The notes beneath the pieces are model-generated. The model saw only the letters and a list, made by a program, of their open reading frames with translations. It did no database searches and was not told where the DNA came from. A DNA stretch of 64,000 bases from NCBI GenBank assembly GCA_007449985.2, contig VIIQ02000737.1, positions 62,001-126,000 of the forward strand, written 5' to 3'. This document shows positions 1 to 64,000 of the stretch, in pieces; the stretch's first letter is position 1, and each line of letters opens with the position of its first letter. This stretch comes from Desmodesmus armatus (Eukaryota; Chlorophyta; Chlorophyceae; Sphaeropleales; Scenedesmaceae). The position numbers were made by a program, and so were the translations under genes.

Positions 1-1238
1 ATGGCCAGGATATTGCGTTGCTCCTGCGCAGCAGTGAAAAGCAGAAACTGGTTGTGCGGTGGAACGTCCCAGACACCAGGCTGTCTCTAAGACTGCTGCC
101 TTGCTCTCAAGTCAACTTGGCATGTGCGCAATGCAGCTTGGGCGCTCAGCACGCATCTTCAGCTCCTGTGCCGTTCCAGACAGGGGCTCACCTGAAAGGC
201 CTGCTCCACATGTTTGCTCGCCTCCAGCACCTGCAACATGAACATGCAAACACACACATGCAGTTGGCTGCTGACTGTTTGGTGCGGCTGGGACATGCAG
301 GGCGAGATTGCCTGCTGTGACGTAAGGTACCCCAGCAATATCGCCGGGGTTCATCAAGATGCTGATGTGCAGAGGAGACTGTGACGCATGATGGCCCTCA
401 GCAACAGCCAAATCTGTGACACAGCAGCGCGTAACAAGCACAGCTGCAGTGGGGCTGTCTGCCTGCTGCCTTGACACACCTCTCCCCCCAGGTCAGTGGC
501 CTGCTGCATGAAGGGCTTCAGGTTATCCTGCAGCAGCTTGTCATATGCTGCGATGCCGCCGCCACCAGCAGCAGCACCAGTGCTGACAGCACCTCCAGAG
601 GACCCATTTGCTGCAGCAGCATGCGCACCACCGCTGCTGGCACCGTTCGATGCGGCAACTGCTGCAGAGTGCCCAGGTGGAAGTGCAGTGCCTGCCTTGC
701 CAGCCAAGGATGCCTGCATAAACACAAGGACGGTTGAGCGATTACCGTTGGTTGCCAGCTGCACGGGTGTTGGGGTAGCGTTTTTTTGAAGCTGATACAC
801 CGTGTTCGTCTGACCGGGGGGAGCGAGGAGCGATAGCACAGTTTTGGGCAGCTCAGGGGGGGGGGGGTAGCAACTGGAATCTGGCCTGATCTGGCCTGAT
901 CTGCAGTAAAACAGTGCTGGGAGGGGGGGTGAGCAAGGAGCACTTTGGCCCCTGAACCATGCCCCCGGGGGGGAGCAACTCCATCCTTGACACAGACGAA
1001 CACGGTGTGTCAGCTTCAAAAAAACGTTTCCCTTGCCTCAATTTCAAGCAGGGCTCCTGAGGAGCCCTCCATGCTCACCTCGAAACGCAGAAGCCTTTCT
1101 GTGACCTGTTCCAGGCGGTTGATTGCCGTGTTCAACTCTGTTGGGCCCGTCTGCACAGTTGAGCAGTTGTAGGTCAGTTGGTGCTGCAGCTACTGCTGTG
1201 CTGCTGCACAAAAAACGAGCAGCTGTGCGTCGTACCAT
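1..1238 (-). CDS. CAP: Cyclase-associated protein (CAP/SRV2), N-terminal part, partial
   Basis: CAP proteins bind G-actin, recycle it from cofilin and in some lineages bind adenylyl cyclase; they act in the cytosol. Exons read on the minus strand: probable 1150-1079, then 713-480, 230-192 and 23-1, running off the window. The first gives an amphipathic helix (ELNTAINRLEQVTERLLRFE), as at the N-terminus of CAP. The second is an Ala/Gly/Ser linker followed by AYDKLLQDNLKPFMQQ, the start of the helical folded domain. The third gives VLEASKHVEQAFQ and the fourth EQRNILAM, matching the plant CAP helix order. All junctions are phase 0. The initiator is uncertain: an ATG at 1238-1236 is directly followed by a GT donor, so a one-codon first exon is possible. 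The actin-binding C-terminus lies outside the window. Confidence 0.75.
774..1023. repeat. Inverted repeat (foldback) in CAP intron 1
   Basis: About 33 bases at 780-812 recur in reverse complement at 991-1023 with one or two mismatches. The arms contain the runs TTTTTTTGAAGCTGATACAC and its complement. The roughly 180-base spacer holds G-runs and a doubled CTGGCCTGAT motif. The whole lies in the intron between CAP exons 1 and 2, so the transcript could fold into a long hairpin. It may be a small MITE-like element; no target-site duplication was identified. Confidence 0.6.
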
Positions 1239-1507
1239 AGCTACTGCGGTGTTATTCGGAGTCTGTGATTATGATTCACTGCATTCCGAGGCCGGTGAAA
1301 GCAAGTAGAGGCTGCAAAGAGGTGATCAACAAAACTGTAACCCCCACACTCGACTTGGCGCTGGACGGTGCAGCGAAGTTTTTGCTGGTGCAGCAAGAGT
1401 TGCCATATGGTCGGACAGTCGAGGGATACGTCCTGGCACGACTAGGGTACGGACTGGTAAACACACACAGTCACCTTGCATTTGAACCCACTGGTTGACC
1501 AACACAA

Positions 1508-1536
1508 TTACACAGAGTTGCCAAAACATCATTACA
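1508..1536 (-). terminator. Putative poly(A) signals of the proteasome gene
   Basis: Two TTACA motifs (TGTAA on the minus strand) lie at 1532-1536 and 1508-1512, within 60 bases downstream of the proteasome stop codon. TGTAA is the usual poly(A) signal in Chlamydomonadales. The gap 1239-1564 between the CAP 5' end and this gene shows nothing else recognisable. Confidence 0.5.
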
Positions 1537-1564
1537 ACCTCTGACTATTAGATTTGGCTGTTCT

Positions 1565-3808
1565 TCAGCTCTCCACGTCCATGGGGGCAGCGCCCTCTGC
1601 TCCGCCAGCTGCGTCGCCACCTGCTGCACCGCCTGCATCAGCACCACCACCACCGCCTGCTTCCTGCTCTGCTGCTGCCATGGGGGCGTCCTCTTCAGCC
1701 TTCAGCAGCTGCAGGAACAGGAACAACAATGCATAACATGCAGAGGGCAGTGGGCTCATGCACCTGCGCTGTAAGACAGCCATACCCAGCCTGGCAAGCT
1801 GTACCTTACCGGCACAGAACATGTACTGAAGCCAATTCACCCCTTCAAACATGACAGAACACCATGTAATGTGCCATGCCAGCTGACATCACAACACAAC
1901 ACTCACCGACACGTATGGCTCCACGTCATCGTCATCCAGCATCACGAAGGGTGCGCCTGCGCCCACGATTGCGATGCTGACGTTCTGCTTGGTGAGCTCC
2001 CCCTCGCTGAGTGTGGCTGCCAGGGCCTTGAGCCCGTGCTGCACCAGGTCCTCAAGGCTGGCGCTGGAGAAGGTCTCAAAGTGCTTCTCCAGGTACGTCT
2101 TGGCAGCCTGGCAAACAAGTGACAAGGAAAACAGGTGGAGGGAGAAAGGGGGGACAGAGTGAGCCAAAAGCCGGTGGGGCATGACTGTCTTGTACAGCCT
2201 GGCGGTGGGGGAGGTCTCACAGTGGTTCTCCAGGTGCGTCTTGGCAGCCTGGCGGACAAGTGACAAGGCGGACAGGTGGAGGGAGGAGGGACAGAGTGAG
2301 CCAAAAGCCCATGGGGCATGGCTGTAAGGCGGTGGGGAAAGTCTCAAAGTGCTTCTCCAGGTACGTCTTGGCAGCCTGGCGGATAAGTAACATGAAGAAC
2401 CAATGCCAGCAAAAAAGAGCGGCAGCGTGAGCGAGGGGGAAGGGGCATCATGGCTGTACAACTGGGGACGAGCTGGGCTTGCTGCAAGCACTGGATCTAC
2501 CCAAGGCAGGTAGCAGCTACTAGCTGTCGACACCTCTTGTTCAGCTGCCTGTAACTTCAAGGGCTGCATGCAGAGCGATAACCTGAGTTTGACCAGCTGG
2601 CACGCCCTTTGTTCTGAAGAACTGATCAACAGTACACACCTGTGAGCGTGCACCAATTGCCATTGCCTTGTACTCATAGTAGTTGCCGGATGGGCATGTG
2701 TTGTACAGGTGCGGGCCAGTCTTGTCGTAGCCACCGACCAGCATGCCCACACCGAAAGGCCGCTTCCAGGAGCGCTGTGTGCAGACCTGGTGCTTGTCTG
2801 CTACCTGACGCACCAGGCGGCCCACTGGCATGGGGGTCTCGTACACAAACCTGCAGGCAGCAAGAGCAATGTGAGCTGACACGCCACAGGGGATACTGCT
2901 GGCCAGCCGGCCGTCAACACCAGGGGCTGATGTCATCGGTGAAGCAGAGCAAAGAAACCTTGGGGGCACACAACTGCAACTGCTGCTCCTGTAGGAAAGC
3001 AGTGGAGGCATGGAGACTGCAGAGATACCAACAGTACATGACACAGGGAAACTGCAAGGAAACACTCATCAGCCTTACTGCCACGCAGTGACCCAGCAAA
3101 ATGCACAGCAGACACCTCTGCTGTCCAGGACGCCTCCGTGTGTGTGCCAGACAGCACCATGAACATAAAGAGCTGCTGCTGCCGCTGCTGCTACTGCAAT
3201 ACCTGTGGTTGATGCACTCGTTGCGCATGTACTTGCACAGCACACGACCGTCTGCTGTAAGTCCTGCGATGGCGATGCCCATGTGATCATCCACCTTGAA
3301 CATCTTGCGCTGGTAGGAGGACATGTCGTTCTGTGCACGCTTCAGCGTGGCCAGCACCGCATGCGTCTTGCTCTGCAGGCAAACAAGTAAACACCACCAC
3401 CAGCATGAGCACGCCGATGCTGACACTGCATGGGCTGACCACCGTTCTGTACTACAGGAGGTAGTACCTCCTTGGCTTAGGCTGCTGATGCTGCTGCGTG
3501 TATGCTGATGCGCATGCACTGTCGCATGTGCAGCAAAAACAATTGCTGTTCAGGCAACCTGGGGACTGCTGCTCCAGACAGGGAAGTTATTAGCTCACCA
3601 CAAGGCCCACTGCACAGCTGCCCTGCTTGACTGCCTCCATGGCATACTCCACTTGGAACAGGCGTCCTTGTGGACTCCATGTTGTGACATCAGTGTCATA
3701 CTGCAGCGCAAACACACCCGCATCAGCATCCCCTGAGTGACAACCTCATGCGCAGAAGCACTGTGATCAGCCAGACCACCCCACAGGCAGTACCTGATTC
3801 CGGAACAT
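1565..3808 (-). CDS. PAF1: 20S proteasome subunit alpha type-1 (alpha6, PAF1/PSMA1)
   Basis: A structural subunit of the alpha ring of the 20S proteasome, acting in cytosol and nucleus. Six exons: 3808-3794, 3700-3599, 3372-3203, 2850-2640, 2107-1907 and 1708-1565, giving 280 residues, near the family size. The start MFRNQ followed by [20 protein letters not shown] is the alpha-subunit signature that gates the pore. [34 protein letters not shown] and [19 protein letters not shown] follow in order, and they identify the alpha-1 type. The C-terminal exon adds an acidic, Gly/Ala-rich tail ending MDVES. The first coding exon is only 15 bases. Intron 4 holds tandem copies of the start of exon 5 (see repeat). 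It is head to head with the dehydrogenase gene at 4199. Confidence 0.93.
2085..2400 (-). repeat. Tandem copies of proteasome exon 5 5' edge with its acceptor
   Basis: The stretch around the exon 5 acceptor (GGCAGCCTGG core) occurs three times, starting at 2102 (the real exon), 2243 and 2370, spacing about 141 and 127 bases. Each copy keeps the acceptor AG and the codons for [12 protein letters not shown] or the variant [12 protein letters not shown]. From the second copy the frame stays open for 47 codons into the true exon, so its acceptor could give an in-frame insertion. Confidence 0.8.
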
Positions 3809-4198
3809 CCTGCCGGCCTACAGGGCACTGATCTTCGTCCCAGATATGGGTAGAGACCACTGGTCACGCTCTGGACGATGTGTGAGTTCGCTTCGCTGCT
3901 GGCTTGCAACACAAGAGGGCAGATCAAAACCTTACGCAACTGCTCTGCTGATGCCTGCACACGACCTTTGAACTAACGAGACGGCGCAACAACCACATGA
4001 ACCACTTTGCCGTTGGTGCTGCTCTGCTGTGGCAGAGTCAGACCTTGATCGAGGTTCAACGTTGACAAACTTTGGAGCACACTGACAGGCCTTTGGGAAG
4101 GACGGACAACTAGAAAGTCTGCTGTCAACGCTCATTGTCAAAGCACGTAACGCATTGTGGGCAAACCATACACAGCACAACCAACAAAGAGTGCAACC
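3809..4198. promoter_or_regulatory. Bidirectional promoter region, proteasome / acyl-CoA dehydrogenase
   Basis: These 390 bases separate the two divergent start codons and must hold both core promoters and 5' UTRs. No convincing TATA box was seen in either direction. Confidence 0.45.
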
Positions 4199-7100
4199 AT
4201 GCATTCCCTACGTGCTGCAGCCCGCATCTTGGGGCCCTCCCAGCAGTGGCTAACAGCCACATCTAGTGCTGCCAGACACATGTCCTTCGAGGCAGCAGGC
4301 GAGGACCCCTTGCTTGAGTTCAGGGAGAACGTGGGGCAGTTTGCCCAGTCAGTTATCGCACCACATGCAGAGGAGGTGGACAAAGCCAACGATTTCCCAA
4401 AATCAGTCAACCTCTGGAAAGAAATGGGAGACTTTGGACTCCTAGGTAGGCCAGCATCAGCCCTTGCTTGTGCTTTCAAATGCCACCACTCAGTCCAACC
4501 TGGCGCCAGGTCAGCATCAACTGTCGCATGGCCTGTGCAGGTATCACAGCTCCTGAGGAGTATGGAGGCCTCAACATGGGCTACAGAGCACACTGTATAG
4601 CGATGGAGGTACGATTTATTCAATTGTGATCAGCTGGTGTGCTGCTGCGAACACGCCCTCGGCACATGCTTCATATCGACTGGCAGTTGGTGTTTTAGTG
4701 GGTGGGGCAGCTGCAACAGACTGTTTACACGGGCACTATGTGATGATAACCTGATCCTCTAACGTTACAAGCAGCTTGCTGGCTGCCCCTCTCATACGGT
4801 ATGCCAAGCAGCAAATCTTTGCAGAGCCCACTCGTGCATCCCTCAATCACATGACACACACGCCCACTCTGCCAGGCCAGCCCTACACAAACGGCAGTAT
4901 CAACCCAGGTGTTGGCAGCGGCCTCACAGCATACATCATCACCTACTCACAATGCTTTGATTCTGCCACTGCATCTGCTGGCTGCCACAATGCTTTGATT
5001 CTGCCACTTGGTCTGCTGGCTGCCACAATGCTTTGATTCTGCCACTTGGTCTGCTGGCTGCCACAATGCTTTGATTCTGCCACTTGGTCTGCTGGCTGCA
5101 AAAAATCTGCTGGCTTCAGGAGCTGAGTCGTGCTTCAGGTTCAGTGGGCCTCAGCTACGGTGCCCACAGTAATCTATGTGTCAACCAGATCGTGCGCAAC
5201 GGCAACCAGCAGCAGAAGGAAAAGTACCTGCCCAAACTTATATCAGGCAAGCAAAACAGCAGGATCCTTCATAGTTTTTCAACAAGGCTGCCTTCTTGCT
5301 TCTGCCAGATGCTCGACTGCCTACTAGTGCGGAGGACTCCAACCAGTTGAAAGCAGCAGCAGAGAGATGTTGGGGCTGGTAGCAGCAGCTCGTATCAAGC
5401 TTGCAGCAGTGTGTGGACATCACCAGTTGCACCAACCTGATACTGGCAGTTGGTTTTACATGCAAGCACTTGTCATGTTGCCTGTGCTAGGCTGTATCAC
5501 TAGGCTGTACCGCTAGGCTGTACCGCCGCCCCCTGCCCCTGCTGACAGGGACACTCTCGGTTTCCCTCTTCCCCTGCCTGCTGCGGGTATCGTATGCTGC
5601 AACAAATTGTGTTTCCACAGGTGAACACATTGGGGCGCTGTCTATCAGTGAGCCGGGAGCAGGGTCTGATGCAGTCAGCATGCGCACCAGGGCTGAGCGC
5701 AAGGGGGACAGGTACATCCTCAACGGCACAAAGATGTGGTGCACAAACGGACCCAAGGTGAGGCACATGGCTGTACACTCACTAACATCACAGCGCACTA
5801 CAGTACAGTACATCACAGTACAATAAAGTACAGCACAGTTCAGTACAGCACAGCACAGTATAGTACAGTACAGTACAGTACAGTACAGTGATCGGGGACA
5901 TGGTCCTACTCCCAACAGTAGCCAGTGAGCATCGGGCACATGAGTCGTCCAGGCGCGCTTGCAGTACACAGAGGCTGACAGTCCGTCTAGGTTCGGATCA
6001 TGCCCCCCCCCCCCCCCCCCCCCCCCCCGCGCCCCCCTCGCTGTGCTGTGCTGTGCCTGGCCCTCACACCTACTCATCAACACCCCTTCTCACCCCTGTC
6101 ATCATCCCCAGGCCAGCACTGTAGTGGTGTATGCCAAGACCGCCCCTGACAAGGGTCCCCACGGCATCACTGCCTTTATCGTGGAGAAGGGCACCCAGGG
6201 TTTCAGGACTGCACAGAAGCTGGACAAGCTGGGTATGCGGGGCAGCGACACCTGCGAACTCATTTTCGAGGACTGTGAGGTGCGCACACAGAGATCATAT
6301 GCGTACATAGAGACTATGGACACTATATACTTTACAGTGAGACGGAGCACAAGCACGTCAGCGTGTGTATGTGCTTTGACACTGTGCAATGTTGTGATGT
6401 GGCTGTGCATTGTTGTGATGTGGAGCTCGCCTTTGGTGCACATGCGTGGTGTCATGGGGGACAGCCCAGCAACCAAAAGCAAGTCTTTCAGTGTGAGGAC
6501 AACGGCATGGTTGTTGCTCACGAACGAATGCCCTCTCTCACACAATGCACCTTCTCCTGTTGACCTGTTATCCAGGTGCCAGCAGAGAACGTGCTGGGTG
6601 GTGAGAACAACGGGGTGGCTGTGCTGATGAGTGGCCTTGACTATGAGCGCCTGGTGCTGGCATCAGGGCCAGTGGGGCTCATGCAGGCGGCACTGGACGT
6701 GGCGCTGCCGTACGCCACACAGCGCAAGCAGTTTGGCCAGGCCATCGGAAACTTCCAGGTGTGCTGGGGCCAGGCTGATGTCCCTGCTTGAGAGGCAGGG
6801 CAATCATGAACGTACGCGCTGTCTTGCGGTCTAGCAATTTACATGCGTCAGGAGACCATCGCCACCTCCATGCAGCCGTAACAGTTGGCATGAGTGCAGC
6901 CCAAATGTACAGGCACTATTATTATGGCCTCACGTTGTAGCAGGGACACCCTGAGGTAGTAGTGAATGCTGCCCCTTTTGCTGTTATATGCCGCAGTTGA
7001 TCCAAGGCAAGCTGGCGGACATGTACACCTCCTGCCAGGCCAGCAGGGCGTACGTGCACTGGGTGGCTACGCAGGCGGATGCAGGGCGCGCCACGCGGCA

Positions 7101-8537
7101 GGACTGTGCCAGTGTGATCCTGTACACAGCTGAGAGGGCCACGCAGGTCGCCCTGGATGCCATACAGGTCAGTCAGGGAAGTGATTGATTGTAAACACAG
7201 GGAAGTGGTTGTAAAAAATCACAAAGCGGGAGGGGACACGGGGGGTGGGGATTTGGGGGGCACAAAAGCATGCAGGTCGCCCTGGATGCCATACATGTCA
7301 GTTAAGGATGTGGTCGATGCAACCACAGCAGCGGAAGGGGACAGGTGGGAGGGGGCACACAAAAGCATGCAGGTCGCCCTGGATGCCATACAGGTCAGTC
7401 AGGAAAGCGGTTGTTGTAAACACAACAGCAGGAGGGGACACAGAGGGGTGGGCGCACAAAAGCATGCAAATTGCCCTGGATGCCATACAGGCTAGTCAGG
7501 GAAGTGGTTGACTACAATCACAACAGCGGGAGGGGACAGGCACGAGGGGGCACAAAAGCATGCAGGTCGAATGGATGGCATACATGTTGGGCAAGGGTTC
7601 AGGAATGTACGCTTACAGGTCAGCACAAGGAGGAAGATAAGGGAGATGGGAAAGGATGGCAGCGCCGTCAATGGCTGGGGCCTGTGAACATTCTGTCTTG
7701 CTGTGCGGCTACATCTGTAAGAGTAGTAGTAAGCAACGTCCAGAGCGGCAGGTGGTGGGACAGCTGGGCGCATGCAGTAATTGGATGTTCCACAGAACAT
7801 CGCCAGTTTGGGGAGCCAACAAATGGCTCATTGGGCATGCAAAGTGGTGAATCAATTGCCGGACAGGACGTGTGACAGTGCAGGCCATTTCAAGGCACAC
7901 AGTGACAGACTGTCTTCAGCGCTGCCGTTGCGGCTTGGACAGGGACATCTGGAATCACCTGCATGTTGCACGCGTGTTTCTGCTGCTGCTGCTGCTGCCG
8001 TGTCCACAGGTGCTGGGCGGCAACGGCTACGTGAATGACTACCCTACTGGCCGCATCCTGCGGGACGCTAAGCTGTACGAGATTGGAGCAGGTGTGTTGT
8101 GCAAGATGCAGCTGAATGCCTGCAGGTTGTGTTTGGAGGGAACGCGCACGTGGCGAGATTGCGCTTGGCAGCGGCAGCATGTCTGAGGTAACAGCAGCTG
8201 AGCGCTCAGGGCATTGAACTTTCGAGTACACTCCAGCTATGTCACATATGCATCAACATTGCGCACAACCTGCAGGAAAAAGGCATTACGTAGAGGCTAA
8301 GTTCTGGGAGATGTGGGTCCACCTGCTTCTCACCCCTGCATGCCCTGTTGTCTGTTGTCCCCCCCCCCCCCAAACCAGCACCACAGCAACATACACACAA
8401 GATACCCTGCAACCTTGTTGTCCATGCGCTGCCGCACCTGTTGCTGCACCTGTTGCTGTGCAGGCACCAGTGAAATCAGGCGCATGCTTATTGGCAGGGA
8501 GCTGTACAAGATGACAGAAGCATCCATGGGCAGCTGA
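4199..8537 (+). CDS. IVD: Isovaleryl-CoA dehydrogenase, mitochondrial
   Basis: A flavoenzyme of leucine breakdown: oxidises isovaleryl-CoA to 3-methylcrotonyl-CoA and passes electrons to ETF. Nine exons: 4199-4445, 4541-4608, 5120-5246, 5621-5757, 6112-6279, 6576-6758, 6997-7167, 8010-8091 and 8464-8537, giving 418 residues. The first 30 residues are basic and Ala/Ser-rich, as in a mitochondrial presequence. The FAD and substrate segments include [16 protein letters not shown] and [18 protein letters not shown]. Glu273 in [11 protein letters not shown] is in the position of the IVD catalytic base, which separates IVD from the short/medium-chain enzymes, where the base lies near the C-terminus. 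[20 protein letters not shown] and [15 protein letters not shown] close the protein. Intron 3 uses a GC donor (5247-5248). The start ATG at 4199 has a good context (CAACCATGC); translation upstream in frame would need a non-ATG start. Confidence 0.95.
4949..5110 (+). repeat. 38-base tandem repeat at the end of IVD intron 2
   Basis: Four near-identical units containing TGCTTTGATTCTGCCACTTG and ending TCTGCTGGCTGC lie directly before the acceptor. The last unit runs into TCTGCTGGCTTCAG, the true acceptor of exon 3, so the repeat appears to multiply the pre-acceptor sequence. Confidence 0.8.
5800..6028 (+). repeat. CAGTA microsatellite and C-tract in IVD intron 4
   Basis: 5800-5890 is an imperfect CAGTA/CAGCA repeat, and 6003-6028 is an almost pure C-run about 85 bases before the exon 5 acceptor. 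Confidence 0.85.
7147..7600 (+). repeat. Five tandem copies of IVD exon 7 3' edge with donor
   Basis: The last 21 bases of exon 7 (7147-7167, ending GATGCCATACAG before GTCAGT) recur at about 7276, 7373, 7470 and 7567, period 97-129 bases. The third copy keeps a perfect CAG/GTCAGT donor. The second has CAT/GTCAGT, the fourth CAG/GC, and the fifth is degraded. Between copies lies a GGGAGGGGACA-type G-rich spacer. Confidence 0.85.
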
Positions 8538-10196
8538 ACATGAACATGAAACGGGCAAGCCTCAGCACATGCATGCAGGGCAGCATGCAGCGTTTGGATG
8601 AGCAGGGTGATTCAATTAACATCAAGCGTTTGGCTGAGCTGAGCTGGGTTGTGCGCTGTCACAGTGAGTTCGGGCCCTGCAAGCTTGGCAGGTCGACAAC
8701 AGACGTCTGTTGCGCGACACCCAGCTTGCAGCCTGCCTTATCCAAACTGGGACCAGGCTGTGTGCGTCAGCAGAGGGGAGTGCATGTGCAGCCGCACAAG
8801 AGGGAGGGGGGTGTTAGTGAAACAGTTGCATCAACACCCACAGCCGGGTGTGTGAGGTTCATGCACAAGGCTCAATCCAAATTGGGCAGTTTTGAGCTTT
8901 TGTGGTGTGGACTTGTGTGGGTACCAAGGGTGCAGGTGCTGGCCTGCCTGCTAGCGCGCATTGTATAACATGACGCAGTGTACTTCTACTGTACAAGCTG
9001 TACTTTATGGTCTGCTGGGGGTTCTGCTGGGGGACGCGTATGTGTTTGTCAGGTCAGCGAGGTGTTGCCCTCAAACAGGGCTCGTGTGTTGTAGTAAGAT
9101 CGCAGAGGCTGAAGCTGCCGTGTCACAGGGCACGTGTGTGTTTGCTGGTGTGGAGTGGCCGTGCTGAGGCGCACCCCTGTGGGTGGGCCAAAGGCTGTCT
9201 GTGCTTCGGCAGCAGCATGTACTGCTGTATGTTTACAATGTTATGTGTACCATACTGCTGAGTGTTTGTGTACAAGCCGTGCTGGCTGCAGCTGGTGAAG
9301 GAGGCCTTGATGGTACATCACTGTAGCAGGTGTGCGGCTGTGAAGTGTTTTTGTCTGTAAAAAACAGCAGTGTGCATGCCCAAGGAACAGACCTCAGCAA
9401 TGCCATGAGGTTCGTTACAAGATCAAGGACCACCATGCACCATGCTCAGTTATGTTCATCCGCCAAGGCACCACCTTGCACTCCTAGCAAGTCGATGACA
9501 CATCAAATGGGGCCAAGACGAACTACGGCCCTAGCTACCAGCTGCACTATTCCAGGTGTCGCGTGAGGCTCACTGCCCCGTCAGGTGCAAGACAGGCCTG
9601 CAACACGTTCACATTACGTAATGTAAACAGGTATACCTGTTGGCATAAGCCACCTTCTGTGCTGTTACAAACCAGAACTGCCCATTTTGACCACTCACAC
9701 AACTGTCAATTCAATGGCAGTTAGGACTCCCCTTCAGTGGCGACCCCTCATTCATAACACATGTACATGCATTGCATGATCACTGTCAGGCCCATGCACA
9801 TCACACAGACGACAAGAAGCAATCACTTCTAGACTGGGCGGCACACAGCCACCTGCTGAAACACAGCTGCTGCTTAGCAGCACTTCATTCACTACTGCAT
9901 GCTCTGAGTGTCCAGACAGGTGTGCTGTTGACAACAGTCAGGAGGGCTGTACACGTGCAAACCACAAGTGCTTGAAAGGTGAAACAGGCCACCCATAGCA
10001 GCAGTCAGCAAGCATCCCACTGCTGAATGTACATCACCATCACTGCATAGAAGTCTCTGTGGAAGTTTGGTCGGCTAAGCACGTGCTGTTCTTGAAGCTG
10101 CATCACAACTGCACTGTACCACGCTGCGTATTTACCCCGAACAAGCATCTTAGAGAACGATTGATGCCAGACACTGCTGATTAAAGCAGGGCGAAT
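8538..10196. other. Intergenic: IVD 3' region with TGTAA and paired palindromes
   Basis: A TGTAA at 9356-9360 is the first downstream of the IVD stop and would give a 3' UTR of about 820 bases. Two perfect 14-base palindromes, ACATTACGTAATGT (9611-9624) and ACAGGTATACCTGT (9627-9640), stand two bases apart. No coding potential recognised. Confidence 0.5.
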
Positions 10197-10538
10197 TCAG
10201 CAGGGCATGAATGTGCAGCGCAGGCTGGTGCTGAGGTGCCGCCGTGCGCCCCCACTGGAGCCATTGCTTGTGCTGGTGTGCACAGGGATATGGCGCTTCA
10301 GCGACGTCACTCCTGACTCAGTGAGCTTTATAGTTGCTGGAGGAGGCCCTACGGGCAATGGGCACGGCTCATTTGGCAGCTGTGGGGTGCTCTGGCAGAG
10401 GCAGCTGTCACTGATGACCACCAGAATTGCGAGAAGCAGGACCACGCTCCGCGCCGGGACGCCACGAAACATTACAGCCAACAGTATGAATGTTGCAATG
10501 AGATTACTGAATGCGTCAGTCGCAGCACAACACGCCAC
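10197..10538 (-). CDS. Hypothetical short protein with hydrophobic N-terminus
   Basis: An ATG-started frame of 113 residues. Residues 10-50 hold two hydrophobic stretches (NLIATFILLAVMF and SVVLLLAILVVISDSCLCQ), as in a signal anchor, followed by a Pro-rich segment and a basic Ser/Arg C-terminus. No homologue is recognised, no intron or nearby TGTAA supports it, and it could be chance. Confidence 0.2.
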   Translation of the reverse strand: MACCAATDAFSNLIATFILLAVMFRGVPARSVVLLLAILVVISDSCLCQSTPQLPNEPCPLPVGPPPATIKLTESGVTSLKRHIPVHTSTSNGSSGGARRHLSTSLRCTFMPC

Positions 10539-10932
10539 GGGAGTCCAAGGATTTTTGGAGCAGATAGTGATGCTGACGGCTTGTAGGAAGGCGCACTGGA
10601 ACCGTTGTGGAGATTTGTACTTGACTGTTGGTCTCAGCGTACCTTGGGTTGTAGCCGTGTAGGGTGAGATGGGGTTACGTAACTAATACGGTGGGCCCTG
10701 AACCCTGCAAAAAAACCATACACAAGAAGCTCAGAAGCCTCAGATCCTTTATGCTGATGCCACCACACGCACGTACTCAACCTGGTCACACAACCCCAGC
10801 CTCAGATCAATCGCCCAGAAGAGTACGGTACTGCAGTAGTACCCGTACACCCTTTGCTTTCCCCGTTTGCCCTGGACATCTCCACAGCATCACAACTGGA
10901 CCCAAGGGTCTCAACCACCTGTCTCAAACACT
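10539..10932. other. Intergenic, upstream of the F420-type oxidoreductase
   Basis: About 390 bases with no recognised gene or core promoter element. Confidence 0.4.
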
Positions 10933-13900
10933 ATGCCAGTCAATGTTGGCATCATTGGTGGGGGCAATGTCGGCCAGACACTGGGCAGGCAGCTGATCAA
11001 GAAGGGCCGCACCGTACTGTATGGCTCCCGCCACCCCAGCAAGCTGCAGCAGGATCTTGCTGGCAAGGACTTGGCTGCTGAGGCGTTGCCAATCGCAGAC
11101 GCAGTCAGCAAAGCTGACATCTTGATTCTTGCTGTTCCTGGTGAGGCTGTTGAACTGGTGATCCACGCCCCGTGCTGTGCACTTGTGCTTTGAGATCCAG
11201 CAATAGGACTGTGCAGAAGCAGCATCCAGAAACCTTTGATGTGGGGGTGCTGCTCTTGTTGTTGCCGCTTGCGAGTCGTGCTGCTGCTATTGCCGGCGCC
11301 GCCATTGCTGCTGTCTGCTGCAGCCAGGCTGGCGGGATGAAGAAGCAGTAGCAACCCTGGTTGCAAGCCTTGGGCCCGCTGTTGCTGGCAAAGTGGTGGT
11401 GGATGCCACCAACCCTCTCACAGGATTCCCAGGCCTTGAGGTGCTCTGGAACGGCACATCAGGTACGCACGACCACGCCGGACAGGGTGTAGAGTTGTTG
11501 GAGGGGGGGAGGGGGGGGGGGGGGGGGAATGGCACATCAGGTACGCATGGCCACGCCAGACAAGGTACAACCGCAGTTTCAGCTATAGTATAGAGTTGTT
11601 GGGGGGGGGGGGAGAGGGTGGATGGCCGATGTTACAAGTGGATAGTTCCATTCACCAGTTGGCGGCGGTCACATTCCTTGATGAACTGGGCGGACCAAAA
11701 GGATCAACACGCGGGGGGCGGGGGGGGGGGGGGGGGCTGTTTGAAAAATAACAAGGACTGACGCATGCGGCACTACAAAGGACTGCCAGATCGGATCAAG
11801 CCTGCGCAGGTTGCCGATACCCTATGTACTTGTGCAGCAGCCAGAGAGCCATCTGTGTAGCGCATCAGCAAAGCTGTTGCTGCATGCTGCATGTTGCCGC
11901 TGCGAGCTGAGCACGGCGTGTGCGACCCCTACCGACAGAATGGTTAGTTTACCAGGCTGCCCAGCCAAGGGCGCTCCTGGAAACCAGGTTATCTGGTTTC
12001 CAGGCAGGCAGCGCCGCTACCAGGTTTTTTGAGGGCTGGAATACGGTTGAAACCCGGCTGGAGGCATGGTTTTCACGCCGGACCCGGGTGGTATGCAGCC
12101 GTGGATCCGGTTTCCGGCTGGTAATCACCCTGGTCGCGCGGCGGTTACCGGGGTGGAAACCAGGTCGCGAGCCCAGTTCCCGTCCTGAACTCTGTGTACT
12201 GGTATGTCCTGTAAATCAGACTGTTACAAAGGCGATACCCGCCTGGTAACTTGGGCACTGCTTGGGCGCTGCTTGGGCACTCTCAAGCACAACATATGCA
12301 GGGCTGCACGATGCTCCTGTCTGTTTGCCCTGTGATCACAGGACTCAGGAGCCCAACAAGGGAAGCATGCATGTAGGAGGACAACCATGACACCGCCATG
12401 AGCCCTGTCATGCGCATGAGTGCAACAGTCATGACCCTGCCTGCCACATGCAGTGTGAGGTGCAGGACATAGGTTGACACAGAGCTGGAAAAACAGTGGT
12501 CTCAACAAGCCACCATGCACCAAATAGCCAAAGGGCTACGCTTGTGCTGCCTGCAATTTGCACACTGTATGTTTTTTTGTGCCTGACCCTGCCAACACCT
12601 AGCCATACAGCCGTCACGCTGCACAGCTGACATCAAACAAAAGAACACACAACACCAGGATGCAAGCCTAGTCACACCCTTTCAAAAAGCATGGCGAAAC
12701 ATGCACACAAAACCTATGATGTTGAGATTGGTAGGCTTTCTTCTGCTGGGACATGGTCAACTCTTGGGAAGGGGGCCCGGCTCGCTACAGGGCCCGGCCA
12801 CCAGCATGCTGCTCTTGATGAGCTCCGTTGGCCGCCTGGAAAGCAGTAGGCAAGGTGGCACCATGTCAGCACATTTGTATGGTGCTTGACATTTCAAATT
12901 GTGGTGCGGCCCATCTCAATTAGAGTTGGTTGTGGACTCACACTGAAAGTACCAATAGTGGAGCTTTAGCAACAGATTGAACAGCAATTCCCGTCCTGCA
13001 TAGCAAGGGGATTGACCCCTGTGCCCAAGAGTGCAGCCTGGAAGCATTTGCAGCCGAGTTGACCTGCGCATGGGTGTGCGTCTCACCTTGTTGACATTGG
13101 GCCACTTGACGCTCAGTCAGTGAGAGGAGAGTTGCATCTGCCATGGCAGCCACAGGCTGCTCTGGCTTGGCCAGCATGGCGACCCGCATAATGTAGCAAG
13201 TGGCCAGGGGGGCCTGTCAGCACCAAAGTGGGCATGTGCTGGCAGTCAGCTGCCGTTAGTGCTGCTTCTGCTTGAGATGATGCTCTTCGCAGCAGGCTTG
13301 TGCAGTAATGTGGCTGCTGCTGAAGTGGTGCATCATCAGCAGACTTTGGAAGCACTCGTGCATCTAAGCAACTACAAGGCATGTGGCATGAGCTTTGCAG
13401 CAGAACAGATGTTGACATCCAGCTGCCTGCAACCACCAAGCTGTTTTCATCGTTGGAAGCTGTTGTAAGCTGATCTCCAAACTGCAGCATGTACTGCCAT
13501 GTATGGCCCACCTGCAATGTCTGTGGCAATCACATCACGTTGGTGCTGCTGTAGGCGCCTCGCCGTGTGGGGGATGTCTGTACTTGCCAGATGTGCCGGC
13601 ATCAGCCAAAGGGTACCAGCGGTGGGCACTGATGCTGACCATCTTGCGTGCTGATAGCCAGCTGCGCCCACAGCAGCCCCTGGTGGTGCCTGTTCTTGGC
13701 CTGAATCATACTGGGAGCTACCATTCTTCCTTACAACTTCTTGCACAGCCCCTGCAAGCAGTCGAAGGCGTATCAGTCAGCACCCTTGGTCACTTGCCAG
13801 GCACGCTGTAGTTCTTTCACATGCTGGCCTGCCATGAGTGCTCATCTCCTTGTGACTGTCCTGCAGCAGCTGTGCTGGGCGCAAGGCGTACAACATAGCA

Positions 13901-16333
13901 CATGCCACCGCTGCTACTTTATTATGCAAGACTGAAGTCTGGTGGTGTTACACATTTAGGAGCGGTGCAGTCTGCACACGATCCACCAAACCTACCTTAC
14001 AACTGCTGTGCTGGCACCCCGCCAGTTAGTCGCTGCCACACATCAGCAGCTGCCTCAGGGTAGCCACTTGGGTTTTATGATATGGTGCCATACTGCATCT
14101 TCTGTCCGACTGCTGTGGCCAGCTGTGTATGGCGGGCAACAGCAGCAGCTGCATGACAGCAGCTGCAGCCAAGGCATCTGCTGGAGCCGAACTGTTGGAG
14201 CCGAAGTGCTGCAGCACTACAGCAACGCTTACGGATGAAAACGCACTGGTACAAGTGCAGTGAGCAAGATAGGGCTGTCAGGTTGGCGCTCCTTCGAGGC
14301 TTCGATGCTGTATGGCAGAACTGCAGAACTGCCTGCAACTGTCCTGAGGCCTCCGAACGAGGAACGAACGAACGGATTAACGAACGATCAGATCATAGAA
14401 ACCAAGTTCAAGCATTCAACGGTGTGCAGTGCCTGCAGCAGGGGCAGCGGTTGAGCCTGACACATATTTTGAAAAGCCTTGGATGCTGTTGAACCACCCG
14501 TCCTGTTTCTGTTGCTATTGTTGACAGTTCTACACAAGAACTGCACTAGAATAAGTGACATGTCTGCTCTGCCCTTGATAGCCGGCTGGCCTTGCCCCCC
14601 CCCCCCACCCCCCCACCCACCCACCCACCCCCCCCCCCCCCCACCCCCCCCCCCCCCCCCCACAAGGTGCTGGATGGATGACAGTAACTCCCACTGAGTG
14701 GGAGTGACCAAGCAGGAGCACCCATAAAGTGCATCTTAGAGAGTGAGCGCAAACTTGCACATGAGGTCCACTCAGTGATTGGCTTCTGGAACAGCTGGGC
14801 TCTGCTGGCCAGTGCTTGTGTGTTGTCGCAAGGGAGGGGGGGGGGGCACACGGATCAAGGGCAGGAGGGGGAAAGGGGGGGCACAATAGGCTCGTCATGT
14901 GCGACGGCCGGCCGCGGTCTGGCACTGTATCACGTCGGGCATCTTGTCTGGGGTGCTCACCACCAGCCTGAAGGAATCGAACTGCACCTACCCAGCTGCC
15001 AGTTGCCACTAATTTGTGTTCACACGACTTGCGCTGATGCGCCACCACTGCAGCATTGGTGATGCATCACAGCGTCAGACAGAAGGCACGCCACAGAGCA
15101 CTCTAACATGTGTACCCTGCAACAATCAGTCACTCTGCTTTGGGGGACGCCTTTGTGTGTGCCATCCCAATATCAACCTGAAACCTGCAGTTAGGCCACC
15201 CGGGAATCAGGCTGATAGTGGTTTCCAGGCTCCCAGGCCGGATTTCAGCCACTCAGAACCAAAAACCAGGCTGGCAAATCCCTGCCCGGTAAACTTCCCA
15301 TTCTGTCCGTAGGGGACCGTGCACTGTAGTTGTGCGGCTGTTGATGCAGCATTGTGAAGTGTGAGGAAGGTGAGTCCGTCACCAGTTGAAAATGAACAAG
15401 CTGACCTGTTGGGGTTCCTTATACAGAATGCCGCTGTTATGTCTCTGCTTGCGTTTGACCGCACAGGTGGTGAGCTGCTGTCAGCTGGCCTGCCGGACTG
15501 TCACGTGTACAAGGCCTTCAACACATGCGGCACCTCTGTCATGGCAGCAGTAGAAGACATGGGCTACCCCGTGCAAATGTAGGCTGCGCGCGCGCCGGGG
15601 GGGGGGGGGGGGGAGGGCTGTCCTACCAACATGCATGCAGCCGATAGGGGCAGCGGCAATCACTTTAAACCCTGCATCGCCTTGGTCGTCATTTGGGCAT
15701 GCAGCAGTCTGAGGCATACCATACCACTGCATACTGCCATGATCGTTCGCCTCTTGGCACGCGCCGCATACATCGACGGATCATCTGCTCAATGCCTGTT
15801 TGTGCTGCAGGATGTTTGCGGGGCCTGCTGATGCTGCACCCAAGGCTCTAGTGGAGGACCTGATACGCGACACAGGCTTCGTGCCCACATACCTAGGCCC
15901 TATCAGATACGCGCGCAACCTCGAGGTGTGCATGCCTGGGTTGACTTTGCATTATGTCAAGGCTGCTTGGTGCTGTTTGTACACTGAAAAGCATCCAACA
16001 CCCTCCCCCCCCCCCCTTCGTACCCAGCACACCTCACCCCTTAGGCTTAGCTCAGTATCTGTGATTGTTACTGGGACGGAACTGGGTTGGTTCAACGCAT
16101 GCTGTGAGTCGACATGGCCGACATCTTGCGGGACATATCAGGGCGAACCAAATGCAATTCTGCCAGGCAAGTAACAATCGGAGACATGGCCTACATTGAC
16201 GCCCTGTGTGTGTTTGTGCCTGCAGGCTATGGCTGAGCTATGGATACACCTTGGTGTGCCGCCAGCAGGGTTTACCCAGGAACACTTTGGCAGCCTGTTC
16301 AGCTTCCAGCTGCAGCGCAAGCCGCAGGCATGA
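10933..16333 (+). CDS. F420-type NADP-dependent oxidoreductase (Rossmann-fold)
   Basis: Five exons: 10933-11140, 11328-11462, 15467-15578, 15811-15925 and 16226-16333, giving 225 residues. The N-terminus MPVNVGIIGGGNVGQTLGRQ is a dinucleotide-binding Rossmann motif, and YGSRHP at the end of strand 2 suggests NADP. DILILAVPG, GKVVVDATNPLTGF, VYKAFNTCGT, PVQMMFAGPADAA and the helical C-terminus match the 'NADP oxidoreductase, coenzyme F420-dependent' family, which algae and plants also have. The physiological substrate is unknown; F420 itself is not expected, or at most scarce, in such algae. Intron 2 is 4004 bases, far longer than any other here. Confidence 0.85.
11443..11625 (+). repeat. Tandem copy of exon 2 3' edge and donor, F420-type gene
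   Basis: GGCACATCAGGTACGCA at the exon 2/intron 2 border is repeated from 11530, with the following GGCCACGCCAGACA and TAGAGTTGTTGG segments also repeated. Each copy ends in a G-run (11500-11527 and 11600-11610). The second copy keeps the TCAG/GTACGC donor. Confidence 0.8.
11463..15466. other. 4 kb intron 2 of the F420-type gene
   Basis: Holds the donor duplication, long G-runs (11711-11737) and a CCGG/CCAGG-rich stretch at 11940-12190. Related phrases (GTTTCCAGG, CCGG) return near 15200-15300, which suggests remnants of an inserted element. Poly-C tracts occur at 14596-14661. The minus strand at 13080-13740 looks weakly coding (separate entry). Confidence 0.5.
13080..13740 (-). other. Coding-like minus-strand stretch inside the 4 kb intron
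   Basis: Short stretches with protein-like composition and plausible splice sites lie on the strand opposite the host gene: QQHQRDVIATDIAG ending before a CAG/GT at about 13513, VGHTWQYMLQFGDQLTTAS from 13511 downward, and MLAKPEQPVAAMADATLLSL ending at a G/GTGAGA donor near 13086. I recognise no family and could not build a full gene. It may be a nested gene, a decayed gene or chance. Confidence 0.2.
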
Positions 16334-17732
16334 TCAGCATGGTATGCAGCTGTCGTGTGCAATTTGATGCCAGGCTTGCAGAGGACATGCCCTGCATGAA
16401 TGCAGGTTGAACCGGCATATCCGCAGCGTGTCGAGAGCTGCCAGCACACGGTGTGCAGCAGGCGCAGGTCCTGTGACGGTTGTTACTGCACTTGTCTCAG
16501 CAGTGTTGTGATTGCTCGACTGCTTGCAGCTGTGTGGTGAGAACCGTGGTTGGTGACCATGTAGCTTCTGTTGTGCGGTGGAGCGTTATCATTGTTGATG
16601 TTATGTTGTGGGTTTTGGTATGCAGGGAAGTGCAACATGTTTCATCATGTGCAGACGGTCACAACTGGTTGAAAGGACGGGATTGCAAGGTTGTAAGGAT
16701 CCCTCACAGCAGCACCCTCACAGCAGGGAAGACACTGGCAATGGCACGTATGCATACATACGTTGGAACCCTGCCTGAAGAGGGTATAATCTTTGTGGGG
16801 ATGTCCGATTGAACATTGCAACAGCAGCTTTGGAAGAGTTCCCGCCGGTGTCAACTTGAGCCTCCAGACGCGGCAGCTTCAGCCTCTGCGATCTTACTAC
16901 AACTTCAGCCTCCTTGCTGCACAAGACAGAGGATGGTGCAGGGACTTTCAAAACGACGACAGGACACCTCTGTGTCAGACCAGCACAGCCCCAACCTTCT
17001 CAAGAAGCTGTGTTGTTCATTTGCTGCTGGGAGAGTTCCTTGCTCGATACCTGCTCGCTCCTGTTGTGCAACCATGGTGGCCAGCGTGCTGCTCACACCA
17101 ATGCCGGTGTCAACTTGAGCCTCCAGACACAGCAGCTTCAGCCTCTGCGATCTTACTACAACTTCAGCCTCCTTGCTGCACAAGACAGAGGATGGTGCAG
17201 GGACTTTCAAAACGACGACAGGACACCTCTGTGTCAGACCAGCACAGCCCCAACCTTCTCAAGAAGCGGTGTTGTTCCTTTGCTGCTGGGAGAGTTCCTT
17301 GCTCGATACCTGCTCGCTCCTGTTGTGCAACCATGGTGGCCAGCGTGCTGCTCACACCAATGCCAACCAATGCGCTTGCGTAGACACAAGCTCCTTAAGG
17401 AGCACAGGAGGCCGATGCTGCTGTTGCACCGCATCTGGTCTAGTTTGAGATCTTGTTGTTTGAAGCCTGCTCCATTGTTTCTGAGTTTCAGTCTGCCAAT
17501 GTAGCACTTAGGTTTCTGATCACACACCACCAAGCATGTCCATGCATTATAAGGCAAGTGCTTGCTGCATGGGCTAAACGTAGCATGGAAGAACTATTGT
17601 GACAGAATGTCGTAATCTACCACACCAAACCACGCATTGTATGTGTGGCCGTTCCCTGTGGTCAGAGCCGTTCCCGCCACAGGCGTGTGGCTGGCAGTCG
17701 GGGGTCATCGTGTTCTGGCCCAGACGGAGGGC
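16334..17732. other. Intergenic between F420-type gene and PsbS-like gene
   Basis: A TGTAA at 16692-16696 is a likely poly(A) signal for the upstream gene. The region also contains the 259-base tandem duplication listed separately. Confidence 0.5.
16844..17361. repeat. 259-base tandem duplication upstream of PsbS-like gene
   Basis: Two near-identical units begin at 16844 and 17103, each starting GCCGGTGTCAACTTGAGCC and ending CTCACACCAATGCC, with only a handful of mismatches (for example ACGCGG versus ACACAG). The high identity points to a recent duplication. The frames through it are open on both strands, but no family is recognised. Confidence 0.9.
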
Positions 17733-17740
17733 TATAAAAG
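17733..17740 (+). promoter_or_regulatory. TATA box of the PsbS-like gene
   Basis: TATAAAAG lies 119 bases before the ATG at 17859, a good distance for a short 5' UTR. Confidence 0.65.
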
Positions 17741-17858
17741 CAGGTGTGCCCTTACTTGCTTTATCAAGCGTCTTCACTATCTGAGTCAACCTGTTGTGCA
17801 ACATCTGCAACCCTTCTGCACCGCCGTTGCTTGCTGTCTTCGAAACCTTCTCGACACA

Positions 17859-19546
17859 ATGGCCCTCGCAACAACCGCAATGCGTACCACCCCCTCTGTT
17901 GCTGCAAGCAAGGCGTCTAGGCGTGCTGTTGCACCCCGTGCTGCCCTGCTGACAAACGTCAAGGTAGGCGTTTTGCTCCATCCATTGCCACGCGGGCAGG
18001 TTTGCCTTTGACGTGCCCAACCCTGTTGTGCCTCCTGATGCTTGTAAACGCCACGTATGGAGCAACAGTTTTTACTGTGTGTGCATGCACGGGGCGTGGT
18101 AGCAATCTTGGTTGGCTGGCTACAGACTGACCATTGTGCTGGCCGCCTTGCTGTCCCCCACCCTGCTGCTCTGCTCCTCCTGCAGCTTGCCAAGAAGGCT
18201 CCCACCAAGCAGCAGCAACGCAAGGCTCCTCTGGCTGGCTTCGAGATTGGCTTCACCCCTGACAACGAGGTATTCATCTCCCGCCTGTCCATGCTTGGCT
18301 TTGGCTCTGCTGTTGTGGGCGAGTTCCTCACTGGACAGGGTGTCCTGGGGCAGCTGGGATATGAGCTGGGACTGCAGCAGGTATGTTTGCGGGGTGTGCT
18401 GAGCTGTGCTGGCGTGTAATTGCAGTATCAGCTTGGTGGTTCGGTCCTTGCACAGAGAATTGTGCTGGTGTGCCAGCTGCTGACAGCCCTGTGGCAGGGT
18501 GGTTGTAGCCTGCTTTCAGGTGTCATCTTCATGCATGCGTGTGTAGTGACAACCTTTCTGCGAGCCTAGAGAGAGTAACCTCTGCAGGCTGCTGATGCCG
18601 CATTAAGCAGCCACATGTACTGTCACACTGCCAGCCTGCTGTACACCTCGCACTCAATTACGCGCCCACCTGTCTTGCTGCCCCTGTCCTTCCTCCCCCA
18701 ACCTGCAGGAGCAAGTTGGTCTGTTCCTTGCTGGTCTGATTGGCTTCAACCTGGTTGCCTCCCTGCTGCCCAGCTCAGCCACCTTCAAGCAGCAGCAGCA
18801 GCCCCAGCCCTCCAATGAGGCAGTGGGCCCCCTGCAGGACCCCACCATCACACTGCTGGACGGGCCCAAGAAGTTCTTTGGTGTCACAAACTGGGGCTTC
18901 ACCCCACAGAACGAGCTGTTTGCTGGCCGCCTGGCAGCACTGGGCATTGCTGCTGCCATTGTGGGAGAGGTGGTCACCGGGGGACTGGGACCAGTGGCAC
19001 AGCTCAGCGCAGGTGAGGGAGGAACTGATGCTGTGCAGCATGCTATTCACCATATTGCAGCTGTTGTGCCTGGTGCAGACTGAGGCTTGTGATGCTGTGC
19101 AACAGCCTACTGCATTGCTGTGCAACAGTTTACTTGCTGTGCAACAGTTTACTTGCCAGCTCGACATTTATGTCATGCCCCAATGGCATGCAGTACTGTG
19201 GCGTGACAAATATACAGTATGCCTATCATAGGGGACCCCACACTGGCCAGTTCCATGGCAGGAATAGCTGTCTGTCAGTGGCTGAGTTTGTTGCCAACAG
19301 TGACTCATTCTGAAATAGTTGTCACCCATGCAGTGTGCACCCTCTGACTCTGTTCTGATCTGCTGTTGTGCAGAGACTGGCATCTCCAGCCAAAACATTT
19401 TCTTCGCCCTTGCTGCCTGGGCTTCCTTCATGGCCTGCACTGCCGTTGACAAGCTGGCAGTCAAGCCAGCAAGCAGCCGCAAGGGGAAGACTGCATCAGT
19501 CAAGGTTGGGGGCACAGGCAGCACCGCAACCAGCAGTGCACAGTAG
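17859..19546 (+). CDS. PSBS: PsbS-like photosystem II 22 kDa protein, copy 1
   Basis: PsbS is a four-helix thylakoid protein of the LHC superfamily that triggers energy-dependent quenching when the lumen acidifies. Four exons: 17859-17963, 18186-18380, 18709-19012 and 19374-19546, giving 258 residues. Residues 1-40 are basic, Ser/Thr/Ala-rich, as in a chloroplast transit peptide. Two homologous halves follow: NEVFISRLSMLGFGSAVVGE (helix 1, about 63-83) with helix 2 at 103-121, and NELFAGRLAALGIAAAIVGE (helix 3, about 169-189) with helix 4 at 211-226. The repeated E...R/GE pattern and the TG.G...QL loop are the PsbS hallmark. By ungapped alignment from the loop Glu (E95, E202), the two lumenal proton-sensing Glu positions are Gly104 and Phe211. 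The tail is basic and Ser/Thr-rich. A second copy starts at the window end. Confidence 0.82.
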
Positions 19547-19668
19547 GCATGTGGCCAAGCAGGTGCTAGAGCACTGCAGGGGTTGTTTGTTGTGACTTCT
19601 TTATTTGCAGCAGCCTATTATGGCAGGTGACCATCACCCACCTGGTGGAGGACAAAAGATGCAGCGTG

Positions 19669-19673
19669 TGTAA
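19669..19673 (+). terminator. Putative poly(A) signal of PsbS-like copy 1
   Basis: TGTAA 122 bases after the stop codon. Confidence 0.5.
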
Positions 19674-20560
19674 GCTGGTACACAGTTGATGTCTGTGAGG
19701 GAAAAGTGCGTGTGAGAGTATATGCTTTTCCTTCCTTTCAACGTTCGGCATTGGTGGTGTTAGTGAAGTGGATGCTGAGTGTGCACAGTCTGTGCTGCAG
19801 CAGTGAACCAGAGGCAGCAGCTTGTGAAAAAGCAGGTTGTATCATGTTGCGAGCGTCAGAGTGGTCTGTTAGTGAGTGTTTGTTTGTCCCTGGACTAAGG
19901 GATATTATTATCAGGCCGGCCTGTTGATCTGGTGGCATCATGTGTGCTACACAGTGAGCAGCAGGCATGTGTTGCTGTACTATTGCTGTGCTGAGTTGAG
20001 CTGGATGGTTCATATCTGCACAAGTGTGGTTTTTGGTGTTTTGCAATGAAACCGCTGTCAGCAGCACACTTCTTTCTGCATAGTTACATTCCTGATGTAC
20101 CTAATGAAAAGTCAGACAACTGCAGGCTCTCTGCATGTTGTCCTTGGCACATTGCCACCCAATGAAAGCTGCTGTGCAGCACTTGCCTTGTATGAATGGA
20201 AAGTTGGTTGTGGAGAGGTGTTGGTTGTGGAGAAGTAGTACTTGTGCTTTGTATGCTGCAGTCATGTCATGAATTGCTGATGTGCTGCAGCCAAGCTATG
20301 GGCTGATGATGTAACTAGAGTATGCATCAACATGCAAGAAGTGCGGTTTACAATGGTGGCAAACGCTTTGTGCTGCCAGCATTCTGCACAATGATAAAAA
20401 AATTGTGCAGCTGTCATCATTCCTGTCTGCAGCTGCCACCATCGCCATCAAATATTGCCATTTGACTACAATTGACACAATCATCTCAATGTGCATACTC
20501 AAGGACCTTGCAAACAGGCAGCAACAGCATCATCCGACAGGTAGCTACCAACTGCATTGA
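19674..20560. other. Intergenic between convergent PsbS-like and GnTI genes
   Basis: Nearly 900 bases of 3' flanks; nothing else recognised. Confidence 0.5.
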
Positions 20561-20565
20561 TTACA
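20561..20565 (-). terminator. Putative poly(A) signal of GnTI
   Basis: TTACA (TGTAA on the minus strand), about 105 bases downstream of the GnTI stop. Confidence 0.5.
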
Positions 20566-20670
20566 AATAATGGACAAACATAATTTACCAGCCAGAACAG
20601 GTTAGATGCACAAAAATCATGTACAAACTTCATCACCTTGCATAAACAAGTCTGCTACACACAGACACCA

Positions 20671-23600
20671 CTACTCCTTATGCTTGTCCTGACCAACAGG
20701 TACTTTGGCAGTTCCTTTGTCAGGTTCATGTGTGATCAAGAACAGCCGTCTCTGCCTGCACCGCACTACAACCACACCATGTCCAGTGCTATTGTATACG
20801 CTCCGTGGTATTTGTGCCTGCATGATGGGACAATGAACAGACACACACAACCACCCTCAAAATTCTTCCACCTCAAAGCCTTGCCGAGCAAGTCAGCAGA
20901 GTGCAAATATGACAGCCTCTGTGTCCTGCATGTTCTGGTGCGCACTTGCGCAGCAAACTGTTCACTGGAACATACATCTTATGCAAACACATGGCAAAGC
21001 AGGTAAGCCAAGCACTCCCTTCAGACTCAGCAAGCTCTCACAGCAACTAGTCGACTGAGCATCATGATCTCTCTGCAGCAAGCCTTGGCACCCTGCTATT
21101 CCTCCCAGTTTAAAAGCTGTACAGCTAAGAATCATTTCTCAGACAGCAGGGGTCATGATAACTGCTTTCCACGTGCAGTGCACTGCACTCACCCCTCCAC
21201 TGACACTGAACAGCATGGGTTTTAGCTCCCTCCCTAACCGCTCAAAGTCAGCGTTGTCCCTATACGTGAGGTACACATCACTCTGGTCGAGGTCCGGGGC
21301 TGTGTGATGTTGCAGTAGTCTGTGAGGGCTGCTCTGCTGCCCTGCAGGATTGTGCTGAGGGGCCGGGCCTTGCTGAGCCACTGCCGCATGAGTGCTGCAT
21401 AGGCAGGCGCTGTCAAGTAGGATAGGTCCTGCGTGGGAGGCAAAGTCAGGCGGAAAAAAAATGTCCTTGATCCTGGCAAGAGGGTGCATGTTGTCAAGAT
21501 GCTCGGCAAAACTTGCCATCGGATGCCACAGATTCCCACAGCTATGGCAGCAGGGAGCCTTGGGAGCGATGCACTGCCCCTCCCTCGCCCAACGCACCTG
21601 TTTCCGCCAATCCATGTGCTGTGTGTTGATCACCATGTTGTCCAGATGCTCTGAAAAAAACATGCCATTGGAAGCCCCATACGCCCCAAAGGTGTGGGTG
21701 CGGGGCATCTCGGGGAATATGCACTGCCTGCCCCTGCGCACTTCCGGCTTCCTCATGTGGTTGTCATCCCAGTACCCCGGCGGCCACGTGGGCATAAGCT
21801 CCAGGCCCACCGAGCGCGTCAGCATCCAACCCAAGCCAGGGAACACTGCACAAGCAGCACATAACAGCATTGCATCCCCAGGTGGGCACACAGTCAGAAG
21901 GGCGTTGGGCACATGTGTGCAGTTGCAGTCATTTGGCGGCCCATGGGGTTATAAGCCCATGCTGACGGGATCAGCAGCCGACTGAGGCGTGGAAAAACAT
22001 AGGCACAGGGGCCCGAGTGCACAGCTAAGCCAGACACTGGATCTGGGGCATACGATGTGCTTGATTGGAGGGATGCAAAACCAGGCATGCCTGGCATCAA
22101 GAGACTACCGACTGGCGAACCCTTGACCCAGCCCACTGTCTGACTGCTCTTGTAAGCAATCTCTTCATCTATAAATCATAACAGCATGACACCTCACCGT
22201 CAGTTCTGTACAGGGCGGTCGTATTAGAAGCCCTTCCCACTTGGCCCTGGTCATTCCATGCCGATACACAGTACAAGCTGCTGTCTTGATCCAACAGAGG
22301 AGCAGTCGCTTCAAAGTAGCTGAAAAAATCCGGAGCGACTTCCAGATCCTCCTCAAGAAAAATCAACCGGGGTGCTGACAGACACTCAAAAAACAGCTGC
22401 AGTAGGGTTTTATAGTGCAGGGCCAGGTTACAGTATGCGTTCCAATGAGGGGTACATGGTGGGTTGGAGGGGTCCTTCAGGACCTTGATTACTTGGAGAC
22501 CGGTTGCAAAGCTGAGGCTGGTAGCAAGCATGAGCGTTGGTTGGTGCTGGTCGCCGTCGACTGAGACGAACAGAGGGAATTTTGCTGCATTGGCTGGCTC
22601 AGTCACCCAGTACCTGTGTAAGGCACACACGACAGAAACATCACAGCGGTGGTGTCATAGGCAGCATTGCACAACAACTGCATACTACCTCACATAGCTC
22701 GAGTGCCACTAGACCCCCATGCATGCATGCAGCCGTCCTCATAGGGCGCGAGGCTAATGGAAGCAATTTTTACAGCGTAACTACACCCAGGGGGTGTAGG
22801 TGGATTTTATTTTATTTCATTTTAGCTCACAACAACCGTGGTGTGGTTGCTGAGCCAGACAGAGTGATAGCATTGCTAGATGCAGCACTGCTTCGTTCAG
22901 CATCGCCACTGATGCCACCATACACACCCAGCTGCTGTAGTGCAGCCTACAGCATAGGAATGAGACTGAGCTGAAGCAAGCTTTGGTATGCACATGCGGA
23001 TGTGGGCGGCTGCCAGCATACTGCATGTTGCTGACGCTGCGCATGCATGGTGCAGCTGCACTATTTGACACCATTCCCTATCTGCATCGCCAATGCTGCG
23101 GCTGCTGCTGCAGCCACCACCACTGCTGCTGCTGCTGCTGCTGCTGTCTTGGCACCAAAGCCAGTGCAAGCAAATACCAGCAGCCACTGCTGCTGCCGTC
23201 ACTGCCGCTACCAGCTCCCTGTTTGAGAATTACGTAGGGTGATGGGCAGTTTTAGCTCCATCCACTACACATTCCCCAGGCCTGCTGCTTACCTGTGCAA
23301 AGTCAGCACTGTTTTTGCCAAGTAGTGTGCCCGTGCATGCGCCAGGATCACAACTGGTGCCACCAGGCTATCTGTCACATTGAGGTGCAGGCCGTTGGCT
23401 GCGCTGCTGTTGAGATTGTCACATGCTGATCCAAGCTTGGCAACATGCTGCACATCTGTATCCCGCACCTGCACACGCAGGGACCCCGCAGGACAGGTGG
23501 GGAAGGGGAACGACAGGCTTGTCAAGGGTCACACATGCGGCTGCAGGTCAACCTAGGCAAAATGGAACTCTTGCAGCAGTACAATGTATATACGCAGGCA

Positions 23601-24439
23601 TCAGCTAGCAGGTTCAGGGCTGGGGTGGGGGGTGTTTACTATGAAATTTGGGGCTGCAGCACCCCCAACTTGCTGCAGCCCCTGTGGCGACTTGCCAAGA
23701 CTAAGAATGGGACAAGAGGGGTTAGCATTGGCTGCTGCCACCACTGGTACTGTGCAGGACTGTTTTGGAATCGACAACAGGGTGGCAGTAGCAGGAGTGC
23801 TGTAAGTTTATGCAGTGTTTTTTGCCGCAGTTGCCCTGCATGATTGGCAGCACCAGCCAGGCAACAGCAGCCCTCACCCATCCTGCGCCGCTCTTCACTA
23901 TCTGCTTGTACAGTTCCTTGCTGCTGTCCTGGAAGGCGTCTTTCAGCTCCTGCTTCACACTGTCAACCTGCAACAGCACACATGCTGGATTGGTGCCCCA
24001 GCCCAACGTCTGGCTGCTACGCAGATGCAGGGCACACAAGCGTCTGCATAACTTGCGCCAGACAAAGCTTCTGCTGCGGTATTGCCCAGGTCATGCTGGC
24101 TGCTCCAGTAGCATACATGACTGCTCACCTTTTTGTGCAGGTCATCCCAGGCCTGCCGCTGCCTTGCAGCAGAAGCCCTGCTAGCAAAGCTGCCCTGCAG
24201 CAGCATACCATGCAAGCTGGTTGATATTTGGCGTTCAAAGCGCGCGTTTTTTGTATGTACGTCTGCAGTATGTACGTCTGCAGTGAAGACGTTGAAAGGT
24301 TTATTCTGTGGTCTCTCCAGGTGCCTACCGCAAGGCTGAGCAACATCAGCGTGGCCACCACCACTGTAAGCACTGCTGAGCTGGCATGCGGCCTGAGCTT
24401 CTGATGGTGCATCCCTGGCTTCATGGCTGCAGCAGTCAT
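20671..24439 (-). CDS. MGAT1: N-acetylglucosaminyltransferase I (GnTI, GT13)
   Basis: Golgi type II membrane enzyme that adds beta-1,2-GlcNAc to Man5GlcNAc2 and opens the complex N-glycan pathway. Exons: 24439-24329, 24194-24129, 23967-23878, 23468-23293, 22613-22198, 21845-21598, 21428-21193 and 20817-20671, about 496 residues. Residues 20-37 (SAVLTVVVATLMLLSLA) form the signal anchor, followed by a stem with coiled-coil propensity. VAPVVILAHARAHYLAKTVL starts the catalytic domain. The metal-site motif is E235-E236-D237 (FLEEDLEVAPDFF) instead of the usual EDD. FPGLGWML, WPPGYWDD and MPRTHTFGAYGASNGMFF match GT13. DLSYLTAPAYAALM and GVVVVRCRQRRLFL close it. Exon 7 is 236 bases with phase 0 on both sides, so one base is missing: the frame changes between AALMRQWL and DVYLTYRDNADF. 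Confidence 0.9.
21429..21597 (-). repeat. Degenerate copy of GnTI exon 6 3' edge in intron 6
   Basis: Directly after exon 6, read-through encodes GQCIAPKAP...ASFAEHLDNM, a decayed copy of the exon's GRQCIFPEMP...MFFSEHLDNM. The intron thus repeats the end of the exon it follows. Confidence 0.75.
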
Positions 24440-24814
24440 GGTGGTGATGTGTCTGTTGCTGTGCCCCACAAAGGTTGGTGCAGTTCAGCAACAGTACATG
24501 CATCTGCTGTTCAGACAAGCCAGGTCACGTTGCAATCAATGAAGTTGCTACGTTATAATAAAAAGAACTGAAAATTTAAGGGGACGGCAAGGAGCCAAGC
24601 GTTGAGAGCATGGACCCTTCGCGCCCAAGATCTGACTGACTCTTTTGAATGTTGTCCTTATCAAAGCCTGGCTTATTTGGCGTACGCAGCAGTAGAGCAG
24701 CCAGCCATTTCATAGCTTCCCGAACCCCTCTTTGAACAACCGCTACCTCAATGTCATCACTCCCCCACACCTTTCCCACTGTAGCAGGTGACAGGCTGGA
24801 ACTGCTCCAGATTT
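24440..24814. other. GnTI 5' flank and DUF5054 3' flank
   Basis: Region between two minus-strand genes. The AT-rich segment 24548-24575 reads TTATTATAACG on the minus strand and could serve the GnTI promoter. A 103-codon open frame (24887-24576) overlaps the 3' flank and is not convincing. Confidence 0.35.
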
Positions 24815-24819
24815 TTACA
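24815..24819 (-). terminator. Putative poly(A) signal of the DUF5054 gene
   Basis: TTACA (TGTAA on minus) about 90 bases past the stop. Confidence 0.45.
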
Positions 24820-24908
24820 TGCTTCAGCTGCAGAGCTTGGATCGCACCCACAAGCACCTGTAAAGTTGGTCCCATGACTGATGCCACAGCGGCAGCAGTC
24901 TGCTCACA

Positions 24909-27115
24909 TCACATGCGTGGAGCAGCAGCAGCCTTCTTGTGAGCGTGCAGCTCAAACCTGAACGACATGTCGCGATCCTGGTTTGAATAGGGGACCCACA
25001 TGATCTGCAGCAGCAGAGGACACAAGGGCGGCACAGCACCAAACAGCACCAGTGGGTCACCAACATGGAAATGTGCAGCAGCAGTGGCTATGCGGAAATC
25101 AAGCGCAGAAACTTTTGTGACCAGCAGCAATTTCACACTTCGCAGATGGCTCCAGTACTTGCTCATGAAGCAACCAGCTGGAGCCCCCCCCCCCCCCCCC
25201 CGCGCGGTCGTTGGTGCAGCTACCCGCAGCAACTTGACACCCAACAGCAGTACTCACATAGTTTGTTCCCCACATGTTGTTCATCAGGTTGAAGTGCACC
25301 CCCTGGCGCATGTCAGGTGCCTGCCTGCCCTGCGGCAGCGCTGTGGGGTATCCTGGGCTGACCAGGGCTGCGTCCCGCGTCCTGATCTGCAGCACCTCAT
25401 CCCCTGCTGCGCTGCTGACACTCACACCCGCATCAGACACTGCGTGCATGGACTGACTGCCGTTAACCATCACCTGCAGCAGGGGGGGGGGCAACAGGGT
25501 GCTGTCTGCCTGTGTGGGTGGGTGCTTTCTGTTAGGGGTGGGGCTAGTAGCCACAGCTGCCTCATCTCCTGCTGCGCTGCTGACACTCACACCTGCAGCA
25601 GACACTGCGTGCATGGACCGACGGCCGTTGAGGATCATACAGATTGACACCAACCATGCCCATGCAGCATCCCCCCCCCCCTGCCCCCACATACACATCG
25701 CCGGCCCAGCATCATTGCACACCCATGCAACTTGCTGTAGAACCTTGTGCCACTCCTACCTCATGTGGGTGTATGCTGCTGCCAATCTTGTGCAGCCTCC
25801 AGCTGCTGCTCTCCACCGCACTGTCAGCAGGCTTGAAGCTGAACCACAGCGCCTCAGGGATGCGTGTGGGCGTCTTCTCCTGCCACACAACAGACACATG
25901 CAGACCCCCACCATTACCAGCCCCGCCGCTGCTGCTGCTGCTGCTGTCACTGCTGCTGCTGCTGCCGCCAGGTGGTTGCTGTGCTAGTGTGTCATGAGGC
26001 GTGTCATCACCTGCAGGACAGCTGAAGGGCAGCAGCCATGCAAGGCAATCATGCATCAGCACATGTCTGTCACCAGGCCCATTTGATACACATGTATGCA
26101 TGCCTCCCAGGCACTCCATATGTATACATATGTACAACACACTCTGCCCCTCCCAATCCCCAGAGGCTCAATTTTGACGGACACCCCCATCACACAACAC
26201 TGTGGTTTGGCAAGTTCCCTCCGATGCCAAGCGCCTGAACGCACACCCCACCCGCGCTCCCCCGTAGCGGCTTGAATTGCTACACTGCATCTTTTCTGAC
26301 CTATCTTGCTCATTGCACAACACCACACGTCATGTGTCCCAGTGATGGCTGTGGTCACAGGTACCCAGTACCCCGGATACAGCGATAAGTTGCTGTGCAC
26401 TCGCCAAGACCCTGCCCCACACCCCAGGACCCCCCTCCCCTCCGTATCACCTGATGACCGTCCACATTGTTTGTGGTGCGCCCACCTCCCTCACCAGCCT
26501 GTGGGGCAGGCTGTAGCGCAGGGCTACCTGCTGCAGACCCGCAGCAGTGGACGACTCATAGATGCCTACTAGCTTGGCCTGGGCAGCAGCAACGACGGCA
26601 TTGGCGGCATCGGCAGCGGTGGTGGTGGTAGTGGTGATGGTAGCGGTGGGCAGAGCAGTACAGCACATTGAATGCAGTACAAGAGCGGGCAGTACAGGGC
26701 AGTACAAAACAATGCAGTACACCAAGGCAGTACACTACAGGGCGGCGCTCAGGCTGCAGGAACATAGAGTCATAGGAGTCAATGTGTGGCTGTGTGTCCC
26801 GCTCACCTGTACGTGCTCCTCATGGTCCCATGCCACACTGCTGTTCACCTTGCCAAAGTCAAGGGGGAACCACCTGCAGCAACAGGCACAAAGAAGAAGA
26901 AGAAGTGTTACACCGTGATCAAGCAGCTGCGCTGCAAACGGACGGCGGAACGAAGGGGTGCAGCAACAGGCACAGATACACACACACCATAATCAACAAG
27001 TTCAGCTGGCCTGCTAGAATGCAGGCGTCTTGATGCATTTGCTGTGTCCCCCCCCCCCCACCCCGCGCCCTACACACCCACACCACCTGGCCTCGGCTCT
27101 CCCCCCCCCCCCCCC

Positions 27116-27153
<38 letters not shown>

Positions 27154-27821
27154 CCTGACCCCCCCCTCCGCCTGACCTTGCCTGCTGCCCTCGTTGCCCT
27201 GGTCCCCACCCCTCGCCCGGGCCCCGAGGATGGAGGGCCTCCACCCCCCCCCCCCCCCCCCCCGCCTCCCTGCTGCTGTTGCTGCTGCTCCTACCCCCCC
27301 CCCCCCCCCCGCACCCCCGGCTCCCCCCCCTCCCCCTCACCAAGGCAGTGGTTGGTGCCATGCGTAGTGCTCCCACACATCATCATACGACGCCTCACAG
27401 TAAGCACTGTACACCAGACCACCAAACACACCACTGCTGCCACTGCTGCTGCTGCTGCCGCCGCCGTCACTGCTGCTGCTGCTGCTGCTGCCTCTGGCCC
27501 AGTCGGTGCCTGCACTGCTGCCATCACCATAATGCTTGACCAGTGACGTTATGGCACCTGCATTGATGACATGATGAATGTCAAACACACAAGGAGACAA
27601 ACACACACGGTTGATTTATTTCAGCATTGCAGGTTTTCATGCTCCTGTCACACCACATCGTCATGGCACCGCTTTGATGACGTAATGACAGTGGCCGCGA
27701 TGCACAGCATCCTTGGTAATCACCTCATGCCTGCTCATCCTTCATTCTGCTCCCTTTCTCAGTCACACGCACCCACATAGAGCCCCATAGACTTCAAACC
27801 TCCAGCTGCCAATCCCAGCTG

Positions 27822-27855
<34 letters not shown>

Positions 27856-28055
27856 CTTCACCTTGTGGCCCCTCCATCCAGCACTGCCCCTCCCCCCCCC
27901 CCCCCGGGTCTCACACTCCCCCCCCCCCTCTCACGCTTTACCCCGCTTCCTCTCCCTCACCCACTTCAAATCTCCAGCGGCTGGCCCCCCATGCTCCTCA
28001 CCCCAACCTGCACCAGCATTGGCCCCCCCCCCCACCCCCACCCCCTCCACACCTA

Positions 28056-28093
<38 letters not shown>

Positions 28094-28311
28094 ACCCACC
28101 CACCTAGTGCCTCATCCACTTCAAACCTCCAGCTGCCACACCAGTACTGGTGCACACCTGACCCACGCACTGACACTGCACGACTGCTCACACCAGTACC
28201 AGCAGCACCCCCGGACACCACTGCTTTGGCACCCTCTGCTGCTGCTGCTGCTGGAGAGTAGGACTGATAGTCAGCCGCCAGTTTGTGGGCAACCTCCCCT
28301 GCTGGCCCTGT

Positions 28312-28347
<36 letters not shown>

Positions 28348-28494
28348 GTATGACTGTGCATGTGTGTCAATTTGCAGCTGCTGCTGCTGCTGCCACATGT
28401 GCAGCCGCCGCTGCTTGCCAGCAGCTGATAAGCTTTCCACTCCAGCTGCACCCAGCCGCTGCTGTTGCTGCTGCTGTTCCTGTTTGTCATGTTG

Positions 28495-28531
<37 letters not shown>

Positions 28532-29434
28532 GCCTGTGGCATAGCTGTGTATACAGTGCCCTGCATGAGTGCTTCTGCACTGATTGCTGCCAGCTGCTGC
28601 CTTGCTGTTAGGTCAGCAGCATACTGCTGCACCACCCAGTGGTCTGGAGGGAGAGCCTTGAGGGACGGGGGGTTGTGTGTGTTTGTGTGTGTGTGTGTGG
28701 GGGGGGGGGGGGTTGCAAAACCAGAAACAAAGAGGAGACAACATTTTGAAAACACTCAGGTTTCCATGCCATTGACTCGCTTTCACATCACGATGAAGAC
28801 ATGCTGACTGGCCAGTGCAAGTGCCCAACACCAAGTGGAGTCAGCAAGCCTGCAGGCCGCATCCCCCCCCTCCCCTTCCCCACCCTGACCCCCCCCCCCC
28901 ACTTTCCAATGCACCCCACCCACAAGCACGTGCTACAGGCTGACGAGCAGGAGGGGGCCAGTACTCACTCCCCTGCCCCTTGCCTTCCCAGACACACCTG
29001 CAGAGCCCAGTCGACATATGCAGCCTGCCTTTCCCAGGCCTTGATGCAGTGACCATAGTTCTCACAGGGAGCCTCGCCACTGCTGCTGCTGCTGCTGCTG
29101 CCGCCGTCATCACTACTGCTGCTGCTGCTGGGTGAGTATCCTTGCGCCCATGTTGGTCTGAGGTGTGGGGGGAGGCAGCCGTGGAGCCTTGGGTTGCCGT
29201 AGTCAGTAAAGTCATGCAGCGTCTTCTTGATGTCAACACCCCAGGTGTGTTCAGGAACCTTCAGCAGCAGCCGGCTGAAGTTGAAAAACTCTGGGCCCTG
29301 TGGCAAATTGCACACACAAACAGCAGCAGCAGCGTATTGCGATGTCGATACCCCACATGTGTTCAAGTACCTTCAGCAGCAGCTGAGCCGGGTGGAGTTG
29401 AGAGAGGCTGGGCCCTGCGACAGTTTGCATTTAC

Positions 29435-29502
<68 letters not shown>

Positions 29503-32500
29503 TATTGTTATGTCAAACACCCAGGTGTGTTCAAGTACCTTCAGCAGCAGCCGGCCAAAAATGAAAAACTTTGGGCCCTGAAACAGCAGCAGCAGCAGAA
29601 GCAGAAGCAGAGGCAGTAGCCTGCATGATTGGCAAAAATCCAGGCCGCTGTAGTAACCGCTAGCAACAGCAGCCCTGACTGCACTCACTTGACCTCTTCC
29701 ACCGCAGTGACCGCCTCCTCCACATGTGAATGACAGAATGTGCCACATCCACTGCAACCCACTGCTGATCACCTCTACCATTCGCGCCCACGCACATCAC
29801 TCCTCCTTCACCCCTCTTGACCCCCCTCCTTTTCACACACATACTGGGTCCCATTCCACACCCATACACACACTTGCCCATCATCCCCCCCCCCCCCCCC
29901 CCCGCGCGCCTTGCCCTCCCCCCCCCCCCCACCCCCGCTCACACCCACACCAGCACCCACCATTGAAGGGCAGGCTGGATCATCCATGCAGGCTGTCCTG
30001 ATGCGGCTGGCTGCCCTGAAGTTGGCTGTCTTCAGGGGGTCTGACGCCACACCAAACACCCACGTATCTCCTATCTCACCTGCACGCACAACGCAACACA
30101 ACACAATAGATGGTCGATGCATTGGCTGGATGCACTCCCTGTGTCGGCAACACAATACACATGAATAGTTTGACATGATTCATGTGACATGCACAAAGGA
30201 GCAAAGCCAGGCGCATGCAAACATACAGGCTGATTTGGGGGAGCAAGACGCCACACCAAACACCCACTTATCTCCTACCTCACCTGCAGGCACACCACAG
30301 CACAACACAACACACTGCAACTTGTACTTAACGGGTGCACCTCGCGTATTCAACACACACCATGTGTATTGAACACTGTTCATGATGGATTATCCATCTG
30401 TGAAATACCCCCTGGTTCGGATGTGTGCATGATTGGAGGTTGCAGCGTCACCCCCCCCCCTTGCGCTCCCCCCCCCCCTTGCGCCCCCCCCCCCCCCCCG
30501 GCACCCCCTTGAGGACCCCTTCCACGAGACCGGTGAATCACTGACTGACTTTGCCCCCTGCCTGTGTCCCTCACCTGTGACCACTGGCAGGCTGAGTGAG
30601 GGCAGGACAGCCAACACCTCATCCACAAAGGCATCAAAGCTGCTGGCAAACACATGCACACTGCTGCCATTGCTGCTACTGCTATCAATGCTGCTGTCAC
30701 TGCTGCTGTTGTCACTGTCATCGCTGCTGCTGCTGCTGCTGCTGCTGCCAGGGTCACCGCTTTCACCACTGCTGCTGCTGCTGCTGCTGCTGGGGCTCAT
30801 CCAGTCGCGGCGCAGCAGGTCATAAATCAGCAGGGGCTCAGCCACATACTCAGGGGGGCCTGCAGGGGACACCACATGACACCAACGCACGGTCAGCAGA
30901 CCAGTCCAACGACAGAAAAAGGACGAAACAGGGGCAAGGGGGTGTGCACATGACCACCTTTGCGCCACATACTGCTACATGCAGGAAGTTACTGCTGCTG
31001 CTGCTGCTGCTGGTCGTGTCATCCCTTCACCTGAAATTGGCATTGTGCCATGAGGTGCCCCAGCATATGGAAGCGCACCCACTCAACCCCTGCATCCCTG
31101 CCCGCCCCCCCCCCCCCGCCCCCCCCCCCACACACACACAACCTGTAAGTTGCGGCTGCCCATCACACCCACGCATGCCCCACGCAATCACCCCATAGGG
31201 GGGCGCTTTCATGCCCCTCTCCCCCCTTCCCCCACCCCGCCTCACCCCCGGCCAGCACCCCCCCCCCCCCCAAACCAATCACCTGAGTTGTCGTTGCGCC
31301 ATGAGGTGCACAGCACGTGGTGTAGGCCTGGTGCCTGGATGCACTCAGCCTTAGGGTCCAGGGCCAACTCACCACGCATGCCTCCATAACCACCTGACAA
31401 AATGGGGGGTGGGGTGGGGGAGGGGGGGAGACATGTAGCATCAGTATCATTCCTGCTATTCATTGATGGTCTAGAGCCAACTCACCACGCATGCCCTCAT
31501 AGCCACCTGACAAAATGTGTGTGTGGGGGGGGGGGGGGGGGCAGGGTGGAATGGGGTGGGAGGTCCATGTGCTGGAATGCAGCACACAGTCAATCCTAGG
31601 ATATATGCTACAGCAGGCCTGCTGCATGACAGTGGCAATTCTCTGTGCCTGAGGGCTTGATTCTTCATCTGAAGGGTGCTACCTGCGCAGCATCGCATGT
31701 TGCTGCTGCTGCTGCTGCCGCTGCCGACGTCGCCACGACACCCGAAATTGGAGATCATCAGCTATGCTTTCATGGCCCACAGCTGTAACTGCCGCAGCTA
31801 CACTGAGTGTCCAGTCCTTACCTGGGTGCCAGAATTCTGATTCTTCATATGAAGGGTGCTACCTGCGCAGCATCGCATGTTGCTGCTGCTGCTGCTGCTG
31901 CTGCCGCTGCCGACGTCGCCACGACACCCAAAATTGGAGAATCATCAGCTATGCTTTCATGGCCCACAGCTGTAACTGCCGCAGCTACACTGAGTGTCCA
32001 GTCCTTACCTGGGTGCCAGAATGCCAGTATCTGTGTGCCTGAGGGTTCATCCCTCCATATGAATGGTGTGTACCAGGGCACCCCTGGTGGTGCACTGCCT
32101 GCATTCACCCCCACACTGATGGCCTTTATGCCGTGGGACACAAACACAGGGATCGACGCCCTGCTCAGGCCCGGCACGTCACGCTGCACAGCACAGCACA
32201 GCACAGCACGGCACAGCACAGCACAGCATACCACATCAGAGCGGTGTGTATGGGGGTGTGTTCCTGTGATGGCGTGGGACGCATTCCGTGTGCAAGCGCC
32301 TTAGGTCGCCATTCTGCAGTCTGCCGCCCCCCGCGCCCCACCCACCCACCCCACCCCACTCCTGCCCTGGCCAGCTCGCCGTCTGCCTCGCCCCTTCTCA
32401 CCCTGATGACGCACCCCCCCCCCCCTACCCCCACCAACACCCCAGACACCCCCCGCCCCCCGGGCGACCACCTCCCCCCCCCCCCAGCTTTGTCCCAGCA

Positions 32501-34186
32501 GTCTGCCTCATGCCTTCTCACCCTGCTGACTCACCCGACCCCCACCCCCACCCCAGACACCCCCTTTCCTGCAGGGGCCCTGCCCCCCCCCCCCCCCCCC
32601 AAACTATAGCTATGCCTCACCAGTATGGCTGTGTGCTTCCGCTGCACCGCAAACTGCTTGTCCAGCTGATGCGTCAACTCAAAGCTGAACTGCAGGAGTG
32701 ACATATCACACAGCTCGTACAGGTGGAGATGGTGTGTCTGTGCTGACACACCATCTCCACCACCAACAGTCTGCTGTGCGCCACTCCTCCTGCCTGCCCA
32801 CCCCTCCTCTCGTCCCCCCCCCCCCCCCCCCCCCCGCCCCCTGCACACTCTACTGTGCCTCACCAGTATGGCAGTGTGCTTCCGTCGCACCCCAAACCGC
32901 TTGTCCAGCTGGTGTGTCAACTCAAACTGAACTGCAAGAGGGACGTATCATACAACTCATACTGTGCGTTGTGTGGGTGAGCGTGCCATGTGATGGCCCC
33001 TGACCGCATTGCCTCCTCGACTGTCGCCTTGGTGGTGGTGTTGGGGCAGCGCAGGCCCATGCCGGGGGGGCAGTCCAGGAAGAGTGAGAGCAGGAAGGAG
33101 TGAGAGGTGTAAATGTAACGGTCACCGTGAGGGCTGACATGCTCCATCTGCTTGGCGATGGCGGCCTGCAACAGCACCGACACATGGTGCAGTACAGATG
33201 TACTTCGATGGCAGTTTGTGCTGGGGTTACCCTTGCAGTACAGGTCAGCGTGGCACAACAAGCAAGCTTACCCTTTGGTGGGCTGTGCTGCCATCTCACT
33301 GCCTACCAAAGTGAATGATGCAGTATTGTTCAAACATGAACGGAATGGTACTCCCTGGCGCGGGGACAGCGGCTGCCGCAGTGATGCGCTCTTGGCTTGT
33401 GACAAGTAGTGATTGAAGTCACGATTAAGCATGTCATATGCAGATGACTCAGCATGTGACATCATGCCAAGATGGTCGCTGATGGTCCTTCATGCCATGA
33501 TGGCCGCTGACGGCAGCTTGGCAGGTGACGGTGCAACACATGAGCATAGCTGGGTGGGTGCATCAGCTAGCATTACATGATGCTGCGGTGTTCAGGGGCT
33601 GTGGATACACTCACGGCTCGTGGGAGGTACACATTGAAGTATTTGTTGAGCACGTTGTTGTCGTATCCGATGAGGGGCTCAATGTTGTCGAACCCTGCAA
33701 CGACATGGAGTTGACGTGAAGAGATGCAACCTGTCAGTTGTGCAAGCAGCTACTGGTTTGGGATTGGCTGGCACAGTTGGTTCAGGTGATGGTGTAATGT
33801 TGCTGCTGAACGTGTCAGGACATGTCTGTACACTTCGAAGGCAGCAATTGTTGCTGTTGGGTGCATGCATCTACTGCCTTGGCCTTTCAGCCTGGGATGG
33901 CACCATGCTTCCAGCTTTCACTAATTCTTCCACTACCCTCTTCCACTCACCTATGTCCTGCCACACCAGAGGCGCAGGCATAACAAATGGCATCCATGGT
34001 CACCATATCAAGATCAGTACTGATATGTAGTAGGTTGAGGTGTATCAGCCTGGCAAGAGACACTGGATCAGCACCACCACAGAGGTGTGAGGGGTGCACG
34101 CTTACCAGGTGGTTGCCAAACACAACATGCACCGTTGTGTGTGCTGTGCACACCATCAATGCGCTGAGAAGCAGCACCAGCTGCAT
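24909..34186 (-). CDS. Secreted DUF5054 / GH38-like protein
   Basis: Likely a secreted carbohydrate-active protein; no enzyme activity is established for the family. Sixteen exons: 34186-34106, 33957-33951, 33694-33615, 33165-32864, 32183-32009, 31393-31283, 30859-30575, 30079-29961, 29297-28998, 28656-28104, 27557-27341, 26873-26807, 26578-26451, about 25961-25760, 25473-25258 and 25004-24909, about 979 residues. Residues 1-15 (MQLVLLLSALMVCTA) form a signal peptide. FGNHLDIGFD is the GH38-like metal-site motif, built across a 7-base exon. GMGLRCPN, GAITWHAHPHNA, RDVPGLSRASIPVF, VPEHTWGVD, YWCGSWRFEVDEALGAITSL and GVHFNLMNNMWGTNY follow in family order. Ser-rich (exons 7, 9, 11, 14) and Gln-rich (exon 10) inserts interrupt it. 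Exon 4 (302 bases) lacks one base near 32926. The exon 14 acceptor is uncertain. Confidence 0.78.
27024..28107 (+). repeat. Dense C-tracts in DUF5054 introns 10 and 11
   Basis: C-runs at 27045-27060, 27100-27152, 27243-27262, 27296-27310, 27824-27854, 27892-27905 and 28020-28093. On the transcribed minus strand these are G-runs, several of them starting within 50 bases of a 5' splice site (27341, 28104). Confidence 0.9.
29331..29600 (-). repeat. Two extra copies of DUF5054 exon 9 5' edge plus CAG array
   Basis: Upstream (in sense) of the true exon start at 29297, the acceptor and first about 70 bases recur at 29331-29425 and 29515-29582, encoding variants of KVPEHTWGVDI such as KVLEHTWVFDI. 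Between them lies a pure CAG array (29437-29501, about 21 units). The two extra copies carry frame or residue damage. Confidence 0.85.
30210..30300 (-). repeat. Extra copy of DUF5054 exon 8 5' edge
   Basis: A copy of the acceptor and first codons of the exon starting at 30079: GEVGDKWVFGVAS here versus GEIGDTWVFGVAS in the true exon. It keeps its acceptor AG. Confidence 0.85.
31466..31512 (-). repeat. Extra copy of DUF5054 exon 6 5' edge
   Basis: About 46 bases matching 31350-31396 with few mismatches, encoding GGYEGMRGELAL versus GGYGGMRGELAL and keeping the TTGTCAG acceptor. Confidence 0.85.
31660..32030 (-). repeat. 180-base tandem duplication across DUF5054 exon 5 donor
   Basis: Units start at about 31663 and 31843. 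Each contains the CTG/GCA run, the intron start and the exon end TTCTGGCACCCAG with donor GTAAGG (31825 and 32008). The two donors are equivalent. Confidence 0.85.
32621..32689 (-). repeat. Intact tandem copy of the end of DUF5054 exon 4
   Basis: A 69-base exon-like block with its own TGCAG acceptor and GTGAGG donor encodes FSFELTHQLDKQFAVQRKHT plus AIL. The matching end of the true exon 4 (32931-32864) encodes the same segment but is one base short. This block could be a mutually exclusive exon or a decaying duplicate. Confidence 0.75.
33951..33957 (-). other. 7-base microexon of the DUF5054 gene
   Basis: GACATAG is flanked by GTGTGGCAG and GTGAGT on the minus strand. It joins phase 0 of exon 1 (...FGNHL) to phase 1 of exon 3 (FDNIEP...) and restores the HLDIGFD motif, which neither neighbour encodes alone. 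Confidence 0.7.
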
Positions 34187-35031
34187 CTGCAGAGCTCTGC
34201 TGATGCGCTGTGATCAGCGTTGATCTTGGATCAACTGCACATGGCGATGGAAACAAGCAGAGGCGCATGCAAACCTCTACAATCACCCTGAATAATTTGT
34301 GGTTTCTGTTTGTTTCCAGGAAAACCCCAACATTTAGCGTCGGGGGTCAGGTTACCGAAGGTGACCACGTGACTGGTGTTGATCGAAGGTTGAACCACAT
34401 TTGCAACGACTTACAGCATTGCGTGCAGTGTCACTGCCAGCGAAGAGCCATACGCAAACATCACACGCGCATCTGTCATACAGATCACTCTTCAGGTGGC
34501 CTTCCACAAGCCACAGAGCAACCTTGCACACCCACTGCTGCTTTCACGAACAGCCCCAGTGCTTTTCTGACAAAATCAACTTGCAATTTCAAGCGAGCAG
34601 CAAGCCGAAGGAGCAGCAGAGGACCTCATGCAAGCAGCTTCACAGCTGCAGCTGCTGCTGTAGTGCCATGCATCCCAGCAGAACACTACGAAACAAGCTG
34701 TGCCATACATATGCGATACTCAGCCTCGTCAGCCTGGTCAGCTTACAGTTGACGCTGGTGGCTGGTGAGTGCTGCTGAAGCAGAAGCTGCAAGCCTCGGA
34801 AAAGTGACAGTATGAGTGATGCAGCTGCCCTCAAATGCTCAGCTGCATCACCACACGGTGCGCCCTGTGTCGCACATACAACAGTTTGAAGAACATGTGG
34901 GCCTTAATACAGCCCACATTTGCACCTCATGAGCCAATCAAACACCCTGCAGGGTGCACAATGCGTCGTCAGCACCCCAGCAGCATGGATGTCCACCGCT
35001 CAGCGCTCGGTACCCCCTGCTGCTGTCGCAC
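34187..35031. promoter_or_regulatory. Divergent intergenic region, DUF5054 / GH16 genes
   Basis: About 845 bases between two divergent starts. Short open frames exist, but nothing is recognised and no clear TATA box was seen. Confidence 0.4.
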
Positions 35032-38000
35032 ATGCCTCTCACTCTATCTGCCCGTGTCCTGTGTTGCCTGCTGCTAGGCAAGTGTCCTACCCCATATGGT
35101 GCACTCAGTGACTTCATAGACCCAGCCACAGATCCACAATTCTGCAAGAAGGCTGTGTGTGTCGGCTCCTACACTGAGTGTTGTGGCTCAGACCCCAACA
35201 GCTGCACTGCCACCGGCTCGACAGAGCGGCTGGTAAGCAAGAGGCCTCACACACCACTGGAGGCCCGGGGGGTTCAGGCCTGTTGTGCCTCGCAACAGCA
35301 GCACAGTCAGGGGTGTACTGTACCATTCTGCTCTGTATTGTTGTGTACTGCACTTCACTGTTTCGGTGTTGACTACTGTGCTGGTTGCTGGTGCTTCAGG
35401 TGCTTGTCTTCTGACAAGTTTGGCAGCCCTGGCGCATTTACCCTCCCTCCCGTACTTTACAGTACTGTGTCGCCAGCTTTGCTATGGCTGCTGGTGCTGC
35501 AGGAGCTTGTGTTTTCTAATGGGGCACTAACCCCCTGTCCCCCCCTTCCCACAAAGCGTTTCATCATGTACCTGAGTGTACTGTGTGTCACTGGTATTTG
35601 CAGGAGCTTGTGTTCTCAGATGAGTTTGAGGGCTACTCCTCCACTGTGGGTGAGCTGGGCAGCCCTGGTGACATCCGCTGGACCTCCATGGACTACCACT
35701 ACAGCAGCGACAAAAATGAGTGGCAGAACTACAAGCCAGAACAGGTCACGGTGGAGGGGGCAGGCTACTGCTGACAATGGAGGACAAGAACAGCACAGGT
35801 GAGCTTGGGGGGGGGGGGGTGGGCACCAATTGCAGTTGGTGATATGACTGTTGGGGGGCAGAGTTCCTGCACGATATGGCCTGGACTCGAGATTAAGCTT
35901 GCGACAGCCTTGCACACCCTCACCCTGACTCCTCACCTCTTGTGTATGATGCTGAGCTTGAGTTAAAGTGGTGCAATAGGAATGACAGTCAGGTCATTGT
36001 GATGTCTGTGTGTGTTGGCTGCCTGCAGCTGTGCGCTATGGTGCAGCGGGTCCTGACTCCGTGTTTGCCAACAAGACGTCAGGCATGGTTCAGAGCTGGA
36101 ACAAGTTTTGCTTCACCGGTAAGGCACACACACCCACACATACACCCGAAACATCCAGGACCCTGCATATCTGAGTGATGCTCCCATTGTCCTTTGTCCT
36201 GGTGCGGCGCATGTCAAAGCCCTGCCACAAGTGCCACATTGTTCCAGTGCGGCGCGTGTCAAAGCCCTGTCACACGCATCAGATGTGTTTTCTCTAGCAC
36301 GCTGTTGCATTGACTCTTTGGTCTTACAGGTGGCTGCTTGGAGCATACTGAGCACCTGCTTGGTAGCCCTAGCGGACGTGGTTGCGGGGCTGCCGCTTGC
36401 ACAAAGGTTCCTGGCTTCTACCACCAGCCCATTCTATATGGTTGCAACCAATTGGTTTGAACTGTCATCATTGGACCGACTGCCCCCCCCCCCCCACGCC
36501 CTCCGACTGATCCCTGCATGCAGGTGGGTATGTGGAGTTCAATGTACGGTTGCCAGGCAAGTCCAGTGAGAGTGGCTTCTGGGCTGCTACTTGGTTGATG
36601 GGCAACCTGGGCCGTGCTGGGCACTACCCCTCTCTTGAAGGCATGTGGCCCTTCAGCTATGACGGCTGTGCCAACGGGGATGGGGCGCACTCATGGAATG
36701 ACAACAAGACACAACGCATCAGCAGGTGCTCAGCACCAAAAGGTACGTGCTGCGTGGGGACCCATTGGACTACCCAGCGCATGACGTGTGGAGCTACCAT
36801 GCTGCGGAAGATCATCCACATGTGTTTACCCCCCGCCCTCTCCAACACCACCTTCACCATTCCACAACCCACACAAATAGCGCATCGGGACCATGATGTC
36901 GCACAGTGCATTTCAAACAATCATTGTCAGAAATGCTGCATGATGCAGCAAGCTCACTCCCTCGCGCGTGTACACGTGTGCTGACTGTACAGGGCGCGGC
37001 GCACCAGAGATCGATGTCTTGGAGTATGGAAAGCTTGGCGGACCCCCCGGGCGGCCCACCTACGTCCATACCATGCAGATGGGACCTGTCATCCCTCCCT
37101 TCACTAGCTGGATCGAAGCAGACGGGCGATCGGGGCAGGGCATCAGCTTGCCGGGCCAGGCAACAACCTATGACACTCAGCTACCGAACTACCGTGGGCA
37201 GCTGAGCAGGGACGGCTTCCCAAGGACAGGTGTGCAGCAGGGGGCTGTTGGTGGCAGTTGCAGTGGCTTCCCTGGCCGTCAGCACCTTGCATGCTGCTGG
37301 GGATTTGGCGTTGGTTTCCTGAGGCAGCAAGTACCGACCCCACATGCACATTTGGTGGCAGTTGCTGCGGCTGCGAGCGGGACTTGCTGACCTGGCCGTC
37401 GTCCCATGCTGTCTCATGCTGTCATGCGGCTGCTTATGCACTGTAGGGTGCTAGCCAAGCTCGCTCTCCTCCCCAAACTCCTCCCATATTCCTTACGCAT
37501 TTCCTCTCTTACACTGTGACACACTCCCTCGCGAGCACTTGTTCCCTGTCCCCCCCCCCCCCCGGGCTCTCCCCTTCCTTTGCAGGCAGCAGCATCAAGA
37601 TCGAGTCAAGCCCGTGCAAGTTTTAGCGATTGTCAAGGCATTTGGTGTCTATGCATACCTGTGTGTCTGTGCGTGTGATTGCCCTGCAGCCAGCAGCATC
37701 ACAGACACCCTTTTCCCTAAGCACGTGCACTTGTTCCCTCCCCCCCCCCCCCCCTCACCCTGCCCCGCAGGCAGCAGCATCACGGACACCTACACAGGCA
37801 GCAGCTACCTGGATGGTGACCCATCCACCACCGACAGCTACTTCAACAACCACCACACCTACGGCCTGCTGTGGGAGCCAGGGGAGTATGTGCGCTGGTA
37901 CCTCGACGACATACTGCTGTTTGAGGTTGACAAAGTGGCGCTGCGTGCGCAGGTGGGCATGCATCCCTCCTTGCACCTATCATTGAAACTGTAGGGGGGT

Positions 38001-40195
38001 GCTGAAGTGGTCAAATTCAAAGGTGGTTTCTTGGGGGGGGGGGGGGGAGACCCAGGAAGGTGGGAGTTTGTGGGGTATGTGCGCTTGCACCTCGACAAGT
38101 TTTGACTACCTTTATGGAAGGACCGACGATGTGGCACTGCGCAAGCAGGTCGTGGGTGGGTGGGTTGTCATTGGTTCGTGCGTCCTGCAGGTGACAAAAC
38201 GTGCGATGGTCAGGGTCGGCAGTGGTTTAGGTGTATCAGGACGTCTGCAGGATGCGGCAGGTGGGGAGGTTGTGCGCGCTATACCTCAATGCCATCCTGC
38301 TGTTGGCCGAGGTTGACAAAATGGCGCTGCGCAAGCAGGCTGGCGGTCATTTGTCCCCCCCACCCCCTGTCCTGCTGCATTCTCCTGACCTTGAAGTTCC
38401 ACAAGCTGTTGTAAGATACGGGCCGTTCAGGCTGTGCATCCAGCATGCCAGCTCCCCCCCCCCCCCCCCGAGCAGGTGTTTACGTGTGCAACTGCTTTTG
38501 TGCTGCTGTGTTGGTGTGCTGCCTCTGCTGCTGTTGCTGGTGCAGTCTGCTGGTGGGCTGACAGTTGAGGAGCGGTTGATCCCCAAGGAGCCGTCATACC
38601 TGATCATGAACCTGGCCATGTCTAACAATGCATGGGCCAAGGTTGACAAAAACCTTACATACCCAGGTACGCTGGTTTGCTGCAGTCTTTCACCACCACA
38701 GAACGCTGGCATGAGGTCAGTAAGCGACCCCACCGTACTGTACTGCATGGTACTGTACTGTATTGTACTGCACTTGTACTGGAATTGCATCAACTGTTTT
38801 TGTACCATAGTACACCACAGTGTATATGTCTGCATATGTGTGCAGGTGTCATGTCTGTGGAGCATGTGCGCATCTGGCAGCGCCCGGGTCGTGTGAGTGT
38901 TGGGTGTGACACGCACGACTACCCCACCTCCCAGTACATCAGCTGCAACAGGGACTTGTACATGCCGCAGTCAGAGCAGGCCTCCTGGCAGTTTGAGTAC
39001 TGTGCTGAATTCAGAAATGTGGTGAGCAGGGGTGCTGATGTCATGCTGACGTGCTGGTGCTGTCTATAGTGTTTTCCTTGCTGCCGTTACGGGAGACACA
39101 TCTTCCAGCAGCAAAGCCAACATCTGCCAGATGCCGTAGGTCCACATGGTGGTGTGCATTGGGGCAGCTGCTTCCAGGTGGTTGGACTGTGCTGGACGAC
39201 AGTCCTTTCTACACATGCTCCCACCATTGCTGGCTTGTATACCTGCAATTGCCCGCGTCCTATCCACGCTCCATTGCCTGCTTACCCGCCTTCCTGTGCA
39301 CCTGCAGGAGAACCAGTTCCTCCTGGGGCTTGGTGTGAGCTGTGCCGCTGTGCTGGCTGTAGCTACTGTGCTGATGCTGTGCATGCGGCGGGCCTTTCAG
39401 CAGGAGCGGCAGGTGCAGGACCAGGTGGGGGCTCTTTGTGCAAGCGATTTGTTACAAATGCGTATAATCAGATGACCAAAATTAGGCCTGAATATATTTG
39501 ACGCTGACAACCTTCTGCAAGGCTCTGCGATGCTGCCTGTGGGGCAGGACTGGAGACGGTTGTTTGATTCAGACAAGACGTGATGCCTTTCTGCCCTGTT
39601 TTCAGCGCTTGACTTGCACATGCTCGCTTCTGTGTGCCTCAATTCACACACCAACAGGTGCCACTCAGTGTGATCCTGGCGCTGTTACGGACCTGTATGG
39701 GGCGGCTCAGATTTGTGGAGTACCTTCCGTAACTTTGACTGTCATGTGTGTGCAGGTGGGGCGCAACCTGCCTGCGGGCATCACCGCTGCACGGACGCTG
39801 CCCCAGGAGAAGATACGGGGCTGCTACATCAACAAGGGGGGACCTGAGCTGCAAGAAGCGCTGAGGTACACACGGCCAGGTGAGGGTTGGGGGCCTGCTG
39901 CTGGCATCTAATGGGGGCCCTGCGCCGTACGGACGGGGGGAACATTGCTGTGATCTGTTTTAAGTTGAGTCGAGGCTGAGCTCAGCAGCTGCTCAAGCTC
40001 GACCTGTGTGATCAGCACAGGTCAGCTGTGGTGATCAGGGGCCATGGAGGGGTCTCTGTGTGTCTGCAGTCTGATCAGACACCTGAAAGAACACCATACA
40101 GTGAATGCATACCTGACAAGGATTTATGTTTTGTGCTTGCAGATCTCATCGCTGCTGCTGAGGCAGCAGTTGCTGAAACAAAGACGAAGAAATGA
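35032..40195 (+). CDS. GH16 beta-glucan synthesis-associated protein (KRE6/SKN1-like)
   Basis: Family members act in the secretory pathway on beta-glucan of the cell wall. Eleven exons: 35032-35232, 35604-35798, 36029-36118, 36524-36742, 36993-37229, 37771-37952, 38546-38666, 38846-39021, 39308-39424, 39756-39879 and 40143-40195, about 571 residues. It starts with a hydrophobic MPLTLSARVLCCLLLG, then a Cys-rich segment and LVFSDEFEG. FANKTSGMVQSWNKFCFTGG and GFWAATWLMGNLGRAGHYPS are typical. The GH16 catalytic motif is E241-I-D243-V-L-E246 (APEIDVLEYG). A transmembrane helix (about 478-498, FLLGLGVSCAAVLAVATVLM) and a charged cytosolic tail end it. Unlike yeast Kre6, the membrane anchor is C-terminal. 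Exon 2 is one base short in the G-run 35756-35760. An upstream noncoding exon is possible. Confidence 0.82.
35341..35640 (+). repeat. Three tandem copies of GH16 exon 2 5' edge
   Basis: The acceptor plus ELVFS codons occur at about 35400 (decayed), 35503 and 35604 (true exon), spacing about 102 bases. The second copy reads ELVFSNG, then diverges. Confidence 0.8.
37580..37800 (+). repeat. Three tandem copies of GH16 exon 6 5' edge
   Basis: Acceptor plus GGCAGCAGCATCA occurs at about 37585, 37687 and 37771 (true exon). The first two are followed by unrelated codons and C-runs. Confidence 0.8.
37925..38345 (+). repeat. Three copies of GH16 exon 6 3' edge with donor
   Basis: The exon end (GAGGTTGACAAAGTGGCGCT, then GCAG before GT) is echoed at about 38129-38151 and 38309-38338, spacing about 190 bases. 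The first copy keeps CAG/GTCGTG; the last has lost GT. Confidence 0.75.
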
Positions 40196-40332
40196 TGAGA
40201 TGAAAGCCTCCCTCCTCAGCTGTGGGCATGCAGTTTGCTGGTTTGCAATTGAGAGTTACTTGTTGTGGAAAACAGTTGAGGTTTGCACCGTGGCTGAAAC
40301 ACGCCACCGATGTGTCGAGTGGTCGATGTACT

Positions 40333-40389
40333 TGTAATACCCTGTACAGATCGCAGTCGCTGCTTGCAGTGCACAGTGCTGCAGTGTAA
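40333..40389 (+). terminator. Putative poly(A) signals of the GH16 gene
   Basis: TGTAA at 40333-40337 and 40385-40389. The next start codon is at 40421, so the two genes nearly abut. Confidence 0.5.
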
Positions 40390-40420
40390 TATCTACTTAG
40401 TATGTACTAACCCAGCGACT

Positions 40421-43400
40421 ATGGCAACGGCGGTCAGCAGCAGCACCAACGGCAGCAAGCAGGCAATATCCGAGGCCCTGTTGGAGAAGCGGGCAAAGCT
40501 TGTGAGTTATCCAAAGCAATGGCTATCACATAGACCGTAACATGCAAGCCATGATTACCCTTGTTGCAGCTTGCAGGGGTGCTCAGGCAGTTCTTGGCTG
40601 ACTGGCACCAAGCGACAGCAGGTCCTAGCAGCAGCAGCATGTCCCCGTCAGCGAAGCAGGCAAAAGGCAAGCAGAAGGCAGCAGGGAAGGCCGCAGCAGC
40701 AAAGAAAACACAACCTGCCAGCAAGTCCAAGAAGGCAAAATCCAAAGACCCCAAGGTGGGCAGCAGCAGAGTCTGATCGCTGCTGTCCATTATCGAGTCT
40801 TGACATCTGCTCATGCACATCCACTGACAGCTCGACCTGTTTGTGAGTGCAGGATGAGTGCCTTGCAAAGCTTATGCAGGAGCTTGATGAAAGGATCAAC
40901 AAAGCCAAGAAGTGAGTCAGCAACCGGCCTTGCCTGCAGGGATCCTCAGCATCACTGTGCACCAACAGTCATGATGCCCTCTCAACAACAGCAGCAGCAT
41001 GCTGCTGTGCACAGTCCCAGCTGTCAGGGTTGTGCTGACTGGCTGTGATGCTTACGTAGGTGCAAGCTGGACGACATGTACAGTGCAGTCCTGCAGCTGG
41101 ACGGCCAAGAACAGCATGTGAGCAAACCTGCAGCAACCCATACCATCATGATGTGCATGCGCATGCACCAACCGAAGCCTCCATGAGGTCCATGTGCGTG
41201 GGCGGCATTTCTCTGGGCTGGGAGCCAGCACTGCAGGGTCGCTCCTTGGAAGTTTCAGTCACAGTACAGAGGCAGCGCGATGCAGCGGCAGTTGCACGCC
41301 CCAACTTCAACCTCAGACATCCATCATGATCAGTACCGTCCTGTTTGACCCTGCTCTCATGCCATGACCTGGCAGGTCCTGTCCAGCCTCCTGTCTGTGT
41401 ATGCGTCCAAGCTGTTGGGTGAGAAGGCCAACGATGCCAGCATGGCCATAAGGGACTGCCTCTGCGCAGCAGCTGCTGCACACCACTACCAGCGGCCACA
41501 GGTAACACCTGCTGTTTGAGACAGCATCAGTGTCAGGCAGCTTGATATAGCATCAAGCAGGCAGTCAGGGGAGGGCAGTCCCTGAGTGTGTATGGCACTG
41601 CACATGGCTGACATCGAGCTGTAGCAGGCCTGCTGAGACCCGCCCATGCCGTCGGGTGTGGGAAACCGTCCCCACATTTGGAATGGTCAGCACGTGATGT
41701 TGACCAAAGAGCCCAGCTGGCCCGTTGATAAAGACTGTGGCACACCTTCAGTCCTGCAAAGCACTGCAGCTGCCTGCACTAGCCCTATCTCTGCACGCAT
41801 GCACTTGCAGGCGCCAGAGGCACCCATAGCCTGCCGCACTGTGCCACAGTGGCAGTCATTTCCCACAAGTAAATGACCCTTCCATGCAGATGCAAGGTTC
41901 AAATCACAGGAGCACCAGGCACTCAACACCACACACCCGATTCTTTCACCCCCTCCCCCCACCCTTCATTCCTCTGCGCGTGCCTGCAGGAACCAGAGGC
42001 AAGCCACAGCAGTGCAGCTGCCTATAGGCAGCAGGGGCTGCCAGCACGCAGCGCACTCGACGCAGGGTTTACAGCGGGGCAGCTGCTGAGGGCGGGGTAC
42101 AGCGCGGCTGAGGTGGTGCAGAGCGGGGTCGCACTGGACAAACTTCGGGCTGCTGGCATCAGGTACGCCATTCATTTGCCGAGCAGGGCTGTGGGGAAAA
42201 GGGGGTTGGACGGTGTGTGTGCAGCTGGTGTTGTAGGGGGCAGGGCTGCATGTGCATGCCTTGCTTCCGTTCAGCCAAGGTGTCCCAACTGCATTACTGC
42301 GGGGTGTAGTAGTGCAGTGCAGTTTGTGTGCATTTCACGTGGCCTAGTGATAACAGCTGGGCTTCTCAATGGGGTGTGCATTTTCACGTGGACTAGTGAT
42401 AACAGCTGGGCTTCTCAATGGGGTGTGCATTTTCACGTGGACTAGTGATAACAGCTGGGCTTCTCAATGCCATACAATTCCATTAGCCTGCTCTGGACCC
42501 CGCGCAGCGGGGTGTCCTCAACTCTGCAGCTTTGCGTGTGTGTGCCCCCACAGTGTGGGTGACCTGTTCAGCAGCCTGCCACCAGCTGAGCAGGCAGAGC
42601 TCAGCGGTACTGCCGGTGCCGCAAAGCTGAAGGCCGCAGGGTACACCGCAGCAGCAGTGCAGGAGGGTGCAGCAGCAGGGGCCTTCAGCACCTGGGATCT
42701 CAAGCTTGCAGGCTTCCCAGTCAGCACAGTGAAGGTCAGCAGTCCGGCAGCACCCACGGGAGCTGTTGCTGGTGGTGGTGGAGGCATGTCGCCGCGCAGT
42801 AGGCTGCAGGGAGGGGTACTGCAGCTGAGGCAGCAGCAGGTGCTGCAGGAGCAGCAGAGCCAGCAGCAGCAGCAGCAGGAGAAAGCTGGGGTGCAGCAGG
42901 CAGGGGTCCTGGTGGGTCCCGGGGATGTGCAGTATTTCAGGCACCAGATTGTCGCGCTGATGCATATGAAGGCAGAGCAGGATGTGGCGCAGCTGCTGCA
43001 AAGAACCCAGGTTCGTAAGTATGGGACGGGCGGGTGCACGCAAGCAGTTGGTGATGGAAAGCACTCAGACAGCATGGTGCCAGCACCACCCTGTACAGTA
43101 CATGCAGCTGCAGTGCTGCTGCTGAGAACAGCAGATCGTCGCTATGACTCCATTTGACACTGACATCAGCTCTGTATGATGTGCCTTGCCTGTTGCAGAG
43201 AGCTGCTGCGCATGCTTTGCCTGCAGCTGCTGCTGCTGGGGGTGTTCTGCGCAGTGCACCAAGCTATGGACACAGCCTGTCGCGGCGAGCAGCACGCACT
43301 AGCAGCAGCACCTCTAGGGCCCCACAGAGACTCAAGTGGCATCTGGGTGAAGAACACTCCAGCAAGCAGCAGCAGCAGCTGCAGGCTACTCCTGAAGACC

Positions 43401-43456
43401 CCCCTGCAGTTGCAGCACCATCAGGGACGACACTGATGGATGAGCAAGCTGGCTGA
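40421..43456 (+). CDS. Unrecognised protein with AGF/AGY motifs
   Basis: Eight exons: 40421-40501, 40570-40755, 40853-40911, 41060-41117, 41376-41501, 41990-42162, 42554-43010 and 43199-43456, all in phase, giving 465 residues. The N-terminal third is helical, with a Lys/Ala-rich stretch (KQAKGKQKAAGKAAAAKK) that could be a nuclear signal. The middle carries repeated short motifs DAGFTAGQLLRAGYSAAEV, KAAGYTAAAV and LAGFPVSTV, each a helix-turn unit of the AGF type seen in some bacterial and algal repeat proteins. A Gln-rich segment and a helix (YFRHQIVALMHMKAEQDVAQ) follow, then a low-complexity tail. Function unknown. Only about 200 bases separate it from each neighbour. Confidence 0.7.
41795..41835 (+). 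repeat. Degenerate copy of exon 6 5' edge, AGF gene
   Basis: CTTGCAGGCGCCAGAGGCAC resembles the true acceptor region at 41985-42005 (CTGCAGGAACCAGAGGCAAG). The resemblance extends about 35 bases. Confidence 0.55.
42336..42470 (+). repeat. 49-base tandem repeat in intron 6, AGF gene
   Basis: Three units containing CTAGTGATAACAGCTGGGCT, nearly identical to each other. Confidence 0.9.
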
Positions 43457-43613
43457 AACAGTCTCGACTGCTTCCATACGTCTGCGACGTTTTGATTGCG
43501 TTCAGTGAATGAAACTGTACCTGTTCACCACATCAAAACTCGGTGGTTCAGCGGCGACGAAGCTCGCGCAGTGGTCATCAGGCTCTGCAACCGCTATGCT
43601 CCCCCCTTCACGG

Positions 43614-43620
43614 TATAAGG
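43614..43620 (+). promoter_or_regulatory. TATA-like element of the Ubl-eS31 gene
   Basis: TATAAGG lies 40 bases before the ATG at 43660. Confidence 0.45.
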
Positions 43621-43659
43621 ACGGCACAGGCGAGGCCTCTGCCGAGTATCGTGGCAGCC

Positions 43660-45390
43660 ATGCAGATTTTCGTGAAGACAGGCAAGCACCACGCTTGGGA
43701 GCGGGCGTGGCTTGACACAGCATCTAATTTGGGATGAGCTCAGCATGTTCTGACTTCCATATCGCATCCATTGCACTGACAGCAAGTGGCAGCTGATCAT
43801 GGTTGCACTGCGGCCGTCTCACCTGTGTTTGCGGTGTGGTCGGTGGCTGCAGGTCAGACCCACCTCTTTGAGGTGGGTTCAAACACCACAGTTGCTGATG
43901 TCAAGGAGCTGGTGCAGGCTCGTGAGGGTGAGTGCAGCAGCAGCAGGCAGTAGCAGCAGCAGTAGAGTGATGGTGGGTTGCTGAGACGGGGGATCGGCAG
44001 CACATGTTATTTAGACAAACGCTCGCTGATGTTGAGAAATAGCCATCCGCACCTATTTCTAGGCCGACAGTTTCCGCATAACTGCACTTTATGTTCGGGT
44101 GCAGCCAACAAGTCATTTGTTGTGCTCATCTGCCATGTCCAGTGACGCTCTGGCAGTGCAGGAAGCGGAGAGCCAAGGCAGCTCGTCATGCTGCAATGGA
44201 CAACCCCACAACTCACCCACCACCTCCTTCCTCCCACCTCCTGCTCCTGCTTGTTGTCCTCGTGTTACAGGTGTGGATGCCGCTGAGCTGTATGCCGTGT
44301 TCAACGGCAAGCCTCTGGCTGACAGCGAGCTGCTGAGCCTGGCTGGTGTTGAGGAGGAGCAGACCCTGTACATCCTGGGCCGCCTGCTGGGTGGTGGTAA
44401 GAAGCGTAAGAAGAAGACCTACACCAAGCCCAAGAAGCAGAAGCACAAGCACAAGAAGATCAAGCTCCGGGTGCTGAAGTTCTACAAGGTGTGTCGTGAC
44501 GTGACTCACGGGGCCTGCTTGGTGGTTGACCTACAGGGCTTGCTTGAACATGGACGTGTGTTGGTGGCATGGCTACTTGGAAGGGGGGGGGGTCGTCAGG
44601 CGGACATCACTGCACTTATGCTCTCTTTTAAACGACTGCATGGCTTCAATGCAGCAGCAATGTGCGTGCAGGGTTGGTTGTTTCGGGCTGTCCCCAGTCC
44701 CAAGGAGGCGCTGCCGCTACCCCTTACAGCCAGGCCCCTTTGTGTGCATCAGCAGCTTTCAGCATCAGCAGCCTGCAAGGCAGCAGGGTGCTGTTTGCTT
44801 GGGCATGCCACCCCTTTGTATCAGCGCTGTCCTAGCAGAAGGTCCCGCTGATGCTGCTGCTGTGTTTCGTGCCTGCTTCCTTGCCCCCATCCCCAGGTGG
44901 ATGACTCCGGCAAGGTGTCCCGCCTGCGGAAGCAGTGCCCCCAGTGCGGCCCTGGCATCTTCATGGCCACACACTTTGACCGCGTGTACTGCGGCAAGTG
45001 CACCACCACCTACCTGGTGAGACGCAGCTGAGGGGGGGGGGGGGGTGCTGCAGAATCTGGGGACGGGGTGGGGTTTCAGCGCTGTTGCTGATGCAGAGGC
45101 TGTTTCTCTGTAGCTGTCTGCAGCTGTGAGGTTGGCTTGGGAGCTGTGGGCACATAGGATGGCCCTGGCCGGGCCCGTGGTGTAGATGGCAGGCAGGGCT
45201 CAACAGGGCGCAAGAGGCTGTTGTGCTGCTTGTGCTGCTTGTGAATGCATGCAGACTAGTGCGTTCATGAGGGCTCATCAGGCACCTTGGTTGCAACACT
45301 TGACTGACCAATGCATGTGTGCTGTGCATGTTTATTTCTTGTTTGCAGGTGGAGGAGCAGGCCAAGGGCAAGGGCAAGGGCAAGAAGTAA
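43660..45390 (+). CDS. RPS27A: Divergent ubiquitin-like / ribosomal protein eS31 (S27a) fusion
   Basis: Five exons: 43660-43681, 43853-43927, 44271-44488, 44897-45016 and 45349-45390, giving 158 residues. Residues 1-75 start MQIFVKT as ubiquitin does but then diverge widely. Only Lys6, Lys25 and Lys46 remain, so there is no equivalent of the Lys48/Lys63 chain sites. They end LLGGG just before [14 protein letters not shown], the processing site. The rest is eS31, a small-subunit protein near the decoding head, with the zinc ribbon [19 protein letters not shown] followed by GKC. It ends in a lysine/glycine tail. Intron 1 has a GC donor (43682). Nematode UBL-1 is a known precedent for a diverged Ubl on S27a. 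Confidence 0.9.
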
Positions 45391-46324
45391 GCAGGATGCC
45401 CTGACAGCTTTGTCGAGGCACCTGCTGCCCTGATGGCAGCACAAGCAGCTGCTAAGTGAGCAGCACCCTGCAGCAGCAGTGCTGGCTGGAGGAGCTGCTG
45501 CTTTGCGTGCACAGGCAGGCGGCAGCTGTGGTTGTGTGTTCATACTGGCGAGAGCTGGTACAGGACAATTGCTGCAGTTGTTTGATTAGTCTGTGTAAAG
45601 CTGCTTGTAAGCGTGGGGCAGCTGAGGAAAGTACCTTGCTGCTTGCAGTTGATCAAAAAGTTGAAGTTGACGAAGCAGCTTGAAAGGGCCGGTGAGGATT
45701 GTTTGGCCACTGCACTATCCAGGCGAGCCTGCGGCTGCCCCGCCAATCCCATCCAGCATTCTGGTGGCGGCAGCAACGAGCCGTAGGGTTGCTGGCAGGA
45801 GACTTTATGTATCAGGTTGTTGGTCCATGTCATGCAAGGCTGATGGCTAGTGATGGTCATGACAAGTGCACACACCCATGGATTTGACAATTGCACACAT
45901 CAGCAAAGAGGTTGCTACCTCCCCGGTTCCGGGCACTGTCTCACAGCAAAGAGGTTCAGGTGGATCCAGATTCCAGCAAAGAGGTTCAGGTGGATCCAGA
46001 TGGTGTGGGCCAGGCTGGCTTATTCGTCAGTCAGCCTGGCGGGCACCCTCGTTATTTCAGACTGCCATAGTGTTCAGCCTGTAAAACGCTGTTTGCGGCT
46101 GCCGCACTTCCCCTGCTGTCCAGTCAACCGCCCCCCAACCTTCCACTTGCATGCGGTCCAACTTGTCGTCGTAGCTCCGATATCTATCATTACTCAGATC
46201 AATGCCTCGAACGTCTGCATTTTCGTGAGTTCTGCCACTGTATCTCCGCATTCCATTTCACCTCCAGCAGCAGGCCAGCTTCTCATCAGCACCCAGGCAC
46301 TGAGCACACCAGCCCAGCTGAACG
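45391..46324. other. Intergenic with TGTAA signals and short repeats
   Basis: TGTAA at 45594-45598 and 45606-45610 probably ends the Ubl-eS31 transcript. At 45945-46000 a 29-base unit (CAGCAAAGAGGTTCAGGTGG core) is doubled. The 21 bases at 45919-45939 recur in reverse complement at 62534-62554. Confidence 0.6.
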
Positions 46325-48993
46325 ATGGCGTCAGGTCAAACTAGTGAGTCCTGCAGTTTTTTGGTCTGGTTCTGCAACCGTGGCAATGCGCTATTGGTGA
46401 ACTAGCAGCCAGATACCCCTACTTCTGTTTTGGCTGAACATGACCTGCATGGACACTCTGCGCACTTGCAGGCAATGGCAAGCAAGGGCAAGCCCCTGCT
46501 GGCTTCGATGGGTATGGACAGCAGCCACAACAGGGTCAGTATGCAGGCTACCCACCTCAACAACCCTATGCGCCGCAGTACGCTGCGCAGCAGCCAGCAC
46601 CACAACAGCAGTGGGGCCAGCCAGCATACGGCCAGCCTGCCGGGCAGCAGTGGTCAGCACCCCCTGCAAACGGGTCTGCGCAGCCCCAGCGCAACAACAG
46701 CGGCACCATTGGCGCTGGCAGCTACGTGGTGAACGTTGAACCTGACATGCAAGTGGCACAGCAGTTTGCCACCACAGCAATGCGCAATGGGTTCGTGAGG
46801 AAGGTGCGCAGGCTGCTGCTGATGTTGATGGTCCCCAGCCTTCAAGTACCCTTCCCCTAGCACACGACCATGTGGCGAGTGTGGTACACAAAAGCAGGGC
46901 TTCTTCAGCAGTCGCTGGTCAGGCTCTGAAGGGAGTAAATACAGCCCCACACGAAGTGGCCCCACACGAAGTGGCACAGCACAGAGCTTGCAGTGCCCAG
47001 TCAGTCGCTGATAGTAACAGGGCAGCATGTGACAGAACAGCAGCGGTGCCCTGGCAGCGCACAGCTGACGATGGGCAGTTGACTTTGATGGGCTTGACAG
47101 TTTTGACCTTGGGTGGTGTCTGCATGTGTTGTTGCAGGTGTTTGGTATCGTGTCAGTGCAGCTGCTCTTCACTGTCGGCATTGCCTGCATCTTCCTGTTC
47201 AACAACACACTCAAGGTACGCCGCCAACCCGCGTGTGCTGGTTCCTATCAAGACTAATAACACCAAAGGCCGCATGCTACGTGCTGACCTGCGGGCTCAG
47301 CTTGTTGCGCAGCTCTCATTTTATGCTTGAATCAATCACTGCACGCAGTCTCCTTTCGCAGCTGTGCACTCTATCTGTATCAGGCTAGTTTGGAATCTGG
47401 CAGCCGCAGCACCACGCCGGGGCCTGGGTGCAACACCTCATATGTCATCCCTGCTTGCTAGTGCTCCCAGCGCAACCAAGAGCATGTTGCCTTACTGCAG
47501 TGCTCACCTCCCAGCTGCTGCGTACCTCGGCTGCTTGTGCTCCTCAGCTTTACGTGCGCAGGAACCAGTGGGTGTTCTGGACAGCTTGGGCGCTGGCTAT
47601 CGGTCTCCTGCTGGTCATCTCTTGTGTGGAGAAAGCCCGCCGCAGCTTCCCCTCCAACATGATACTCTTAGCAGCCTTCACAGCAGTACAAGCCTTCCTT
47701 GTCGGCACACTGACAGCCTACTACAACATAGAAGCAGTGGCCATCGCGTTTGCGGTGACAGGGGCAGTCGTGGTGGCCATCACGATCTTTGCCATCAACA
47801 CGAAGATTGATGTCACGAGATGGGGCACGATGCTGCTGGTGGCGCTTGTGGCCTTTATCGTGCTGCTGATTATCGGGCTTTTTGGCCAACCAGGATCCTG
47901 TACCTGATCATATCAGGGATCGCCTGCCTGCTGTTCAGCGCCTACTTGGTGAGTGGCGGCTTGTGGGCGGTGGCAGCATGCATGCATGCAAGCAGCACAC
48001 ACTTCTGCCTTACGTGACACACGAGAGGCGTCAGTCTGCTAGCGCACAGCAACCTGCCGTTGCATGCCTTGTTGCTCGACATGTTTGCGGCCTGCTCCAG
48101 CAAGACGTCGCCGCTGGAAGAGTGAAGCTTGCACGCAGCGAGGTGTCTGTTGCTGGCCACAAATGGTCTGCATGCCCTCGTGATGCATGCCTTGTGCACC
48201 TGCTTTCATTGCATTGGCCATTTGGTCAATGCTGATGCTCTGCTGCTGCTTGCTCTGCTGCTGATGCTGATGCTCTGCTGCTGCTGATGCTGATGCTGCC
48301 TATGTGACCCCTTTGGTTGAACAGCTGTACGACATTCAGGTGTGTCTGCCGGTGTGTCTGCCAGTGCCGTTTGCTGCACAGCTAGAAGCTTACCAACAAG
48401 CTTGCCCATGTATGCTTTTGAGGTGATCAGCACCGCCACATCTAGCCGCCATGCTTTGTTTCCAGCAGCTGCATGCGCTTTTGGGGTCAAGTTGATAGCT
48501 GTCTGATACCTGACTAGTCTCACTTGCATACAGCTCGTGCTACATGTGTTGACACACGTCTTGCACGCTCTGCTGTGTGTCCTGCAGCTGGTGATGGGTG
48601 GGCGCTACTACAGCATCAGTCCTGACGAGTACATATTTGCTGCCCTAAACATTTACCTGGTGAGTGTGACAAGACAGGCAGCCGGGCGGCTGTGCCCTAC
48701 CATGCAGCAGCATGCATCCTGATGCACTATGCTCAGCTGGTCAGCTCATAATTTGGCTAACTGTGCCGCCTCGTGCAGCATAGCTTGGCATGCGCTAGTC
48801 ATTCTCTTGCAGGATGGTCTTTCACCATCGTTGTAAAAGACTGCACAAACATATTACGGCGTGTTGCTGTGCCCTGTTGCCACCATGCTGCTGTTGTGCC
48901 GATGCATGCTGTGTCTGTCTGGGTGTGCAGGATATCATCAATCTGTTCATCTGGATGCTGTCGCTGATTGGCTTGGCCAGCAGCAACAACTGA
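46325..48993 (+). CDS. LFG: Lifeguard / TMBIM family (Bax inhibitor-1 related) membrane protein
   Basis: A multi-pass ER or Golgi membrane protein of the calcium-leak/cell-death-suppressor family. Seven exons: 46325-46343, 46472-46803, 47138-47215, 47548-47948, 48325-48339, 48588-48659 and 48931-48993, about 326 residues. The N-terminus is cytosolic and rich in Gln, Pro, Gly and Tyr (GQQPQQGQYAGYPPQQPY), as in GRINA-type members. Seven hydrophobic helices begin at KVFGIVSVQLLFTVGIACIF. The family end YDIQ...ISPDEYIFAALNIYLDIINL is present. LYDIQ comes from a 15-base microexon. Exon 4 is one base short. One more T in the run 47879-47883 would join LLIIGLF to RILYLIISGI. Confidence 0.9.
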
Positions 48994-50213
48994 TCATTGA
49001 GAAAGCCGAGAAGCTGGGCCAAGACCCTGAAGCAGACCTGGGGGCAGTCGTGTGGCACTTTGCTGTTACAGTAGCGCAGTGATGATATTTCCTTAGTAGT
49101 TGTTGACCCTGTAGTAACAGCTGGCGAGGAACAGGTGCTGTGTGACTGTGTGCAGTTTGGTGAGTGTGATTGCGTGTATTGTGCACAGACAATGTGCTGC
49201 TGCTGAGCCACTTCGCATCGGACTGAAGGTGTTGAGGTTATCATGTACGTTGGGGTGCGGACATGTGGCAGTAGCAGAACCATCGCTGACAATTGTGGAG
49301 CTGTTGCTGACGGGGCTGGCCCATGCGTCAGCGGATGAACTGCCTAGACTCTGTAAGAATGTGTAAACAAACACTGCCTGCCTGCCAGGCTGGATGGCAC
49401 CACTTGATGTCCAGGGACATGACCTGTTGGGGGGGGGGGGTACATGTTCTTGGCGTGGGCTCGCCGTACAAAGCAGTGTGCCAGAGACCGTGGCTCTTTG
49501 GCAGCATAGGTGCGCTCAGTCAGGCTCCTGTACTGTGTGGGACAGGGGCCTGATGACCACCAGTGCTGCCAGCAAACGAGAACCTGCACGACACGCGTAG
49601 ACGCCGTGTCACCATGGTGGTACCTCGTAACCGCCAACAATGTCTCGGCACGGCACCTTTCTAGCCACTCTGAGCTCACTTTCTGTGCATATAAGAGGTT
49701 GACAGATTTCCTGCTGCTTTATCAACGCCTCATCGCCTTCACGATCACGAAAATCAAAGTAACAATGCACCTACAACCTCCTTTAGCCAAGAGACACCGA
49801 GCGCACCAATGGTAATTACTTTTGCACTTTTACACTAGCTTTGTCGGCTTGGTGTTATTGCTGCAGACCACCTGGCTGATCCTTATCAAGGCCCAGTCCC
49901 ATAGACTAACCTGTGCATGGATAGCCTTTACAGCTCAGAATACAATTGAAAAAGGTTCAGTTTTAAGTCTAGTCCTGAAACAACCCATCGGAGGACGTCG
50001 AGAAGGTATGCACACTGACTTCGAAGCGTCCTGGCCTCAGCCTGCACCACTGCAGATGTGGTTGTTGCTTTTGTGTTGCTCATACGATGCTGGTAATCAG
50101 CTTGCTGTGGCCTTCCTGTATCGTGCACGACAGGCGACAACACCCGCTATTGATCAGCTCCACGCAACGCCCTGTCTGCCTCTTTCTGCCTGCGCAGGCC
50201 AACCCCGTGCCAT
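48994..50213. other. Intergenic; TGTAA signals and TATA-like element
   Basis: TGTAA at 49352-49356 and 49362-49366 probably ends the Lifeguard transcript. TATAAGAG at 49690-49697 may be the core promoter of the next gene, whose 5' leader would then be about 500 bases, perhaps with an intron ending TGCGCAG at 50197. Confidence 0.4.
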
Positions 50214-53200
50214 ATGGTCGCCCCTGCGGTTGACTTGGAGCTTCTGTGCCTTCAGCTTGTGGCTGCATGGGCTGCCGAGACAGTTGCAGAGTTTTTGTTG
50301 AAGGCAGCATGGTGCTCAGCAGCAGTTGTGTTGCGAGCCCGCTCCCCAGCTAGCTGCGCTGGCACTGAGAGCAGCGTAGAGTCGGTGTTGGCCTTGGAGA
50401 CCAAGCACAAGGGTAGCAAGGTCAAGCAGCCGTTGTGTGGCAGCTTCGGGGACTTGCGGCACGTGATGTGTATCCTGCAGCAGCAGCGCCTGCTGTTGCC
50501 CCAGCATCATCAACAGCAGCTGCACCCAAACGTGCAGCAGCTATTTGCGCTCAACTCCAGCAGCAAGGGCCATCAGCTGTACCAGAGCCTGGTCAGCACT
50601 GCAAAGGCCCCTGCAACCAACTGCTGGGCGCCGCTGGCCCACTCCTCTGCGCCTACGGACACCGATGGTGCGGGTCCTGCAAGCGCGCCCAGCACTGCCT
50701 CCACCCACAGCCACGGTGGAGCAGCAGGACAGAGCAGCAGCAGCGCCAGCGCCAGCACTAGTGCGCAGAACAGCCATCACTCCTCAGGGCAGAACAGCAT
50801 AGGTGGTGGTGGGCAGGATGACAGCGATGACGATGGAGGGGACAAGAAGCGCCAAGCCTACCAGATGGGCAAGAGCCACTCTCTTGAGACCCCCGACCCC
50901 CTGCACCCTGGCACCTCCACAGCAAGCCTCATTCAAGCTGCCGTCGAAAGGGCGCGCGGCACATCGGGCGACCCTGCCCCTCACATGGCCGCACCAGCAC
51001 CCGCAGCATCCCAGCCAGCAGCAGCTGCGCTGCCAAGCAGCAGTGCTAGTGCTGCTGCAACAGGGCCATGGCGGCTGTCCTCGCCCTTTGCGGCTGCTGC
51101 TGTCTCCTCCACGGCTGCTGAAGGTGCCGCCAGCACTGCTGCGTCCCATGCGCAGCCTGCCAGGCAGGCATACGTCTCACCGTTTGCCGCTGCGCAGCCT
51201 GGCAGGCAGGAGGTGCCTGCATCCCGTCCACAGGGTGCCGCCTCACCAGCACCGGCAGCAGGGCCAGCAGCCACCACGGGGCCGCGCCGGCTTGTCTCAC
51301 CTTTTGCTGCTGCGTCAGCATCAGGCACTGCTCCTGCAGCTCCTGCCCCCAGCACAACAGCAGCAGCAGCAGCAGCACGGGTCTCTCCAGGCAGCTCGGC
51401 AACAAGCTCAAGCAGCTCCTCTCAGAGGTCTGGTCAAAGGTCCGGTCGGTCAGGAGGCACGCCGCCTCGGGCACCTTCGCCTTTCGCTGCTGTACAGCAG
51501 AGCACCCCGTCGCCCACGGCGTCCCCCATCGGCAGCAACAACAGTAGCCGCAGCAGTGGCAGCGGCGGCTCCAGGCAGGCTGCAGCAGCGGCAGCTGCCG
51601 CTTACGCAGCTTCGCGCGCGTCCAAGGGCACAAGCAGCTCCATAGGCAGCAGGGGCCCAGCTGCTAGCCCAACCCCTTGGAAGCTGCATTCGCCCTTTGC
51701 TGCAGCTCCCCTGCCTGCCTTCAGTGCTACACCTAGCCAGCTTGATGCCGTGGTAGAAGAGGAGCCTCACGAAATGGCCCCAGCAGCAGCGCCAGGAGCA
51801 GCACCTAGGTCAGGTGTCAGTGGTACGCAGCTGCAGCCAATGCAGCAAGCCATTGATGCACTGGGCGCGGCTGCTGCAGCCAAGCAGCGCGCTCAGGTTG
51901 GCGAGGGTGTGTCTCCTACGGCATCTATCCACAGCAGCGGCCACAGCGGCTACAGCACCCGCAGCGGCCGCCCACCTGCCGCAGCAGCAGCCCAGCCGCG
52001 CCAGCGCTCTCCTGACCCTGTCAGCCCTGGTGGTGTTCGGTCACCGTTTGCTGCTGCAGCGGCGGTGGCTGCTGCCACGCACGCGGCCTTCACCCCTACC
52101 GGCACTCCTAGAGGAGCCTCTCCCTTGGACAGCCCCGCCGGCAGCCTGTGGCCGCAAAACCCTAGCCCAGGCTCCTCCCAGCGCGGTTCAAGGAAGGGCT
52201 CTGCATCAGGCAGCAGCAAGGCCCGACAAATGTCCAGCATGGCGCAGAGCATTAGCCTGAGCACCCTGATGCAGTCAAGTGCCTTTGGCAGCAGCAATGC
52301 CCTCAGCACACAGCTGCCGGCCACACCCGCCCCTGGTGACAGTATCAGGTTGCAGGGCGCCAGCACAGACTCCCGGGGAAGGCTTGCTGCTGCTGCTGGC
52401 TCCTCAGGTAGCCTTGGCGCCAAGTCTGGCAGCACAGAGGCAGGCCAAGGCAGCAGCAGCACAGGGAGCCTCACGGGTGTGGCAGCAGATGCTGCAGTTG
52501 AGGCAGCAGCACCTGCAGCGCTGATGTCACCTGCAAGCAGCGGCGGGCAGCAGCAAGTGGCAATGCGCCCATCTAGCACACACTATTCCCAGCAGCAGCG
52601 GCAACTGCCACAAGTAGCTGCATGGCGGTCTCCTTTTGCTGCTGTAGGTGCTGCAGCCTCCCCCAGCAGCACTCCCACAGCGCCTGCAGCCGGGAGCAGG
52701 GCTGCTGCAGCAGGTGCCTTCCAGGTGCCTCAGGCAGCACCATTCAGGCCTGGAGTCATGCCCATGGCTGTGTCAGCTGGTCCTGCTGCCCTCATGCCTC
52801 CTGTGTTGCTGGCCATGCCGCCTACTCAGCAGCAGCAGCCTGCTGTGGGCCAATCTGCAGTGCCCATGGCTGCCATGTATGGTACAGCCGCAGGCACAGG
52901 CATGGTTGGTTCTCCTGGACTGCTTGTACCCGGGCAGTACATGATCCCAGTATCCACAGGGCTGGTGTCCATGTCTGGCGGCATGCCAGCTCTGCTGGTC
53001 CACCCCGGCTTGCCTCCAGCCATACAGCAGGCCAGGCTAGCAGTCCTCAGTTCGGCAGTCGCTCCGCCATCCCCTGCAGGCAGCGCACGGGTTCAGTTTG
53101 CACCTGCCGCTGTGGCAGCTGCCAGCAGCAACACAGCCAGCACCAGCGCTGCAGCTTCAGCTGCTAGTGCCGGCAGCGCTGCTGCTGCGCCCAGGCTCGG

Positions 53201-55462
53201 CTGCATGTGCGTGGCGCCTGCATGCCTTGCAGAGGGCCAGCCTGGTGAGGTGCAGGTGTATGTGCTGGGGCTGGAGGGCAAGAAGCTGCAACCAGGACCC
53301 GACACCACCTACAGGTGAGGCCATGCCGTGTATCGTGCAAGATAAAAGACGTACACACAACGCATGGGCATGTGCTGGGTTATGCATGCCGTACGCGCAC
53401 CGCTGTCCTGCAAGCATAGTCCGCTGGTTTGTGCAATTCATCACGAGCTTGTGTCGTGCGCAATTAGCTGACTTGAAAGGAAATGCACACACATGCAAAG
53501 CAGCAGGAGTGAGCAGGGCTGGCCCGTTGTTTATAGCCACTGTGGAGCCAGAAAGTTAGGGCAAGGCGAACTGCTGGAGTCGATGAGGCATGACTGTATG
53601 GGTGAGCGCCAAACAGCATGCAGCTAGCCTGGATTGCTGTGCTGTGAATGCCAACTGGCTTGTTATGCTGCAGGGTGGCTGCTTTCATGGGGTCAAGGCT
53701 GGTTGCCGAGACACACAGGGCATGCAGAGGAGGCGAGCGGCTGTTGAGGTGAGCATGCTCTGTGTTGCTCTTCACAAATTATGGTGCCTAGCCAACTATT
53801 ATGCGGTGTCAGAGCAGCAGCAGAAGAATGTAGCAAATGGCTGCCTACTAGCATATCATGCAAGCAGTTGCTTGGTGCAGGAACCTACTACATCGCGTGT
53901 CAGCACAACATGCAGCCAGTGCTGGCTGCATGCGTGCAATGAATGTCGTTATATGGCAAATTTCAGCCATTTTATAAGTACAAGCTGCAGGAATCACCTG
54001 TGCAAGCTGCAGGAATTACTTGGAGCAGGCAATGGAGTGTTTTAAGTGCGGACTGTTCTGATCACATGCTGCTTGTGTTGTTGATGCCCGCCATTGCAGG
54101 ATCACGGTGCCCTCACTGCCCAAGGGTGTCCTGCAGGTCCTGGTCCTAGATGCCGCCAACAAGCCCTGCTTCATGCAGCACATGCTGGTGCTGCCGCAGC
54201 CCTGCGCACACGACATGAACACCTTCTGGTCGCAGCTGCTCACAGGGCAGATTGTGACGCTGCCTGCAGCTTTTGGTGGTGGTGTCGCCGCTGGCGCTGC
54301 TCAAGCAGCCGAAGCCACCAGTGTCAGTCCGTTCGGCAGCGACAACAGCAGTCGCAGCAGCAAGAGTGCGCAGGTAGCAACCAGCAGCAGCAGTGTCACC
54401 TCAGCTGCCCCCGCAGCTGCTTCCGACCTTGCAGCCAGTGACGCAGGTGCCGGAACACCCAAGAGGGCAGCTAGTGATGGCAGTGCTGGACAGCCCAGGA
54501 GGTTGAGTCCAGAGCAGATTCAGGCCCTGTGGCGCCACTCCTATGGCCGAGTGGTAGCAGAGGTCGCCACCGTGCTGCTGACTCGCGCCCGGTCGCGCTC
54601 AGCACAGCTGCCGGCCAGCGGCAGCATCTCAGCAGCACCAGCACCTGCCACCCCTCGCAGCAGCTTTGACGCCCCTGAGATGCAGAGCAGAGTGTCAAGC
54701 CTGCTGCACCTGCTCGCAACACACGGCAAGTGGGCTGTCCTGGAGATGCTCACCACGCATGTGTACGGCTATGGCTCCTCTGCCAGGGCTATGTACACAG
54801 ACAAGGTGCTGGGGGCGCAGGCTGCTGCCCGAGGTGCATCCATTGGTGCCGCTGCTGCAGGCTTAGGCGCTGTACTTGCTGTGCCAGCAGCAGCCGCGGG
54901 CAGCAGTGATGGTGCAGCTGCTGCAGGCAGCAGCACCACTCCACTACCCCCAGCTCCTCTGTCAGCAGCAGACACTGCCCTGCTGGAGGCCAGTAGGCAG
55001 ATCCTGCAGAGTTGGTGCGCAGCCATCCCTGCTGCACATGCGCTGCTGGCCAACCTGCAACTCCCCACAGTCGAGGGTGCACCCCAGCCAGCCCCGCAAG
55101 TCACACAGCAGCTGTTGAATCAGCTCATGCAGGCGTCTCCCGCCCGCCTGGCCGCAGCAATGGCAAGTGCTACTGCTGCCATGCCCAGCGCTGCCGCCGC
55201 TGGCAGCGTGCCTGCAGCCGCGGCAGAGGGGACAGGAGAGATCCAGGTTGAGCCCAGCACGCACTCCTTGTCCTTCTGCGCGGAGGCACCTCCCAGCATC
55301 CTGACAGATGAGGATGCTGCAGGCCATGCAGAAGGGACAGACGATGTCTCCTCTGCCACAGCTGATGCGGTCGCTGGTGGTGCTCGCACCAAGGACCGCA
55401 AGCTGCTCAAGGGTTGGCCAGGCAAGCTGAAAAAGGCGCTGAGTGTGAAGCTGCCTGCATGA
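50214..55462 (+). CDS. Large low-complexity protein with seven SPFAA motifs
   Basis: Two coding exons, 50214-53314 and 54100-55462, give 1487 residues (AG/G junction restores Arg). The first about 120 residues look folded (VDLELLCLQLVAAWAAETV). Then come some 900 residues rich in Ala, Ser, Pro, Gly and Gln, surely disordered. Within them the motif SPFAA, mostly after Arg/Lys-x-Leu-x or similar, recurs at residues 290, 322, 362, 422, 493, 610 and 806. The C-terminal 450 residues include more ordered parts: YVLGLEGKKLQPGPDTTYRI, VPSLPKGVLQVLVLDAANKP and LATHGKWAVLEMLTTHVYGY. No family recognised. The long open frame across 3.1 kb with consistent composition supports a real gene. An upstream exon is possible. 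Confidence 0.75.
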
Positions 55463-58400
55463 AGTGTCTTTGGAGACTGCGCTGTTGCTGGTGATGTGTT
55501 GGGGTGTCTTGCCTGTCACAGCACAGCCCTTGTATGCTGCACGTTCCTTTCCTGGGGGATTGGCTGTGTTTGGTGGTGCGCTGCGTGAGCAGGGTTCATG
55601 TGCCCACTTGCCAAGGTGCTGTGGTGTGCTTCTTGTTTCGGCAGCGGTAATGGTTTGCTCCCTTGCACCCAGCAGCGGTAGTTATGTTGGTGGTGCTGTG
55701 GTGTGGCAGGATTTGGCTTACTACTAGCGTGCTCAGTGGTGTGGTGAGCCGATGTCTGGGAGTGATGTTGGTGTTTTTTCATTGTGTTGGCTTGCTTGAT
55801 GTCTTGAGAGTGTTGTGTTGGGTTTTTACCCGCTTTTGTTGGTAAGGGTGGGTGGTGTTGGATGCTGTCAGCGAGGGTATCTATGACTGGCAGTCGGCCA
55901 CAGCTGCCAACAGGGGCGAGCAACTGGCATGCCTCGCCTGAGCACCATGCTGCTTGCCGCTGCAGGCTGCAGTGCCAAGCCAGAATCTGTCTGTGTCAGT
56001 GTGTCCTTGAGCACCTCAAGTGGTGTGGCTTCGTGAGCAGCAGCAGCCAGCTTTGCGGCTTGCGCCTGCACTGTATGTGTGGTTCAAAACTCTTGGCATG
56101 ATGTGGGGGTGGTACTCGTCGCACAGGGCGGTCTCTGATGTCTTCTCGGTATGTATGAATGGTGTCCCTTCATTTGTGAGGGGCCAGCGTGCAAGCCAAT
56201 TGGCGGCATGAGCGCTTTGAGCTTCGACAGTATGCGGCGGCACATTGTGGCTGGCCTGGAGAACTTTGTGGTGGTCTGGGTACTTGATACGTTTTGTGTG
56301 CTTTCTGTTGGGGGTGTATGGCCTTGCCTAGCTACATGGCTTTGTGCCTGCTTTCACATCCATCTTCCTGCATTGGTTCCCTGGTTTGGGTAGGCGTCTC
56401 TGCATTGGTTGCCTGGTTTGGGTAGGCGAGCTTTGTGGGAGTGAATGCGCCTGGTGCGGCCTGGTAGCCTGAGAAGTGTGGGCAACCTATGGCTGGAGGG
56501 CAGCTTGCCATCTGTACAGAATCATCTGTAGGTGCAGCTTGCTGCTCCTGGGGGTCAGCTGTGGGGGTGCTGGGATTGTCAGCTGCCTGAAAGATGGTCT
56601 GTCCTTGATGGATCACTTAGCTAAGGCCGTTGTGCAGCCACTCCTTGGGCTGCTTGATTGTTCTGCCCCATGCGTCATCAGTGGGTGTTGACTCACAGCC
56701 TGTCTGACTGTGCCCATCATCTCAGGATGCTTTTGCCAGATGCATTCATTGTTGCACCATTTTTGTGTGTGTCTGAGCGCAGAACTGTATGCGTGTGTGT
56801 GCATCGGATAGTGTGCAGGTCCCAGCTGCCAGATAGTGTGCAGGTCCCAGCTGCCACCCACATTGTGTGCAGGCCCCAGCTGCCACTGTGTATTGCCTTC
56901 CTGCGTTGTCATTTCAGTGACACTGTTGAGGGTTGCCTTGGGCTCGGGTACGATTTTGTGCCATCGTCCTGCTAGCGGGCAAGGGCTGGCCCAGGCTTGC
57001 CTTCTGCCTGGCAAGCAGCAAGTGCACCTGCCAGCCACTGGGCTTGTGTATGCGTGTCCCTCTCGGAGAGGGAACCTGAGGCTGCCTGTATTGTCACGTT
57101 TGCACTGGGCTGGATTGAGTGGCACCATGTCGCCTTAGCAGTGAGCCACTCCTGTGCCAGGCTTGCTACACCCTTGGTGTGTGGCGTGTGAGTGGTGTGT
57201 GACGCTGTGCTTGAGGGGCTCGTGCTCTTCGAGGGTGGGGTCGAGGGAAAAGTAAGCTCAAGCGTTTGTTTGTACCAGTCTTCTCGTTGCTCAGGGCAGA
57301 CTAGGTGCCTGTGCTTTTGAGTGGTCAAAAACAGGTCGAGGTAGAGGTTGATGTTGTCACCTCAGGCACTGTGTTCAGCTTGCAGTAGCTAGCCTGTGGG
57401 GCGCAGATTGTGCCGCACAATGGGCAGCCAATAAACCAGATTGCTAGCACCACATACATGCCTTGCCCAGGGTACTGCAAGCAAGATGTGCATGTGCGTG
57501 CGCGCGTGCGTGTGCGTGTATGTGACGTGCCAGTGCGTGGGACGTATACATTTTGGGTTGAGCTGAGCAGACTACTTTACAAGCTGCATAGGGTTTACTT
57601 TGCTCCCTCAGGCATGCCTTCTATTTGGTCAGCTTTAGTGTCAGCTGAGGCCGGCACCTTCCTCTGTGTGATGTGATGATGCTGCTTGTCAAGGCCATCA
57701 TTGTGGGGGCACCGCACCATCAGCGTGCATGGTCCATGGCAGGTGGAATGGACATGGCCCATCATAAGCACGGTGCTTTTGAACAATATCAAGGTGACAT
57801 CCTTGGTTTGCTGCTGCAGTTTTGTGCAGCATTGCCGCCACCGGCGTCCTGTGGTGTCGGGCTTTGTGCATGCATGGGCTTGTGCTGGCGGTGCCTTGGC
57901 ATATTGCCGGTGCCTGCACCGCACATGGTTGCATTTGTGGTGTGGCGTCAGGACGCGCCCTGCCAGCCTGAGTGCCTCTTTGAGGTTAGAGAGGCGCAGA
58001 TCTGTTTATGAGAGCCGAGACAAATGTAGATGTTGAGCTGAGACTAAATTTAGATGTTGAATTCTGTCGGGTGCAAGGCCCTCTCAACCTTTTTGGAGAG
58101 AGTCTTACGAAGCTCAGCTTGTTGTGGCACCCAGGCTTTTTGTGCTGCATATCAGAAGTACCACACAGTGATGTCAGGAAGAGGCTGTCACACATTGTGA
58201 CTGTCCTACTTCCTGGACGCTTAAGTTGGTTGCGCCAGCTGCATTTTTCCATGGTGGGGGTAAGGGCCTGGGGCAGGTGCTGTTGCTGAGCTTGGAGGGT
58301 CAAAACGCATCAACACTTGCACATAGGACCTTCAAGGATCTGCAGCGTCTGCCCTGGTGCTGGTGCTGAGGTGTACTGCGTTCTACCAGCAAGCCTATTT

Positions 58401-61400
58401 GTCGGGTGTTCCGCTGCTGCATTGTGGGGAGGCCTCCCTAGGTTTTGTGAGGGTAGCTACCTAGGGTAGCAACCCCTTGCCAGTTGCCTGTCGTTCTTGT
58501 TTTCTGCCGGCCTTGCAGGTTTCCGTTCAGCTCAGCTACTCGACGTGAGCACTTTGGTGGCATTCTTGTTCCTGGAGTGCTTCTTCCTGCTGTTAGCAGC
58601 ACTGTACAGTGTATGCATGGTGGCATTGCCCCTTGGGTGGGGTTGGGTCAGCTGGTTGGGTGGCAGTCGATGTTGTGTTTGTGCAGGTTGGTGAGGCTTG
58701 TTGACTCGTTGACGTATGTCGCTGGCTTGTGTGCATGCCTTTGGTAATGTGTGTGCTACATGTGTGCTGCTCTGGTCAGGGGCTCGCCCATGGTTTCTAG
58801 TACTCTCATCATGAGGTGGTGCGGCACCATCAGCGCCCCTTCCTTGTGCATGGTGTGCCAGCGGGTTTCTTCTTGTCCATCTGCTGTATCTTGGAAGCTT
58901 TGCGTGTCTTTTGCACTATGATTGCTGCAGTGCTCAGCTGGCAGAGCAACTCATTGCTCTGCCTGGCTTTGAATGCCGGCTGCTCTGCAGCTGCCCTCAG
59001 CCAGCGGCAGCAAGGCTTGTGCCGTGGCCATGGCTGAGTGCTGCAAGCGGTCAAGTTGTCAGCTGGGTATTATGCGTGGAGGCAATGTAGTGTGCTTCAG
59101 AGGTTCTGCAACAGTGGTTCCTCTGTTGTCAGTCCCAGCAGCCAGTGTGAAATCAGCGAGCTTGATAGCCTACTCTGCTGGTTTTTTGAATTTGATAAAT
59201 GTGCATTGGGCGTACCCTTGTGTGGGTGTGCTGTGGGCATAGCTGCAACATGCGTGGTTGCTTTGTCTTGCCGTACAGTGAACAAAAGAAGCTGCTACCG
59301 CAGCATGGTGATGGCTGCATATTGCGCCGTCCTTGGCCACTGGTTTGGCTTGTGGCTGGTGCTTTCTGGTTGGGACCTTGCTGAGCCTCAGCAAGTTTCC
59401 AACCAACCACTAGCTGGTTACATGTACATTTGAATTGGCAGGCTGTGTTGGCTGCGGCAGTCATTTACTGACTGCACTGCAGTCGGATTGCTTTTGTACA
59501 CAAATGAGGTTGGCACATGTGCCATCCCCATGTAGGGGGTTCAGGGGTTCCCGGGTACCTCTTGGGTGTTCATGAGTACTGCAGTGTTCTGGGCATCCAG
59601 GACCTGCTTGAGAAGGGAGTGAGGGATGAGCAACAGCACTTGGGACCTGTCTCGCAAGGGTGTACGGGTTGGTGCTAATTTGGTGTGCTGCCGTCTGCTT
59701 GAATCCATGTCTCTCTTCGTCATGCCCTCAATGAGAGCTGCGAGGCAGTGGGAAGTTGGGACGTTCAACTGCGGTGGCAAGGCAGCAATCCATGCTGTTT
59801 TGAGAAGTAATGGATGGCTGCGTCAGCTAGGGAGTCGGTTGTCAGATGGGGTCTTTGAGCATCGTCCCTACCGGTACCCTTGTCTTGGTGCAGGCTCTGG
59901 CTGGGGGAGTACTGTCCTACATCGCTGCTGTGTGTTTTTCATCCTTCATGCATGTCCATTGGGGCTTGACTAGCCTGCATTCAGCATACCTTGCAAAGTG
60001 GATTGCCAATGCAGCTGAGCACATGCTGTGGCAAGTGCAGCAGTGGCCGCAACAGTGCGGGTGTCTGAGCCTCATCTGATGGCTGTTGAGAGGGCATTTC
60101 GTATCTCCGTATGCACGGGAAGTTGGTGGCTGGCTGGCTGCGCTGGGCAAAGGTGTATGGTTCATTGGTGTGTGGTGAGTTGGCAGTAGTCCTTGCTAGC
60201 TGTGTTGACCACTGCTGTTGTGAGTGGGTGCTGTGTTGTGCTGTGGTGTGTGTTGGATTGGCCACCCTGTTTGTGCTGATGGGTGGTGGCAAGAGCGCTG
60301 GTGCATCCCACTCGTGAAGTATCACTAATCCCACCCTACTATGTGTAGTTTACTTGTGTGTAGTACTACACTTCAGACTAGTCTGAAGCCCCAGTGCTGT
60401 GGTCCTGGCAGGCAGGTGCTGTTGTTGATGTTTTGGGGTCGTGAGGGGTGACTGTTTGCAGCTGTACAGCGTACATGTACGCTGTACTGCTGCATCTGTG
60501 TGCTGGGGTCTCCTGCTGACCAGCACAGCATGGCCCACCAGCATTTGGTGGGCACCAAGCTTCAGTTGCATGTTGTTGGCAACAGTCAGCCTTTCATGCG
60601 GACCACCTTTTGTCTGCAGAAACAGACGGCAAGTATCTGATGCAGCCTTGGGTTGCAGCAGTGTTGCCAGTTGCGGGGCTCAGTGGGATGCAGTTCCCTG
60701 CGTGCTCGCGCCATATTGCAGAGTGCTGCTGTCTGCGTGTGCCTGCATGGAATGGCATCATGTACCCTGGTGGCTGCTTCAAGCGCTGTGGTGATCAAAC
60801 CTGCGCTTGTAGGGCGTTAGCACCCCTGTGGTGCTGTACAGCCTTCAGCACACGAGCGTGCCTCTCAGCCACTGTTTCTGTGGCCGCCGGGTTGCTGGAC
60901 GCGGCAGCTCAGTGGGTGTCACGCAGCTTGAGCACTGCTGCACACTGAGTCCGCAAGATGCCTGTGCATGCGAGCCATGTGCTTTTGCTTGGCAGCTGCA
61001 CTGTGGTGATCGTGCATATTGCCCGGCAGTCCCCTGAGCTGGTGTGCATAGCGTTCGTCATGTGGCATGCCCCTGCTGACCTGCTGTGCACTACAGACCT
61101 GTTGTGCACCACAGACCACCCGGTGCAGGGCTGCCCTTTATCATCATGCGCCCTTCTGTGCATGGTGACGTGCCACGTGCAATTTGCCTGCTCGCTAGGC
61201 TTTGCTTGTATGCCTGCGCTGATGCTGTTACAGGCTCTGCTGGTCTGCTTGCTTTGGGTTGGCATGGAAGTGCATTGTGGGGAGCAATGTCACACGGGCG
61301 CACATCTGTGCGGACATGTTAGCCTAAACTCAATAGAATTGGCAGTGTCTTCGGCACTGATGGCAGGCTGGCACAGCGTGCCAGTTGTCATGAGCATCAC

Positions 61401-62550
61401 AGGCACCCCGACTGTGAGTGTTGACAAATTGTGTGGTTGACAAGAGATGTGATGGCTGCATGTGGCACATTACTACAGGCTGATGGCTGTTCGGCAGTTG
61501 AGTGGGTTCACCAGGATGCTGACAGAGTGGTGAATGGCAAGAGGGGAATGTCCACTGTGCTGTGAGGCTGGTGAAAAGGCGGAAGAGTGGCATGGACTGG
61601 GTTTATTGCCGTGCAGTGCGCAAGCACACATATGTGTGACACAATGTTGTGGCCCACAGTGTGCAGGATAGTAGGCACGTATATCACAGAGGTGCCATGC
61701 TGAGGTTGGTTGCAACTGGTTGTCGCCGGCTGGATGCGGGCAGCAGATGCAACCGAGTAGGCCCTTCAAGCGTCAAAATGGAATGGTGTGTGTGTGTGTG
61801 TGACATGTGTAACATACAGTGTGTGTCAATCAGTGCCGTGACGGTAATGATGATGACACTTGATGTACAGTTGTTCAGTGATGGTCATCACTACCCAAAG
61901 GGATCAGTTCTTGTGGGTCGTGACATAGTTCTCCACCAAACTTGCAGGTCAGCTGTGCCTCATGGGGTCTGCAACAGCGCACAGCTGCTAGGGCTGACCC
62001 AAATCACATGCCACTTGCGTCACGCTGTCATGACTGTTGATCGCTCCTCAGGCTGACAGATAGGTGCTTGCATGCACCAGCTAGCAGAAAATCACCAGCA
62101 TCGACATGTGCTTCACACAGTGCAATGTATCATCCGCCCATATTGAGCGCCTAATTTGAGTGTCAATGGAGGTTCCAGCGTGTGCAGGATACATGCATTC
62201 AGGACTGACATGCAGACAGTCCACAGGTTAGGTGAGCAGCAGTGGCGGTTGTAGGGAAAACATGGCGGAGTGGTCTGCCTGCTGCAGGGCCACAGTGTCT
62301 TGCCAGGTACCCCACCCCTTGCCGGTGCAGCAGCATCTTTGCACAGCAACTCTGCCAAAGGAAAAAGAAATGCTGCAGTTGTCAGTTTTGAGGTCACCAA
62401 GCAATGAGCAGTGTTTGATGACGCTGTGCACCCATTGGCACTGCTTGCTGACTGCTGCGTCAGTGATGGATGCACATGATTGTTGTTGTCCTGAAACATT
62501 TGTGCCACAAGTGTTTCAGCCACACATCAGTGACACAGTGCCCGGAACCG
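55463..62550. other. Gene-poor, G/T-rich region of about 7 kb
   Basis: The + strand is visibly rich in G and T, the minus strand in C and A. Open frames are short on both strands, with compositions set by that bias (Trp/Cys/Val on plus, Thr/Gln/His/Pro on minus). No splice-consistent gene could be built. I saw no TGTAA on the + strand between 55463 and 61807. TTACA occurs near 57573, 59413 and 61226, which would be minus-strand poly(A) signals. It may be a decayed element or gene on the minus strand, or a very long 3' UTR. Confidence 0.5.
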
Positions 62551-62640
62551 GGGAGGAAGCGTGATTTCCTGTGGAGACACTGGGAACACACAAAGGGGAG
62601 GTAGCGTGATTTCCTGTGGAGACACTGGGAACACACAAGA
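62534..62640. repeat. Dispersed/tandem repeat near the second PsbS-like gene
   Basis: A 45-base unit (GCGTGATTTCCTGTGGAGAC core) is doubled from 62559. The preceding 62534-62554 is the reverse complement of 45919-45939, so this is a dispersed repeat family. Confidence 0.8.
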
Positions 62641-63721
62641 TGGTAACACAATGTAGCTAGCACTGGGGTCCCCCACCGCCACCCCAGGCAACAAAGCCAC
62701 ACATCAGTGATGTGTGCCAAATTTCCAGATCAAACCCCAACCAACTGCGCATTTGGGTCTGGTGTTACTGGAGAAATTGTACGGCTAGAACAAGAATATG
62801 CAGGACACACTGGCAGCAATTCTCATTCTTTCCCCCAGCTGTGCTGCTTTTCTTTTCAATCTGTGTCACAGTGCTGTGCAAGTTTGTTTCACGAGGTGGA
62901 AACGGTTGAGGGTGGTTTGTTGTGTGGCTGTTTCCATTTTGACAGTAATTGACAAGTCAACACAGAGTCAATTCCAACCGCTGACTGTATTGCACCATGG
63001 TTGCATGCAGTGAACATGCTGTATTCCAAACGCTGGTTACATTGTCATCAGCACCACATCACCTTGCACACGCTTTTTAACTTCACACAACTCTCACACA
63101 CATACAGCTCACGCATAACACCATGCATGTGTATTGCCTACTTCTCCAAGGATGCCATCAACCTCACAGCAAATGCTGCACAACAGCTTTCATTAGGTGG
63201 CAATGTGCCAGGTACGAACAGGCAGAGTGTGCTGATGCCAGCACTTTCATTAGATACACCAGAGATCTACCTACAAGACAAGAAGTGTGCTGCTTGCAGC
63301 ACTTTCATTGACAACCAAAGACCACACTCATCAACTGGTGCAAAACCTCAACAGCAGATGAGAACAGCACAGACATTGTACAAAATCATAGAGACATCCT
63401 CTCCAGCACACAAGGATCTGTCCCTTTTCCAGGAACAACCAGCCCTCATCAACAACCAGCCCTCATCAAACACAACACAGTTCACACTCTCACGCCACAG
63501 ACTTTCACTCGTTCTGACTGCTGTAACAAGCCCGCTGCATATGCACTTCAGCACCACGCATCTATCACTCACTGGCAGGCACACCGCCCTTCCATACAGT
63601 CACAGCACCATTCATACACACGATGATCATATTCTGCAGGTGTGCAAGTGTCACCTGCCGTAACAGGCCGAGACAAGTACCAAATATCTCTCTGCACTAC
63701 TATTAAGGCCTCGGCATCCGT
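62641..63721. other. 3' flank of PsbS-like copy 2
   Basis: No gene supported. A plus-strand open frame 63016-63663 is Thr/His/Ser-rich, has no recognised match and faces the PsbS-like copy; it is most likely chance in a CA-rich 3' flank. Confidence 0.4.
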
Positions 63722-64000
63722 CTACTGTGCACTGTTGGTTGCAGTGCTGCCTGTCCCTCCGACCTTGACTGATGCAGTCTTTCCCTTGCGGCTGCTTGCT
63801 GGCTTGACTGCCAGCTTGTCAACGGCAGTGCAGGCCATGAAGGAGGCCCAGGCAGCAAGGGCAAAGAAAATGTTTTGGCTGGAGATGCCAGTCTCTGCAC
63901 AGCAGCAGCAGGTCAGGAGCATGGAGTCAGAGGGTGCACACTACATGGGTGGCAGATACTTCAGAATGATTGCAACAAACTCAGCCACCGACAGAATACT
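63722..64000 (-). CDS. PSBS: PsbS-like protein copy 2, last exon (partial)
   Basis: The exon 63894-63722 is 173 bases, exactly the length of the last exon of copy 1. It encodes the same helix 4 and basic tail (ETGISSQNIFFALAAWASF...), with a single residue change near the end (TNSAQ instead of TSSAQ). The adjoining intron (63895-64000) is still alignable to copy 1's intron 3, with many substitutions and small indels. So this is a recent paralogue in inverted orientation, tail to tail with copy 1 across 44 kb. The rest of the gene lies beyond the window. Confidence 0.88.

Follow-up and report, generated by a model that had tools for sequence, protein, structure and literature searches.

Intronic minisatellites are diverged head-to-tail arrays of units in introns, introner elements are dispersed insertions that enlarge introns or make new ones, and small tandem duplications formed by break repair depend on Pol alpha-primase, CST and end joining. 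In the passages of Ma et al. (2016, PMC4974935) that deal with a potato RdRp gene, a tandem duplication over an intron-exon boundary made a new intron and an inserted exon, as confirmed by RNA reads, and a second, 83-base intronic duplication left the gene structure unchanged. Small tandem duplications from the repair of staggered breaks in mammalian cells, with insertions of less than 100 bases, are described in sections of Schimmel et al. (2021, PMC8355091) that cite Vaughn and Bennetzen 2014 on rice.

Like the potato duplication as described in those passages (PMC4974935), local and apparently at least partly tandem duplications in the alga Desmodesmus armatus cross exon-intron boundaries and copy a splice site with its signals; unlike it, they leave dead copies in an intron that was already there, and none of 172 introns bore the in-register signature of a new one. 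They resemble the break-repair duplications of the sections cited (PMC8355091) in being local and in direct orientation, but the algal copies lie 53-664 bases apart, against mammalian insertions of less than 100 bases. Diverged head-to-tail arrays in introns recall intronic minisatellites, but 55 of 83 duplication clusters consist of a single pair of copies and many units start in an exon. Similarly to introner elements, the copies are insertions that enlarge introns, but those tested are local and single-locus, with no dispersed family. One duplication (32610-32962) doubles a whole exon with both splice sites, as in tandem exon duplication and mutually exclusive exons; unlike in these, most copies are partial and the pooled exon-intron pairs are without coding constraint.

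We analysed a stretch of 64,000 bases (the window), for which a preliminary description had listed 13 sites where an exon edge was repeated into the flanking intron. Exons were predicted with a purpose-built HMM gene finder, which started from the coordinates of IVD and proteasome exons and trained itself on 264.5 kb; a high-confidence exon had a coding score of at least 6, a length of at least 45 and less than 40% simple repeat. Gene identities were supported by Pfam matches: acyl-CoA dehydrogenase for IVD, F420_oxidored for the F420-type gene, GNT-I, DUF5054, SKN1_KRE6_Sbg1 for GH16/SKN1, and, for the proteasome gene, PF00227, which matches two further exons of that gene (C704:64634-64855 and 65154-65384). 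The sites and controls in the window were as follows.

2055..2400, minus strand: proteasome alpha subunit, 3-unit array, each unit holding the 5' edge of exon 1907-2107, the acceptor and intron; the living acceptor edge is at 2107 and its copies lie near 2248 and 2375
4948..5099, plus strand: control, intron-only tandem array of a 38-base unit, without exon edge
7140..7587, plus strand: IVD, donor-side array that carries the 3' edge of exon 6997-7167 and its donor on into the intron; donor 7167 recurs at 7296, 7393 and 7490, the last with GC, not GT
11448..11566, plus strand: F420-type oxidoreductase, one copy of the 3' edge of exon 11324-11462 with its donor; donor copy at 11540, the unit running on into a poly-G tract
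16844..17364, no strand: control, intergenic tandem duplication of a 259-base unit, 98% identical (self-comparison)
21487..21728, minus strand: GnTI, 92-base decayed copy (72%) in intron 21429-21597; its source is exon interior (21634-21728), 36-130 bases inside the exon and not its edge (p=0.002, bits 44.6)
25395..25637, minus strand: predicted gene of the GnTI/DUF5054 stretch, 78-base duplication absent from the preliminary description; one copy within exon 25258-25592, the other across that exon's predicted acceptor
29216..29580, minus strand: DUF5054, acceptor side, two decayed copies, near 29414 and 29577, of the 5' edge of exon 28998-29297
30043..30310, minus strand: DUF5054, acceptor side, edge 30043-30106 copied at 30247-30310; the exon edge at 30079 depends on a weakly scored exon (5.2)
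31355..31515, minus strand: DUF5054, acceptor side, edge with 27 exon bases and one copy, in which GG replaces the AG of the living acceptor
31658..32022, minus strand: DUF5054, abutting tandem duplication, 95% identical, that extends over the donor edge of exon 32009-32183 and has left an intact donor copy at 31822
32610..32962, minus strand: DUF5054, whole-exon duplication, exon 32621-32689 with both splice sites; copy at 32853-32962, 86%
35374..35628, plus strand: GH16/SKN1, acceptor side, edge of exon 35604-35771 (35579-35628) with a decayed copy at 35374-35422 (single test, p=0.002, the floor of the test, uncorrected for seven tests)
37532..37790, plus strand: GH16/SKN1, acceptor side, edge of exon 37771-37952 with upstream copies at 37532-37597 and 37681-37709; the pair 37532-37597 and 37724-37782 was found by self-comparison of the window
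37881..38371, plus strand: GH16/SKN1, donor side, 3' edge of exon 37771-37952 (72 exon bases) copied at 38263-38339, with GC where the living donor has GT; the pair 37881-37953 and 38263-38339 is 77% identical and reaches 38371 under looser scoring
41789..42043, plus strand: AGF gene, weak similarity between intron 41789-41858 and acceptor edge 41972-42043 (p=0.06)
42326..42469, plus strand: control, intron-only tandem array, three 49-base units (self-comparison)

A local direct duplication beyond chance was present at 12 of the 13 sites, the exception being AGF 41795, where the best local match was not significant (p=0.06). Eleven of the 12 include or abut an exon edge, as had been described, but the GnTI site copies exon interior. 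The site at 32621-32689, described as an exon-edge copy, is duplicated, but as a whole exon with both splice sites. The unit of about 50-190 bases given in the preliminary description was too narrow in range: spacing ran from 53 to 664 in 169 sampled pairs (cut-off 700), with 102 of the 169 at 100-299.

Short DNA stretches are often copied locally in this nuclear genome, about 100-300 bases apart. Self-comparison of the window gave 23 local direct repeat pairs (E<=1e-3), and 83 duplication clusters were found in a sample of 264.5 kb of the 115.8 Mb assembly, chosen by contig number and place, 100.5 kb of which came from contigs shorter than 110 kb. In the pooled set (bits>=40, distance <=700) 169 pairs were direct and 20 inverted, 19 of the latter being single palindromes and one spaced. 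Duplications without an exon edge were also present, wholly intronic or between genes. In agreement with the proposal that the arrangement is widespread, a confident junction was spanned in 16 of 26 clusters from the window and its 30 kb flanks and in 24 of 57 elsewhere. Exon-to-copy identities of about 70 to 98% make it plausible, at the level of sequence, that duplication is ongoing in this genome.

Duplication is local and appears at least partly tandem. Among the single-pair clusters, the alignment covered at least 0.9 of the spacing in 3 of 55 and less in the other 52; nearly full-length pairs made up 31-84% in simulations, in which unit lengths were the observed spacings and units were assumed to abut. 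Hidden tandem homology was detected in 19 of the 52 spacers (p<=0.05; 5.1 expected), homology carried on into the intron side above the 95% null in 54 of 88 copies, and the adjacent CAP gene showed head-to-tail arrays. Decay has obscured the breakpoints at the unit junctions. Spaced inverted copies are almost absent (1 vs 169 direct pairs), and for this reason templated insertion with strand switching was rejected. A mobile element as the source was likewise rejected for the two duplicates tested, the IVD array and that of L017, which have one matching place each in the assembly. A dispersed motif, with 433 genomic occurrences of its 24-base core, lies in the spacer of 30043..30310 and accounts for the matches of 30040-30320 elsewhere in the 40 places scored of 379 candidates; as a mobile source it was discarded, the flanks at its other occurrences being unrelated. 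Simple repeats were about twice as frequent in duplicated as in matched stretches: among 68 clusters, G8/C8 runs were found in 27 (vs 12.8+-3.2), triplet runs in 22 (vs 10.2) and dinucleotide runs in 26 (vs 11.1), the three patterns overlapping one another. A special role of G/C runs was dismissed since other simple repeats are equally enriched, and the placement of runs within spacers was not significant (KS p=0.10, 86 non-independent placements). Most likely, the lesion would be a staggered break or a gap close to a low-complexity tract, which is then filled in and end-joined.

On balance, we lean towards frequent local direct duplications with positions set by mutation and then filtered by selection on coding sequence. 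Placement would owe nothing to splicing, many duplications being tandem, with copies mostly 100-300 bases apart. A duplication internal to an exon would usually break the protein and be lost and one internal to an intron would be harmless, as would one straddling a junction, provided that splicing keeps to the junction beside the exon body, since the additional copy then turns into intron. Given an intron length of about 250 bases and an exon length of about 140, roughly half or more of the genic survivors should straddle a junction. The intronic copy would decay neutrally under a constrained exon, so that exon-derived parts would remain recognisable longest and appear as exon-edge copies, and repeated rounds would produce arrays and lengthen existing introns.

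The counts do not establish the special exon-edge habit put forward in the preliminary description: 40 of 83 clusters span a confidently predicted splice junction against 23.7+-3.7 under random placement, but a neutral simulation with equal decay rates predicts 55-60% of genic clusters (57-60% without large indels, 55% with them). The observed values were 40 of 72 genic clusters (binomial p=0.81 vs 0.57) and 36 of 55 tolerable ones (p=0.22). Some high-confidence exons, such as one of the CAP gene (window position about -2309 to -2256), look like copies that the gene finder took for exons, so that the number of junctions is probably a little too high; each cluster was counted once. Alternatively, exon-intron borders might be the target of duplication, with border chromatin or a lesion linked to transcription or splicing causing 20-75 exon bases to be copied with the splice site, a reading that we regard as unlikely but still deserving serious weight. 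Should the events be short spaced copying and not tandem duplication, the appropriate null would be rigid placement, under which more junctions are spanned than expected (36 of 55 vs 18.6+-3.0, never reached in 400 trials). Comparing coverage across positions, as the preliminary description had proposed, also favoured junctions, duplicated stretches covering 54 of 541 (10.0%) against 9 of 158 intron midpoints (5.7%) and 13 of 259 exon midpoints (5.0%). Coverage peaked within 30 exon bases of the junction, at 13.0 and 13.9% for donors and 12.9 and 12.5% for acceptors, and dropped to 5-8% at 30-60 intron bases; no simulation run produced so sharp an exon-side peak. The exon parts of copies were short, more than 75 exon bases being copied at 4 of 40 junctions where 34% was expected (binomial p=0.0005; KS p=0.007; L009 and L017 excluded). 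Simulated spanning fell to 45 or 35% when introns were given 2 or 3 times the rate of the dead exon copy, short of the 56-65% observed, and in real copies the intron side was less alike than the exon side (0.698 vs 0.828); the data thus hint at faster turnover of introns than of exon copies, which would leave a junction excess. In the proteasome gene L024, five copies spanned or lay within 12 bases of exon edges, and none did in four sister loci (L023-L027, 16.8 kb, selected for proteasome exons, were kept outside the statistics and are reported apart). Against border targeting, the equal-rate neutral simulation yields the same spanning fraction, intergenic points (82 of 1125, 7.3%) are covered more than intron midpoints, and at identities of at least 92% the coverage of junctions (13 of 541) does not exceed that of exon midpoints (7 of 259) and is lower than that of intergenic points (60 of 1125). 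Clusters per gene were not over-dispersed (p=0.20); junction counts were (p=0.0002), several junctions being counted per array. The junctions also rest on a gene finder that sometimes calls copies exons. Targeting of splice junctions is not required by the data. It is very unlikely that some cases are missed exons or within-protein repeats in which each exon copy is coding: in the pooled sample exon-exon pairs do diverge in a coding-like manner (5.3/5.0/13.7% by codon position), and L006, L009 and L017 are rich in exon-heavy clusters, but with these three set aside a junction is still spanned by 27 of 44 tolerable genic clusters. That the copies are assembly artefacts, a concern raised in the preliminary description, is hardly credible; clusters are denser in small contigs (4.68 vs 2.20 per 10 kb), but exon-edge copies in the window are about 5-28% diverged, with distinct intron sequence, the IVD array is present once in the assembly, and junction-spanning copies also occur in contigs of 0.7-1.6 Mb (L019, L021, L024).

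The 54 of 541 predicted junctions provide a count of local duplication over splice junctions in a sample of one genome. With compact introns, random duplication and purifying selection predict that a third to 60% of genic survivors span a junction, depending on the intron decay rate, and this range is the null for claims of splice-site-directed duplication or duplication-driven intron gain. Border targeting, if true, would mean that about one junction in ten has a spare site, a mutational supply of material for alternative splicing and for the lengthening of introns across genes generally, and the short exon share and coverage peak, if upheld genome-wide, would make the process one of wider interest. 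Spare splice sites, most of them still intact, amount to a natural experiment on spliceosome choice between near-identical neighbours. Annotation should be alert to such copies, some of which our gene finder took for exons.

The preliminary description further suggested that duplication of AGGT-bearing segments is a route to intron gain. The potato gene passages (PMC4974935) give a precedent, a tandem duplication across a junction, and 5 of 172 introns flanked on either side by confident exons showed out-of-register donor/acceptor likeness against 0.17 expected. In-register likeness above the 99.9% null was found in 0 of the 172, the strongest out-of-register intron (L017) sits in a repeat array, and inspected copies lengthen an intron already parting conserved coding exons, which makes the creation of introns here highly improbable. 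Duplications appear to add to existing introns and not to create new ones. Taken together, the intronic copies of exon edges are dead. Exon and copy differed by 7.9/8.8/16.1% at the three codon positions (exon-intron pairs; within-array pairs not independent), even first and second positions being as expected of a dead copy set against a constrained exon and the doubled third of synonymous exon change. In exon-derived parts 37 of 44 indels were out of frame and 7 were multiples of three (not de-duplicated between pairs), with 1.1 indels per 100 columns in exon-copy and 2.85 in intron-intron comparisons. The decay noted in the preliminary description is confirmed by the frame-breaking indels and by differences at all codon positions. 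It is improbable that copies are selectively kept as decoy splice sites or as edges of alternative or poison exons. Splice dinucleotides were intact in 76 of 88 copies against 67.4 expected (41 of 49 donor and 35 of 39 acceptor copies match the living site; neutral decay gives 37.2 and 30.2), and all five donor copies in each of two CAP arrays keep GTGAG or GTAAG. Retention just slightly above neutral led us to reject selection on copied splice sites. Exon-derived parts were more alike between copies (0.827) than intron-derived parts (0.683; 45 copy pairs, L017 excluded), but discovery largely through the exon part biases this comparison; the third-position excess between copies was set aside as proof of function, since serial duplication from the living edge also predicts it. 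The out-of-frame indels speak against selection too, and in exon-derived columns the first and second codon positions show about 0.6 times the difference seen in intron columns of like pairs, not below the half that neutrality predicts. At the protein level, at which relatives were compared, their proteins join the IVD and CAP exons without the copies, those of six relatives running uninterrupted across the junction of the IVD array.

Self-comparison of the window returned 23 local direct repeat pairs. When these were checked against exon models, 12 of the 13 sites at which the preliminary description had placed copies of exon edges within introns proved to be real duplications; the site at 41795 in the AGF gene was not significant. 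The description as edge copies held less uniformly: in the GnTI gene the exon interior is copied, at one of the 13 sites the unit is a whole exon rather than its edge, and the support for 35341-35640 comes from one single, uncorrected test. The window also contains exon-free duplications at 4948-5099, 16844-17364 and 42326-42469.

The assembly comprises 115.8 Mb in 831 contigs (the window being C704:62001-126000), and we scanned the window together with 200.5 kb of further assembly sequence, 264.5 kb in all. Using cut-offs of at least 40 bits and a distance of at most 700 bases, this sample yielded 169 direct pairs forming 83 clusters, and 20 inverted copies, of which 19 were single palindromes; local copying in direct orientation is therefore a real and frequent process in this genome. 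Clusters were twofold denser in contigs shorter than 110 kb (4.68 per 10 kb) than in those longer than 250 kb (2.20). The sole spaced inverted repeat found under these cut-offs (window 773-812 / 993-1032; 40 bases, 92.5% identity) lies within a predicted intron and perhaps represents the ends of a small element.

Junctions were taken from a self-trained gene finder, on which GT/GC donors and AG acceptors were imposed; the signals it learned were TGCAG-type acceptors and GTGAG-type donors. Pfam confirmed acyl-CoA dehydrogenase, F420_oxidored, GNT-I, DUF5054 and SKN1/KRE6-GH16 in the window, and protein comparison indicated that the relatives of its spliced genes are green-algal; we regard the source as a probable member of the sphaeroplealean green algae. 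The best named matches of IVD were a protein labelled Chrzof1 (82%), which we take to be Chromochloris, and volvocine and Scenedesmus proteins (74-77%). The adjoining cyclase-associated protein gene (CAP; C704, window positions -3846 to -221) was 73% identical to its Tetradesmus obliquus counterpart over half of the query. Proteins of six IVD relatives and five CAP relatives cross the affected junctions without any copy; since these are other species, they indicate the ancestral state and not present splicing.

Exons and their intronic copies differed by 7.9, 8.8 and 16.1% mismatches at codon positions 1, 2 and 3, and 7 of the 44 indels were multiples of three; exon-exon pairs gave 5.3, 5.0 and 13.7%. 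The pattern between exon and intronic copy is that of a neutral copy against a constrained exon, and the intronic copies, taken together, are dead. The stretch of the window alone showed a flatter pattern (9.8/12.4/15.7% and 6.3/10.4/14.5% in two classes). The CAP gene carries four multi-copy exon-edge arrays, and in two of them all five donor copies detected retain GTGAG or GTAAG.

A confident junction was spanned, with at least 8 bases on either side, by 40 of the 83 clusters (16/26 in the window and its flanks, 24/57 elsewhere), where rigid random placement expects 23.7±3.7. Among genic clusters leaving coding sequence mostly alone, 36/55 were spanning against 18.6±3.0 expected. Duplicated stretches covered 54/541 junctions, compared with 9/158 intron midpoints, 20/316 intron quarter points, 13/259 exon midpoints and 82/1125 intergenic points. 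A preference for exon edges within genes was thus supported by these nulls, but it was not visible among pairs of at least 92% identity, which covered 13/541 junctions, 7/259 exon midpoints and 60/1125 intergenic points.

Duplications become visible only where selection has tolerated them. We therefore simulated random tandem duplications on exon-intron chains with observed lengths, followed by decay and the same search, retaining those that were wholly intronic, straddled one junction or took a whole exon. With equal decay rates, 57-60% were spanning without large indels and 55% with them, in line with the observed 40/72 genic and 36/55 tolerable clusters. This agreement argues against duplication targeted to exon-intron borders. 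With intron decay set to two or three times the rate of the dead exon copy, the alignment loses the intron part and the spanning fraction consequently fell to 45% and 35%, below that observed, a result that favours targeting; exon-touching cases rose to 81-84% in these simulations, versus 54/72 observed. The choice between random and targeted duplication hence hinges on intron turnover. On balance we lean slightly towards random local duplication and selection, with which targeting need not be invoked to explain spanning, and consider targeting unlikely.

Several observations strain this simple account. Exon parts were short: only 4 copies with more than 75 exon bases were found at 40 junctions, a count leaving out the fetched stretches L009 and L017, against 34% expected. 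Coverage was highest at the exon edge, with a trough at intron bases 30-60; simulating faster intron decay reproduced this dip but not the exon-side slope. Many pairs were also spaced apart: in 52 of 55 single-pair clusters the alignment took up less than 0.9 of the spacing. Part of this, though not all, is attributable to decay and to the masking of simple repeats. Spacers with hidden homology numbered 19/52 (5.1 expected), 54/88 copies ran on into related intron, and the F420 pair and CAP arrays look tandem by eye. If true spaced copying were common, the placement null would be correct and a real edge preference would remain. Exon-edge copying is real and widespread in the sample and is largely explained by random local duplication and selection, with a residue remaining.

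Five proteasome loci fetched by family were also examined; four had no local duplication and the fifth (L024) had five. Three of these span predicted junctions (acceptor 2043, donors 2183 and 2761), the other two sit 12 and 5 bases inside an exon, and the proteasome Pfam family itself matches two of the three exons concerned.

A review (PMC3443670) describes how introns can be gained when AGGT-containing segments are duplicated. The proposal that duplication acts in this way here was not borne out: in none of 172 introns with confident exons at both ends did the sequence around the donor resemble that around the acceptor in register. Out-of-register likeness was found in 5/172 (0.17 expected), the strongest case lying in a repeat array of L017. 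Duplicated copies made up 4,200 of the 56,067 bases of these introns, and median length was 348 bases with duplicated stretches (n = 28) and 277 without (n = 144), a difference that was not significant (p = 0.14). Intron growth is the better supported reading. Judged by titles and abstract openings, the open-licence literature searched included no study that surveyed a whole genome for intronic copies of exon edges; the nearest single case is PMC4974935.

Runs of at least 8 G or C were twice as frequent in duplication clusters as in matched stretches, and triplet and dinucleotide runs were likewise enriched. Fill-in synthesis at staggered breaks, shown in mammalian cells to underlie small tandem duplications (PMC8355091), would be the favoured mechanism. 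The G/C runs were mostly intronic (16.2 bases per kb versus 2.2 in intergenic sequence and 0.3 in exons); across the whole sample their density in predicted introns was about 7 times the intergenic value, and among intronic runs sense-strand G was about twofold more common than C (108 versus 55).

At about 30110-30145 the window carries a dispersed motif, GGTYGATGCATTGGCTGGATGCACTCCCTGTGTC, which is about 34 bases long. Further copies occur in stretches fetched from the same assembly:
L011:6485-6516, motif copy
L011:1530-1566, motif copy
L020:1451-1506, motif copy
L026:2922-2958, motif copy
Its 24-base core occurs 433 times genome-wide at up to 2 mismatches (reversed control, 0). Four copies were annotated: three are located in predicted introns, the other extends from an intron into a predicted exon, and their flanks are unrelated. 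Predicted chlorophyll-binding-like proteins sharing long identical stretches are encoded at 17880-19803 and 63725-64000, the latter continuing into the fetched stretch L003; one gene is on the + strand and further predicted copies are on the - strand at the right end of the window, apparently a local inverted gene duplication.
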